Below are positions 1 to 37,545 of a stretch of 37,545 bases of DNA, piece by piece (within the stretch, counting starts at the first letter, position 1; the number at the start of each line of letters is the position of its first letter). The position numbers were made by a program, and so were the translations under genes. The notes below the pieces were generated by a model. The model searched no databases and had not been told where the DNA came from. It saw nothing but the letters and a program-made list of their open reading frames with translations. The stretch is from Bacteroidaceae bacterium. GTDB lineage: Bacteria > Bacteroidota > Bacteroidia > Bacteroidales > Bacteroidaceae. The DNA is taken from contig JAFUVE010000039.1 of NCBI GenBank assembly GCA_017483765.1, forward strand, positions 1 through 37,545, written 5' to 3'.

Positions 1-9
1 AAAACGATT

Positions 10-94
10 CTGACGCGTAGGAGGTGAAAAATCCGTTTTTACAAGCAGGACGACACTGACGCGTAGGAGGTGAAAAATCCGTTTTTACAAGCAG
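10..94. repeat. 39-base direct repeat, two copies
   Basis: Two copies of a 39-base sequence (10-48 and 56-94, by eye identical) begin CTGACGCGTAGGAGG and end TTTTTACAAGCAG; only 7 bases separate them. The spacer is far too short for a CRISPR array. No coding frame is apparent in bases 1-213, and the array may continue to the left of the window. Function unknown. Confidence 0.85.
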
Positions 95-213
95 AACGTA
101 ACAGATACGTACTACCAAATATGCTTGAGCCACTGTGGTAAGTGGTAAAAAAAACGGGTTAGCGCAGTGGTTCAGCACGTTTTTCCCAAGAATTCATGGA
201 CGTAACAGATTAA

Positions 214-252
214 AAATCCCGGGACACAACCTTCTGTTGTGTCCCGGGATTT
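214..252 (-). terminator. Rho-independent terminator of the 65-residue peptide gene
   Basis: A near-perfect inverted repeat has arms of about 17 bases (214-230 and 236-252, core ATCCCGGGACACAAC) around a 5-base loop. Read on the minus strand it is followed by a short T run. It lies 36 bases beyond the stop codon of the small gene at 288-485, so it most likely ends that transcript. Confidence 0.85.
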
Positions 253-287
253 GTCGTTATGCGATTGTGGCGGTCAGCCCGTGAGGC

Positions 288-485
288 TTACCACAAAGAG
301 TACTTATTAGCCTGGGAAGCTGCATCAGCAGCAGCGGCTTCTTCCTCCTCAAGGTCGTCGCGCTCCTTGGTTGGCGCACCGCCAGTCTCGAAGCTCTTAT
401 CGTTGATGTCGAACTGCATGATGGCTTCCTTGCCATCAATCATGGCAACTAATGTGTATGGCTTGATATATGATTTCTTTTCCAT
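288..485 (-). CDS. Small 'KKxYIKP' peptide, 65 aa, function unknown
   Basis: The product begins MEKKSYIKPYTLVAMI, has a middle section with a GGAP turn, then a Glu/Ala-rich acidic stretch (about residues 42-57) and ends in KYSLW. There is no signal peptide and no cysteine. Short proteins starting K-K-x-Y-I-K-P are frequent in Prevotella and Bacteroides and are normally left as hypothetical proteins; this resemblance comes from my knowledge of the group, not a search. The gene follows the giant surface protein on the same strand with a 97-base gap that contains a stable hairpin and no visible promoter box, and it has its own strong terminator, so co-transcription with readthrough of the hairpin is plausible. 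The start is the first ATG of the frame. I do not assign a function. Confidence 0.7.
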   Translation of the reverse strand: MEKKSYIKPYTLVAMIDGKEAIMQFDINDKSFETGGAPTKERDDLEEEEAAAADAASQANKYSLW

Positions 486-534
486 TTTTCTGTGTTTGTT
501 TTATTGTTCTTTATTCTGTTCGTCCGAGCTCAGG

Positions 535-562
535 CCGGGGCTTCCCGGATGGGAAGCACCGG
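535..562 (-). other. Hairpin between surface-protein gene and small peptide gene
   Basis: GCTTCCC (540-546) pairs with GGGAAGC (551-557) around a GGAT loop, and the stem extends outward through CCGG/CCGG. It lies about 20 bases past the stop of the large gene and is not followed by a T run on the minus strand. It therefore looks more like a 3'-end stabiliser or processing structure than a terminator, leaving room for readthrough into the 65-residue gene. Confidence 0.5.
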
Positions 563-582
563 TTCTTTGCTCTGTTCATCGT

Positions 583-3500
583 TTATTTAACCATAATTTT
601 CTTGCCATTCTGAATATAGATACCCTTCTGAGTTGGCAGACCCTGAACTCTCATGCCGGAGAGCGTGTAGAATGTGCCGTTCGGGTCGATAGCAGTGTTG
701 TTGTCCTTCACAAGCTCGATCACGGTGGTGAAGTCATCATCAGGATCGTCGTTGAAGAAGTTCTTCAGGTAGATAGCCTTCACGTTGTTGCCTTGCAGTG
801 TGCTCTGGCCAATCACGAGGTACGCGCGGTTGGACTTCAGCTTGCCTCCGTCTGCCTTCAGGCGGTAGAAGCCCGGCTCTTCGGATGTGAGGCTGTTGTC
901 CTTGCCCACGGTGTTGTACTGGTTGGTGAAGAGGTAACGGTAGGTACCGCTCTCAGCAGGATCTACGTTGCCTGTGTAGATGGTCACGTCAGTCTCAACC
1001 TTCTCAGCCTCGGCAGGTGTGCCTGGACGGGTGACGGTGAAGGTGGTGATGTAAGTTCTTGTAGCATTGTCAGAAGAGGCACGACCCAACATTAGGCTCT
1101 CGTAATCAGCCTCAAGTGTAAAGACTTCCGCCTGAGGATCGTCTGTAACAGTACGTGCATTGATAAACAGCTTTGTTGTAAAGAGGTTGTTACCGTTGGC
1201 ATCATAAATACCAATGTTTCCTGTTTTTGTAGCATCATTATTATTGATAACACCTGCAATAGAAATCTTGTCACCAGCCTTGAAACCACCTTCACAAGTC
1301 ACTACAACATTGTTAGCATTAGTTTTGAAACCGTTGCCACAGTCAATACCAGTAACGTCATCTTTGTTACCATGAATCTTAACAGTACTTGTAGTACATG
1401 TAGAGTTGTACGTAAATGAACCTACATTACTTGCAAAGTCCACCAAAGTCTGTGCTGCGGTTCCACCAGTTGCCACATACTTATAGAGAGTCTCCGTTGA
1501 AGTGGTGTACGTCGGTTCTGCAGTCTCATCAGTTTCTTCGCCTTCCGTTGCGATTTCCTGGCCGAAGATGACACCTACAAGCATGTTGCCTTCAGTGCTC
1601 TGGCGTGCGGTTGTGTTCACGTCCGGCACGAAGAGCGGATGGAGCACCTCGTTGTCGCTGGTATAGATAATCAGACCTGTATTAGCTTTAACCGGGTCAG
1701 TCACTTCAACAGGAGTAACCACAGCAGTCTCACGGTCATAGTCAAACTCACCGAAATTCTCATTAGTGATGTACATCGCCTTGATGTCGTAGCCAGTGTA
1801 GTAGTTGGTGAGGCTGTAGTCGATGTCCTTCGGCTGGCAGTCGGTGTTGTAGAACTTGGTTTCGTCAGAAGCAGATGCCATGCGGGCCTCCTTGAAGATG
1901 TTGGTCACGGCGATGCTCTGGATCTCGATGTTCTTCAGGTTCACCTTCACGTCCTCGTCTGCACCGTCGATGGTATAGACAGTGGTGTTGTCGTCGAGAG
2001 TGCTGGATGAAGGACTGTCGCTGCCTTCATTCTTGTTGGTGATATTGACAGTAGAGTTGTCGTTAGGCACCACCTTCACATAGACTGTAGCATCGCTTGG
2101 CACGTCAGGCACAACGAATGTGATACCCTCGTCGCCCACGGTAGTTGTTGTGCTGTTGCCGTTGTCGGTGATGGTGAGGTCGATGGCGGTAGGAGTGCCG
2201 TCAGTGTTGGTCGGGGTCTCGATACCGAGCTCGTCGAACTCAGCCACGCCGGCCTCGTCTGTTGAGTTCTTTTTCAGCTCGTTGTCCTGGAGGTGTGCGG
2301 TGGTAGCCGCTGGAGTCACGGTGTAGTTGTCTCCATCCTTCGTCCAGTTGTCCTCGCCGTCAAGGTTGCCGGTGTTGATGTTTGTGAAGTTCCAAGTGTA
2401 AGGATAATCCTGGTGGGTGTCGCCGTATGCGCCCACCTTGATTGGCAGCCACTCGCGGTCGATAGCATAGCCGTTGGAGAATGCTGTCAGCACGAGGGTG
2501 GCGGTTCCCTGAGTACCCTGGTTGAAGGAAATCTCGCCTCCATTGATGGTGTAGTTGCCTTCAATATTGCCAGTAATGTCCTCAAGTGTATATGCGTAGG
2601 TTACACCATTCTCACTGAATGTGTAAGAAGCATTGGTTGAATAAGTGTTGGAGTCAGCACCGTCGGTTGTGTCGAACACGGTTTTATGTGCAGAGTTCGC
2701 ACCGTTGTTGGTCACGCGGAGGTTCGTGTCGTAGAATTCCTCACTGAGTGCTACAGCCTTCATGTGGGTCCAGCCCTTTTCACAAGTCAGTGTCACGTCA
2801 ACATACTCTCCTTCATTGCCTGCTGCCTTGAATTCAATCCATCCGTAAGGGTTGCTGAAGATATCATTACCGCGGCCTTGGTTCACAACATATACACCGT
2901 TTGTAATAGCATTGCCGTCAAGGTCAACGGCATTGGTGAGTAGGATGTGGTCACCATCGCCAGGAGCATGACGATACCATTTGATAGCAATATGAGAACC
3001 GGCTTTCACGTGAGGAATCACCATGGTTGCACCTTTTGTCATGGCTGCGATGTTTGTACCATTCGGCTGAGCATCTGTCTTGATGAGGTCTGCATCTGTA
3101 TAAGCGAGCATCACCTTCAAGTATTTGTCGACGAATGCACCATCCGCTTTCAATTCCTCAAATTTCTCAGCTGTAAACTCATCGGAGTTGAGGTTATAGT
3201 CTTCTATGAAATTGGCATACTTTGCCTGGTTTTCACCGCCGTCGAGGAAGAACGCCTTGAAGTTGTCGTAGGTGGTCAGCCCTGTCACGTTGGCACGCAG
3301 ACCGAAGGTCTTTGCATTTGCGTTCATCACGATTCCGGCTGTCTCGCCGATAAAGGCGGCGTTGTCTCCTGCTACAGCCTGAGCGGCGGTCAGAATCGGC
3401 TCGTTCAAGTAATAAAGGTTACGAGTTGTTGTATCATAATTACGTACTTCATAGTTCATCGCCCAGTCAAAGTCTTCTTCCATCAGGTCGGAAGGATACT

Positions 3501-6183
3501 TGCGAGTTCCATTGAGACCCCAGAAGTCCCACACCTTATTAGCATAAGGAACAGTCACGACATAGTAGTCGCTATCAGTACCGTCAGTTGCAGTCACGAC
3601 AAGCGCACCACCCTCGCCACTGATGTTGCTGATGGCACCTGTATTTGCGTCGATTGTTGCCGTCACATCCCCCTTCGGCTCGATAGAGTATGTAAGGCTT
3701 GGAGTTGCAGAAGTAAGAGATACCACTTCCATTCCAGCATACGAAGCCTCAGTGGTTACCACAGACTTCTCAGCAAAGTGCCATGCAGACTCATAGGTGA
3801 ATGCCTGCAGCTGGTAAGTAGCCCATGTGTTCACACCATTGGATGAAGGGATGTTTGCATAGAGGTAGTAGGTCTGACCAGCCTCAAGGTCTGCCTCGAT
3901 ATCAACTTCTGAATTGTCTGCAAAGCCTGCACCCGGCACATATTGCGCAACCGGTTCGAAATGGCTGTCAGTTGCGTCAAGATAGTTGAGCGACTCAATC
4001 TGGATAGTATGCCAGTTTGTTCCCTGCTGGGTCTTGTTCATACCCATCGTGAGTGTTCCGTCTGTTACTTCAACCTCGAACTCAAATCGTCCGTTGCTGC
4101 TTACTGAACCTGCATTCAGGGCTGTCACGGCCTGTGTCTGGCGAACGCCGCCTGACTCCACAAACACGTTGGCAATGTCGTTGGCGATGGATGCATCCCA
4201 TACATAGTCTTGACCGTCGGCACCCTTAATCTGACGCCCTTCAGTGAAGCAGGCGTTGGCCTGAAGCACCACGGTGTAGCGGCCGTTGGCAAGACCGCTG
4301 ACAGTCTGGCTCAGGATGTTGCCAATCACAGTCACGGTAGAGCCATTATAGCTTTCGGCCATCGGATAGGTGGTTCCGCCGATTTCCACACCAGGAGCAA
4401 AATTCAGTGCGGCATTACCAGTTCCTCTCCAGTAAGTACCGTCTTTTGCCACCTGTGCAGTCACGTCGCTCGGTACATGAGCCAAGTTCTGTGAATTTAC
4501 CAAGTATACGCTGTTCGCGCCACTCAGGTAGCCCTTGACAGTGAGGTGTCCGTTAGCAGTCGGTTTGAAGGTGTAGAACGAACCCTGAACAGGCTGCACA
4601 AAACCAGTGCTTCCATCGTACCATAGCTGACGCCATCCGTTGGAGTCAAGAGTTGTAGCAACTGGACCGATACCAGCTTCGTCACGCACGATGGTAATGT
4701 TGGTCACGCCTTCTGTGTTCTCACCGAATTCAGTTGTAATCTTAGGAACCAAATTCACTACGCGTTCACCCAGCTTACCAGGGCCGGTCAAGGTATAGGT
4801 ATTGCCATCCACCACGTAGGTTGCCTCGTCGGCGGAGATGGTCAAGTTGTAGCTTACAGTATAGGTGGAACCTTTGTAGTTTACTGTGGCTGTCACGGTG
4901 GTCACACCGGTGTTCACACCCATCAAGTCACCTGAATGGGCCTCACCACCAAGCTTCGCAATCTTCTCATTGCTTACAGAATAGGTCACCTCGGCCTCTT
5001 CAGGACAAACAAGCGTAGGCTCGTTGATGTCCAAGGCGATGAGCTCAGCGCTGCAAGTAGAAGACGTGAAGTACACGTCTGGCGCATTCTCTAACGTGAT
5101 TTTATTAATACGGCAATAGTTGTTGGATGACGTAATTGTTATATAACCATCGGCATTGGCAGTGTATCCAACAACTTTTTCTTCTGCATAAACGAGAGCA
5201 ATGTCTCCCGGATTATCGATATTGCCACCTACTGGATAGATAGCTTGATGGCTATCAATACTTTGCACATAGAATGTAACTATTTGGCCTTGTGTAACTG
5301 GAACTTTAATCGTTCCTCCTAATAATTGAATATAGCCGCTTCCGTCAGTTCTAGTATAGAAACGAGTGTCACCAGCATTTTCAAGCTCCAATCCAGACAA
5401 GTTGGTCGCACTACTAACAGTTGCATAATTCTGATAGTCCGTTGTTGGGTAAGTATCACTCCATGTAGTGAAATCCCATGTCTTTGCGATATTCTCAGAT
5501 GAATAAACTGGCGCAACCTCGGTCACGTTGATGGAGTTGAGTGAGCGGGTCTGCGCAGTAGTTGATTCAGAACCACCTCTGTTGTGTCCATATACCACAG
5601 AACTGATTGCAGTGGTTGAAGTACCAGTTCCCGACTCGCCTGCCACAGTATAGGATACAGCGCCCGTGAGCGTATTGATACTTACCTCTATCTCGTAAGT
5701 GCCAGAACGGGTGTAAGTGATACCTAATTCGGTAGTTGTGCCGTCAATATCCACGGAAGCTTTTTGAGTGTTATCATTAAATCGGAAAGAAACACCTCCG
5801 ATTTTCAGATAATCATAGCTTGTAGGTCTTGAGGGAGCACCACCAGTAGAGATGCTTGCAGTCATCGAAACAACAGCGTCTTCCGATACGGACAGGCTCT
5901 TTGTGTAGGTCCATCCACCGTTGGCGCAAGAAACCTTAAACGCTCCGTCAATTGTAGCGGTAGGTGCGTTGACCGTATGAGCCATAACCCATTCATCGAG
6001 GTCGGCAACGGCCCATGCGGTGGAAGAGCCCCTTTCATAGAGCGTATTGGTGGTTTCTCCGACTTTCGTCTTCGCCCACGCACTCCCAGCTCCCACCAGC
6101 ATCAGTGCCAGCAGTAGCCACGATCGAAAAAGTAGTTTTTTTCTCATGATTGTTTTGTTAAAAGATTTAGTTAAGTTAAACAT
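583..6183 (-). CDS. Giant secreted surface protein with Ig-like regions, 1866 aa
   Basis: A lipid-less signal peptide lies near the N-terminus (MRKKLLF, a long Leu/Ala core, AGSAWA cleavage box). Its natural start is the internal ATG at 6147; the upstream ATG at 6183 would add 12 residues, so the start is uncertain. The rest is low in Cys, rich in Thr/Asn/Ser/Asp and predicted to be beta-rich. Two stretches resemble bacterial Ig-like (BIG2) domains: about residues 370-455 (ending YTVSYNLTISADE) and about 865-930 (TATIDANTGAISNISG). The last 35 residues (FYTLSGMRVQ, then KGIYIQNGKKIMVK) match the C-terminal tail seen on many Prevotella secreted proteins, which resembles type IX secretion sorting domains; whether it is exported that way here is not shown. 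No enzymatic motif is recognised. It probably acts at the cell surface in adhesion or glycan binding. A 65-residue gene follows on the same strand. Confidence 0.85.
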   Translation of the reverse strand: MFNLTKSFNKTIMRKKLLFRSWLLLALMLVGAGSAWAKTKVGETTNTLYERGSSTAWAVADLDEWVMAHTVNAPTATIDGAFKVSCANGGWTYTKSLSVSEDAVVSMTASISTGGAPSRPTSYDYLKIGGVSFRFNDNTQKASVDIDGTTTELGITYTRSGTYEIEVSINTLTGAVSYTVAGESGTGTSTTAISSVVYGHNRGGSESTTAQTRSLNSINVTEVAPVYSSENIAKTWDFTTWSDTYPTTDYQNYATVSSATNLSGLELENAGDTRFYTRTDGSGYIQLLGGTIKVPVTQGQIVTFYVQSIDSHQAIYPVGGNIDNPGDIALVYAEEKVVGYTANADGYITITSSNNYCRINKITLENAPDVYFTSSTCSAELIALDINEPTLVCPEEAEVTYSVSNEKIAKLGGEAHSGDLMGVNTGVTTVTATVNYKGSTYTVSYNLTISADEATYVVDGNTYTLTGPGKLGERVVNLVPKITTEFGENTEGVTNITIVRDEAGIGPVATTLDSNGWRQLWYDGSTGFVQPVQGSFYTFKPTANGHLTVKGYLSGANSVYLVNSQNLAHVPSDVTAQVAKDGTYWRGTGNAALNFAPGVEIGGTTYPMAESYNGSTVTVIGNILSQTVSGLANGRYTVVLQANACFTEGRQIKGADGQDYVWDASIANDIANVFVESGGVRQTQAVTALNAGSVSSNGRFEFEVEVTDGTLTMGMNKTQQGTNWHTIQIESLNYLDATDSHFEPVAQYVPGAGFADNSEVDIEADLEAGQTYYLYANIPSSNGVNTWATYQLQAFTYESAWHFAEKSVVTTEASYAGMEVVSLTSATPSLTYSIEPKGDVTATIDANTGAISNISGEGGALVVTATDGTDSDYYVVTVPYANKVWDFWGLNGTRKYPSDLMEEDFDWAMNYEVRNYDTTTRNLYYLNEPILTAAQAVAGDNAAFIGETAGIVMNANAKTFGLRANVTGLTTYDNFKAFFLDGGENQAKYANFIEDYNLNSDEFTAEKFEELKADGAFVDKYLKVMLAYTDADLIKTDAQPNGTNIAAMTKGATMVIPHVKAGSHIAIKWYRHAPGDGDHILLTNAVDLDGNAITNGVYVVNQGRGNDIFSNPYGWIEFKAAGNEGEYVDVTLTCEKGWTHMKAVALSEEFYDTNLRVTNNGANSAHKTVFDTTDGADSNTYSTNASYTFSENGVTYAYTLEDITGNIEGNYTINGGEISFNQGTQGTATLVLTAFSNGYAIDREWLPIKVGAYGDTHQDYPYTWNFTNINTGNLDGEDNWTKDGDNYTVTPAATTAHLQDNELKKNSTDEAGVAEFDELGIETPTNTDGTPTAIDLTITDNGNSTTTTVGDEGITFVVPDVPSDATVYVKVVPNDNSTVNITNKNEGSDSPSSSTLDDNTTVYTIDGADEDVKVNLKNIEIQSIAVTNIFKEARMASASDETKFYNTDCQPKDIDYSLTNYYTGYDIKAMYITNENFGEFDYDRETAVVTPVEVTDPVKANTGLIIYTSDNEVLHPLFVPDVNTTARQSTEGNMLVGVIFGQEIATEGEETDETAEPTYTTSTETLYKYVATGGTAAQTLVDFASNVGSFTYNSTCTTSTVKIHGNKDDVTGIDCGNGFKTNANNVVVTCEGGFKAGDKISIAGVINNNDATKTGNIGIYDANGNNLFTTKLFINARTVTDDPQAEVFTLEADYESLMLGRASSDNATRTYITTFTVTRPGTPAEAEKVETDVTIYTGNVDPAESGTYRYLFTNQYNTVGKDNSLTSEEPGFYRLKADGGKLKSNRAYLVIGQSTLQGNNVKAIYLKNFFNDDPDDDFTTVIELVKDNNTAIDPNGTFYTLSGMRVQGLPTQKGIYIQNGKKIMVK

Positions 6184-6190
6184 ATATTTT

Positions 6191-6230
6191 TTTGTTTAGA
6201 GTTTAGAGTTGAGGGTTTAGAGTGTAGTAA
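6191..6230. repeat. 7-base-period array upstream of the giant surface protein
   Basis: Units of the type TTTAGAG/TTGAGGG recur every 7 bases. Read on the minus strand (the sense of the downstream gene) a 29-base segment of this array is identical to one directly before the aminotransferase start at 25854. It ends 8 bases before the ATG at 6183. Confidence 0.8.
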
Positions 6231-6640
6231 GCTCAGCAATGGATTGCAGTCGATGTTTTCTTGTGATTTGGCATCCATAAAGCATCCATAAAGCAGTCCC
6301 ACACACACCGCAATGCAGACCTGATTGTGGCAGGTCCGTGTTGGTTTTTGTTGAAATCTTGTCAGAAAATTGGTCTGTTAGCAGATAAGTAGTAAATTGG
6401 TTGTTGTATCGTCAGTCATGCAGATAAGGCTCTCAGCCTTTGCCGTTCCGGCATTCTTCACCGTATTTCTCTTCTTTCCCTGCGTTCGCTACAATTATCG
6501 CAAATCCTCATCCTTATCCCGTAGTCCTTTGATTTTCAGCCGGTTTATTTCATCTTTCGATCCATATTGTCTGTCAAGGCGTTAGGAATACCGCGGGGAC
6601 TCACGCACCCAGTGCGGTATGTTTGTTCTATAATTCCGTG
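6231..6640 (-). other. Probable long 5' leader, no gene seen
   Basis: No supported gene lies between the -7 box at 6641-6648 and the surface protein. If that box is the only promoter, the leader is about 450 bases long. The only structure noted is a tandem of the 11-mer GCATCCATAAA (6271-6292). Short frames here lack homology I recognise. Confidence 0.4.
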
Positions 6641-6648
6641 CAAAGTTA
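6641..6648 (-). promoter_or_regulatory. -7 box of the surface protein gene
   Basis: The minus strand reads TAACTTTGC, a full match to the Bacteroidetes TAnnTTTG -7 box. No well-spaced TTTG -33 box is seen (nearest candidates have spacers of 12 and 24 bases), so this is a moderate call. Confidence 0.55.
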
Positions 6649-6766
6649 CGAATTTTCAGTCAAATTCAGTTACAAATCATTAAAGAATTTTACGTTTTGA
6701 CACAAAATTTTAATCTATTGCATATGTTTGCTTTCAGTTTGTAAAAAAAAGGAAGGAAGAGGATTT

Positions 6767-6819
6767 GGCCGTGCTTCGCCGGCCGGATTTTGCCGCAGAC
6801 AACTGCGGCGTACATGAAA
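6767..6819 (+). repeat. REP-like element, copy 1 (two hairpins)
   Basis: The first hairpin is formed by GGCCG...CGGCC around a TGCTTCGC region; the second is GCCGCAG-ACAA-CTGCGGC (6792-6809), followed by the conserved tail GTACATGAAA. The same order occurs at 8081-8133, and the second hairpin plus tail recurs inverted at 6921-6950. All three copies flank the transposase gene, as expected for a RAYT and its REP sequences. Confidence 0.85.
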
Positions 6820-6920
6820 ACGAACACGGGACGACAAAAGCGAACAGACAGGACAATTATTGAAACTGCTAAATAATGCGATTTCATGTTAAAGCTAAAA
6901 TCAAGAGGATATGCCATCTG

Positions 6921-6950
6921 CTTTCATGTACGCCGCAGTTGTCTGCGGCA
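6921..6950 (-). repeat. REP-like element, copy 2 (inverted, one hairpin)
   Basis: This is the reverse complement of the tail plus second hairpin of copies 1 and 3 (TGCCGCAGACAACTGCGGC, then GTACATGAAAG on the minus strand). The GGCCG hairpin is absent. Facing copy 1, it makes an inverted pair upstream of the RAYT promoter, a BIME-like arrangement. Confidence 0.85.
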
Positions 6951-6967
6951 AAAAAAAAGAAAAGTCC

Positions 6968-6998
6968 TTGAACTTATCAAATTTTTTTATTACATTTG
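6968..6998 (+). promoter_or_regulatory. Promoter of the RAYT gene
   Basis: TTG at 6968-6970 and TACATTTG at 6991-6998 are separated by 20 bases, matching the Bacteroidetes -33/-7 pattern (TTTG, N19-21, TAnnTTTG). The predicted transcript starts about 15-20 bases before the ATG at 7024, supporting that start over the internal ATG at 7141. Confidence 0.7.
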
Positions 6999-7023
6999 CA
7001 AGCCATAAAAAAAGAGAAAAAAA

Positions 7024-8073
7024 ATGGATAAAGAACAGATTAACAGCACAGAAAGCAAGCTTTATCAATCTCCAGAACATACACATCATAGTCCCTGCTC
7101 TCCTCCCCAGAATAAATTCGCAAAAGCCAAGAAACCATCGATGAGAAGGAGAATGTACAATCGTGATTATAGCGGCAAAGGCATATATATGATTACCATT
7201 ACCACCGAACATAGAAATCAAATATTCGGCAGACTTCAATTTGCAGGAGACGCTTCATCGCCTTTCATTGAACATAGTATTGTAGGAAAAATGGTAAGTG
7301 ATGAATGTTTGAACATACACGCACAATGGCCTCAGATAGATATTCAGCTTGTACAAGTCATGCCTGACCACGTACATATACTTATGCAAGTGACAGAACC
7401 ATTGCCCAAACACCTTGGAAAAATCATTGCTTTTTTCATGCTTAAGACAACTCAGAATTATAATAAGCTATGCGGTGTAGACATAGAAAAAGATGGCAGT
7501 CTCAAACTTTGGGAAAAGGGATATCACGACCGAATCATCACAAATACTGAGCAACTTTCAGCTGTCAAGAAATACCTATGGGACAATCCTTTGCGGTTGG
7601 CAATCAAACGGGGACGGCAGGAGCTGTTCAACCAAGTAGGCATTGAAGTATGCGGACATTTCTTTGTCAGCATAGGCAACAGGGAGTTGCTGAACGCAAA
7701 GCGTCTGCTGCAAGTGCAATGCAGCCGCCGTCTGACTGAAGAGGAAATATTGGATAGGGTAAAGAATTTTCTTGATGAAGGGAAACAAGGAACGGTGCTG
7801 GTGTCTCCTTGTATCAGCCCTGGCGAGAAGGCGGTAGCAAGCGCTGCTGTGGACAACGGCATTCCGTTAATTGTGCTGCTCGAAAACGGATTCAGCCAGT
7901 ATTTCAAACCCAGCGGCCGGCATTTCGAGGCCTGTGCGTCAGGAAAATTGCTGATGCTTGCACCGTGGGAGCATCATAACGAGCGACGCACTATAACGAG
8001 AGAGCAATGCCTGCAACTGAACGAAATGGCAAAGGATTTATGCAACGGACAGGCGGACGCAAGCTTCATTTAA
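7024..8073 (+). CDS. REP-associated tyrosine transposase (RAYT) with C-terminal Rossmann/SLOG-like domain, 349 aa
   Basis: Residues about 40-200 are an IS200/TnpA-REP-type Y1 transposase: the HUH motif is H116-V-H118 in MPDHVHILM and the catalytic tyrosine is Y167 in WEKGYHDRII, followed by the conserved YLWDNPLR segment. Such enzymes nick and rejoin single-stranded REP hairpins. The family is usually 150-230 residues; here about 140 more follow (205-345). They contain GTVLVSPCISPGEKAV, then a hydrophobic strand (IPLIVLLENGF) and a GRHFEACASGKLLMLAPWE segment, which looks like a DprA/SLOG nucleotide-binding fold; that is a judgement from pattern, not a search. A 39-residue polar N-terminal extension precedes the core; M40 (7141) is an alternative start. 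Three REP-like elements flank the gene, so it is probably active or recently active in spreading them. Confidence 0.88.
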   Translation: MDKEQINSTESKLYQSPEHTHHSPCSPPQNKFAKAKKPSMRRRMYNRDYSGKGIYMITITTEHRNQIFGRLQFAGDASSPFIEHSIVGKMVSDECLNIHAQWPQIDIQLVQVMPDHVHILMQVTEPLPKHLGKIIAFFMLKTTQNYNKLCGVDIEKDGSLKLWEKGYHDRIITNTEQLSAVKKYLWDNPLRLAIKRGRQELFNQVGIEVCGHFFVSIGNRELLNAKRLLQVQCSRRLTEEEILDRVKNFLDEGKQGTVLVSPCISPGEKAVASAAVDNGIPLIVLLENGFSQYFKPSGRHFEACASGKLLMLAPWEHHNERRTITREQCLQLNEMAKDLCNGQADASFI

Positions 8074-8080
8074 CGATGAG

Positions 8081-8133
8081 GGCCGTGCTTCGCCGGCCGA
8101 TATTGCCGCAGACAACTGCGGCGTACATGAAAG
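8081..8133 (+). repeat. REP-like element, copy 3 (two hairpins)
   Basis: Same two-hairpin order as copy 1: GGCCG/CGGCC, then GCCGCAG-ACAA-CTGCGGC and GTACATGAAA. It begins 7 bases past the transposase stop codon and may double as a transcript-end structure. The rest of the gap to 8236 is purine-rich with no gene seen. Confidence 0.85.
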
Positions 8134-8236
8134 CAACGGGCAACATAAAGAAGAAAGGGCAAAGCAGCAAGAGGGGAAGAACATGGTAACGATAAAGAAC
8201 GAAAAAGAAAAAGAATAAGAAACAGGAAGAGCAAAA

Positions 8237-8280
8237 AAAACAAAGCCGCCCAGGCAATCCAGCTTGGGCGGCTTTGTTTT
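8237..8280 (-). terminator. Terminator of the rplM-rpsI-rpsB-tsf operon
   Basis: Arms at 8237-8252 and 8265-8280 (core AACAAAGCCGCCCA) form a 16-bp stem. On the minus strand it is followed by a run of T. It sits 15 bases beyond the tsf stop codon. The other strand also ends in T residues, so it may work in both directions. Confidence 0.9.
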
Positions 8281-8295
8281 ATTTAGATATACTGA

Positions 8296-9288
8296 TTACT
8301 CGGCGCGGAGTGTGTAGCGCTTGAAGTCTACAACGGTGAGGTCCTTGTCGATAGACTTGAGGTAGTCGGCAACAGAAATCTTGCTGTCGTCGATGTAAGC
8401 CTGGTTGAGCAGGCAAACCTCCTTGTAGTACTTGTTCAGACGGCCCTGGGCAATCATCTCGATCTTCTTGTCGTTGAGGTTCTGACGTGCAGACTCGCCT
8501 ACGGTTGCGATGATCTCGCGAGCCTGAGCGCCCTGCTCCTCTGTGATATAGCCCTTAGTGATGTTGGAGTTGATATGGTCGTCGCTGTCCACGTGGTTGG
8601 GGTTGATGCCAGCCTTCTTGAGCTGAACCTCGATGGCCTTCTTCACCTCGTCCTCCTTGGTCTTGTCGATGATGGCAGCAAGCTCCTTAGCCTTCTCCTC
8701 TTCTGTGATCTGGCTCTCGTCGAGTGCGATAGGGCTCATGGCAGCCACCTGCATGGCAATGCCCTTAGCCACCTCATCGGAGCAGTCCTTGTTGAAAGCC
8801 ACGAGCGTGCAGAGGAAGCTCTGGTTCATGTGGTTGTAAGCCACCACCTTCTCGCCCTCTACGGTTGCATATCCGTCGAGCTCCATCTTCTCGCCTGTGA
8901 CACCAGAGCGGTTCACCACAGCCTCGCTTGCGGGAACACCGTCGATATCGAGTGCGTTCACCTCTTCCTGAGTCTTGGCCTTTGCTGCCACGGCAGCGTC
9001 GATCACCTTGTTGGCCAGAGCCACGAAGTCAGCGTTCTTAGCCACGAAGTCGGTCTCACACTTGAGTGCGACCATTGCACCGAACTTGCCGTCCACCTTA
9101 GCGAGCACGCAGCCCTCGGCAGCCTCGCGGTCTGAACGCTTTGCAGCTACCATCTGTCCCTTCTTGCGAAGGATCTCCATAGCGGCGTCCATGTCGCCGT
9201 TGGCCTCTGTCAGCGCCTTCTTGCAGTCCATCAGGCCTGCCTGAGTCTTCTGACGAAGCGCATTTATCTCTTTTAATGTAATTGCCAT
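8296..9288 (-). CDS. tsf: Translation elongation factor Ts, 330 aa
   Basis: EF-Ts exchanges GDP for GTP on EF-Tu in the cytoplasm. The N-terminal UBA-like module (MAITLKEINALRQKTQAGL, then MDCKKALTEANGD) and the signature CETDFVAKNADF (about residues 77-88) that contacts EF-Tu are clear, and two dimerisation-type core repeats follow (about 60-285). The length is somewhat greater than the roughly 280 residues of E. coli, as usual in Bacteroidetes. It is the last gene of the ribosomal operon, 104 bases downstream of rpsB; that gap carries a 9-base-period array. A strong terminator follows. The start ATG has no Shine-Dalgarno site. Confidence 0.97.
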   Translation of the reverse strand: MAITLKEINALRQKTQAGLMDCKKALTEANGDMDAAMEILRKKGQMVAAKRSDREAAEGCVLAKVDGKFGAMVALKCETDFVAKNADFVALANKVIDAAVAAKAKTQEEVNALDIDGVPASEAVVNRSGVTGEKMELDGYATVEGEKVVAYNHMNQSFLCTLVAFNKDCSDEVAKGIAMQVAAMSPIALDESQITEEEKAKELAAIIDKTKEDEVKKAIEVQLKKAGINPNHVDSDDHINSNITKGYITEEQGAQAREIIATVGESARQNLNDKKIEMIAQGRLNKYYKEVCLLNQAYIDDSKISVADYLKSIDKDLTVVDFKRYTLRAE

Positions 9289-9326
9289 TTTGGTATTAAA
9301 AAAATTAAATGATTTAGGATTTATGA

Positions 9327-9381
9327 TTCGCCGGAATTTCCGGAGATTCCGGACAATCCGGAAATTCCGGACTGTCCAGAC
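9327..9381. repeat. 9-base-period TCCGGA array between rpsB and tsf
   Basis: The word TTCCGG/TCCGGA recurs every 9 bases about six times with variable 3-base fillers (AAT, GAT, CAA, AAT, CTG). TCCGGA is itself a palindrome, so the RNA could pair with itself in several registers. It fills most of the gap between two co-transcribed genes. Confidence 0.85.
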
Positions 9382-9392
9382 TCTGTATCTTA

Positions 9393-10256
9393 TTACTCAG
9401 CAGCCTCTTCAGCAGGTGCCTCAGCAGCAGCCTCAGCAGCAGCCTCAGCTACAGGAGCCTCAGCGGCCTCCTCCTTCTTCTCAGCGCGAGCTCTCGACAC
9501 ACGCTTGCGTGCAGGACGATCCTCAGGAACGTTCTCCTCGCCAGCCTGCTCCATGTCCACGCGCTCAGCCTTGCGCTCCTCGATACCCTCAGCGATGGCA
9601 GCCACGCATGCGTCTACGATCACCTCGATAGACTTTGTAGCGTCGTCGTTTGCAGGAATCACGTAGTCCACGTTAGAAGGGTCGGAGTTGGTGTCCACGA
9701 TGCCGAACACAGGGATACCGAGGCGGTTAGCCTCTTTCACTGCGATGTTCTCCTTCATCACGTCGATTACGAACAAAGCGTAAGGCAGACGCTTCAGGTC
9801 GGCGATAGAACCAAGGTTCTTCTCCAGCTTCTCACGCTTGCGGCGAATCTGGAGGTTCTCACGCTTTGAGAGCTTGTCGTAAGTGCCGTCGGCGAGCATC
9901 TTGTCGATGTTGGCCATCTTCTTCACGGCCTTGCGTATGGTGGGGAAGTTGGTGAGCATACCGCCCGGCCATCGTTCGATGACGTAGGGCATACCAACTG
10001 AAGCAGCTTTCTCAGCCACTACTTCTTTAGCCTGCTTTTTTGTAGCAACAAAAAGGATTTTCTCGCCGTTCTTAGCGATTTGCTTGAGAGCCTCAGCAGC
10101 CTGGTCAATCTTGGCTACGGTTTTGTGGAGGTCGATGATGTGGATACCGTTACGCTCCATGAAGATGTAAGGAGCCATTGCGGGATTCCATTTTCTACGC
10201 AGGTGGCCGAAGTGGCTTCCTGCTGCAAGTAATGTCTCAAATGATGTTCTTGCCAT
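9393..10256 (-). CDS. rpsB: 30S ribosomal protein S2, 287 aa
   Basis: S2 binds 16S rRNA on the small subunit and helps recruit S1. Family signatures are visible: ASFETLLAAGSHFGHLRRKWNP-type N-terminus (residues 3-25), HIIDLHKTV (about 39-47), and the P-x-FGIVDTNSDPSNVDYVIPAND segment (about 182-203). The core is about 235 residues; the rest is an Ala/Glu-rich tail with repeats such as AEAAAEAAAEAPAEE, which is low complexity and probably disordered. It lies between rpsI and tsf on the same strand. A 389-base gap full of 7-base-period arrays separates it from rpsI, much longer than normal inside a ribosomal operon, and I find no promoter box in it. Confidence 0.97.
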   Translation of the reverse strand: MARTSFETLLAAGSHFGHLRRKWNPAMAPYIFMERNGIHIIDLHKTVAKIDQAAEALKQIAKNGEKILFVATKKQAKEVVAEKAASVGMPYVIERWPGGMLTNFPTIRKAVKKMANIDKMLADGTYDKLSKRENLQIRRKREKLEKNLGSIADLKRLPYALFVIDVMKENIAVKEANRLGIPVFGIVDTNSDPSNVDYVIPANDDATKSIEVIVDACVAAIAEGIEERKAERVDMEQAGEENVPEDRPARKRVSRARAEKKEEAAEAPVAEAAAEAAAEAPAEEAAE

Positions 10257-10314
10257 GATAGTTTACTTTCTTTTTAAGTTTTTGTTCAAACCCAGCCGGG
10301 GAGTAACTCAGCGA

Positions 10315-10340
10315 AGTAAAAAGTGAAAAGTGAAAAGTTT
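10315..10340. repeat. 7-base-period array (AGTGAAA type)
   Basis: AGTAAAA, AGTGAAA, AGTGAAA, AGTTTAT follow at 7-base steps within the rpsI-rpsB gap, about 60 bases upstream of the rpsB start. Confidence 0.7.
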
Positions 10341-10381
10341 ATTTACTTCTTTCTGATGATGCACAAGCCATAACCAGTTAT

Positions 10382-10425
10382 AAATATTAAATTTCAAATC
10401 TCAAATTTCAAATTTCAAATACCCC
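10382..10425. repeat. 7-base-period array (AAATTTC type)
   Basis: AAATATT, AAATTTC, AAATCTC, AAATTTC, AAATTTC, AAATACC: six units at a 7-base step. The same unit type occurs at 28617-28645 and 37517-37545. Confidence 0.85.
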
Positions 10426-10475
10426 AAAGAGGTCTTCCCAGTTTAGATACTAAACAATGATTAATTATTAGTTGA

Positions 10476-10511
10476 GAGTTCAACGTTGAGGGTTTTAGCC
10501 CCTCAAAACTC
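10476..10511. other. Hairpin in the rpsI-rpsB gap
   Basis: TTGAGGG (10486-10492) pairs with CCCTCAA (10100 bases downstream numbering 10500-10506) around a 7-base loop, and GAGTT/AACTC can extend it across a bulge. There is no T run on the minus strand, so it is not a clear terminator. Confidence 0.35.
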
Positions 10512-10562
10512 ATCTCCCGGTTAATTTAATTGAATAATTGTTCAGATTTCAGCTGTTTGTTT

Positions 10563-10643
10563 CAGTTAAGAGTTGTCAGTTGTGAGCTGTCAGTTGTCAG
10601 TAGCCAACGTCTCAACTCTAAACTCTCAACTCTAAACTAAAAA
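10563..10643. repeat. Double 7-base-period array just after rpsI
   Basis: Two blocks adjoin: AGTTGTC-type units (about 10568-10602) and TCTAAAC/TCTCAAC units (about 10610-10640). The second block reaches to within a few bases of the rpsI stop codon. Unit sequence differs between the blocks while the 7-base step is kept. Confidence 0.85.
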
Positions 10644-10645
10644 AA

Positions 10646-11032
10646 TTAACGCTTACTGAACTGGAATCTGCGGCGTGCCTTCGGACGACCCGGCTTCTTA
10701 CGCTCAACAACACGAGAGTCGCGAGTGATGAATCCTGCCTGGCGAAGTGCCTTCTTGTCCTCAGCGTTGATTTTCACGAGTGCGCGGGCGATAGCGAGAC
10801 GCAGTGCCTGTGACTGTCCGGTGTAACCACCACCGAAGAGGTTTACTTTGATGTCGTACTTCTCAGCCACGTCGAGAAGGTTGAGCGGCTGCTTAACGAC
10901 AAACTGGATTAACTCTGATGGGAAATAGTCAGCGAGGTCACGCTTGTTGATAGTGATCTTACCCGTTCCCTCTTTCATATATATACGGGCTACAGCAGCT
11001 TTACGGCGGCCCAATGCATTTATAACTTCCAT
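10646..11032 (-). CDS. rpsI: 30S ribosomal protein S9, 128 aa
   Basis: S9 sits in the head of the 30S subunit and its C-terminal tail reaches the P-site tRNA. The N-terminal ALGRRKAAVARIYM (about residues 6-19), the central NLFGGGYTGQSQALRLAIARAL (about 64-85) and the basic C-terminus KKPGRPKARRRFQFSKR, ending in the conserved Lys-Arg, identify it. The length is typical. It follows rplM by 8 bases, the standard L13-S9 pairing, so the two are certainly co-transcribed. Confidence 0.98.
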   Translation of the reverse strand: MEVINALGRRKAAVARIYMKEGTGKITINKRDLADYFPSELIQFVVKQPLNLLDVAEKYDIKVNLFGGGYTGQSQALRLAIARALVKINAEDKKALRQAGFITRDSRVVERKKPGRPKARRRFQFSKR

Positions 11033-11040
11033 GATGATTA

Positions 11041-11502
11041 TTATTTAAGCGCGTTAATATCAATAGTCTTAGGGCTCTGGGCCTGCTGGTTGTGCTCCGG
11101 ACCCTCATAGATGTAGAGGTTTTTCAGTACTTTTGCGCCGAGGCGTCCTTTTGGAAGCATGCCCTTCACGGCATGACGGAGAATACGCTCGTATCCGTTG
11201 GGCTTCTTGGCGAGATCCTGCATGTTGATCTTGTGCTGACCGCCTGGATAGCCAGAGAATGTGATGAGTTCCTTCTCTGCCCATTTGTTGCCTGAGAACT
11301 GGATCTTTTCTGCGTTGATAATAATCACATTGTCTCCACAGTCCTGGTTAGGTGTGAAGCATGGCTTGTACTTGCCTCGCAAGATTTTTGCTACCTTTGA
11401 GCAGAGGCGACCTACGATCTGGTCTGTGGCGTCAACAACGACCCACTCTTTCTTTGCCTCTTCAGGTGTTGCAAAATGCGTTGTGAAACTAAGAGTTTTC
11501 AT
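11041..11502 (-). CDS. rplM: 50S ribosomal protein L13, 153 aa
   Basis: L13 is an early assembly protein of the large subunit. Signature segments are WVVVDATDQIVGRLCSKVAK (about residues 20-39), LRGKYKPCFTPNQDCGD (about 42-58), the FSGNKWAEK variant (about 69-77) and RHAVKGMLPKGRLG (about 109-122). It is the first gene of the operon; a well-formed Bacteroidetes promoter lies about 140 bases upstream with a leader hairpin between. The leader length leaves room for regulation, but autoregulation is not shown by the sequence. Confidence 0.98.
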   Translation of the reverse strand: MKTLSFTTHFATPEEAKKEWVVVDATDQIVGRLCSKVAKILRGKYKPCFTPNQDCGDNVIIINAEKIQFSGNKWAEKELITFSGYPGGQHKINMQDLAKKPNGYERILRHAVKGMLPKGRLGAKVLKNLYIYEGPEHNQQAQSPKTIDINALK

Positions 11503-11605
11503 TCTTTTTCTGTTTACTTTTTGTTGTTACTAAATTGCTGTCTGTCAATGATTCACGGACCGTGTTCCCGGCTAATAGGATGCACTATCCACACACCAAC
11601 AAGGG

Positions 11606-11623
11606 CACGCTTCGGGGAGCGTG
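11606..11623 (-). other. Hairpin in the rplM leader
   Basis: CACGCT (11606-11611) and AGCGTG (11618-11623) form a 6-bp stem with a 6-base loop just after the predicted transcription start. It could be a simple stabilising structure or a ribosomal-protein target; nothing here distinguishes the two. Confidence 0.45.
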
Positions 11624-11639
11624 TCTACAAAATGGACTG

Positions 11640-11671
11640 CAAAGTTACAAAAAAAACCGCACACAACCAAA
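11640..11671 (-). promoter_or_regulatory. Promoter of the rplM operon
   Basis: On the minus strand TTTG (11671-11668) is followed after exactly 20 bases by TAACTTTG (11647-11640), a full match to the Bacteroidetes -33/-7 consensus. The -33 box lies inside the loop of the preceding terminator hairpin. Confidence 0.85.
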
Positions 11672-11689
11672 GGTTTAGCGGTTTTTTTT
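11649..11689 (-). terminator. Terminator of the SH3b gene, overlapping the rplM promoter
   Basis: AAAAAAAACCGC (11649-11660) pairs with GCGGTTTTTTTT (11678-11689). On the minus strand the stem ends in a run of T. It lies about 90 bases beyond the SH3b protein stop codon and physically overlaps the rplM promoter. Confidence 0.75.
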
Positions 11690-11707
11690 GACAGTTTTTG
11701 ATTTTTG

Positions 11708-11762
11708 ACCGGATTTTCTGGAGATTCCGGGGTTTCCGGGATTTCCGGACTTTCCGGGCTTC
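11708..11762. repeat. 9-base-period TCCGG array downstream of the SH3b gene
   Basis: TTCCGG/TCTGG words recur at 9-base steps about six times with fillers of 3 bases. Same class as 9327-9381 and 25011-25080. Confidence 0.85.
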
Positions 11763-11775
11763 TCAAGCAACGGCC

Positions 11776-12312
11776 TTATTCAGTATAAGCATACTGCATG
11801 TAGACGTAGACGACATGCCCGTTGTAGCGGGTCTTATAGAAGCTGCCGGAAGTACCGAGATACGGCAGGCGTGTGTACTTAGGCACATGGATGTGGTAGC
11901 CATAGCCGTCGGACAATATGCCGGAGTTAAGGCTCGGTCCAAGACGGAAATTCACGTCTGTGCCGTTGATGACAAGGCTTTTGCCGCCTCCGTGGCGTCC
12001 CTGCCGTGGTGCGAGGTTCTGGCCATAGCCCCCGTTGGACATTCGGGCAAACTGCGAGGACACCCACAGGATGTCGCCGTTGACATAGATGCTGTAGAAG
12101 CCGTTACGGGTCTGGCCGGCGTAGGTGAACGACGTGCCGCGGGAATAGTGGATGTGGTTGCCGTAGTAGTCGGAGAGAATACCGGCATTCATCGACGGTG
12201 CGTAGCGGAGGTTGACATTGCCGCTGGTGAGGGTCACTTTTTGTGCATCTGCATTGACACAGAAGAGGCACAGCGCAAAAATGAGCGCGAATGTTTTCAT
12301 TAGGTGTTTCAT
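11776..12312 (-). CDS. Secreted protein with two SH3b-like domains, 178 aa
   Basis: Starting at the ATG at 12312, the product has a signal peptide (MKHLMKTFALIFALCLFCVNADAQ). Two bacterial SH3-like repeats follow: about residues 25-90 (NVNLRYAPSMNAGILSDYYG) and about 108-178 (DVNFRLGPSLNSGILSDGYG), each opening with the V-N-x-R-x-x-P-S pattern of SH3b modules that bind cell wall or peptides. A Gly/Arg-rich linker (NGGYGQNLAPRQGRHGGG) joins them. No catalytic domain is present, so it is probably a periplasmic or envelope binding protein. The frame runs open upstream to 12435, but the -7 box at 12361-12368 lies inside that extension, so the 12312 start is preferred; ATG 12300 is also possible. 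It stands alone between two operons. Confidence 0.8.
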   Translation of the reverse strand: MKHLMKTFALIFALCLFCVNADAQKVTLTSGNVNLRYAPSMNAGILSDYYGNHIHYSRGTSFTYAGQTRNGFYSIYVNGDILWVSSQFARMSNGGYGQNLAPRQGRHGGGKSLVINGTDVNFRLGPSLNSGILSDGYGYHIHVPKYTRLPYLGTSGSFYKTRYNGHVVYVYMQYAYTE

Positions 12313-12360
12313 GATGATAACATTTGTTAATGGGTTAATAATTAGGATTGTAACAGGAAG

Positions 12361-12368
12361 CAAAAGTA
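12361..12368 (-). promoter_or_regulatory. -7 box of the SH3b gene
   Basis: The minus strand reads TACTTTTG, matching TAnnTTTG. No good -33 box is seen. It places the transcript start about 40 bases before ATG 12312 and so excludes the longer frame. Confidence 0.6.
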
Positions 12369-12448
12369 AAAATGGGAGTAAAAGTGGACGATAGTGTGGT
12401 CTGTAGCTTGAGCAACTGAGGGGATGGAAAGGCAAATACCAAAAGCAT

Positions 12449-12482
12449 GAAAAGGATATGCCCCATGAGGCACACCCTTTTC
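12449..12482 (-). terminator. Probable terminator of the nqr operon
   Basis: GAAAAGG...TGCC (12449-12462) pairs imperfectly with GGCA...CCTTTTC (12469-12482) 14 bases past the nqrF stop codon. The T run beyond it on the minus strand is short (GCTTTTGG), so the call is moderate. Confidence 0.55.
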
Positions 12483-12495
12483 ACACATCGTATGA

Positions 12496-13767
12496 TTAAC
12501 CACCGAAGTTGTCGAATCGAATCATGTCGTCCTCCACACCGAGAGAGTGCAGGAGGTCGAGCACGGTCTTTGCCATCATTGGAGGTCCGCAGAGGTAGTA
12601 CTCCACGTCTTCTGGTGCCTCATGCTGCTTGAGGTAGGTGTCGCCCAGCACGTTGGCGATGAATCCCGGGTTGTACTTCACACCCAATGCGTCTGCCTTC
12701 TTGTCCGGGAAGTCGAGAGCGAGATGGAAGTGGAAGTTCGGGTACTCCTTCTCCAGCTCGAGGAAGTCCTCCATGAAGAACACCTCGTCGATGCCACGTG
12801 CACCATAGAAGTAGTGCATCTCGCGGTCGCGTGTGTGGAGCGTCTTGAGCATATGCATGATCTGCGCGCGCAGAGGTGCCATACCGGCGCCACCACCTAC
12901 CCAAATCATCTCGCGCTTGGAGTCGAAGACCGGTGCGAACTCACCGTAAGGGCCGCTCATGATACACTTGTCGCCCGGCTTGAGGCTGAAGATGTAGGAA
13001 GAGGCGATACCCGGGCTCACTGGCTGGAATCCAACCTGCGGCTTGGGCAGGAACGGAGGAGTGGCGATACGCACGGTCAGCGTGATGATGTCGCCCTCGT
13101 CGGGATAGTTGGCCATGGAGTAGGCACGAACGGTAGGAGTGTCGTTCACGCACTTGAGCGAGAAGATGTTGAACTTCTCCCAAACAGGCACATAGAGTTC
13201 TCCGATGTCGTTCTTGTCGAAGTCCTTGTCGTAGTCGAGGCTGTAGGCAGGAATCTTGATCTGCGCATAGGCACTAGGAACGAAGTCCATGTGCTCGCCC
13301 GGAGGCAGCTGAACCTTGAATTCCTTGATGAATGAAGCCACGTTCTTGTTGCTGATGACGGTGCACTCCCACTCTTTCACGCCCATGACAGACTCAGGCA
13401 CCTTGATTGACAGGTCGCCCTTCACCTTGCACTGGCAGCCCAGACGGTAATGCTCCTTGATTTGCTTGCGGGTGAAATGTCCCTTCTCAGAGTCGAGGAT
13501 TTCGCCTCCACCCTCCACGACCTGGCATTTGCACTGGCCGCAGGAGCCTTTTCCGCCGCAGGCTGAAGAGAGATAGATGCCGTTCTCTGCCAGTGTGGCC
13601 AAGAGGCTGCTGCCCTGCCCCACCGACAGTTTGTTCTCGCCGTTGATGGTCAGCGTGACGTTGCCACTCGGCGACAGGTATTTCTTAGCAACGAGCAGGA
13701 TGATAACCAGCACGAGAATTATCGCCAAGAATACACCGATACTTGATAAAATAAAATTCATGTCCAT
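12496..13767 (-). CDS. nqrF: Na+-translocating NADH:quinone reductase subunit F, 423 aa
   Basis: NqrF is the NADH-oxidising entry point of the Na+-pumping NQR complex. One N-terminal membrane helix (residues 5-27) anchors a 2Fe-2S ferredoxin domain with ligands C70, C76, C79 and C111. A ferredoxin-reductase-like domain follows: the FAD motif R214-A-Y-S217, the NADH-binding GGGAGMAP (291-298) and C393-G-P-P near the C-terminus, which ends in the aromatic-containing FDNFGG. All key residues are present and the length is normal for the family. It is the last gene of nqrABCDEF, 18 bases after nqrE. Confidence 0.97.
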
Positions 13768-13785
13768 AAGTTATATCCTTTCGTT

Positions 13786-14409
13786 TTAGAGTTTAAGACC
13801 AGAGAAACACATAAATGCCATGGCCATGAGACCCACGGTGATGAAAGTGATGCCGAGTCCCTGCAGTGGCTTGGGCACATCGCTGTATGCCATCTTCTCG
13901 CGTATGGCGGCGAGGCTGACGATAGCGAGCGTCCAGCCGATGCCCGATCCGAGCGCGTAGGCCACGCAGTCGCCCACACCACCGATGAACTGAGTGGACC
14001 CAGGCTCGAGGTTGATGCGCTGCTGCATGAACAGCGACGCACCCATGATGGCGCAGTTCACGGCAATCAGAGGGAGGAATATACCGAGGGCAGCATAGAG
14101 CGACGGAGAGAATTTCTCCACGATCATCTCCACGAGCTGCACCATGGCGGCAATCACGGCAATGAAGAGGATGAAGCTGAGGAAAGTGAGGTCCACGCCG
14201 AGGATTCCCTCAGCCGCGAGCACCTTCGTCTGCAGAAGATAGTCCACAGGGACCGTGATGAGGAGCACGAACGTGACGGCGATGCCGAGTCCGAGCGAAG
14301 TCTTCACAGTCTTGGATACAGCAAGATAAGAGCACATACCCAAGAAGAACGCGAAGATCATGTTGTCGACGAAAATCGAGCGAACAAATAAACTAAAGAA
14401 ATGTTCCAT
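13786..14409 (-). CDS. nqrE: Na+-translocating NADH:quinone reductase subunit E, 207 aa
   Basis: A six-helix membrane subunit of NQR, related to NqrD and to RnfA. The conserved cysteines C26 ([11 protein letters not shown]) and C119 (AVNCAIMG), which with those of NqrD hold the intramembrane Fe-S centre in characterised enzymes, are present. The two halves of NqrD/NqrE pack with inverted topology. The start is the first ATG, 30 bases after nqrD, and the stop is 18 bases before nqrF. Confidence 0.96.
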
Positions 14410-14439
14410 AATTTTTTCGTTTTTTACTTAGTTATGTGA

Positions 14440-15078
14440 TTACTGTATTTTGTCCTTGTTGTAGGCACGGTGTGCCCAGATGATGCATCCCACGAGGATG
14501 AGCGCCATGGCCGGCATGGTCATCATGCCGTTGTGCAGGTAGCCACCGCCGTTGTCGAGCAGCCAGGAGTCCGGAATGATCTGGAATCCGAAGATGGAGC
14601 CGAAACCGAGCAGCTCGCGGACGAAACCTACGATGACGAGTACGATGGCGTAACCCAGTCCGTTGGCGATACCGTCGAGGAACGACTCCCACGGACCGTT
14701 CATCATGGCGAAGGCCTCAAGGCGCCCCATGAGGATACAGTTGGTGATGATCAGTCCCACATAGACTGAGAGCTGTACGCTCACGTCGTAGACATAGGCT
14801 TTCAGGATGTTGCTCACGATGGTCACCAGAGCTGCCACCACAACAAGCTGAACAATGATACGGATGCGGTTAGGGATGGTCTTTCTGATGAGAGAGATAA
14901 TTACGTTAGAGAAAGCCGTGATAACCGTCACAGAGAGACCCATGACGATGGCTGGCTTGAGTTGTGCGGTAACGGCAAGCGCAGAGCAGATACCGAGCAC
15001 CTGTACCGCAACCGGGTTGTTCAGGTTGAGAGGGCTTTTGAATACTTCGCCATTCTCCTTTGAAAATAATTTACCCAT
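14440..15078 (-). CDS. nqrD: Na+-translocating NADH:quinone reductase subunit D, 212 aa
   Basis: The partner membrane subunit to NqrE, related to RnfE. The conserved cysteines are C31 (VLGICSALAVT) and C114 (IITNCILMGRLEAFA), matching the pair that coordinates the intramembrane iron centre. GPWESFLDGIANGLGY is the family's conserved loop after the second cysteine. The gene follows nqrC by 15 bases. Confidence 0.96.
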   Translation of the reverse strand: MGKLFSKENGEVFKSPLNLNNPVAVQVLGICSALAVTAQLKPAIVMGLSVTVITAFSNVIISLIRKTIPNRIRIIVQLVVVAALVTIVSNILKAYVYDVSVQLSVYVGLIITNCILMGRLEAFAMMNGPWESFLDGIANGLGYAIVLVIVGFVRELLGFGSIFGFQIIPDSWLLDNGGGYLHNGMMTMPAMALILVGCIIWAHRAYNKDKIQ

Positions 15079-15093
15079 ATTCTTTGTCCTCCT

Positions 15094-15801
15094 TTATTTT
15101 TTAAGACTATCCAGGATATCCTTGTAGTCGGACAGACCCTTCTGAATCATATTGTTAACACCATCGGAAGTAAGGGTGGCGCCTGTAATGCCGTTCACGT
15201 AGTTATCAGCACTGATGTCGCCCTCTTTACCTTTCTTTACCACGCTCAGAGCGATTTTTGATTTATCATCGCCAGCGAACAGTTTCTTACCCTGGAACTT
15301 GCTCTGAAACTCAAGCTCTGTGATACGGGCACCCAGTCCGGCTGTCTCGCTCTCATGAGAGAAATAAGTTCCATAAACAGTCTCACAGTCGTCGTCGAGG
15401 GCCACATAGCCCCAGATGCCGCCCCACAGACCGGCGCCTGTCATAGGAATGACATATTTCTTCCCATCGGGAGTCTCTGCCACATAGAGAGGACGATTGT
15501 CCTTGGTCAGATTCTTGTTCTCCACAGCAAAACCGCCGTTTTCGGCTTTGACTGACGCACTTCCGTCGTAAACAGGATCTGCCTTGACCAGCTCGGCATA
15601 TTTAGCCTGAACATCATAGTCAGAACCCTTCTCGATGCGGAGCGCGGCGAGAATCTGGCTGCGTTTGTCGTTAGCCACGTTCTCATCCTGCGTCGGTTTC
15701 AACGCTGAAGCCACGAAGGCAAGGAGAAACGCCACGATAATCACCATGATGGAAGCATATATAATAGTATATGCGTTTCCGTTTGTATTCAGTTTACCCA
15801 T
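15094..15801 (-). CDS. nqrC: Na+-translocating NADH:quinone reductase subunit C, 235 aa
   Basis: NqrC carries a covalently bound FMN on the outer side of the membrane. One N-terminal helix (about residues 11-33) anchors the protein, followed by the FMN-binding domain. The flavinylation motif is T206-G-A-T-L-T211, with T211 the expected phosphoester-linked residue, in GITGATLTSDGV. GLGARITE (about 155-162) is also conserved. FMN attachment needs an ApbE flavin transferase, which is not encoded in this window. It starts 3 bases after nqrB stops, so translation is probably coupled. Confidence 0.96.
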   Translation of the reverse strand: MGKLNTNGNAYTIIYASIMVIIVAFLLAFVASALKPTQDENVANDKRSQILAALRIEKGSDYDVQAKYAELVKADPVYDGSASVKAENGGFAVENKNLTKDNRPLYVAETPDGKKYVIPMTGAGLWGGIWGYVALDDDCETVYGTYFSHESETAGLGARITELEFQSKFQGKKLFAGDDKSKIALSVVKKGKEGDISADNYVNGITGATLTSDGVNNMIQKGLSDYKDILDSLKK

Positions 15802-15804
15802 AGC

Positions 15805-16992
15805 TTAGTCCTCCTTCACTTTTATGGCACGCTTTGCGCGCTTGTTAATATTGCTCTGAACCACACAGTAGTCAATAAGCGGAGCGAACACGTTCATCAG
15901 CAGGATTGCCAGCATCATGCCCTCCGGATAACCCGGGTTGAGCACACGGATGATAATCGCCATGACGCCGATGAGGAAACCGTAAATCCACTTGCCGCAC
16001 TCTGTACGGGCGGAAGTCACAGGGTCGGTGGCCATAAAGACAGCGCCGAAGCAGAATCCACCAACCGTGAGGTGCTCATACCACTGGAAGTTCTCTGTCA
16101 CCTTGTCCTTGAAGATGAATGCCATGAGCGCACCACCGACGAAGACACTCAGCATCGTCTTCCAGCTTGCCACGCCCGTGATGAGCAGCAGAGCCGCTCC
16201 AAGCGCTATGGCGATGACGCTGGTCTCACCAATGGACCCCGGCATGATACCGGTGATAGTGTCCATAAAGTCAGCAGTCACTGCCACTGGCTTATCTGCC
16301 GTGTTGGCAGCCAGCTCACCAAGCGGTGTAGCCATGGAGTAAGCATCCACATTGCCGCTTACACCTGTGATGCAGTCCATGTAGTTCTGGTTCACCCATA
16401 CCTTGTCGCCCGACATGGTAGAAGGATAAGAGAAAAAGAGGAACGCGCGCGTGACGAGCGCCACGTTGAAGATGTTCATACCGGTTCCGCCGAATATCTC
16501 CTTGGCGAAAATCACTGCGAAGGCAGTTGCTATGGCGATGATCCACAGCGGACAGTTGATTGGCACGATCATCGGAATGAGAATACCGCTGACAAGGAAT
16601 CCCTCATGGATTTCCTCGTTCTTCCACTGTGCCACGGTGAACTCGATTCCGAGTCCGACGAGATAGCTGACCACGATTTTCGGCAGTACGGCAGCCAGGC
16701 CGTAGAAGAAGCTGCTCCAGAAAGCAGGGTCCTGCTCGCCGTTGGCGATATAGTGCCAGTGTCCTACGTTCCACATTCCGAAGAGCAGTGCCGGGGTCAG
16801 TGCGATCACAACAAACGACATGATGCGCTTGGAGTCGATGGCATCATGGATATGAGCTCCTTTGGCCTTGGCCGTGTCGTTGGGGACGTACATGAACGTC
16901 TCGAATCCGTCGAACACCGACCGGAAAGCATGGAGCTTCCCGCCTTCCTGAAACGAAGGCTTGATCTTGTCGAGAAATTTTCTTAAACCCAT
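15805..16992 (-). CDS. nqrB: Na+-translocating NADH:quinone reductase subunit B, 395 aa
   Basis: The largest membrane subunit, which houses riboflavin and a covalent FMN and forms the Na+ path. About ten hydrophobic helices are visible from residue 56 on. The FMN site is S219-M-A-T222 within VDAYSMATPLGEL, a slight variant (Met for Gly) of the usual S-G-A-T. GGTGMNIFNVALVTRAFLFF (about 168-187) is a conserved segment. The N-terminal cytoplasmic part (1-55) is typical. The gene is separated from nqrA by a 131-base gap that contains a 7-base-period array. Confidence 0.96.
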   Translation of the reverse strand: MGLRKFLDKIKPSFQEGGKLHAFRSVFDGFETFMYVPNDTAKAKGAHIHDAIDSKRIMSFVVIALTPALLFGMWNVGHWHYIANGEQDPAFWSSFFYGLAAVLPKIVVSYLVGLGIEFTVAQWKNEEIHEGFLVSGILIPMIVPINCPLWIIAIATAFAVIFAKEIFGGTGMNIFNVALVTRAFLFFSYPSTMSGDKVWVNQNYMDCITGVSGNVDAYSMATPLGELAANTADKPVAVTADFMDTITGIMPGSIGETSVIAIALGAALLLITGVASWKTMLSVFVGGALMAFIFKDKVTENFQWYEHLTVGGFCFGAVFMATDPVTSARTECGKWIYGFLIGVMAIIIRVLNPGYPEGMMLAILLMNVFAPLIDYCVVQSNINKRAKRAIKVKED

Positions 16993-16999
16993 TATTGTT

Positions 17000-17036
17000 A
17001 TTTACGATTTACAAATTTACGATTTACGATTTATTT
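17000..17036. repeat. 7-base-period array (TTTACGA type) between nqrA and nqrB
   Basis: TTTACGA/TTTACAA units recur at 7-8-base steps directly upstream of the nqrB start (ATG at 16992). Same class as the other A/T-rich arrays. Confidence 0.75.
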
Positions 17037-17123
17037 AGAAAATTTTTCTTTTTTCCTCTGTTCCGTTTTGCGGGAAGAAGGCATGGTCGGCAGTCGCAAA
17101 TTTGTTGTTATTATTTCCATGAA

Positions 17124-18473
17124 TTATGCATTTTCCTTGCGGAGCATGTCGAGACCCTCGCGCACGATGCGCTGCAGCTCGAGCTTCGAGCTGTCTACGA
17201 ACTCGGCCATGGCGAAGTCTTCAGGTGCCACCTCATAGATGCCCAGCGCCTCCATGCGGTCGATGTCGCCGGCGATGATGGCCTTGACGAGCTGCTCAGG
17301 GAAGATGTCCATCGGAAAGACGCTGTCGTACTCGCCCGACATGATCATGTGGCGGTAGCCGCCCTTGATTCGTGCGTCGCAAACATATTCCTTCTTCTTG
17401 CCCATGAGCCATGAGAAGTAGGTGCGGCTGGAAGAGAACTGCTTGAATCTCGGCATGATCCATCCGAATGCCTCGTCGGCGTCGTCGCCCTCAGGAATTG
17501 CGGTCACCTCGGTGGTGTGCGCCATGAGGAAGTTGTCAAGCTCTGTCTTCGTGCCGGTGAGCGGGTTGCCGTCGATAAGGCGTACTTTCTTCTCGCTCTT
17601 CACGTTGCCGTCGAGGATGTCGCCGATGCGCTGTCCTACCCTCACCTTGGCGTATGCAGGTTTTTGGATCTCACTGCCTGCCACTGCGATGATGCGTGAG
17701 AAATCCACTTTACCCGTCATCACCACTTTACCGATGAAGATCAGCTCCTCTGGACCGATGGTCCACACGACCTCACCCTTGTTCACTGGATTGAGATGGT
17801 TGATCTGCACGCCTACGTTGCCGGCAGGGCATTTTCCGTCGAAGACGGTCACCTTTGCGTTCTCAGCTTTCAGGATGGCCACTGCAGCACCACGCTTCGC
17901 TCCCAGATAGACCGGAGCGATCTTTGCCAACGCGTCGATACCGGCCTGGAATGCGGCCTCGTTGCCCTTGAGCGCCACCTCGAAGTCGGCAGCCAGCGGC
18001 ATGTCGCAGAAAGTGGAGCAGAAGATGGCCTTCGGCTTGTCCTCCGGGTTAGCCACAACGGCATAGGGACGCTGGTTGATGTAGGCAAAGAGCCCTGCTT
18101 CAAGCAGCAGGCGCATCACGTCGTCCGACGTTGCCTTCGCCAGGTCCAACTTGCCAAAGTCGGCATAGCTCTGGGTGGCGTCAGCCTCAACCTGAATGCT
18201 CAACACCTTGCGGCGGTCACCCCTTGCCACAGCGACTACCTTACCGCTGACTGGAGAGGTGAACTTCACTTCCGGATGCAGCTTGTCTACAAACAAGGCA
18301 TCCCCGGCCTTGACCGTCTCTCCTTCTTTCACAACCACTTTCGGCTTCACACCCACGAAAGCGTCAGGAACGAGTCCGTAGACTTTCGATGACTTGGGCA
18401 CCGTGATTTCCGACGATGGTTTTCCAACGAGATTGACCGTCAGGCCTTTCTTAAGTTTGATTACATTCGCCAT
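17124..18473 (-). CDS. nqrA: Na+-translocating NADH:quinone reductase subunit A, 449 aa
   Basis: NqrA is the cytoplasmic subunit at the quinone-binding side of the complex and has no membrane helix. It opens with the family signature IKLKKGLTVNLVGKP (residues 5-19) and contains the biotinyl-like KPKVVVKEGETVKAGDALFVDK stretch (about 44-65) and VGVQINHLNPV (about 220-230). The length agrees with the family. It is the first gene of the nqr operon; the -7 box at 18530-18537 gives a leader of about 50 bases. Its neighbours complete a full six-subunit set in canonical order. Confidence 0.96.
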   Translation of the reverse strand: MANVIKLKKGLTVNLVGKPSSEITVPKSSKVYGLVPDAFVGVKPKVVVKEGETVKAGDALFVDKLHPEVKFTSPVSGKVVAVARGDRRKVLSIQVEADATQSYADFGKLDLAKATSDDVMRLLLEAGLFAYINQRPYAVVANPEDKPKAIFCSTFCDMPLAADFEVALKGNEAAFQAGIDALAKIAPVYLGAKRGAAVAILKAENAKVTVFDGKCPAGNVGVQINHLNPVNKGEVVWTIGPEELIFIGKVVMTGKVDFSRIIAVAGSEIQKPAYAKVRVGQRIGDILDGNVKSEKKVRLIDGNPLTGTKTELDNFLMAHTTEVTAIPEGDDADEAFGWIMPRFKQFSSSRTYFSWLMGKKKEYVCDARIKGGYRHMIMSGEYDSVFPMDIFPEQLVKAIIAGDIDRMEALGIYEVAPEDFAMAEFVDSSKLELQRIVREGLDMLRKENA

Positions 18474-18529
18474 AAATTAAAAATTATGATTTTTTGGTAT
18501 ACTTTTTTCTTTCCACATGAATGAAAGTG

Positions 18530-18537
18530 CAAAGTTA
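18530..18537 (-). promoter_or_regulatory. -7 box of the nqrABCDEF operon
   Basis: The minus strand reads TAACTTTGC, identical to the boxes of rplM and of the giant surface protein. A good -33 TTTG is not seen at the expected spacing. Confidence 0.65.
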
Positions 18538-18671
18538 CAAAATAAAAAGAAGAATAAGAAAGGAAAAAGGATAATTTTTAAAAATTGTAAAAAAATTGAG
18601 GGGTGAAAAGGAGTATTTAAATGAAGAATCATTTATAGCGGAACGAGACACATAGCGCAAATGCAGAAGTG

Positions 18672-18836
18672 CATTCGTCAAGAAAAGTGTGGAAAACAAG
18701 CCAACATTCGTCAAGAAAAATGTGAAGAACGGGCTAACATTCGTCAAGAAAAGTGTGGAATACAATCAATTATTCGTCAAGAAAAGTGTAGAAAATATAC
18801 AATTATTCGTCAAGAAAAGTGTAAAAAATTTTGTTA
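18672..18836. repeat. 33-base tandem repeat, five units
   Basis: Five consecutive 33-base units begin at 18672, 18705, 18738, 18771 and 18804. The first 20 bases (from CATTCGTCAAGAAAAGTGT) are well conserved, the last 13 vary. Because 33 is divisible by 3, both strands stay open: plus-strand 18661-18852 would give 11-residue repeats starting IRQEKC, minus-strand 18535-18765 repeats of FLTN. Neither frame has a recognisable promoter or composition of a normal protein, so I call the repeat and not a gene. The block abuts the broken HAD gene. Confidence 0.9.
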
Positions 18837-18848
18837 TTTAGTTACAAA

Positions 18849-19118
18849 TTAGTCAGCCTCAGCAATGAAGAGTGTGTCGATGTTTTTCATGAAACGAAGA
18901 ATACGCGCCTCGTTGTTGTTCGACAGCAGGAGCGTGCGGAAGCCCATGTCGTGAAGGCGCACGAACAACTCGTCCACCCGTGGCGTGGAGTCAGCGCCAT
19001 GGGGGACGAGCGTGTTGTCGATGTCGAAGATAAGCGCACGGCATCCATTGTCGTATAGCCGTCGGTAATCTATTGAGAAGACATCCTCAACGTAGTCCGA
19101 AGGAAAGAAGGTTTTCAG
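18849..19118 (-). pseudogene. Truncated YqeG-like HAD phosphatase
   Basis: The minus strand encodes 89 residues from CTG at 19118 to TAA at 18849. They contain the HAD motif I FDIDNTLV and motif II LLLSNNNEAR, spaced as in YqeG-type (class IIIA) phosphatases, and an N-terminal TFFPSDYVEDVFSIDYRRL typical of that family. Motifs III (Lys) and IV (GDQ..TD) are missing; a complete protein is about 165-180 residues. There is no ATG/GTG/TTG start: the codon before the first family-like residue is TAA and the upstream sequence is a 7-base-period array. The 3' break is next to the 33-base tandem repeat. Both ends are therefore lost to repeats. A short functional peptide is unlikely. Confidence 0.75.
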
Positions 19119-19157
19119 TTATCAGTTTTCAGTTATCAGTTTTCAGTTATCAGCTTT
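19111..19157. repeat. 7-base-period array (GTTTTCA/GTTATCA alternating)
   Basis: GTTTTCA and GTTATCA alternate three times, then GCTTTTT. The array lies between the stop codon of the DUF805 gene and the broken 5' end of the HAD fragment, overlapping the first residues of the latter. Confidence 0.85.
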
Positions 19158-19158
19158 T

Positions 19159-19890
19159 TCAGCGGAAATTGGAAGGAACAGCGCCTGTGTCAGGATATTT
19201 CTGAGAAGGGCCGTACTCGTTGGTGCCTTTCTGGCTGTCCGTGCAGTTGAACACAAGGAACATAATCCCGATGGCGATGGCAGCCAACACCATCACGACG
19301 ATGACGAGACCCGGGATGTTGAGCAGCCCCGCATAGCCATAGAACGCAGTCACGTCAATCCCCATCTTGATGTATTCCTCCCTGACGTCGGGTATGTTGA
19401 CAATCACGAAAACCACCAAATAAAGGAGGGCCACAATGCCAAACACGCCGGCAAGCACCTGTGTCCAGATCCAGTGGCCGCTGCGTCCGATATCGTGCAG
19501 CCGTCGGCACTGAAGCGCGAGGTTAGGGATGAAAAACACCAATGAAATAAGATTGGACACCAAAGGCATTTGGAACATACTGACAACAAAGCCTACGATA
19601 AACTGGAAAAGCATGGCATACCAAAATTCCGAACGACGCGAACGGCCCTCGAATGTGGCAAACTGAGAGAAGAAGAGCTTGATGCTGCCCACAAACCCCG
19701 GAGACGGACCGACCTGACCCTGAGGCATCTGGGGCATGCCGTTTGGCGGAGGATAGCCACCAGGATACTGACTGCCAGGCTGAAAACCTGGATTCGGTTG
19801 AAAACCACCATATGGAGGCTGCTGGCCACCACCCATATTGCCCTGAGGCTGCTGGCCGGGGGTTCCTCCCCACTGATTGTTATCACTCAT
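19159..19890 (-). CDS. DUF805 inner-membrane protein with Pro/Gly/Gln-rich N-terminus, 243 aa
   Basis: From the ATG at 19890 the first 60 or so residues are Gly/Pro/Gln-rich low complexity (GGQQPPYGGFQPNPGFQPG). The DUF805 core follows: FEGRSRRSEFWYAMLF (about residues 75-90), several membrane helices, RRLHDIGRSGHWIW (about 129-142) and CTDSQKGTNEYGPSQKYP near the end. All are hallmarks of this family of small membrane proteins of unknown function. The frame is open to 19941, but a -7 promoter box at 19931-19938 lies within that extension, which fixes the start at 19890. It is transcribed divergently from the GH127 gene. Confidence 0.88.
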   Translation of the reverse strand: MSDNNQWGGTPGQQPQGNMGGGQQPPYGGFQPNPGFQPGSQYPGGYPPPNGMPQMPQGQVGPSPGFVGSIKLFFSQFATFEGRSRRSEFWYAMLFQFIVGFVVSMFQMPLVSNLISLVFFIPNLALQCRRLHDIGRSGHWIWTQVLAGVFGIVALLYLVVFVIVNIPDVREEYIKMGIDVTAFYGYAGLLNIPGLVIVVMVLAAIAIGIMFLVFNCTDSQKGTNEYGPSQKYPDTGAVPSNFR

Positions 19891-19930
19891 AATTTTATAG
19901 TTTTTGCAACAATTAATATCAAAATAAAAG

Positions 19931-19938
19931 CAAAGGTA
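19931..19938 (-). promoter_or_regulatory. -7 box of the DUF805 gene
   Basis: The minus strand reads TACCTTTGC, matching TAnnTTTG. TTTG is found 23 bases further upstream, slightly too far for an ideal -33 box. The predicted transcript start is about 35 bases before ATG 19890. Confidence 0.6.
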
Positions 19939-19981
19939 CAAAAAAAATGTAAATTATAAAGCAAAATCGCAAAATTGTTTG

Positions 19982-19989
19982 TATCTTTG
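19982..19989 (+). promoter_or_regulatory. -7 box of the GH127 gene
   Basis: TATCTTTGC matches TAnnTTTG. It is divergent from the DUF805 promoter, 43 bases away. The resulting leader is about 140 bases and contains small inverted repeats (TATGCC/GGCATA at about 20040-20056). Confidence 0.65.
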
Positions 19990-20131
19990 CACTAATTTAC
20001 GCCCAGCGCTGACAAAATGGTAGGATTCCTGCCGTTTTTTATGCCATGAAGGCATAGCAGCGCCAGAGCACAAGGACAACTGTGCAGCACAGCCAAAGAA
20101 TGCATGACCACAAACTAAAAACATCCTTTTT

Positions 20132-23100
20132 ATGAGACAGCTTATCAACAGGTTTTTCCTTACAATGACGGTCGTTTTATCGCCATTGCTCGCATATGGA
20201 CAGAGCGAACTCTATCCTCAGCATTTCAATCTGGAGGAAGTGACACTGCTCGACTCGCCATTCAAGACAGCAATGGGCATCAACGACAAGCTGCTGCTTG
20301 AATATGACGCCGACCGCCTGCTTGCACCGTTTGTACGGGAGGCAGGACTGACGAAGAAAGCAGGGAAATACCAGAACTGGCTCAACGAGCATCCAAGCTT
20401 TTCAAACTGGGGACTCAGCAGCTGGTCGCTCGAAGGACATGTGGGAGGACACTACCTCACCGCACTCGCACTGGCCTATGCCGCCAGCGACGACACGACG
20501 GTGAAAACCAAGATGAAAGCCCGTCTCGACTATATGCTCGACATCCTCAAAGACTGCCAGGATGCCTACAAGGGAAACACCGCAGGAATGGAAGGATTCA
20601 TCGGCGGACAGCCCATCACCCAAATATGGACCGGACTATACGCCAACAACCTGCAGCCGTTCAGGCAGTACGGAGGATGGGTGCCGTTCTATTGTCAGCA
20701 CAAGGTGCTGGCTGGACTGCGCGACGCATGGATCTACACCGGAAGCGAGCTGGCACGCGATCTGTACAAGGGCGTGTGCGACTGGGCTGTCAACGTGGTC
20801 AGCCATCTGAGCGACAGCGACATGCAGAACGTGCTGGGATGGGAACATGGAGGTATGAACGAGACCCTCGTAGACGCAGCCACACTCTTCAACGACAGCC
20901 GGTACCTGACAGCAGCCGTGAAATACAGCCACCGGCAGATGCTCGACGGCATGCAGACGCTGAACAAGAGTTTCCTCGACGGCAAGCATGCCAACACCCA
21001 ACTGCCCAAATACATCGGATTCGAACGAATATACCAGGAATACGTGAGACGCGGACAAGGAGCCAGCGCAACGGCCTACAAGACAGCGGCGCACAACTTC
21101 TGGAAAGACGTGGCAGAGAACCGCACCGTCTGCATCGGTGGCAACAGCGTGAGCGAACACTTCCAGTCGGCTGCCAACGGAGCCCAGTACATCAACAACC
21201 TGGAGGGACCGGAGAGCTGCAACACCAACAACATGATGAAATTCTGCGAGTACCTCTTCGACGAGACTCACGACGCACGCTATGTGGATTTCTACGAGAG
21301 CGCCATGCTCAACCACATACTCTCCACGCAGGATCCAAAGACTGGCGGATACGTCTATTTCACCACCCTACGCCCTCAAAGCTACCGCATCTACTCCCAA
21401 GTGAACCAGGGAATGTGGTGCTGCGTGGGAACCGGCATGGAGAACCACTCCAAATACGGGCATTTCATCTACACACACTCAGAGGACAACAGCACGCTGT
21501 ACGTCAACCTGTTCACCGCGTCTAAACTGAAGTCCGACCGCTTCGGACTCACACAGCAGACCCGGTTCCCCTATGAGCAGGCAACCACCATCACCGTGGA
21601 CAAGGGCGGACTGTTCACCCTCGCTATCCGACATCCCTCATGGGCAGGGAAAGCATTCAGCATCAGCGTGAACGGAGCAGCCGTCAACACAGCCGTGCAA
21701 GAAGGCAAAGGCTCTTACGTGGAAATCAACCGCCAATGGGCCGAGGGCGACGTGGTGGTGGTGACACTGCCTATGTCGCTCAGATACGAGGCTTGCCCCA
21801 ACTACACCGACTACATCGCATTCAAATACGGACCGGTACTGCTGGCAGCTCAGACCACCGCCACCAGCCAGGCCAATGCCCGGACAAGCGGACTGAAATA
21901 CGAGAGCCTGAAAAACGAATATGCAGGAGAAGGACGTATGGACCACTCTCCCGGCGCCATGGCATCCAGCCTCAGTCTCTCTTCGGCACCGCTCCTCATC
22001 GGAGAACGCAGCGACGTGCTCAGCCGCATCACCACTCTCGACGACAGCCCGTCGACACTCACATTCGACATCGACGCATCCAGCGACAAGAGCACGGGAG
22101 GATGGACCACACTGAAGCTCGTACCGTTCTACACCATACACCATGCACGCTACCAGTGCTACTGGTATCAGCAGACGGAGGACGGCTATGCACAGAGCGA
22201 CATGGGAAAGGCTGACGCAGCCGCAGCGGCCCTCAAGGCAAGGACCATCGACTTTGTTGCCACTGGCGAACAGCAGAGCGAGGCAGGACACGACGCCCTG
22301 TACAAGAACTCCTCGAACGGAAACTACCAGAACGAGACCTACCGCGACTGCTCGTCGGGAGGATTCATACAATACACGCTGGCCAATCCCGACCACCTGA
22401 CCGACAGCCTGTCGGTGATGTGCCGGTTCACAACAGCTGACAAAGACCGCATATGCAACATCTACATCGACGGCCAGCTGCTCGTGGAAGGCTACAAAGT
22501 GCCGTCATCGGTGAAGGGAGCCGACAGCAACGGATTCTATAATGTGGAGTTCGAACTGCCGAAATCCTTCCTGACCGACAAGGACGGAAACGTGAAAGAG
22601 AAGCTGGTGTTCAAAATCGAGCCGGCTGGCAGCTACCACGCACCCGGACTCTACTACCTCAGGCTGATGAGAGGATACGACAACAAGGCCTACGTCTTTC
22701 GGGCACCCGATTGGGTGACGGGCGACGCAGGCCGTGTCGCACAAAACAGAATCAGTTACGACACGGCACAGAACACCATCACCATCAAAGCGACAGGCGA
22801 CAACAACGTTTGCCTGTCGCTTGATTATAATAACTGCGAATACTACGTGGACAGCAAGCTGAAATACCTGCTGGTGCGCGGAAGCAAGCTGAACACAAGC
22901 AGCAAGAAAAGCTACCTCTGGTGGCTCAACGGCGTGAACAAAGGGAGCAGCGTGGAGCCTTCGTTCAAAGGAACCACCGACGAGGGCGAGCAGGTGGTGG
23001 CATGGAAGCTGAGCGACAACAACCTCGACGCCAACTGCCAGGGCGACAGATGGAGCGTGTGCCAGGGAATGACCATCTTCGGACTGACAGCACGGAGCGG

Positions 23101-23335
23101 AACCGCTGTCATCAGCGACATCACTTTCGTGGAGTCCGTGGAAGACTACATGGAAAGACTGAAACTGACTGTCGGAGACGTCAACGAGGACAAGATTGTG
23201 GACATCAGCGACATCGTGGCCGTCATCAACCAAATCGCCGGGACAAACACATACAGATATGCCGACGTCAACGGCGACAAGAACGTGGACATCAGCGACA
23301 TCGTCGCCATCATCAACATCATCGCAAAAAATTAG
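20132..23335 (+). CDS. Secreted GH127 (beta-L-arabinofuranosidase-type) glycosidase with dockerin-like tail, 1067 aa
   Basis: A signal peptide (residues 1-23, ending LLAYGQ) is followed by a GH127 (formerly DUF1680) catalytic region of about 600 residues. FNLEEVTLLDSPF is the usual family opening, and GLSSWSLEGHVGGHYLTALA (about 91-110) lines the site. The zinc/nucleophile set of HypBA1 is recognisable: E361-x-C363 and the pair C430-C431 in MWCCVGTGMENHSKYG. Known members remove beta-L-arabinofuranose from plant glycoproteins or pectin side chains; the exact sugar here is uncertain. Residues about 610-1010 form beta-rich accessory modules. The last 55 residues hold two dockerin-like calcium loops, DVNEDKIVDISD and DVNGDKNVDISD. 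No SusC/SusD pair or other glycan gene is adjacent. iorA starts 59 bases downstream on the same strand with no clear terminator between. Confidence 0.9.
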   Translation: MRQLINRFFLTMTVVLSPLLAYGQSELYPQHFNLEEVTLLDSPFKTAMGINDKLLLEYDADRLLAPFVREAGLTKKAGKYQNWLNEHPSFSNWGLSSWSLEGHVGGHYLTALALAYAASDDTTVKTKMKARLDYMLDILKDCQDAYKGNTAGMEGFIGGQPITQIWTGLYANNLQPFRQYGGWVPFYCQHKVLAGLRDAWIYTGSELARDLYKGVCDWAVNVVSHLSDSDMQNVLGWEHGGMNETLVDAATLFNDSRYLTAAVKYSHRQMLDGMQTLNKSFLDGKHANTQLPKYIGFERIYQEYVRRGQGASATAYKTAAHNFWKDVAENRTVCIGGNSVSEHFQSAANGAQYINNLEGPESCNTNNMMKFCEYLFDETHDARYVDFYESAMLNHILSTQDPKTGGYVYFTTLRPQSYRIYSQVNQGMWCCVGTGMENHSKYGHFIYTHSEDNSTLYVNLFTASKLKSDRFGLTQQTRFPYEQATTITVDKGGLFTLAIRHPSWAGKAFSISVNGAAVNTAVQEGKGSYVEINRQWAEGDVVVVTLPMSLRYEACPNYTDYIAFKYGPVLLAAQTTATSQANARTSGLKYESLKNEYAGEGRMDHSPGAMASSLSLSSAPLLIGERSDVLSRITTLDDSPSTLTFDIDASSDKSTGGWTTLKLVPFYTIHHARYQCYWYQQTEDGYAQSDMGKADAAAAALKARTIDFVATGEQQSEAGHDALYKNSSNGNYQNETYRDCSSGGFIQYTLANPDHLTDSLSVMCRFTTADKDRICNIYIDGQLLVEGYKVPSSVKGADSNGFYNVEFELPKSFLTDKDGNVKEKLVFKIEPAGSYHAPGLYYLRLMRGYDNKAYVFRAPDWVTGDAGRVAQNRISYDTAQNTITIKATGDNNVCLSLDYNNCEYYVDSKLKYLLVRGSKLNTSSKKSYLWWLNGVNKGSSVEPSFKGTTDEGEQVVAWKLSDNNLDANCQGDRWSVCQGMTIFGLTARSGTAVISDITFVESVEDYMERLKLTVGDVNEDKIVDISDIVAVINQIAGTNTYRYADVNGDKNVDISDIVAIINIIAKN

Positions 23336-23340
23336 AAAAA

Positions 23341-23366
23341 ACCCCGGAATATCCGGGAAACAACCC
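23341..23366. repeat. Short CCGGAATA/CCGGGA remnant before iorA
   Basis: ACCCCGGAATATCCGGGA is a small inverted repeat and resembles one or two units of the 9-base-period TCCGGA arrays. It lies just past the GH127 stop and is not followed by a T run. Confidence 0.4.
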
Positions 23367-23394
23367 AGCATACACAAATCATAAAAAATACAAA

Positions 23395-25002
23395 ATGGCA
23401 AGAAAAAGATTATTATTAGGAGACGAGGCAATAGCCCTGGGAGCGCTCCACGCCGGCCTCTCCGGCGTATACGCCTATCCCGGCACCCCCTCCACCGAGA
23501 TCACTGAGTTTATACAGGCCGACCCGCTGGCCAAAGAGCGGAAAGTACACAGCCGCTGGTGCACCAACGAGAAGACCGCCATGGAGGCTGCTCTCGGCAT
23601 GTCGTTCATGGGCAAACGCGCCCTGGTCTGCATGAAGCACGTGGGTCTGAACGTATGTGCCGACCCGTTCGTGAATTCCGGAATCACCGGAGTCAACGGA
23701 GGCGTGGTGGTGCTCGTGGCCGACGACCCGTCCATGCACTCGTCGCAGGACGAGCAGGACAGCCGCTTCTATGGCAAGTTTGCCATGATCCCCACATTCG
23801 AGCCCAGCTCTCAGCAGGAAGCCTACGACATGATGGCCGTGGCATTCGACTACTCAGAGCAGCAGAAACTGCCCGTGCTGATGCGCGTGGTGACACGCAT
23901 GGCACACTCGCGCGCCGCCGTCACTATAGCCGACGAGCCGCGTGAGGAGAACGAGCTGAACTACAACGCAGAGGCCAGCCACTGGGTGCTGCTGCCGGCC
24001 AACGCCCGCAAACGCAACGTGGCCCTCACCAGCCAGCAGGCACAGCTGGAGACCGACGCATGCAATTCAGAATACAACCGCTACGTGGAAGGTACAGACA
24101 AGTCCATGGGCATCATCGCAAGTGGAATCGCCTTCAACTACGTGAATGAGTGCTTCCCGCAAGGCTGCCCCTACCCCATCCTGAAAATATCGCAATATCC
24201 TCTGCCTAAAGCGCTCGTACGCCGTATGTGCGACGAATGCGAGAGCGTGCTTGTCGTTGAGGACGGACAGCCCTTCATCGAGGACATGCTGCGCGGCGTG
24301 ATGGACGGTAACACCGTCGTAAAAGGACGCCTGACCGGAGAACTGCCACGCACTGGCGAGCTCACCCCGGACGTGGTGAAGGCTGCACTCGGACTGCCGT
24401 CCGACGAGACATACAACCCATGCCCGGACGTAGTGCCACGTCCGCCGGCCCTGTGCCAGGGATGCGGACACCGCGACGTGTACACCGCACTCAACAAAGT
24501 GCTGCTGGACTATGAGAACCCGCGGGTATTCGGAGATATCGGCTGCTACACACTCGGATTCCTCCCGCCGTTCCATGCCATTCACTCGTGCGTCGACATG
24601 GGCGCGAGCATCACGATGGCGAAAGGCGCTGCGGATGCAGGACAGTGGCCGGCAGTGGCTGTCATCGGAGACTCCACTTTCACACACAGCGGCATGACCG
24701 GACTGCTCGACGCCATCAACGAGAACGCCAACATCACAGTCATCATCAGCGATAACCTGACCACTGGCATGACCGGAGGACAGGACTCGGCAGGAACGAA
24801 CAAGTTCGAGGCCATTTGCCGCGGACTGGGACTGAGCGACGACCATCTGCACGTGGTGGTGCCGCTGCCCAAGAACATGGAAGAGATCACACGCATCATC
24901 AAGCAGGAAATCGAATACAACGGCACATCCGTCATCATCCCGCGCCGTGAGTGCATACAGACCTTCCAGCGTCACCTCAAACAAAAGAAAAACAAACAAT
25001 AA
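23395..25002 (+). CDS. iorA: Indolepyruvate:ferredoxin oxidoreductase alpha subunit, 535 aa
   Basis: IorA is the thiamine-diphosphate subunit that interconverts arylpyruvates and aryl-CoA plus CO2. The N-terminus MARKRLLLGDEAIALGALHAG and YPGTPSTEI (about residues 29-37) belong to the pyrimidine-binding domain. The C-terminal half has LC354-Q-G-C357-GHRD, GDIGCYTLG (380-388), GDSTFTHSG (425-433) and DNLTTGMTGGQDS, which form the TPP site. Archaeal IorA is longer and ends in a ferredoxin domain with two 4Fe-4S clusters; here the protein ends shortly after IPRREC and has no CxxCxxC motif. The frame is open much further upstream inside GH127, but the family N-terminus and the gap fix the start at 23395. 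iorB follows after 96 bases. Confidence 0.94.
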   Translation: MARKRLLLGDEAIALGALHAGLSGVYAYPGTPSTEITEFIQADPLAKERKVHSRWCTNEKTAMEAALGMSFMGKRALVCMKHVGLNVCADPFVNSGITGVNGGVVVLVADDPSMHSSQDEQDSRFYGKFAMIPTFEPSSQQEAYDMMAVAFDYSEQQKLPVLMRVVTRMAHSRAAVTIADEPREENELNYNAEASHWVLLPANARKRNVALTSQQAQLETDACNSEYNRYVEGTDKSMGIIASGIAFNYVNECFPQGCPYPILKISQYPLPKALVRRMCDECESVLVVEDGQPFIEDMLRGVMDGNTVVKGRLTGELPRTGELTPDVVKAALGLPSDETYNPCPDVVPRPPALCQGCGHRDVYTALNKVLLDYENPRVFGDIGCYTLGFLPPFHAIHSCVDMGASITMAKGAADAGQWPAVAVIGDSTFTHSGMTGLLDAINENANITVIISDNLTTGMTGGQDSAGTNKFEAICRGLGLSDDHLHVVVPLPKNMEEITRIIKQEIEYNGTSVIIPRRECIQTFQRHLKQKKNKQ

Positions 25003-25010
25003 CCATAACA

Positions 25011-25080
25011 TTCCGGAATCTCCGGACAATCTGGAATCTCCAGACCTCCGGAATTTCCGGACAAGCCGGATAATCCGGAA
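25011..25080. repeat. 9-base-period TCCGGA array between iorA and iorB
   Basis: TCCGGAATC, TCCGGACAA, TCTGGAATC and further variants recur at 9-base steps (with one or two slips) and fill nearly the whole gap. Same class as 9327-9381 and 11708-11762, here on the other coding strand. Confidence 0.85.
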
Positions 25081-25098
25081 TAAAAAAAACGAAAACGC

Positions 25099-25671
25099 AT
25101 GAAATCAGACATCATATTATGCGGCGTGGGCGGCCAAGGCATACTCTCTATCGCCACGGTCATCGGAGAAGCCGCCATGAACGAGAACCTATATATCAAG
25201 CAGGCAGAGGTGCACGGCATGTCGCAGCGAGGAGGTGACGTGCAGAGCAACCTGCGCATCTCATCACAGCCCATCAACAGCGACCTCATCGCCAAAGGCG
25301 GCGCCGACGTCATCATATCCATGGAGCCGATGGAGGCTCTCCGCTATCTCCCCTATCTGAGCAAGCAGGGATGGATCATCACGTCGTCAACACCGTTCGT
25401 CAACATCCCGAACTACCCCGACATGGACAAGATCAACGCCGACCTCGACCAGCTGCAAAACGTCATCAAGATTGACATCGAGAGCATGGCCAAGGAGAAC
25501 AACATACCCCGCTCGGCCAACATCATCCTGCTCGGCGCAGCCCAGAAAGCACTCGGCATCGAATACCACAAGCTGGAAGACGCCATACGAAGCATTTTCG
25601 GCCGCAAGGGCGAAGCGGTGGTGGAAGCCAACATCAAGGCGCTGGCACTGGGAAAAGCCATGCAGAAATAA
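25099..25671 (+). CDS. iorB: Indolepyruvate:ferredoxin oxidoreductase beta subunit, 190 aa
   Basis: The gamma-type partner of IorA. The N-terminal nucleotide-like motif DIILCGVGGQGILSIATVIGEA (residues 4-25), EVHGMSQRGGDVQSNLRIS (about 37-55) and the MEPMEALRYLPYL segment (about 75-87) are standard for 2-oxoacid:ferredoxin oxidoreductase gamma domains. The length is normal. It is transcribed with iorA; the intervening array is not a terminator. Downstream lies a 182-base gap of 7-base-period sequence before the aminotransferase. Confidence 0.94.
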   Translation: MKSDIILCGVGGQGILSIATVIGEAAMNENLYIKQAEVHGMSQRGGDVQSNLRISSQPINSDLIAKGGADVIISMEPMEALRYLPYLSKQGWIITSSTPFVNIPNYPDMDKINADLDQLQNVIKIDIESMAKENNIPRSANIILLGAAQKALGIEYHKLEDAIRSIFGRKGEAVVEANIKALALGKAMQK

Positions 25672-25678
25672 CTTTCTT

Positions 25679-25755
25679 AGTTTAATGTGGAATGTTGAAA
25701 GTTTAATGAGGATTGTTTATTGTTGAAAGTTTATAGTTTAATGTTGAATGTGGAA
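25679..25755. repeat. 7-base-period array (AATGTTG/AAAGTTT type) after iorB
   Basis: AATGTGG, AATGTTG, AAAGTTT, AATGAGG, ATTGTTT, ATTGTTG, AAAGTTT and so on follow at a 7-base step over about 75 bases. It closely resembles the array at 29968-30027, and both lead into the same 44-base dispersed repeat. Confidence 0.85.
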
Positions 25756-25796
25756 ATCCAACCTATCAACCACTTCATCCGCATGGCACTCTAAAC
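25753..25796. repeat. 44-base dispersed repeat, copy 1
   Basis: This segment (from GAAATCCAACCTATCAACCA to GGCACTCTAAAC) matches 30033-30076 at about 40 of 44 positions. It contains TCCGCATGGC, the core later repeated in the 50/51-base tandem unit. Confidence 0.85.
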
Positions 25797-25850
25797 CCTC
25801 AACTCTAAACCCTCAACTCTAAACCCTCAACTCTAAACTCTAAACTCAAT
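25790..25850. repeat. 7-base-period array before the aminotransferase
   Basis: CTCTAAA and CCCTCAA alternate at 7-base steps and end three bases before ATG 25854. A 29-base part is identical, in the same orientation to the downstream gene, to the array before the giant surface protein (6191-6230). Confidence 0.9.
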
Positions 25851-25853
25851 AAA

Positions 25854-27161
25854 ATGAAAACCCCTATAGACAAGGCATTGGTGGACGGAATCATCAGCGA
25901 GCTGGGCATCCAGGACTTCGCAAAAGCCACCATACGAGAGGTGAAACTGACTGCGTCGATTGCTGAGAAGAAGTCAGGCGTGGAGTTCATCAAGATGGAG
26001 ATGGGCATACCCGGACTTCCCGCGTCGAAATACGGCGTGGAAGCACAAATCAAGGCACTCGAGAGCGGAATTGCCAACCTCTACCCCAACATACAAGGAC
26101 TGCCAGAACTCAAGCAGGAGGCCTCACGCTTCGTGAAGGCATTCATCGGACTGGACATCAATCCCGAGGGATGCGTGCCCGTGAGCGGAAGCATGCAGGG
26201 CACCTTTGCATCGTTCCTCACCTGCTCGCAGTGCGACAAGAAGAAGGACACCGTACTGTTCATCGACCCGGGATTCCCCGTGCAGAAGATGCAGCTGCAG
26301 GTGATGGGCGTGAAATACGAGACCTTCGACGTATATCATTTCCGCGGAGAAAAACTCGGTCCGAAGCTGGAGAGCTACCTCCAGAACGGCAACATCTGCG
26401 CCATCATCTACTCCAACCCCAACAACCCGTCGTGGATTTGCATGACGGAGGACGAGCTGCAGACCATCGGAACGCTGGCCACCAAGTATGACGCCATCGT
26501 CATGGAAGACCTCGCATACTTCGCCATGGACTTCCGCAAAGACCTCAGCACGCCGTTCCAACCCCCGTTCCAGGCCACTGTGGGAAGATACACCGACAAC
26601 TACATCCTGCTTATCAGCGGCTCGAAGGCATTCAGCTATGCAGGAGAGCGCATCGGAGTGACTTGCATCAGCGACAAGCTCTTCCACCGCCACTTCAAGG
26701 ACCTGGCTGACCGCTACGAAGGACTGCCTTTCGGTCCGGTGTTCTCGACACGTATGCTCTACGCGCTGTCGTCTGGCACCAGCCACTCGGCACAGTTCGC
26801 CATGGCTGCCATGCTCAAGGCTGCCTCCGACGGCATATACGACTTCAGGAGCGACATCAGCGAGTATGCCCGGCGGGCACATAAGCTCAAGGAGATTTTC
26901 TGCCGGCATGGATTCCACGTCGTCTACGACAAGGACCTCGACCAGCCCATCGCCGACGGATTCTATTTCACCATCGGATTCCCGGGCATGACCAGCGGAG
27001 AGCTGGCACACGAGCTCATGTACTACGGAGTGAGCGCCATCAGCCTCGTCACCACAGGCTCAGAGCAGCAAGGGCTGCGCGTATGCACGTCCTTCATCGA
27101 AGACCACCAGTACGCCCAACTGGAAGAGAGAATGAAAATATTTGAGGAGAATTATAAATAA
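25854..27161 (+). CDS. PLP-dependent class I/II aminotransferase, 435 aa
   Basis: The fold-type I aminotransferase pattern is clear: GCVPVSGSMQGTF cofactor-phosphate region (about residues 106-118), YSNPNNPSW (about 189-197), MEDLAYFAMD with the conserved Asp/Tyr pair (about 220-229), and SGSKAFSYAGERIG whose Lys (about residue 261) should bind pyridoxal phosphate. A C-terminal Arg for the carboxylate lies in GLRVCTSF. Position between iorB and two paaK genes suggests that it transaminates aromatic amino acids and arylpyruvates; substrate choice cannot be read from motifs alone, and an aspartate-aminotransferase-type activity is possible. It ends 14 bases before the first paaK. Confidence 0.9.
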   Translation: MKTPIDKALVDGIISELGIQDFAKATIREVKLTASIAEKKSGVEFIKMEMGIPGLPASKYGVEAQIKALESGIANLYPNIQGLPELKQEASRFVKAFIGLDINPEGCVPVSGSMQGTFASFLTCSQCDKKKDTVLFIDPGFPVQKMQLQVMGVKYETFDVYHFRGEKLGPKLESYLQNGNICAIIYSNPNNPSWICMTEDELQTIGTLATKYDAIVMEDLAYFAMDFRKDLSTPFQPPFQATVGRYTDNYILLISGSKAFSYAGERIGVTCISDKLFHRHFKDLADRYEGLPFGPVFSTRMLYALSSGTSHSAQFAMAAMLKAASDGIYDFRSDISEYARRAHKLKEIFCRHGFHVVYDKDLDQPIADGFYFTIGFPGMTSGELAHELMYYGVSAISLVTTGSEQQGLRVCTSFIEDHQYAQLEERMKIFEENYK

Positions 27162-27175
27162 TACAATTAAAAAAA

Positions 27176-28483
27176 ATGATCTACAATCCCGAAATGGAAT
27201 GCATGTCCCGCGAGGATATGCGCAAGCTGCAAAGCGAGAGACTGATAAAGACAGTAAAAAACTGCTACGAGAACGTCCCGTTCTATAAGAACAAGATGGA
27301 CCGTCTTGGACTTAAGCCGGAGGACATCAAGAGCATCGACGACATCGTGAAACTGCCATTTACAACCAAGCACGACCTGCGCGACGAGTACCCCTTCGGA
27401 CTCCAGGCAGTACCGATGACCGACGTAAGAAGAATACACGCCTCATCCGGAACCACAGGAAAACCGGTGGTCGACACCTATACTGACAACGACATCGACA
27501 TGTGGTCAGAAGGTGTGGCACGAGTGATGAGCTGTGCCAACGTAGGCAAAGGCGACATTGTACAGGTGTCCTACGGCTACGGACTTTTCACCGGCGGACT
27601 TGGCGCACATGACGGTGCATCTAAACTGGGAGCTGTGCAGCTGCCCACCTCAGCAGGAAACTCTGAGAAACAAATCATGCTCATGCAGGACTTCGGATCA
27701 ACCGTCCTGGCATGTACGCCGTCCTATGCACTCCACCTGGCCGAGGTGATTGAGCGCAGCGACAAGGTGGACATCAACAAGATGAAACTGCGCGCCGGAT
27801 TCTTCGGCGCTGAGCCATGGACTGAAGGAATGCGCAAAGAGCTGGAGACAAAACTGCACATCAAGGCATACGACATCTACGGACTGACCGAGATGTGCGG
27901 ACCAGGTGTGGGAGGCGAATGTGAGGAGCAGAACGGAACCCACCTGTGGGAAGATATGTTCTACCCCGAAATCATCAATCCCGACACACTCGAGCCATGC
28001 GCGCCAGGAGAGTTCGGAGAGCTCGTGTTCACATCTCTCTGCAAGGAGGCCATGCCTATCATACGCTACCGCACACGCGACCTCACACGGCTCATCTATG
28101 ACCAGTGTCCATGCGGACGTACGGCTGTCAGGATGGACAAGATTCTCGGACGAAGCGACGACATGCTCATCGTTCGCGGTGTCAACGTCTTCCCTTCCAC
28201 TATCGAAGCCATCCTCACGGAGTTCCCGGCGTTCACACCGCAGTATTTCATCACGGTGGACCGCAAGAACAACGAAGATATGTTCGACCTCGACGTGGAG
28301 CTGCGCAACGAGTACTTCTCACCCAACCCGTCGAAGCAGATGCCATTCATCAAGCCGCTCTACGACCGCATCGTCAGCGTGGTGGGAATCAAGCCCAACA
28401 TCCACATCAAAGAGCCTAACAGCATCGCACGCTCCATGGGCAAGGCAAAACACGTCAACGACAAACGTAACTTTCACGGATAA
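27176..28483 (+). CDS. paaK: Phenylacetate-CoA ligase, first paralogue, 435 aa
   Basis: An ANL-family ligase joining an arylacetate to CoA with ATP (AMP-forming). The P-loop motif is S90-S-G-T-T-G-K-P, then YGYGLFTGGLG (about 133-143), the A5 motif YGLTEMCGPGV (235-245) and YRTRDLTRL with the catalytic-domain hinge region, then RSDDMLIVRGVNVFP typical of PaaK. The short (about 435) length is normal for PaaK. It begins after a short A-rich gap behind the aminotransferase and clearly shares its transcript. A second, related copy follows. Confidence 0.94.
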   Translation: MIYNPEMECMSREDMRKLQSERLIKTVKNCYENVPFYKNKMDRLGLKPEDIKSIDDIVKLPFTTKHDLRDEYPFGLQAVPMTDVRRIHASSGTTGKPVVDTYTDNDIDMWSEGVARVMSCANVGKGDIVQVSYGYGLFTGGLGAHDGASKLGAVQLPTSAGNSEKQIMLMQDFGSTVLACTPSYALHLAEVIERSDKVDINKMKLRAGFFGAEPWTEGMRKELETKLHIKAYDIYGLTEMCGPGVGGECEEQNGTHLWEDMFYPEIINPDTLEPCAPGEFGELVFTSLCKEAMPIIRYRTRDLTRLIYDQCPCGRTAVRMDKILGRSDDMLIVRGVNVFPSTIEAILTEFPAFTPQYFITVDRKNNEDMFDLDVELRNEYFSPNPSKQMPFIKPLYDRIVSVVGIKPNIHIKEPNSIARSMGKAKHVNDKRNFHG

Positions 28484-28488
28484 GGAAA

Positions 28489-28518
28489 TTTTGAGGTTTG
28501 AACTTTGAGATTTGAACT
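28489..28518. repeat. 7-base-period array (TTTGAAC/TTTGAGG type) after paaK 1
   Basis: TTTGAGG, TTTGAAC, TTTGAGA, TTTGAAC at 7-base steps directly past the paaK stop. Bases 28519-28616, up to the next array, show nothing else. Confidence 0.75.
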
Positions 28519-28616
28519 GTATAGTCACCATGAATATCGATGGCCAGACTTTTTAATCTCATCGTATTAAATCAAAACTCAGTAATCCTTTCCATGAATT
28601 ATAAGTAATCCTAAAT

Positions 28617-28645
28617 ATCAAAGTTCAAATTTCAAATTTCAAAGT
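28617..28645. repeat. 7-base-period array (AAATTTC type) before paaK 2
   Basis: CAAAGTT, CAAATTT, CAAATTT, CAAAGTA at 7-base steps, ending 5 bases before ATG 28650. Confidence 0.8.
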
Positions 28646-28649
28646 AATT

Positions 28650-29963
28650 ATGGACTACAAATCTGAATACCTGCATCCGCAATACGAGGCACTGAGCCGG
28701 GAAGAGCTGCAGAAACTGCAGCTGGAGCGACTGCAGGCCACCGTCCAGCATTGCATGAACTCACCGTTCTACAAAGCACGGTTCGAACAATGCGGACTCA
28801 AACCGGAGGACATCCAGAGCCTGGACGACATCCGCAAAATTCCTTTCACTACCAAGCAGGACCTGCGCGACACCTACCCGTTCGGCATGGCCAGCGTGCC
28901 ACTGACCAAGTGCGTGCGTCTGCACTCATCGTCGGGCACCACGGGCAACCCCACCGTCATCCTGCACACACAGAAAGACCTTGACGAATGGGCCAACGCC
29001 GTGGCACGGTGCCTCTGGATGGTTGGTCTGCGTCCCGACGACGTGTTCCAGAACTCATCTGGATACGGAATGTTCACCGGCGGACTGGGATTCCAGTATG
29101 GAGCCGAGCGACTGGGCGCGCTCACCGTGCCTGCAGCTGCAGGAAACTCACTCCGCCAGATCAAGTTCATCAAGGACTTCGGCACCACGGCCATCCACGC
29201 CGTTCCAAGCTACGTCACCCGTCTCTACGAGGTGATGCAACAGGAGGGAGTGGACCCTCGGCGCGACACCAAGTTGAAAGTGCTGGCCATCGGAGCTGAG
29301 CCCCACTCTGAAGAACAGCGCAAGCGCATCGAGGACATGCTCGGCGTAAAGGCGTACAACTCATTCGGAATGAGCGAGATGTGCGGACCAGGAGTAGGAT
29401 TTGAATGTAAAGAACAGAATGGTCTGCACTTCTGGGAAGACTACTACATCGTGGAAATCGTGGACCCGGAGACACTCGAGCCTGTGCCCGACGGAGAAAT
29501 CGGCGAGCTCGTGCTCACCACGCTCAACCGCGAGGCCATGCCGCTGCTGCGCTACCGCACACGCGACCTCACACGAGTGCTCGGACGCACTTGTCCCTGC
29601 GGCCGAAACCACATTCGCCTCGACCGCATGAAGGGACGCAGCGACGACATGATGGTGCTCCGCGGCGTCAACATCTTCCCGATCCAGATTGAGAAGATAC
29701 TCATGCAGTTCGATGAGCTGGCAAGCAACTACCTCATCACACTCACCACCGACGACGACAACGACAACATGACCGTGGAAGTGGAGCTCGAGAAGTTCGA
29801 CGACGACTACGCAAAACTCCAAAAGTTGGAGAAAGAGATCCGTCGACGTCTGAAAGACGAGATTCTGCTCACCCCGTTCGTCAAGCTCGTGCCGAAGGGA
29901 ACGCTCCCTGTCAGCGAGGGCAAGGCCGTCAGAGTGGTCGACAAGCGAAAAGTCTATCAATAA
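28650..29963 (+). CDS. paaK: Phenylacetate-CoA ligase, second paralogue, 437 aa
   Basis: The same domain order as the preceding ligase: SSSGTTGNP P-loop (residues 93-101), SSGYGMFTGGLGF (about 135-147), SFGMSEMCGPGV A5 motif (about 238-249), YRTRDLTRVLG and RSDDMMVLRGVNIFP. The two proteins agree closely over most motifs but differ in the substrate-side segments (for example GYGLFTGGLGAHDG against GYGMFTGGLGFQYG), which may mean different aryl acids, such as phenylacetate against indoleacetate or 4-hydroxyphenylacetate. Lys near the C-terminus (GTLPVSEGKAVR) is the expected adenylation lysine. The ACT gene follows after a 330-base repeat-rich gap. Confidence 0.94.
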   Translation: MDYKSEYLHPQYEALSREELQKLQLERLQATVQHCMNSPFYKARFEQCGLKPEDIQSLDDIRKIPFTTKQDLRDTYPFGMASVPLTKCVRLHSSSGTTGNPTVILHTQKDLDEWANAVARCLWMVGLRPDDVFQNSSGYGMFTGGLGFQYGAERLGALTVPAAAGNSLRQIKFIKDFGTTAIHAVPSYVTRLYEVMQQEGVDPRRDTKLKVLAIGAEPHSEEQRKRIEDMLGVKAYNSFGMSEMCGPGVGFECKEQNGLHFWEDYYIVEIVDPETLEPVPDGEIGELVLTTLNREAMPLLRYRTRDLTRVLGRTCPCGRNHIRLDRMKGRSDDMMVLRGVNIFPIQIEKILMQFDELASNYLITLTTDDDNDNMTVEVELEKFDDDYAKLQKLEKEIRRRLKDEILLTPFVKLVPKGTLPVSEGKAVRVVDKRKVYQ

Positions 29964-29967
29964 ATAG

Positions 29968-30027
29968 GTGAAAGATGAAAGATGAAAGATGAAAGTTTAA
30001 AGTTGAAAGTTTAAAGTTGAATGTGGT
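29968..30027. repeat. 7-base-period array (AAAGATG then AAAGTTT type) after paaK 2
   Basis: AAAGATG occurs three times, followed by AAAGTTT and AAAGTTG alternating, then AATGTGG, all at a 7-base step. It resembles 25679-25755. Confidence 0.85.
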
Positions 30028-30032
30028 ATGAT

Positions 30033-30076
30033 GATATCCAACCTATCAACCATCCCATCCGCATGGCACTCTAAAC
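30033..30076. repeat. 44-base dispersed repeat, copy 2
   Basis: About 40 of 44 positions match 25753-25796 in the same orientation. It leads directly into the tandem 50/51-base units. Confidence 0.85.
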
Positions 30077-30090
30077 TTTAAACTAAAAAA

Positions 30091-30293
30091 GGAGTCCGCA
30101 TGGCTCTTTAAACTTTAAACATTCAACTTTAAACTAAAAAAGGGGTCCGCATGGCTCTTTAAACTTTAAACATTAAACTTTAAACTAAAAAAGGGTTCGC
30201 ATGGCTCTTTAAACTTTAAACATTAAACTTTAAACTAAAAAAGGGGTCCGCATGGCTCTTTAAACTTTAAACACTAAACTTTAAACTAAAAAT
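30091..30293. repeat. 50/51-base tandem repeat, four units, before the ACT gene
   Basis: Units begin near 30091, 30142, 30193 and 30243. Each has the core GGGGTCCGCATGGCTCTTT (one unit GGGTTCGC) followed by AAACTTT/AAACATT words at a 7-base step and an A run. The ATG of the ACT gene falls where the fifth core would start. Spacing is 51, 51 and 50 bases. Confidence 0.95.
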
Positions 30294-30722
30294 ATGACCA
30301 TTCATCAGATTTCTATTTTCATAGAAAACCGTTCGGGCACCATGATCAAGGTGCTGAACGTACTGAAGCAGGCGGACGTCGACATCATCGCGTCCACAGT
30401 GGCCGACACGGCAGAATACGGAATCTACCGAATCATCTGCTCCGACCCGAAGAAAGCACATGAGCAGCTGAAGAACGCTGGCATACAGTGCACAATCTCC
30501 GATGTCTTCGCACTCGAGCTCGACAACCTTCCTGGCAAGGCAGCCGACGCAGTCGCCATCTTCAGCGAAGCTGGTATCAGCATCTCCTACCTCTACTCCT
30601 TCCTGCTCAACGGCAAGGGAATCCTGATTTTCCGCACCGACGACAACGAGAAGGCAAAAGCAACCATCAAAGCAAACGGTCTGAAGTACATCACTGAGCC
30701 GAAACTGCCAACCATGGCATAA
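30294..30722 (+). CDS. Tandem ACT-domain protein, 142 aa
   Basis: Two ACT folds: about residues 2-65 (IHQISIFIENRSGTMIKVLNVL) and about 70-136 (ALELDNLPGKAADAVAIFSEAG). The G-x-M/L turn after the first strand of each, where amino acids usually bind, is present. There is no catalytic domain. Stand-alone ACT proteins beside paaK/iorAB are common in Bacteroidetes and archaea and are thought to sense an amino acid; an aromatic ligand is inferred from the context. It is the last gene of the cluster and is followed by a strong terminator. Confidence 0.88.
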   Translation: MTIHQISIFIENRSGTMIKVLNVLKQADVDIIASTVADTAEYGIYRIICSDPKKAHEQLKNAGIQCTISDVFALELDNLPGKAADAVAIFSEAGISISYLYSFLLNGKGILIFRTDDNEKAKATIKANGLKYITEPKLPTMA

Positions 30723-30744
30723 AAGAATCAGAACTTACCTCAAA

Positions 30745-30784
30745 GAGGGTGTGTCAAAATTGACACACCCTCCTTATTTTTTTA
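30745..30784 (+). terminator. Terminator of the aryl-acid cluster
   Basis: GAGGGTGTGTCAA (30745-30757) pairs perfectly with TTGACACACCCTC (30760-30772), followed by CTTATTTTTTT. It lies 22 bases past the ACT gene stop. Confidence 0.93.
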
Positions 30785-30815
30785 TTACTCTATCTATTCG
30801 TTGTGAGTAGGTCGT

Positions 30816-31439
30816 TTACCGCAAAATGTCCCTGATGGCTTCTTGCAGTTTTTCTAAGAATAGGGCGGCATGCTTGCCATCCATCTGAGCGTGATGGAAT
30901 TGGAATGAAATGGTTAGTGATGTCTTACACCAATGGCGTTTAAATTTTCCCCAGGCCAAGAAAGGATTGTTGAAAATACCACAGTATTGGTTGACAATGC
31001 AGTCTAATTCAGTGCCTACCACAGCGGATGTTCCCACAATCACGGCATCCTTGTCATTGATATTTTGACATAACGTACTAGATTCCTGTGTGAGTTTCTC
31101 ATAGTCACGACAAAACTCCGCTAAATGATTACTGTATGGAATATCGCAGTTGCTGATGCCACCCTTCGTATTATCCACAATCACATTGATGGCAATACGG
31201 TCATACTTGAACAGTTTTCCATTTTCTGGCAGCATATAAAACTCCTCAATGTTGCTGGCTGCTTTGCCTATACACCAACATAGGAGCATATTGAATTTCA
31301 AACCTTTTCGCCGGCTTATTTTACGAAGTCGCGTCACGTCGAAGGTCTTGACTAAGGTGACCATTGGCATAGGTGACTTCATCCACATCTCGAATGCTTC
31401 AGCGCGGGTGGTTTCCTTGGGATTGACTTCCTGTTTCAT
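30816..31439 (-). CDS. Chloramphenicol acetyltransferase-like (CatA family) protein, 207 aa
   Basis: The CAT fold acetylates hydroxyl groups using acetyl-CoA in a trimer. The catalytic segment SFQFHHAQMDGKHAALFLEKLQ gives H183 as the base and D187 as the structural Asp. NCDIPYSNHLAEFCRDYEKL (about residues 97-116) is the family's middle segment, and the length (about 210) fits. The usual CAT sequence is HHAVCDG; here it is HHAQMDG, common among chromosomal CAT-like proteins that are not proven resistance enzymes, so resistance should not be assumed. Its ATG overlaps the stop of the upstream zinc-ribbon gene (ATGA), so the two are translationally coupled. Base composition is visibly more A/T-rich than the neighbouring plus-strand operon, hinting at a separate origin. 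Confidence 0.85.
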   Translation of the reverse strand: MKQEVNPKETTRAEAFEMWMKSPMPMVTLVKTFDVTRLRKISRRKGLKFNMLLCWCIGKAASNIEEFYMLPENGKLFKYDRIAINVIVDNTKGGISNCDIPYSNHLAEFCRDYEKLTQESSTLCQNINDKDAVIVGTSAVVGTELDCIVNQYCGIFNNPFLAWGKFKRHWCKTSLTISFQFHHAQMDGKHAALFLEKLQEAIRDILR

Positions 31440-32026
31440 CCTCTTCTTTTCAAAATGACAATTTCAGCGTTTGAACCGTCCTTTTCATACTTACTGACAA
31501 GAATGTAATGCTCATCACAGCAGACACCATAGCAACAGCCATCTTCCCTCACAATCTGTGTGCCCCAATATGTGGCATTGTCGTCGAGGAGTTTGACTGT
31601 GTTTCCGTTGAGATGATACTCTAAATTGATGAGTGAGCCTTTCAACACGAAAAGGTTGTTAATTTTGGGCAAATCATTGATGCCGATGGTATTTACCTCA
31701 TCGATGAATTGTTGCTTGATAGGCGATTTTGTCTGAGGCTGTTCCTCAAGGGGCATTTTCCAGCGTTTCAGAAGAGGATAATACTGAAGGAGGGTCTTTT
31801 TGTATTCATCCCGGCTAAGGCTCTGGCCTGTGTTTTTGTTATACTCATCCACAAACTGGGCACAGAACTCTGCCATCTCCTCCATCGTGAAGCCACCGGT
31901 GAATGCTCCGTCTTTATAACAGTAAATGCAGTATTCCTCATTTTTTGAGCCGTCGGCATTAGTGCCGAGCACATCTTCTGTGAGCGGCATTCCGCAACTT
32001 TGACAAAATTTCATTTCCTTTTCCAT
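31436..32026 (-). CDS. Zinc-ribbon (Zn_ribbon_2-type) protein, 196 aa
   Basis: The N-terminus FCQSCGMPL (C8, C11) with EYCIYCYKDG (C33, C36) forms a four-cysteine zinc ribbon, followed by FTMEEMAEFCAQFVDE, the usual continuation of this family. The C-terminal half (about 110-196) is a beta-rich region of unknown role (LEYHLNGNTVKLLDDN). The frame is open to 32140, but ATG 32026 gives the family-type start. It overlaps the CAT-like gene by 4 bases and probably forms a two-gene operon with it. No matching -7 box was found upstream. Often seen beside regulators or acetyltransferases; function unknown. Confidence 0.82.
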   Translation of the reverse strand: MEKEMKFCQSCGMPLTEDVLGTNADGSKNEEYCIYCYKDGAFTGGFTMEEMAEFCAQFVDEYNKNTGQSLSRDEYKKTLLQYYPLLKRWKMPLEEQPQTKSPIKQQFIDEVNTIGINDLPKINNLFVLKGSLINLEYHLNGNTVKLLDDNATYWGTQIVREDGCCYGVCCDEHYILVSKYEKDGSNAEIVILKRRG

Positions 32027-32370
32027 GACTGTTTGTTTACGATAACGACATCCGCAGGTGGATGCTCTTTGTTTAGTAATGTATATGAAATAGTTACATA
32101 TATCAATGATTTTTAGTGGGTTAAGTGTGTAGGCAATCAAGGGCTTAATCTTGTTATGTGCAACTTGTACACAAAGTACGTCATTTTTGGGGAGATAAAC
32201 AAGAATTTTTCCAATGATTTGGTTATAGAAGCGGAAAATGTTTGTCGACTTTATTTGTACGGTACCCTTTCTGGCAGATAAAGGATGTCCGCAAAATGAA
32301 TACGAACAGAATGAGTATGTGTGCTGCTGGCTATGCTATAAATTTTTTTGTGTTTTTTCGTTTCATTATT
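32027..32370. other. A/T-rich gap, no gene seen
   Basis: This divergent gap between the zinc-ribbon gene and the surface-protein promoter contains only short, A/T-biased open frames (for example 32238-32477, rich in Cys/Phe) without recognisable features. I find no -7 box for the minus-strand operon. Confidence 0.4.
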
Positions 32371-32401
32371 TTTGTTCTAAAAGATATTTTATGTACTTTT
32401 G
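32371..32401 (+). promoter_or_regulatory. Promoter of the BspA-like gene
   Basis: TTTG (32371-32374), a 19-base spacer and TACTTTTG (32394-32401) match the Bacteroidetes -33/-7 pattern in full. The transcript would have a leader of about 180 bases that includes the relic at 32453-32527. Confidence 0.8.
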
Positions 32402-32452
32402 CATTATAATAGCATCTAAATCAATCTTTGGCAATGCTTTACTGTTGCCAAA

Positions 32453-32527
32453 TGGGATACCAACACGCTGGAGATGAATGGCGTGAATGTCAGCACAGAT
32501 GGAGTAGCTCTGCTTACTTCTGTGTGA
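32453..32527 (+). pseudogene. Relic of a BspA-family accessory segment
   Basis: Bases 32453-32527 read WDTNTLEMNGVNVSTDG and on to a TGA stop, and match the segment WDTNTLEMENVSINGGDD encoded near 34267-34320 of the downstream gene; the first 17 bases (TGGGATACCAACACGCT) are identical. No start or further domain accompanies it. It lies in the leader of the downstream gene, so it is either the end of a deleted paralogue or a duplicated fragment. Confidence 0.65.
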
Positions 32528-32588
32528 ATTTTTGACAATCCGAGATAGAAATAAACTGAGTAGAAACATACAAAACTGGATAATCATT

Positions 32589-34985
32589 ATGAAAAATTAT
32601 TTTATCCAAAGGCTTAAGTCCTTTTTCGCGATGCTCGTCATCTTGCTTTTCGTGTCAGCCAATGCGACAGCACAGACCAAAGAGCCTGTGGCGTACTACA
32701 ATTCAAGCACGAAAACGCTGACATTCACGATGATGACAGATACCGAATTCAACAACCTGAAATACCCTAAGTGGAAAGGACAACAATTGTATTATAGCGA
32801 CCCAAGTTGGCTTAGTTATAATGAAGAAATTGAGAAAGTGGTGTTCAGTACCAGTTTTGCCGACGCAAGGCCTGAAAGATGTGAAAAATGGTTCTATAAT
32901 TGTAAAAAAATACAAAATATTACCGGATTGGGAAACCTGAACACTTCCAATGTGACAAATATGGATCGCATGTTTCAATATTGTGAGTCGTTGACCAGTC
33001 TTGACCTTTCTAAGTTCAACACTTCTAAAGTGAAACGGATGGGTTGCATGTTTTGGGGATGTAAGTCACTGACTAAACTAGATCTCGGCTCGTTCGACAC
33101 CTCGGAAGTGGAGACTATGGGTAGTATGTTTTATAATTGCACCAACCTGAAAAATGTCAACGTGTCGTCGTTCAACACATCGAATGTGAATTCAATGTTT
33201 CAGATGTTCTATGGATGTTCGTCGCTTGTAAAACTTAATCTGACCAGTTTCACGGTCTCAAGTTCGACGGATTTGGAATACATGTTTTGTAAATGCACCA
33301 ATCTTAAAACCATTATTTGCAACAGGACTTGGGAAAGCCCAGATGACTACTTCATGTTCTCTGGCTGTACGTCGCTTGTCGGTGCCATATCCTACGAATA
33401 TCTGAAGGATAGAAGTACATACGCCAATCCCGACAACGGCTATTTCACAAGGGTCAGGGGCTATCAACTGAGAATATGCGGTAAGGAAGTAACCAATGTG
33501 AACTGCGACGACCTCTCTGTGATAGAAGGGGTGACCATAAGAGCGAGCGACGGATATGCCTACTACGATCCTTATGAACAAAGACTGTATCTCAAGGGGG
33601 TGGTAATCGCCGCTTTGGACAATCCGGCACTTTATGATAACTCTGTCGACGATTTGACAGTCGATGCAGAGAAGGATAATATGGATTATGGGGTTACTTT
33701 CTTCTCTTCCAGTTCAAGCCAGAGCAAATTGTCACCTGTGATGGAACTGCATGGACCTGTTCTTTTATGTGGCACGGGAAAACTTTATGTCAATGGCATA
33801 CCAAGTTCCTCTATTTACACTGGCAATGTGGAATTGGGTAATTATGCGGTTCCCGGCATCACGTCAAACGACCGTCTTACTATAGAGGATTTATGGTTAA
33901 GCGTGCAGGGAAGCTCTGGTATTTGCGGTGTATCGATCCTTTGGCCAGACCAACCTATACGCTATCCGCTTTCCATAAATGGAGATAATACTTATTTGAG
34001 GGTTATGACAAATGGGGGACCATGCATCTACAACTTCGACAGCTACCCTACCAGTCTGGCTGTTCGATACCCGGAGGGGGCGGTCTTCGAAGACAATGCA
34101 CTTCGTCTGAATGGGAAAATTGTCAAGGACCTTGCTGTGATCGCACGTCCGATTGTAGGGACTGGAATTTATGTCGCAGGACAAGAGGTGACAAGCGATA
34201 ACTGCGACGACCTCACCACAGTCAAGGGTGTTGAGGCGAGCGACGGAGGTTATCTGCGCTACGACTGGGATACCAACACGCTTGAGATGGAGAACGTGAG
34301 TATCAACGGTGGAGACGACTACGCATTGAGAAACACCCGTGACGGGTTGACCGTCAAAGTAGGGCACGGTCATGTTTTTGGATACAACACTTTGTCTGTG
34401 TCAGAAGGAAAAACCGCGATGTCCATAGAAGCGGCTACCACCATTAAAGGAAACGGAGGAACATTCACAAATGATCTCGATGGATGTCTTTTGGTTGGAG
34501 GAAATGAAGCCTTTGGTATTTACATTAATAATACAAATTTAACCATAGAGGATGCCACAGTCGTAGTAACGGGCACACTTGGTATATGGGGATATAGCAA
34601 TCATGGTATTACCAGAGGAATCCTCAACCTCAAGGGGTTGGCTGCATTAGCAGTTACGGGAACTTCATCGTGCATGGACCGTTTGCAGCAACTGAATCTC
34701 GGCGACCATATACAGATCGTCAAGCCTGATGGAGCCGTGTTTGATGGTAATGCCATTCGTGAAGGCGTTGGTGGTAGTATTGTGGCAGGCAAGCAGGTGA
34801 TTATTCAATACTTCAATCCTTGCGACGTGAATCTCGATGGCAATGTGGATATCTCAGATATCGTTGCAGTGATTAACACCATTGCGGGTAATGACACCTA
34901 TAAAAAAACTGCTGATGTCAATTTAGACGACAACATAGACATTTCCGACATTGTCGCAATCATCAATGCCATTGCCGGGAAGTGA
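32589..34985 (+). CDS. BspA/DUF285-type surface protein with dockerin-like tail, 798 aa
   Basis: ATG 32589 opens a signal peptide (MKNYFIQRLKSFFAMLVILL, cleavage after ATAQ). About residues 90-265 are DUF285 leucine-rich repeats: five or so units of the type LNTSNVTNMDRMFQYCESL, each roughly 23-25 residues, as in BspA-like adhesins. Two related modules follow, each opening with I-C/V-G/A-G/K-x-E-V-T-x-x-N-C-D-D-L and a Y-D-P/W-x-T-x-x-L segment (about 300-500 and 525-720). The last 55 residues carry two dockerin-like calcium loops, DVNLDGNVDISD and DVNLDDNIDISD. The frame is open 57 bases further upstream, but only the 32589 start gives a proper signal peptide. Probable role: cell-surface binding. 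More A/T-rich than the GH127 gene. Confidence 0.86.
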   Translation: MKNYFIQRLKSFFAMLVILLFVSANATAQTKEPVAYYNSSTKTLTFTMMTDTEFNNLKYPKWKGQQLYYSDPSWLSYNEEIEKVVFSTSFADARPERCEKWFYNCKKIQNITGLGNLNTSNVTNMDRMFQYCESLTSLDLSKFNTSKVKRMGCMFWGCKSLTKLDLGSFDTSEVETMGSMFYNCTNLKNVNVSSFNTSNVNSMFQMFYGCSSLVKLNLTSFTVSSSTDLEYMFCKCTNLKTIICNRTWESPDDYFMFSGCTSLVGAISYEYLKDRSTYANPDNGYFTRVRGYQLRICGKEVTNVNCDDLSVIEGVTIRASDGYAYYDPYEQRLYLKGVVIAALDNPALYDNSVDDLTVDAEKDNMDYGVTFFSSSSSQSKLSPVMELHGPVLLCGTGKLYVNGIPSSSIYTGNVELGNYAVPGITSNDRLTIEDLWLSVQGSSGICGVSILWPDQPIRYPLSINGDNTYLRVMTNGGPCIYNFDSYPTSLAVRYPEGAVFEDNALRLNGKIVKDLAVIARPIVGTGIYVAGQEVTSDNCDDLTTVKGVEASDGGYLRYDWDTNTLEMENVSINGGDDYALRNTRDGLTVKVGHGHVFGYNTLSVSEGKTAMSIEAATTIKGNGGTFTNDLDGCLLVGGNEAFGIYINNTNLTIEDATVVVTGTLGIWGYSNHGITRGILNLKGLAALAVTGTSSCMDRLQQLNLGDHIQIVKPDGAVFDGNAIREGVGGSIVAGKQVIIQYFNPCDVNLDGNVDISDIVAVINTIAGNDTYKKTADVNLDDNIDISDIVAIINAIAGK

Positions 34986-35152
34986 AACAACGTTCCATAA
35001 ATAGCTGAGGAAGGATGTGTCAAAATGATTAGGAGTGCGCTTCGCGCAGAAATATTGGAACATTGGAATGGTGCGAAATTAAGAAACAAAAATCTTTGGA
35101 ATGGTGCAATACAATAAAACTAGCTAATAAAACAACAAGATACTTTCTTTTT
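34986..35152. other. Gap with short repeats, no gene seen
   Basis: A small hairpin TGCGC-TTC-GCGCA (about 35036-35048) and two copies of TTGGAATGGTGC (about 35063 and 35095) are the only structures noted after the surface-protein gene. Confidence 0.4.
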
Positions 35153-35214
35153 AAACGAAACCACCGGAAAACCTTCGCATTCAAAGAAAAGGCTTTCCGG
35201 CGGTTTCGTTTTTT
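35153..35214 (+). terminator. Terminator between convergent genes
   Basis: AAACGAAACC-A-CCGGAAA (35153-35170) pairs with TTTCCGG-C-GGTTTCGTTT (35194-35211) with one mismatch; the inner AAGG/CCTT extends the stem. A T-rich run follows on the plus strand (TTTTTTATTTT). It ends the BspA-like transcript and probably also limits the opposing thioesterase gene. Confidence 0.85.
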
Positions 35215-35225
35215 ATTTTCGTGGG

Positions 35226-35624
35226 CTACAACTCTTCCAGGCTTTTCTTCATCCTGTAGGCCGAAGAATTGAGAATGGCGAGCAGCTTGCCTTCCTCGCT
35301 GGTGATGCGCACCTCGCAATAAGGGATTTTGCGGTGGTCCACCACCTCGCGTGCCTCAGCAAAGACCCAACCCGACTGCACGTTGCTCACGTACGTCATG
35401 TTGGAGGAGATGGCCACCGTCACTTGCCCGTGGCTGTTCACCGCAGCGGCGAAAGCCAGGTCAGCCAACGTGAAGAGCGCACCGCCCTGACAATAGCCGG
35501 TGGCGTTGAGATGCTCAGGCGTGACAAGCATGCGGGCCTTGGCATAGCCCTCAGAGATTTCCACCAGTTCGGCCCCGATCATTGCGGCAAACCGGTCGTT
35601 CACGAAAAATTCTTTTAAATCCAT
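35226..35624 (-). CDS. PaaI-type hotdog thioesterase, 132 aa
   Basis: A single hotdog fold that hydrolyses acyl- or aryl-CoA. The active-site stretch is N40-ATGYCQGGALFTLADLAFA, with N40, the G-G pair and D55 as in PaaI enzymes; the usual HGG is QGG here, which occurs in the family. The length (about 130-140) is typical. Together with the two paaK genes 6 kb away it suggests that stalled aryl-CoA is recycled, but a broader acyl-CoA clean-up role is equally possible. Its upstream gap holds a 9-base-period array of about 110 bases. Confidence 0.87.
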   Translation of the reverse strand: MDLKEFFVNDRFAAMIGAELVEISEGYAKARMLVTPEHLNATGYCQGGALFTLADLAFAAAVNSHGQVTVAISSNMTYVSNVQSGWVFAEAREVVDHRKIPYCEVRITSEEGKLLAILNSSAYRMKKSLEEL

Positions 35625-35642
35625 TGTCGCTTGATTTTAGTT

Positions 35643-35756
35643 GTCGGACAGGTCGGACTTGTCTGACTGGTCCGACTTGTCTGACTGGTCTGACTTGTCC
35701 GACTTGTCCGACTTGTCTGACTCGTCCGACTGGTCTGACTTGTCCGACCTGTCCGA
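35643..35756. repeat. 9-base-period TCyGACTkG array
   Basis: About 12-13 units of nine bases (TCCGACTTG, TCTGACTGG, TCCGACTTG, ...) fill the gap between the symporter stop and the thioesterase start. The unit differs from the TCCGGAnnn type elsewhere but the 9-base step is the same. Confidence 0.92.
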
Positions 35757-35766
35757 TAAAAAATTA

Positions 35767-37317
35767 TCACATCTTCTTGCTGTAGCACTTGAAGATGTTG
35801 TCAACGTATGACTGCCGCATCTTCGGAGTGAAGAGGCTGACGAGAATCACAATCGGGAATCCACCCACCATCGCGATGGCACCGCAGTTAATCGGGTTGG
35901 CAATGGCGTTGTTCGTCAGCATATTGACCACCGTAAGTCCCACACCCCATGCGAAGCAGGCCCAAACGGCGGAGGTAGTCACTTTCTTCCAGTACAGACC
36001 CACGAGGAACGGTGCGAGGAAGGCACCGGCCAGCGCACCCCACGATATACCCATCAACTGAGCGATGAACGTAGGCGGGTTGAGCGCGATCATGAGCGCG
36101 ATGACGATGAAGAAGACGATGAGCACGCGCATGACGATGACCTTGCGCTTCTCCACCTTCTCCGACACCATGTCGTCGATCGTGCCCTCCTCCACCTCAC
36201 CGGGCAGCGACTTCTTGTCGCGGTAGATGAGGTCGAGTGTCATGGTGGAGGCAGATGTCAGCACGAGCGAAGCCAACGTGGACATGGATGCCGACAGCAC
36301 AAGCAGCACCACAAGGGCGATGAGGATGTCAGGCAATCCTGACAACATGGACGGCACGACGGAGTCGAAGTCCGACGGCACCATCACACCGTTTTTCTCC
36401 ACAAACTGCAATGAGCCGGAGAACAGACGGCCGAATCCACCAAGGAAATAGCAACCGCCCGCTACAATGAAGGCGAAGATGGTGGAAATGATGGTTCCGC
36501 GCTTGATGGCCTTCTCGTCGGTGATGGAATAGAATTTGCCCACCATCTGGGGCAGTCCCCATGTGCCGAGCGAAGTCAGCACGACGACACCCAGCAGATT
36601 CCACGGGTCTGGTCCGAAGAGACTGCCGAACTGCCCGTTGACCGCAGGATTGGCATCGCTGGGCACTGCCGCGATTTTCTCCATGGCAGAAGAGAGTCCG
36701 CCTTGCGTGTTGAGCACTGCGGCGATGATAGTGACGATGCCGAAGAGCATGATGATGCCTTGGATGAAGTCGTTGAGCGCAGTGGCCTTATAGCCGCCAA
36801 GAATCACATAGACGGCAGTCAGGAGCGACATGATGATCACACAATATTCATAAGGAATACCGAATCCCATCTCGAAAAGCTTGGATATGCCTTTGTAGAC
36901 ACCGGCCGTGTACGGGATAAGGAAGACGAAGGCGATGATAGACGCCGCGATACGCAGCCCCTGGTTATTGTAGCGTGTGCCGAAGAAGTCGGGCATGGTG
37001 CGCGATTCGATATGCTGAGTCATCAGCTTTGTGCGGCGGCCCAGGATGATCCAGGCCAACAGCGACCCGATGATAGCGTTGCCGATGCCGATCCACGACG
37101 ATGAAAGACCGTATTTCCAGCCAAACTGACCTGCATAGCCCACGAACACGACGGCAGAGAAATAGCTGGTGCCGTAAGCGAAGGCAGTGAGCCAAGGACC
37201 CACAGACCGTCCGCCGAGCACAAATCCGTCAACACTCTTGGCCTGCTTGCGGGAATATATTCCCACATAAACGGTGACTGCCAGGAAAATGACAGTCAAT
37301 AATATCTTGATAAACAT
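35767..37317 (-). CDS. Sodium:solute symporter (SSS family), 516 aa
   Basis: An inner-membrane cotransporter using the Na+ gradient. About 13 hydrophobic helices are seen. GFVLGGRSVGPWLTAFAYGTSYFSAVVFVG (about residues 31-60) is the N-terminal core that begins the LeuT-like fold, with GGYKATALNDFIQGIIM (about 174-190) being the SSS signature. LSASMSTLASLVLTSASTMTLDL (about 342-364) is the conserved helix around the second Na+ site. The substrate cannot be told from the sequence; proline, pantothenate, sialic acid or sugars are all family substrates. A short 7-base-period array lies just upstream of the ATG; no promoter box was found. Confidence 0.9.
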   Translation of the reverse strand: MFIKILLTVIFLAVTVYVGIYSRKQAKSVDGFVLGGRSVGPWLTAFAYGTSYFSAVVFVGYAGQFGWKYGLSSSWIGIGNAIIGSLLAWIILGRRTKLMTQHIESRTMPDFFGTRYNNQGLRIAASIIAFVFLIPYTAGVYKGISKLFEMGFGIPYEYCVIIMSLLTAVYVILGGYKATALNDFIQGIIMLFGIVTIIAAVLNTQGGLSSAMEKIAAVPSDANPAVNGQFGSLFGPDPWNLLGVVVLTSLGTWGLPQMVGKFYSITDEKAIKRGTIISTIFAFIVAGGCYFLGGFGRLFSGSLQFVEKNGVMVPSDFDSVVPSMLSGLPDILIALVVLLVLSASMSTLASLVLTSASTMTLDLIYRDKKSLPGEVEEGTIDDMVSEKVEKRKVIVMRVLIVFFIVIALMIALNPPTFIAQLMGISWGALAGAFLAPFLVGLYWKKVTTSAVWACFAWGVGLTVVNMLTNNAIANPINCGAIAMVGGFPIVILVSLFTPKMRQSYVDNIFKCYSKKM

Positions 37318-37322
37318 ATTAC

Positions 37323-37400
37323 TTAGTTTTCAGTTTTTAGTTTTCTGTTTTCAGTAAGTTACTCAATTTTACAGTTTTCAGTTTTTAGTTTTCAGTCTTC
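37323..37400. repeat. 7-base-period array (GTTTTCA/GTTTTTA type) before the symporter
   Basis: Two blocks of GTTTTCA/GTTTTTA/GTCTTCA units at a 7-base step are separated by a short GTTACTCA segment. Its near end is about 6 bases from the symporter ATG. Same unit family as 19111-19157. Confidence 0.85.
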
Positions 37401-37516
37401 AGTGAGTTACTCCAGAAGGGCTACAATACAGGTACCTTTTAAACTTAAGCATGATAAAAAAGAATTTCTGGAATCCCCTTATTCATCAAAGTATGTATCA
37501 TATCCATAGCAGGGTA

Positions 37517-37545
37517 ACTCTAAACTTCAAATTTCAAATTTCAAA
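37517..37545. repeat. 7-base-period array at the window edge
   Basis: CTCTAAA, CTTCAAA, TTTCAAA, TTTCAAA follow at a 7-base step and run to the end of the window. Bases 37401-37516 contain nothing else recognised. Confidence 0.8.

Follow-up and report, generated by a model that had tools for sequence, protein, structure and literature searches.

Heptanucleotide arrays of several unit families at gene edges in a Bacteroidaceae genome

Heterocystous cyanobacteria carry STRR heptamers, which are tandem repeats of 7-bp units. A slippage origin for long heptanucleotide repeats, with a step set by the polymerase, goes back to Mrazek (Mrazek, 2007, as cited in PMC4679880 and PMC4692102). TAACTGA arrays in marine Beggiatoaceae were suggested to be sites for an RNA-binding protein (MacGregor, 2015; PMC4679880), and GGGNATC-type heptamers were described in Xanthomonas and Nostoc (PMC4692102). 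The excess of heptamers, TAACTGA arrays at gene starts and the polarity of G-rich heptamers are thus already published. What is new here is a single genome whose multiple A/T-rich unit families follow common rules while lacking quadruplex potential.

Arrays with a 7-bp step in the gaps between genes

The window, that is, the whole stretch of 37,545 nt analysed, had been predicted to hold intergenic arrays stepping by 7 bp. The step was found at 14/14 predicted sites, using TRF and the sequence printed in steps of 7 (Table 1); array 17000..17033, which contains an indel, is in the TRF listing and was missed by our ungapped detector. In the window gaps, identity at lag 7 was 0.345 (z = 12.8 against 100 dinucleotide-preserving shuffles of these gaps), with echoes at lags 14, 21 and 28 (z 9.1, 6.8 and 4.0), and lag 9 was likewise raised (z 7.5); window coding DNA has period 3 and no lag-7 excess. 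The proposal that no array falls inside an intact gene holds for 7-bp arrays with a TRF score ≥40, none of which lies in window coding stretches, but one weak 19-bp run (22130-22148, score 31) sits within an ORF.

Table 1. Arrays and associated features of the window
Feature	Position	Strand	Context
TCTAAAC/CCTCAAC 7-bp array on sense	6194..6227	-	10 bp upstream of start of ORF 583-6183 (-)
Y1 transposase	7024-8073		
TTTTCAC 7-bp array on rpsB strand	10314..10338	-	57 bp upstream of rpsB ORF start
AAATTTC 7-bp array	10381..10420	+	interior of rpsI-rpsB gap
TCAGTTG 7/14-bp array	10562..10601	+	interior of rpsI-rpsB gap
GTTTAGA/GTTGAGA 7/14-bp array on sense	10610..10638	-	7 bp past rpsI stop
CGTAAAT 7-bp array on sense	17000..17033	-	7 bp upstream of nqrB (15805-16992, -)
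CTGATAA/CTGAAAA 7/14-bp array (TAACTGA unit, rotated)	19111..19157	-	1 bp past stop of ORF 19159-19941 (-)
GTTTAAT/GTTGAAA 7-bp array	25679..25755	+	7 bp past 25099-25671 stop
Cap motif CCGCATGGC	25779..25787	+	inner side of array
7/14-bp array ACTCTAAACCCTCA	25788..25847	+	6 bp ahead of ATG 25854
TTTGAGA/TTTGAAC 7/14-bp array	28487..28518	+	3 bp past 27176-28483 stop
TTTCAAA 7-bp array	28613..28643	+	6 bp ahead of ATG 28650
GATGAAA/GTTTAAA/GTTGAAA 7-bp array	29966..30030	+	2 bp past 28650-29963 stop
Cap motif CCGCATGGC	30059..30067	+	
Tandem repeat of 51 bp, built of a cap (CCGCATGGC x3, TTCGCATGGC x1) plus CTTTAAA heptamer array per copy	30072..30292	+	ends 6 bp ahead of ATG 30294
CTTTAAA arrays inside 51-bp repeat	30106-30135, 30157-30186, 30207-30236, 30258-30287	+	
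Two CTGAAAA/CTAAAAA 7-bp arrays on sense	37325..37403	-	upstream of ORF 35767-37317 (-)
AAATTTC 7-bp array	37516..37545	+	reaches contig end

The survey was extended to 31 contigs (1.03 of 3.13 Mb of the genome, G000, window included), with genes taken as ORF calls made in this analysis, without annotation. Across 597 gaps (139.5 kb) there are 161 arrays of lag 7, 14 or 21 (116, 38 and 7), against about 0.8 in shuffles, and in the ORFs (890 kb) lag 7/14 yields 13 and lag 21, a codon multiple, another 17. Median array length is 32 nt, and the excess of array counts peaks at 3-4 units, not 2, with imperfect two-unit runs under-detected. Contrary to the original prediction, the 597 gaps contain other periods as well: lag 9/18 accounts for 70 arrays and lag 8/16 for 21, and four period-9 arrays lie in the window. 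Units do vary under the period, as had been claimed, but they are not arbitrary: 140/147 arrays can be sorted into six families with variants, defined post hoc after inspecting the arrays, and 7/147 stay unassigned. Family E (CTGATAA, a rotated TAACTGA) accounts for 20/147, and TAACTGA-related units in the window are those at 19111-19157 and the CTGAAAA arrays at 37325-37403. Together, these counts confirm that the intergenic 7-bp arrays are real and that they are heptanucleotide simple sequence repeats, namely above-chance tandem 7-mers chiefly outside coding DNA.

The same excess might have been expected of any A/T-rich genome. Two A/T-rich members of the same family lack it, with 0 arrays in 14.5 kb of gap DNA at 31% GC (G021) and 1 in 9.5 kb at 28% GC (G017), so that A/T richness alone is insufficient; E. 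coli K-12 gaps hold 0 arrays in 4.1 kb. G000 is a metagenome genome, 70% complete in 105 contigs, several of whose ends carry arrays, which could point to an artefact of assembly or binning. We find this scarcely credible, since its sister genome (G012) has arrays in the same gaps (20/83 orthologous gaps carry them in both), and the Phocaeicola plebeius DSM 17135 record (L061) carries two arrays.

Comparison with G012 also bears on how arrays change. Copy number often differs by whole units: indels of 7n make up 12/24 within arrays and 30/262 elsewhere, and this evidence is soft because alignment of tandem units favours whole-unit gaps. Where the window has arrays 37325..37403 (window 37318), G012 holds CGTAAAT-type heptamers, the unit swapped and the period kept, and a unit family was likewise replaced in place, with the period retained, in the C30 gap 35077-35185.

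Gene-edge placement and strand polarity

Array ends lie ≤11 bp from a gene edge in 90/147 cases (random mean 29.7, maximum 43 in 2000 trials). The 9/18-bp arrays show no clear edge-hugging (30/67; random 22.4, maximum 35). We call an array G-type when G exceeds C, read outward from the gene, and C-type in the reverse case. Among 106 near-edge arrays (57 start-side, 49 stop-side), 89 are G-type, 12 C-type and 5 tied. The count of G-type to C-type arrays is 41:3 at starts in tandem gaps and 8:1 in divergent gaps, and at stops 31:7 in tandem gaps and 9:1 in convergent gaps, while the 41 far arrays are without polarity (22:18, 1 tied). Scoring by the post hoc unit families gives a sense orientation of 53:2 for starts, 7:41 for stops and 21:16 far from edges, and family E is 13:0 on the start side. 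Two stop-side arrays among the 17 near-edge arrays that are not G-type lead into an ATG (217 and 576 codons). Array-free gaps after stops have no G excess (sense C 0.222, G 0.197). A whole stop codon lies within 22 arrays and 4 further arrays touch one; a whole start codon lies within 2, and 4 touch one. Neighbouring arrays in one gap run G-type then C-type 11 times and the reverse once, the other pairs being of equal types (16) or involving a tie (5). Polarity is repeated in six genomes of the same genus (G002, G004, G005, G006, G007, G009; starts 15:2, stops 14:2) and is present, less clean, outside it.

Edge position together with strand polarity is the strongest signal, and it was missing from the alternatives first offered, a shared generating process or selection on spacing. 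The 7n indels and in-place unit swaps favour the shared process, but spacing selection alone predicts no polarity, and neither alternative took edge position and polarity into account. If slippage simply preferred a 7-nt step and gap DNA were free to vary, the arrays would be a pure mutational by-product, in keeping with indels by whole units, numerous unrelated units and the low number of arrays in ORFs. This we consider unlikely, because it does not predict the edge-hugging (90/147 against 30) or the polarity (89:12); furthermore, some relatives with A/T-rich gaps are nearly array-free (G017, G021), and the excess tops at 3-4 units, not 2.

A selected DNA or RNA structure, either a G-quadruplex or a hairpin of opposed arms, would fit the edge preference and polarity seen likewise in Xanthomonas and Nostoc GGGNATC-type arrays (PMC4692102), the similar opposed arm that faces 7/89 usable arrays, and the G-type-then-C-type order of neighbours. 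Yet a quadruplex is possible in 1/161 arrays under a loose two-G rule, GGG or CCC occurs in 14/161, and opposed arms are at chance level overall, making such a structure very improbable as the cause.

A proposed origin and its rivals

We favour, tentatively and with confidence a little short of even, the view that the edge-anchored arrays are of the long simple-sequence-repeat kind, turned over by slippage or exchange and surviving where translation is unspoilt. Arrays would arise and turn over fast by whole-unit slippage or unequal exchange, with the 7-nt step a property of the copying machinery; they may be copied into new gaps, in part along with short cap sequences, and would persist only where translation is not spoiled. 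On the start side the mRNA would be open and nearly free of start codons because it is G-poor and A-rich, which would suit Bacteroidota ribosomes, reported to make no use of Shine-Dalgarno pairing and to require open leaders, with AUG depleted near starts (PMC3155529, PMC6847099). On the stop side, the weakest step of the proposal, the mRNA would carry the opposite strand, in G000 mostly one whose stop codons shut every reading frame, as 7 cannot be divided by 3.

An open mRNA as the reason on the start side has computational support: when 49 arrays there were turned in silico, the predicted unpaired probability round the start fell from 0.66 to 0.50, with a decrease in 42/49 (p 7e-7). Turning 46 stop-side arrays raised it in 21 and lowered it in 25 (p 0.91). 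Start-side arrays hold 0.16 start codons per array on the sense strand and 1.98 on the antisense, and their frames are closed about as often on one strand as on the other (34 and 35 of 57). Among the 49 stop-side arrays, all three frames are closed in 37 on the sense and 18 on the antisense strand; start codons number 3.51 per array on the sense and 0.37 on the antisense strand, so start avoidance is absent there. Family D (3 stop-side arrays in G000) has a sense strand without a stop codon. Where IMG/VR stretches carry TAACTGA arrays, the sense strand on the stop side reads TTATCAG in 60 cases against 5, with 20 other (22 against 4, with 14 other, in distinct cases at genes ≥150 aa, several of which share one repeated gene context), and start-side orientation is 17:17, with 17 other. 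TTATCAG holds no stop codon, and stop codons on the sense strand are thus not the general reason.

Arrays could instead be the termini of an intergenic element that moves or is copied, made of a cap, an array and perhaps inverted arms; on entering tight gene junctions it would bring its own polarity, independent of translation. Indeed, the cap GCCATGCGG/GCCATCCGG lies inner to 24/106 near-edge arrays, against 0.2% of sliding windows in array-free gaps on both strands (420/180544), and CCGCATGGCNCTNTAAAC was counted 23 times in G000, 18 times in G012, twice in G005 and not once in 58 other genomes. Core 2, with at least 16 copies in G000 and at least 19 in G012, sits within TTTGAAA arrays in G012 where the G000 counterpart is the array alone (gaps 192 and 244). 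At the G005 counterpart of junction 25671/25854 we read an overlapping ATGA, where G000 has a spacer of 182 bp containing two arrays in opposition. Opposed arms are not general, however: an array resembles the far edge of its gap with a score of 6.40, against 6.24 in other gaps, and pairs scoring ≥14 number 7 against 3.3 (maximum over 1000 draws, 10). Direct similarity, the intended control, is above chance, with a score of 7.29 against 5.99 (maximum 6.92) and with 8 pairs where 1.6 were expected (maximum 7). Terminal inverted repeats of the MITE or REP kind were not found overall, although some gaps have opposed arms. Dispersed caps and cores are present, yet 60/106 near-edge arrays lack any of the inner motifs searched for, and polarity appears in other genera with other units. 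An element of this kind is a minority possibility.

Binding by an RNA protein of the S1, Csp or Csr type that reads heptamers and controls the translation of many genes would agree with an array length of about 30 nt and with the many start-side arrays that end 0-11 nt ahead of the start. We regard such binding as improbable, since six swappable unit families occupy equivalent positions and the stop-side arrays carry the other strand.

Relation to described heptamer systems

Because many families follow one edge and polarity rule, the rule can be separated from any single sequence, which argues against quadruplex formation as its cause and bears on why so many long tandem repeats of bacteria are heptamers. 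Since its arrays run to hundreds (161 in one third) and its genus includes close sister genomes, G000 should allow array birth, growth and unit replacement to be traced gap by gap. More speculatively, and in our estimate doubtful, a single phenomenon may span Bacteroidota, Cyanobacteria and Gammaproteobacteria, in which a unit-blind process lays about four 7-bp units at gene boundaries, at both gene ends, with the G-type strand outward. On that view, quadruplexes, stop codons and the structure of start regions would all be incidental, with a copying or repair step at gene ends as the common cause. TAACTGA sets in BOGUAY and Microcystis partly break this rule (PMC4679880): in the sample given for M. 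aeruginosa the start rule fails, and 13/14 BOGUAY sets that overlap the end of an ORF have the forward orientation relative to the following gene. Those stop-overlapping sets carry TAACTGA, with stop codons, on the sense strand, opposite to the TTATCAG of the IMG/VR stretches.

The Porphyromonas gingivalis MITE with minisatellite resembles the present arrays in joining a tandem repeat to a dispersed Bacteroidales element; by the title of that report it has inverted-repeat ends, and none are demonstrated for the G000 arrays (PMC4596501). Above-chance tandem 7-mers and the polymerase-step idea are shared with the long heptanucleotide repeats surveyed by Mrazek (2007), whereas several unit families in one genome with gene-edge polarity set our arrays apart from that survey as described. 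Family E has the very unit of the TAACTGA repeats (MacGregor, 2015; PMC4679880), and the whole set of 147 arrays does not. Shared features are the forward orientation within a few nt of starts, 7-nt indels in close strains, stop codons in all frames and, in F. litoralis, one reverse TAACTGA set directly past a stop. Unlike that system as described, stop-side arrays here (49) come near the start-side number (57), and while repeats of related heptamers are rare in BOGUAY, TAACTGA is one of six families here (PMC4679880). In the account of the GGGNATC system, few repeats lie between divergent ORFs, inverted pairs are common in Xanthomonas, and the units have G runs and quadruplexes, neither of which characterizes the G000 arrays (PMC4692102). 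The two otherwise agree in their preference for positions close to ORFs (<50 bp for GGGNATC), in overlap with stop codons, in a preference for four units, in lengths that differ among close strains, and in a G strand that is antisense ahead of starts and sense past stops (PMC4692102).

Heptamer arrays in intergenic DNA

The original prediction had placed A/T-rich tandem 7-bp runs (arrays) in at least twelve gaps of the window, and they are present at all the places named, with TRF reporting period 7 (or 14) at each and the repeats plain when the gaps are printed by sevens. The lag-7 autocorrelation proposed as a check likewise stands out in the gaps of the window (z 12.8 versus shuffles, echoed at lags 14, 21 and 28), and the excess is absent from its coding DNA. 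In 31 contigs (1.03 Mb) of the parent genome (G000; 3.13 Mb, 105 contigs, 70% complete), 161 arrays of lag 7/14/21 were found versus ~0.8 in shuffles, occupying 128 of 597 gaps, and extrapolation to the whole genome gives near 490 arrays. Here, an array is an ungapped run with a score of at least 12, and genes are greedily chosen ORFs of at least 100 aa, beginning at the first start codon. The first 17 stretches of G000 were chosen by contig number and many of the 40 later ones for core hits or length; array density was 35 in 33.3 kb at first (ORFs from 80 aa) and 161 in 139.5 kb overall, and therefore shows little sampling bias. The median array length is 32 nt (n = 161), and lag-7 runs outnumber their shuffled counterparts most at three and four units (68 and 74 runs), with 41 at five and 19 at two, the last figure being qualified by the under-detection of imperfect two-unit runs.

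The claim of a fixed 7-base period survives as a lag-7 excess and fails as an exclusive rule, as 70 arrays of lag 9/18 and 21 of lag 8/16 occur in the gaps of these 31 contigs as well. The 9-bp units, often centred on palindromes such as CCGG, CTAG or GTCNGAC, look like a class apart from the heptamers, because arrays of lag 9/18 show no clear gene-edge preference (30 of 67 lie within 11 bp, versus 22.4 under random placement, with a maximum of 35). The expectation that A/T-rich genomes would not share the excess was borne out in two A/T-rich family members (G017 and G021), which are nearly without arrays, as are 4.1 kb of E. coli gaps.

The window carries a Bacteroidales-like gene set (ribosomal S9, L13 and S2, EF-Ts and Nqr genes), and the best relatives by S2 protein bear labels such as Bacteroides, Prevotellaceae and Bacteroidaceae. 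The same set includes genes for a pyruvate/ferredoxin-type oxidoreductase, an aminotransferase, an ACT-pair protein and two AMP-binding proteins, which we take to be phenylacetate-CoA-ligase-like. An RNA family search of the window gave three matches at E of 1 or less, of which the L13 leader alone attained its gathering score. Palindromes of the type flanking the transposase gene also adjoin some heptamer arrays elsewhere; in RAYT/REP systems, palindromes are similarly associated with a transposase.

Features located in the window
Feature	Position	Strand	Remarks
46-bp non-heptamer tandem repeat	3-98		in gap
Y1 (IS200-type) transposase gene	7024-8073		flanks 6767-6819 and 8081-8132 with repeated palindromes GGCCGTGCTTCGCCGGCC
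Period 9/18 arrays	9331-9382, 11716-11761, 25008-25070, 35641-35756		units centred on palindromes (CCGG, GTCNGAC)
L13-Bacteroidia ribosomal leader, Rfam RF03127	11550-11623	-	40.1 bits versus gathering score 38
33-bp non-heptamer tandem repeat	18672-18822		in gap
GH127 enzyme	20132-23335		C-terminal dockerin type I match
51-bp tandem repeat	30072-30292		each copy is a cap (short motif on the inner side) plus a heptamer array; gap of 124 bp in sister genome G012 versus 330
Chloramphenicol acetyltransferase family match (PF00302)	30816-31439	-	adjoins zinc-ribbon gene
DUF285/LRR protein	32532-34985		C-terminal dockerin type I match

Placement and strand polarity at gene edges

Among the 147 of 161 G000 arrays with a gene on both sides (the other 14 were left out of the edge counts), 90 have an end no more than 11 bp from a gene edge, versus 29.7 under random placement in the same gaps (maximum 43 in 2000 trials). 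Most start-side arrays within 40 bp end 0-11 nt before the start, and most of their stop-side counterparts begin 0-12 nt past the stop codon. A whole stop codon lies inside 22 arrays and 4 more touch one; a whole start codon lies inside 2, and 4 touch one.

When the sequence is read away from its nearest gene, 89 of the 106 near-edge arrays have more G than C (G-type), the other 17 being 12 with the reverse (C-type) and 5 that tie in G and C. The ratio of G-type to C-type in tandem gaps is 41:3 (starts) and 31:7 (stops); divergent gaps have 8:1 and convergent gaps 9:1. The polarity is absent among the 41 arrays lying farther than 40 bp from any edge (22:18, 1 tied). Under this outward rule, one unit appears on the mRNA as TCTAAAC ahead of a start and as GTTTAGA behind a stop. 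Orientation by six unit families, which like the cap patterns were defined post hoc from arrays already inspected, is 53:2 for start-side arrays, 7:41 for stop-side arrays and 21:16 for those far from edges, with 7 arrays in no family. Two of the stop-side arrays that are not G-type lead directly to the ATG of a frame of 217 or 576 codons, and so may in truth be start-side. In array-free gaps, a G excess after stops was not seen.

The polarity is also found in other genomes. In six of the same genus (G002, G004, G005, G006, G007 and G009), the summed near-edge ratios are 15:2 (starts) and 14:2 (stops). Of 49 arrays in the other members of the genus, 21 hug an edge, versus 10.7 at random and level with the random maximum of 21. 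G012 gives 21:3 and 14:3, values not independent of G000; its stretches, and some of those from G005, G007 and G029, were chosen for core hits. Of 80 Bacteroidales loci, 54 have no array; polarity in this set is 5:2 (1 tied) at starts and 11:3 (1 tied) at stops, the units differ (e.g., AATTACG, AATTGAG, GATGAAG), and 17 of 42 arrays hug an edge, a number that random placement also reaches (10.3, maximum 19).

Exact TAACTGA-type arrays occur in at least 80 IMG/VR stretches (L304-L383; 79 contigs), and several begin at a stop codon. These stretches were picked for this unit and are redundant; among the matches listed, 155 arrays remain once identical gaps are removed. In these listed matches, the stop-side sense strand reads TTATCAG in 60 cases versus 5, with 20 other units, and start-side orientation is 17:17 (17 other). 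For distinct cases beside genes of 150 aa or more, the same matches give 22:4 at stops and 9:7 at starts, with 14 and 11 other units, respectively. By G against C, the outward polarity of the set is only 30:15 (6 tied) at stops and 15:9 (8 tied) at starts. By our own reading of the listed matches, 15 distinct start-side cases lie within 13 nt of the start, 5 being TAACTGA-forward, 1 reverse and 9 other, and four of the five forward cases precede apparently one and the same gene. In the IMG/VR stretches, the stop-side orientation thus recurs, and a recurrence at starts is not clear.

Modules and turnover in the gaps

The motif GCCATGCGG or a near form flanks 24 of the 106 near-edge arrays on their inner side, against a background of 0.2% of array-free gap windows. 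Another 12 have GAGTTACTC-like inner ends (background 58 of 3437 windows), 10 have an ATTAGT-like inner end, and 60 have none of the three. CCGCATGGCNCTNTAAAC occurs 23 times in G000, 18 in G012 and 2 in G005, and in 0 of 58 other genomes. A second core, of ~100 bp, is dispersed inside TTTGAAA arrays, at 11580-11684 of stretch L031 and in at least 16 places in G000, and its centre (35-41 bp) matches several other genera; where it lies within TTTGAAA arrays in G012, it is missing from the corresponding G000 array. From these inner motifs and dispersed cores, the gaps therefore read as mosaics of dispersed modules, often with heptamers at the edges. Several window gaps contain opposed arrays. 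A paired-arm model (hairpin or TIR) was rejected, since over 89 usable arrays the similarity of an array to the opposite edge of its gap was not above chance; the direct-orientation control was, with 8 pairs in G000 in which a near-edge array resembles the far edge of its own gap, versus 1.6 (maximum 7).

Comparison of G000 with G012 covered 83 orthologous gaps, two gaps having been set aside as too little aligned. Arrays are in both genomes in 20 gaps, in G012 only in 6, in G000 only in 2 and in neither in 55. Indels are multiples of seven in 12 of 24 cases inside arrays versus 30 of 262 elsewhere, and the identity of aligned columns is ~95% in both alike. Unit families are mostly retained, yet can be exchanged at a given site: the heptamers upstream of a symporter gene are CTGAAAA in the window and CGTAAAT in G012, and in the gap at 35077 of contig C30, CATTCTT gives way to CACTTTT, both behind a common AAGTAACTAC, the G000 copy being short. 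Whole spacers are also gained or lost, as where G005 reads as an ATGA stop-start overlap and the window has 182 bp with two opposed arrays.

Possible causes of the orientation and comparison with known heptamers

On the start side, the unpaired probability of the initiation region is 0.66 in the native orientation versus 0.50 when the array is reversed (42 of 49 cases, p 7e-7), and there are 0.16 start codons per array on the native strand versus 1.98 on the other. According to PMC3155529 and PMC6847099, Bacteroidota translate without Shine-Dalgarno pairing and require open leaders with few stray AUGs. Because of this need, selection would retain the native orientation at starts, keeping the leader open and poor in AUGs. 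On the stop side, stop codons are present in all frames in 37 of 49 arrays on the sense strand versus 18 of 49 on the other, and such closure of all frames might favour the orientation. It fits G000, but was rejected as a general stop-side cause since it fails in the TAACTGA stretches. We infer this stop-side half only weakly, because folding there is indifferent to orientation (p 0.91), sense start codons are frequent in stop-side arrays, and the stop-side sense strand of the TAACTGA stretches has no stop codons.

Heptamers have been described as a leading class of long simple repeats, with slippage as the proposed origin (Mrazek 2007, as cited in PMC4679880 and PMC4692102). PMC4679880 reports TAACTGA arrays directly before starts, with 7-nt indels between close strains and all frames closed; among its off-rule cases, 13 of the 14 BOGUAY sets that overlap an ORF end have the forward orientation, and Microcystis sets differ. 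In a literature search confined mostly to open-access papers, we found none that describes A/T heptamers of several families showing polarity at gene edges in Bacteroidales. According to PMC4692102, the G-rich heptamers of Xanthomonas and Nostoc share with the arrays described here the edge preference, the strand polarity, the stop-codon overlap and the preference for four units. Unlike those G-rich heptamers, the present arrays lack quadruplex potential (found in only 1 of 161), and a quadruplex model was rejected on this count. What is new here is that several A/T-rich families in one genome follow the rule seen for G-rich heptamers.

Follow-up and report, generated by a model that had tools for sequence, protein, structure and literature searches.

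The window, by which we mean the whole stretch of 37,545 nucleotides analysed here from a contig of a Bacteroidaceae bacterium (JAFUVE010000039.1), carries short A/T-rich tandem arrays in the gaps between its main genes (Table 1). The original prediction had listed 14 gap sites with arrays stepping by 7 bases, none inside an intact gene, and both statements hold. TRF (minimum score 30) gives period-7 or period-14 rows for all 14 coordinates, none more than 15 bp away and every one of them between main open reading frames (ORFs, taken throughout as the longest open frames). The sole period-7 row inside a main ORF has 2.7 copies (22130-22148), and some short opposite-strand ORFs are overlapped by arrays. 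The site listed at 30091 corresponds to a TRF row at 30106-30135, with copies to 30287, inside the 51-bp repeat that begins at 30072. The gap holding the arms 28490-28518 and 28613-28643 has a predicted RNA fold of -34.0 kcal/mol.

Table 1. Arrays, arms and centres between the genes of the window.
Feature	Position	Strand	Remarks
Single arm, minus-strand words CTCTAAA/CCCTCAA	6194-6227	-	3' end 10 bp before start of ORF 583-6183(-)
Array CACTTTT on minus, AAGTGAA on plus	10314-10338	-	TRF; 389-bp gap from ORF 9393-10256(-) to rpsI, 10646-11032(-)
Array AAATTTC/AAATCTC	10389-10420	+	TRF; same 389-bp gap
Array GTTGTCA, C-strand TGACAAC on minus	10562-10601	-	TRF; same 389-bp gap
Array TCTAAAC/TCTCAAC	10610-10638	+	TRF; 3' end 7 bp from rpsI stop; beyond the 14 listed sites
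Single arm CGTAAAT	17000-17033	-	3' end 7 bp before start of NQR2/RnfD-family gene 15805-16992(-)
Array CTGATAA alternating with CTGAAAA	19111-19157	-	TRF; continues into the reading frame of a short YqeG-like fragment
Left arm of two-armed element, G-strand on plus	25680-25755	-	8 bp past stop of indolepyruvate oxidoreductase beta gene 25099-25671
Centre	25756-25787	+	CCAACCTATCAACCA shared with the 29969 element; ends in head motif TCCGCATGGC (25778-25787)
Right arm CTCTAAA/CCCTCAA	25788-25847	+	Ends 6 bp before start of aminotransferase gene 25854-27161
Left arm TTTGAGA/TTTGAAC	28490-28518	-	6 bp past stop of AMP-binding-enzyme gene 27176-28483
Right arm AAATTTC/AAAGTTC	28613-28643	+	Ends 6 bp before start of AMP-binding-enzyme gene 28650-29963
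Left arm TGAAAGT	29969-30021	-	TRF; L027 shorter by 28 bp (4 units)
Centre	30022-30071	+	Core shared with 25756-25787; TCCGCATGGC at 30058-30067
Right arm, 4.4 copies of 51-bp unit (head + CTTTAAA array)	30072-30292	+	Ends just before ORF 30294-30722; L027 counterpart has different words and no 51-bp expansion
Single arm CTGAAAA/CTAAAAA	37325-37403	-	3' end 7 bp before start of sodium:solute symporter gene 35767-37317(-)
Array AAATTTC	37522-37545	+	TRF; cut by contig end

The predicted excess at lag 7 over shuffled sequence is present in the 21 gaps of the window (5661 bp; 30 dinucleotide shuffles), with z-scores of 10.4 at lag 7, 12.4 at lag 14 and 6.5 at lag 21; lag 9 reaches 6.8, and all remaining lags from 2 to 24 stay at or below 3.9. 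Across 769 kb of the window's own genome (98,165 bp intergenic) we counted 116 period-7 arrays versus 1 in one shuffle, while 150 kb of E. coli K-12 yielded 0 (lag-7 z -0.4). The excess is also absent from a zero-hit Bacteroidia control and a Parabacteroides sample, both small (6 stretches with 3,192 bp intergenic, and 2,863 bp, respectively). Similar gaps hold a second array class with a 9-bp period and near-palindromic cores (TCCGGA, TCTAGA, GTCYGAC), numbering 55 arrays in the own-genome sample versus 133 of period 7.

The samples behind these and later counts differ in how they were chosen. That of the own genome comprises the window, 20 stretches (three on match-chosen contigs) and 20 further stretches, all on large match-bearing contigs; in G012, 20 stretches were taken by contig number, except that two of them, C128 and C154, were chosen for matches. 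Stretches in G026, G032, G022 and G160 were picked at period-7 matches, and period-8 matches guided the choice of 10/10 in G127, 6/6 in G185 and 14/20 (contigs) in G178, whereas G005, G061, G179, G180 and G181 were sampled blind. Match-based choice distorts array density; in G127, G185 and G178 it distorts the ratio of period 7 to period 8 as well.

The period had been described as fixed and the unit as changing. Within a genome, one period does predominate across unrelated units, but it is not always 7: the 7:8 counts are 133:27 in the own genome versus 20:39, 13:39 and 8:15 in G179, G178 and G127 (Fisher p <1e-5 against the own genome). The ratio is 19:30 in the blind stretches of G179, 1:3 in six unlisted G178 contigs, 0:8 and 1:9 in two loci found via a protein match (L038, L059) and 57:15 in the window plus the unchosen own stretches. 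Period 7 is a preference, and some relatives favour 8. A class-wide scan for a single word at these two periods found period 7 in 38 of 119 genomes and period 8 in 21 of 119. The letters of the unit do vary, but not arbitrarily, as the units fall into a handful of recurring word families. Most words in the window lack a three-G run; GGG is confined to variants, for example GTTGAGG with a G after it. Head motifs stand 5' of a minority of arrays, and a search pattern combining a head with a fixed phase proved too strict.

The 7-bp arrays are not free-standing. We scored polarity as the 3' end versus the 5' end of the C-bearing strand lying at a gene edge, start or stop, dropping arrays with more than 40% ORF overlap, no gene on one side or tied base counts, and scoring arrays close to both edges or neither on neither side. 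Pooled over 11 sets, the counts are 131:41 for period 7 and 39:7 for period 8, and 17:18 for period 9, whose near-palindromic units serve as an internal control; arrays of period 10-26 are mildly polar too (30:13). Period-7 polarity is similar at stops (70:19) and starts (61:22). By genome, it is 65:12 in the own genome, 23:4 in G012 and 7:0 in G181, and period 8 gives 17:1 in G178, 21:0 in G179 and 17:0 in G185. Without the own genome and G012, the 11 sets retain 43:25 at period 7 (p 0.04); polarity is missing in G026 (3:3), G032 (5:6) and G022 (2:4), and the count over the remaining named loci is 20:11 (p 0.15). In the own genome, A+C is not raised at stop edges that lack arrays (0.473), while start edges of array-free gaps are themselves A-rich (A+C 0.581).

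In four related genomes, arrays occur as inverted pairs, the G-strand array preceding the C-strand array in 50 gaps and following it in 3 (G178 14:1; G179 21:0; G185 10:2; G181 5:0). The two arms of a gap share words above the level of other gaps in G179 (0/2000 permutations) and G181 (13/2000), marginally in G178 (70/2000) and non-significantly in G185 (297/2000). Between the arms, centres of 15-60 bp (a range that leaves out 5/15 in G178, 2/22 in G179, 3/9 in G185, 0/6 in G181 and 6/14 in the own genome) exceed the shuffled 95th percentile in 19/20 cases in G179, 7/10 in G178 and 4/6 in G181, with best partners in either orientation; centre homology is 0/6 in G185 and weak, 3/8, in the own genome. 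As RNA, the gaps fold with median z-scores near -7 in the relatives (G178 -7.2, 11 gaps; G179 -6.5, 14; G181 -7.3, 3) and more weakly in the own genome (-3.7, 6 gaps), against a rough shuffle that permutes doublets. The relatives thus possess the terminal inverted repeats of a MITE and the hairpin-forming inverted doublet of a REPIN. Single arms predominate in the window's genome, where inverted pairs were rejected as the rule: arm order in the own genome and G012 together comes to 13:6 (p 0.17), and the arms there share words at a non-significant level (481/2000).

Comparison of orthologous junctions indicates that the arrays come with extra DNA. An array-bearing gap is longer than the array-free median of its junction in 41 of 42 cases, in a set that includes two nearly conspecific sequences (the window and L027) and some clusters that merge paralogous proteins. 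Occupied and empty sites are likewise seen directly at 25672-25853, where the window has a two-armed element and the flanking genes of L028 overlap by 4 bp. One junction read by eye had no clear target-site duplication. Array length between close relatives does change in whole units, with indels of 7 bp and 28 bp inside arrays, but the net differences are mixed: where either genome of an orthologous pair has a period-7 array (12 gaps), the lengths differ by exactly 7 bp in 3, by 0 in 1 and by other amounts (9 to 206 bp) in 8. Orthologous gaps lacking a period-7 array number 17, and in 12 of them the difference is at most 3 bp. Close relatives carry different words at one junction, and one array pattern is present in 27 of 61 relatives. 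Fresh copies are hardly seen: at thresholds of 85% identity and 80% of the length, a partner exists for only 3 of 63 elements.

We therefore favour, as the somewhat more probable account, that the arrays are arms, here mostly surviving as single remnants, of dispersed intergenic inverted-repeat elements. What is observed is the edge polarity, the paired order in four relatives, the conserved centres in three, the extra gap length and the whole-unit indels; for the window's own genome the reading leans on the relatives, because its arm order and word sharing are non-significant. A full element would run from a gene end through a G-strand array, a short centre and a C-strand array to the next gene start, and would have been inserted or copied at the junction of neighbouring genes, presumably because no protein is broken there. 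Its arms may grow, shrink and be re-matched through slippage and hairpin template switching, a process that would preserve the period as the sequence changes. At the RNA level, a hairpin formed by the two arms could separate a stop from the following start and so uncouple the two genes. By default we regard the element as selfish or near-neutral. The original suggestion, that one process generates the arrays or that their spacing is under selection, agrees with the whole-unit indels and the one predominant period, but leaves polarity, head motifs, paired arms, centres and extra length unexplained.

The strongest competitor, which we give a lesser though real chance, is plain replication slippage, with heptanucleotides growing in place, excluded from genes and never inserted. 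Among long simple repeats, units of 7 bp are said to be the commonest in most genomes, and about 7 nt to suit the polymerase (Mrazek 2007, the former as cited in PMC4679880 and PMC4692102, the latter in PMC4679880); a tandem 7-bp excess over chance is seen here too, and the whole-unit indels and the many single arms of the window's genome fit. Slippage, however, predicts no polarity, no 50:3 paired order, no conserved centres and no period-8 genomes, and the accounts of Mrazek 2007 in those two papers mention no arms, centres or polarity.

A less likely alternative is that the words are cis-regulatory sites binding a post-transcriptional regulator by start codons, with selection on spacing, as proposed for TAACTGA (MacGregor 2015, PMC4679880). 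In the own genome and G012, 54 arrays have their 3' end no more than 30 bp from a start codon, and in 32 of these it falls 4-8 bp ahead of the codon; the array at 19111-19157 has single TAACTGA copies alternating with AAACTGA (adjacent TAACTGA copies occur elsewhere in the genome, e.g., L120 15171; megablast of the TAACTGA array against plasmid records, low-complexity filter on, gave no match). But polarity is equal at stop codons, close relatives carry other words at the same junction and one pattern is limited to under half of the relatives. From what is accessible of that paper, most TAACTGA direct repeats of the main genome sit immediately before start codons, and once, in F. litoralis, they are reversed and follow a stop codon; Cyanothece strains differ by 7-nt indels, and at two Bacteroidetes sites the gaps of relatives are shorter and repeat-free. 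Microcystis sets have mixed orientations, which counts against the element reading. That study follows one unit, whereas here the word families are many, the period is 7 or 8, and there are two arms, centres and polarity at both edges.

Movement of REPIN-like elements by a REP-associated tyrosine transposase appears very improbable. One copy lies in the window (7024-8073), with a product above the Y1_Tnp cut-off, a REP_Tyr_transpos match of 54.3 bits (cut-off 80) and hairpin-like sequences recurring on both sides; REPINs, too, are inverted hairpin doublets with singlet remains, extragenic and in genome-specific families (PMC3116915, accessible text). Searches with the PF01797 profile gave two matches each in G000 and G012 and a sub-cut-off one in G179, but none in the element-rich G178, G181 and G185, unlike REPIN systems, so that a RAYT as obligatory mover is out; G004 and G006 (MAGs, ~81% complete) likewise have array matches and no transposase match. 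In REPINs it is the spacer that varies between conserved ends, whereas here the arms vary and the centres are conserved in G178, G179 and G181. Just as improbable is that simple ORF calls, base composition or the assembly of metagenomes produced the patterns: most of the genomes are MAGs, each ORF is the longest open frame and start edges are A-rich without arrays, but start codons are irrelevant to arm order, stop edges have no background bias, L027, a different MAG, has an identical 166-bp gap, and shuffling removes nearly all arrays.

Heptamer arrays in inverted pairs have been published before. The accessible text of Rehm 2015 (PMC4692102) describes intergenic GGGAATC arrays in Xanthomonas and GGGGA(C/T)T arrays in Nostoc, varying in length between species at kept sites; two Xanthomonas genomes have 70 and 75 close opposite-strand pairs, termed inverted repeats with stem-loop potential, and Nostoc has few. 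The elements here share the two close arrays on opposite strands and are a variant, not a new kind. The Xanthomonas and Nostoc units are G-rich, quadruplex-forming, of one type and of period 7, unlike the window units, most of which have no G-tract, and that text describes no centre conservation, edge polarity or period-8 genomes. Among the titles and abstracts listed by the literature searches, none had A/T-rich tandem-armed inverted elements. BrickBuilt, a MITE of Porphyromonas gingivalis, is also intergenic and joins small inverted-repeat ends to a tandem array, but, as far as the accessible text of PMC4596501 goes, is one array of 23-nt units 49-591 nt from genes, whereas 7-8 bp units form the arms here, often a few bp off the gene. 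Heptamer arrays occur in several phyla, so far with no account of their placement; should they prove to be arms of inserted hairpins, these separate reports would acquire one anatomy, with testable points in the mover, the unit length of 7 or 8 by genome and the effect of the hairpin on downstream output. A broader proposal, which we put forward tentatively and rate as rather doubtful, is an amplifying hairpin class of Bacteroidales and relatives with degenerate-array arms, a genome-preferred unit of 7 or 8, conserved centres, junction insertion, no recognised transposase and template-switch re-matching, to which the arrays of Xanthomonas, cyanobacteria and Beggiatoaceae would be cousins or single-arm remains. 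The arrays may mark gene junctions, including those inside the window's ribosomal-protein cluster, as sites of rapid turnover.

Selected three-frame stops were also considered and rejected: at stop edges of the own genome, arrays with stops in every frame of the sense strand alone outnumber the reverse 21:3, but start edges are 11:7, the counts are non-significant in G012 (6:1 and 4:3) and other loci (12:6 and 8:4), and the TAAATCG family at stops contradicts the idea. At Rfam gathering thresholds, the arrays of the window and of L107, L111, L113 and L116 had no match; the matches obtained lay outside them, an L13 leader for the window and a cobalamin riboswitch for L116.

The arrays in the gaps of the window are, on our best reading, parts of inverted-repeat elements at gene junctions. 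TRF finds a period-7 or period-14 array at or within 15 bp of each of the 14 places where the original prediction had located a period of 7 bases, all between the main ORFs as it had stated, together with one further array (see table). The excess in the window's intergenic DNA peaks at lags 7 (z 10.4), 14 (z 12.4), and 21 (z 6.5), with lag 9 next (z 6.8). The window is one entire contig of a genome of 3.13 Mb (105 contigs, estimated completeness 69.9%), and 769 kb of this genome hold 116 intergenic period-7 arrays versus 1 after one shuffle; 150 kb of E. coli K-12 contain zero. The two loci nearest the window come from a Prevotellaceae MAG and a Bacteroidaceae MAG.

That the period is fixed at 7 holds as a preference of the window's own genome but not as a rule, since some relatives favor 8. 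Period-7 to period-8 arrays number 133:27 in the own genome, 53:6 in G012, 24:7 in G026, and 26:12 in G032, and 22:22, 8:15, 20:39, and 13:39 in the related genomes G185, G127, G179, and G178, in a sampling partly steered by matches; with blind stretches, G179 gives 19:30, and unchosen stretches of the own genome plus the window give 57:15. The word AAAC matches 48 times at spacing 7 in the entire own genome and never at spacing 8; in G178 and G179, where the scan covered spacing 8, it has 334 and 576 matches at that spacing. Among 119 genomes of the class, 38 have matches at spacing 7 and 21 at spacing 8. The period is therefore a genome's preference, neither constant nor exclusive.

The two-armed layout is clearest in four relatives (G178, G179, G185, and G181), where many gaps run from stop codon through a G-strand array, a centre, and a C-strand array to the start codon. 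Adjacent arms stand in this order rather than the reverse 14:1, 21:0, 10:2, and 5:0 times, respectively; own-genome arrays are mostly single, and the order in the own genome and G012 (13:6) is not significant. In G179, two arms from the same gap have more 5-mers in common (0.553) than two arms from different gaps (0.369), and 0 of 2000 permutations reach the observed value; 13 and 70 of 2000 reach it in G181 and G178, and the excess is not significant in G185 (297) or in the own genome with G012 (481). Centres resemble one another beyond shuffles in G179 (19/20, the best partner lying in the same orientation for 11 and inverted for 9), G178 (7/10), and G181 (4/6), weakly in the own genome (3/8), and not in G185 (0/6). 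Co-directional two-armed gaps are predicted to fold as RNA with median z of -7.2 in G178 (11 gaps), -6.5 in G179 (14), -7.3 in G181 (3), -4.7 in G185 (9), and -3.7 in the own genome (6).

Each array was also oriented by its C-bearing strand and counted when just one of its two ends was no more than 12 bp from a gene edge. Across 11 sets, the 3' end outnumbers the 5' end 131:41 for period 7 (61:22 at starts, 70:19 at stops) and 39:7 for period 8, and the ratio is 17:18 for period 9, whose units are near-palindromic. For period 7, the own genome gives 65:12 and G012 23:4. The sets that remain without these two give 43:25 (p 0.04), and 20:11 (p 0.15) is the ratio for named loci other than L027 and L028. 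In further-sampled genomes, period-8 ratios are 17:1 (G178), 21:0 (G179), and 17:0 (G185), and period-7 ratios 4:0, 8:0, 7:2, and, in G181, 7:0; period-7 polarity is absent in G026 (3:3), G032 (5:6), and G022 (2:4). Base composition, with A+C at array-free edges of 0.581 on the start side and 0.473 on the stop side, accounts for part of the start-side polarity but does not explain the stop-side polarity. Ahead of start codons, the C arm ends 4-8 bases upstream in 32 of 54 cases (histogram).

Among 180 oriented arrays of the own genome and G012, words were grouped by eye into the families CTCTAAA/CTCTCAA, CTTTAAA/CTTTCAA/CATTAAA, CTGAAAA/CTGATAA/CTAAAAA, TAAATCG/TAAATAG, AAATTTC/AAACCTC, ATTCTTC, and CACTTTT. 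Their 5' flanks are enriched in GCATGGCT (16 vs 0.7 expected), CCGCATGG (21 vs 1.2), and GAGTAACT (12 vs 0.6), although heads of the first and second kinds precede only 29 and 25 of the 180. TCCGCATGGC occurs 91 times in the own genome and 75 times in G012; the 11 further genomes searched in the genus have 8 to 19 copies each. At loci L111, L114, L124, L153, and L198 and at the end of L027, AAATTTC-type arrays flank a dispersed ~65-bp sequence (GCAAGC...AAGCTTGCTT-like...CATGTCAAT), and genome G119 has several places with period-8 arrays of AAACGGTA-like words.

Gap lengths were compared at orthologous junctions, where the arrays may have been inserted. A survey of 80 named loci plus the window yielded 29 co-directional junctions with at least four loci, 17 of them with arrays in some of the loci; array-bearing gaps have a median of 119 bp (n=42) vs 20 bp for array-free junction medians, and 41 of the 42 exceed the array-free median of their own junction. 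One 182-bp gap of the window is a 4-bp gene overlap in L028, and at another junction 9 of 35 loci carry arrays, whose period is 7 or 8 depending on the locus. Close full-length partners exist for just 3 of 63 elements, whole copies having diverged. Between close relatives (L027 is 94.6-98.9% identical to the window, G012 stretches about 87-99% to own stretches), 29 orthologous gaps were compared: the 12 with a period-7 array in either genome differ in net length by 0, by 7 bp in three, and by 9, 30, 31, 73, 89, 96, 109, and 206 bp; 12 of the 17 gaps with no period-7 array differ by at most 3 bp, the remainder by 8, 24, 226, 427, and 1698 bp. Alignments reveal indels of single units within arrays and larger segmental duplications comprising head and array.

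We propose that the arms drift through slippage and pairing with one another, that single arms may be remains of two-armed elements, and that a hairpin between stop and start should uncouple adjacent genes, a function, if any, that we infer. A RAYT-like gene in the window was considered as a required mover; its family has no match in three genomes rich in elements, so it is not needed for movement. G182, the genome of L028, has a Y1_Tnp place and score equal to those of G005, and the two are probably one genome.

Rehm 2015 (PMC4692102) describes G-rich heptamer arrays that form inverted pairs in two Xanthomonas genomes, 70 in one and 75 in the other; the two-armed layout is therefore already published for another phylum and unit. 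In MacGregor 2015 (PMC4679880), which relays Mrazek 2007, TAACTGA lies mostly ahead of start codons in one genome and is reversed once after a stop (Flexibacter litoralis), in agreement with our polarity, whereas its orientations are mixed in Microcystis; indels of 7 nt among strains are also reported. REPINs (PMC3116915) share the inverted doublet and BrickBuilt (PMC4596501) the tandem array joined to inverted ends. Within the accessible parts of the literature searched, we found no report of degenerate A/T-rich words with period 7 or 8 by genome, of conserved centres and polarity at both gene edges for such arrays, or of an orthologous-junction test on them.

Intergenic arrays of period 9 form a second class in the window. 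Their near-palindromic cores are TCCGGA and GTCYGAC in the window and TCTAGA in other stretches, and their words are reshuffled between close relatives.

Features of the window and their coordinates
Position	Feature	Observation
7024-8073	RAYT-like Y1 transposase gene	GGCCGTGCTTCGCCGGCC and GCCGCAGACAACTGCGGC on either side
8296-11502	EF-Ts, S9, L13 gene cluster	includes a 389-bp gap full of arrays
9331-9371, 11709-11758, 25008-25079	period-9 arrays	
10610-10638	further array (TRF)	
11550-11623	L13-Bacteroidia leader	minus strand
18850-19157	89-codon open frame beginning at a CTGAAAA array edge	resembles the start of a YqeG-like phosphatase; no ATG, GTG or TTG close to its beginning; 33-bp tandem repeat immediately past its end
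25672-25853	gap compared with L028	
28484	gap	identical in L027
29964-30293	gap compared across 35 loci	
29969	left arm	lacks 28 bp in L027, where right-arm words differ
35641-35756	period-9 array	length nearly unchanged between close relatives
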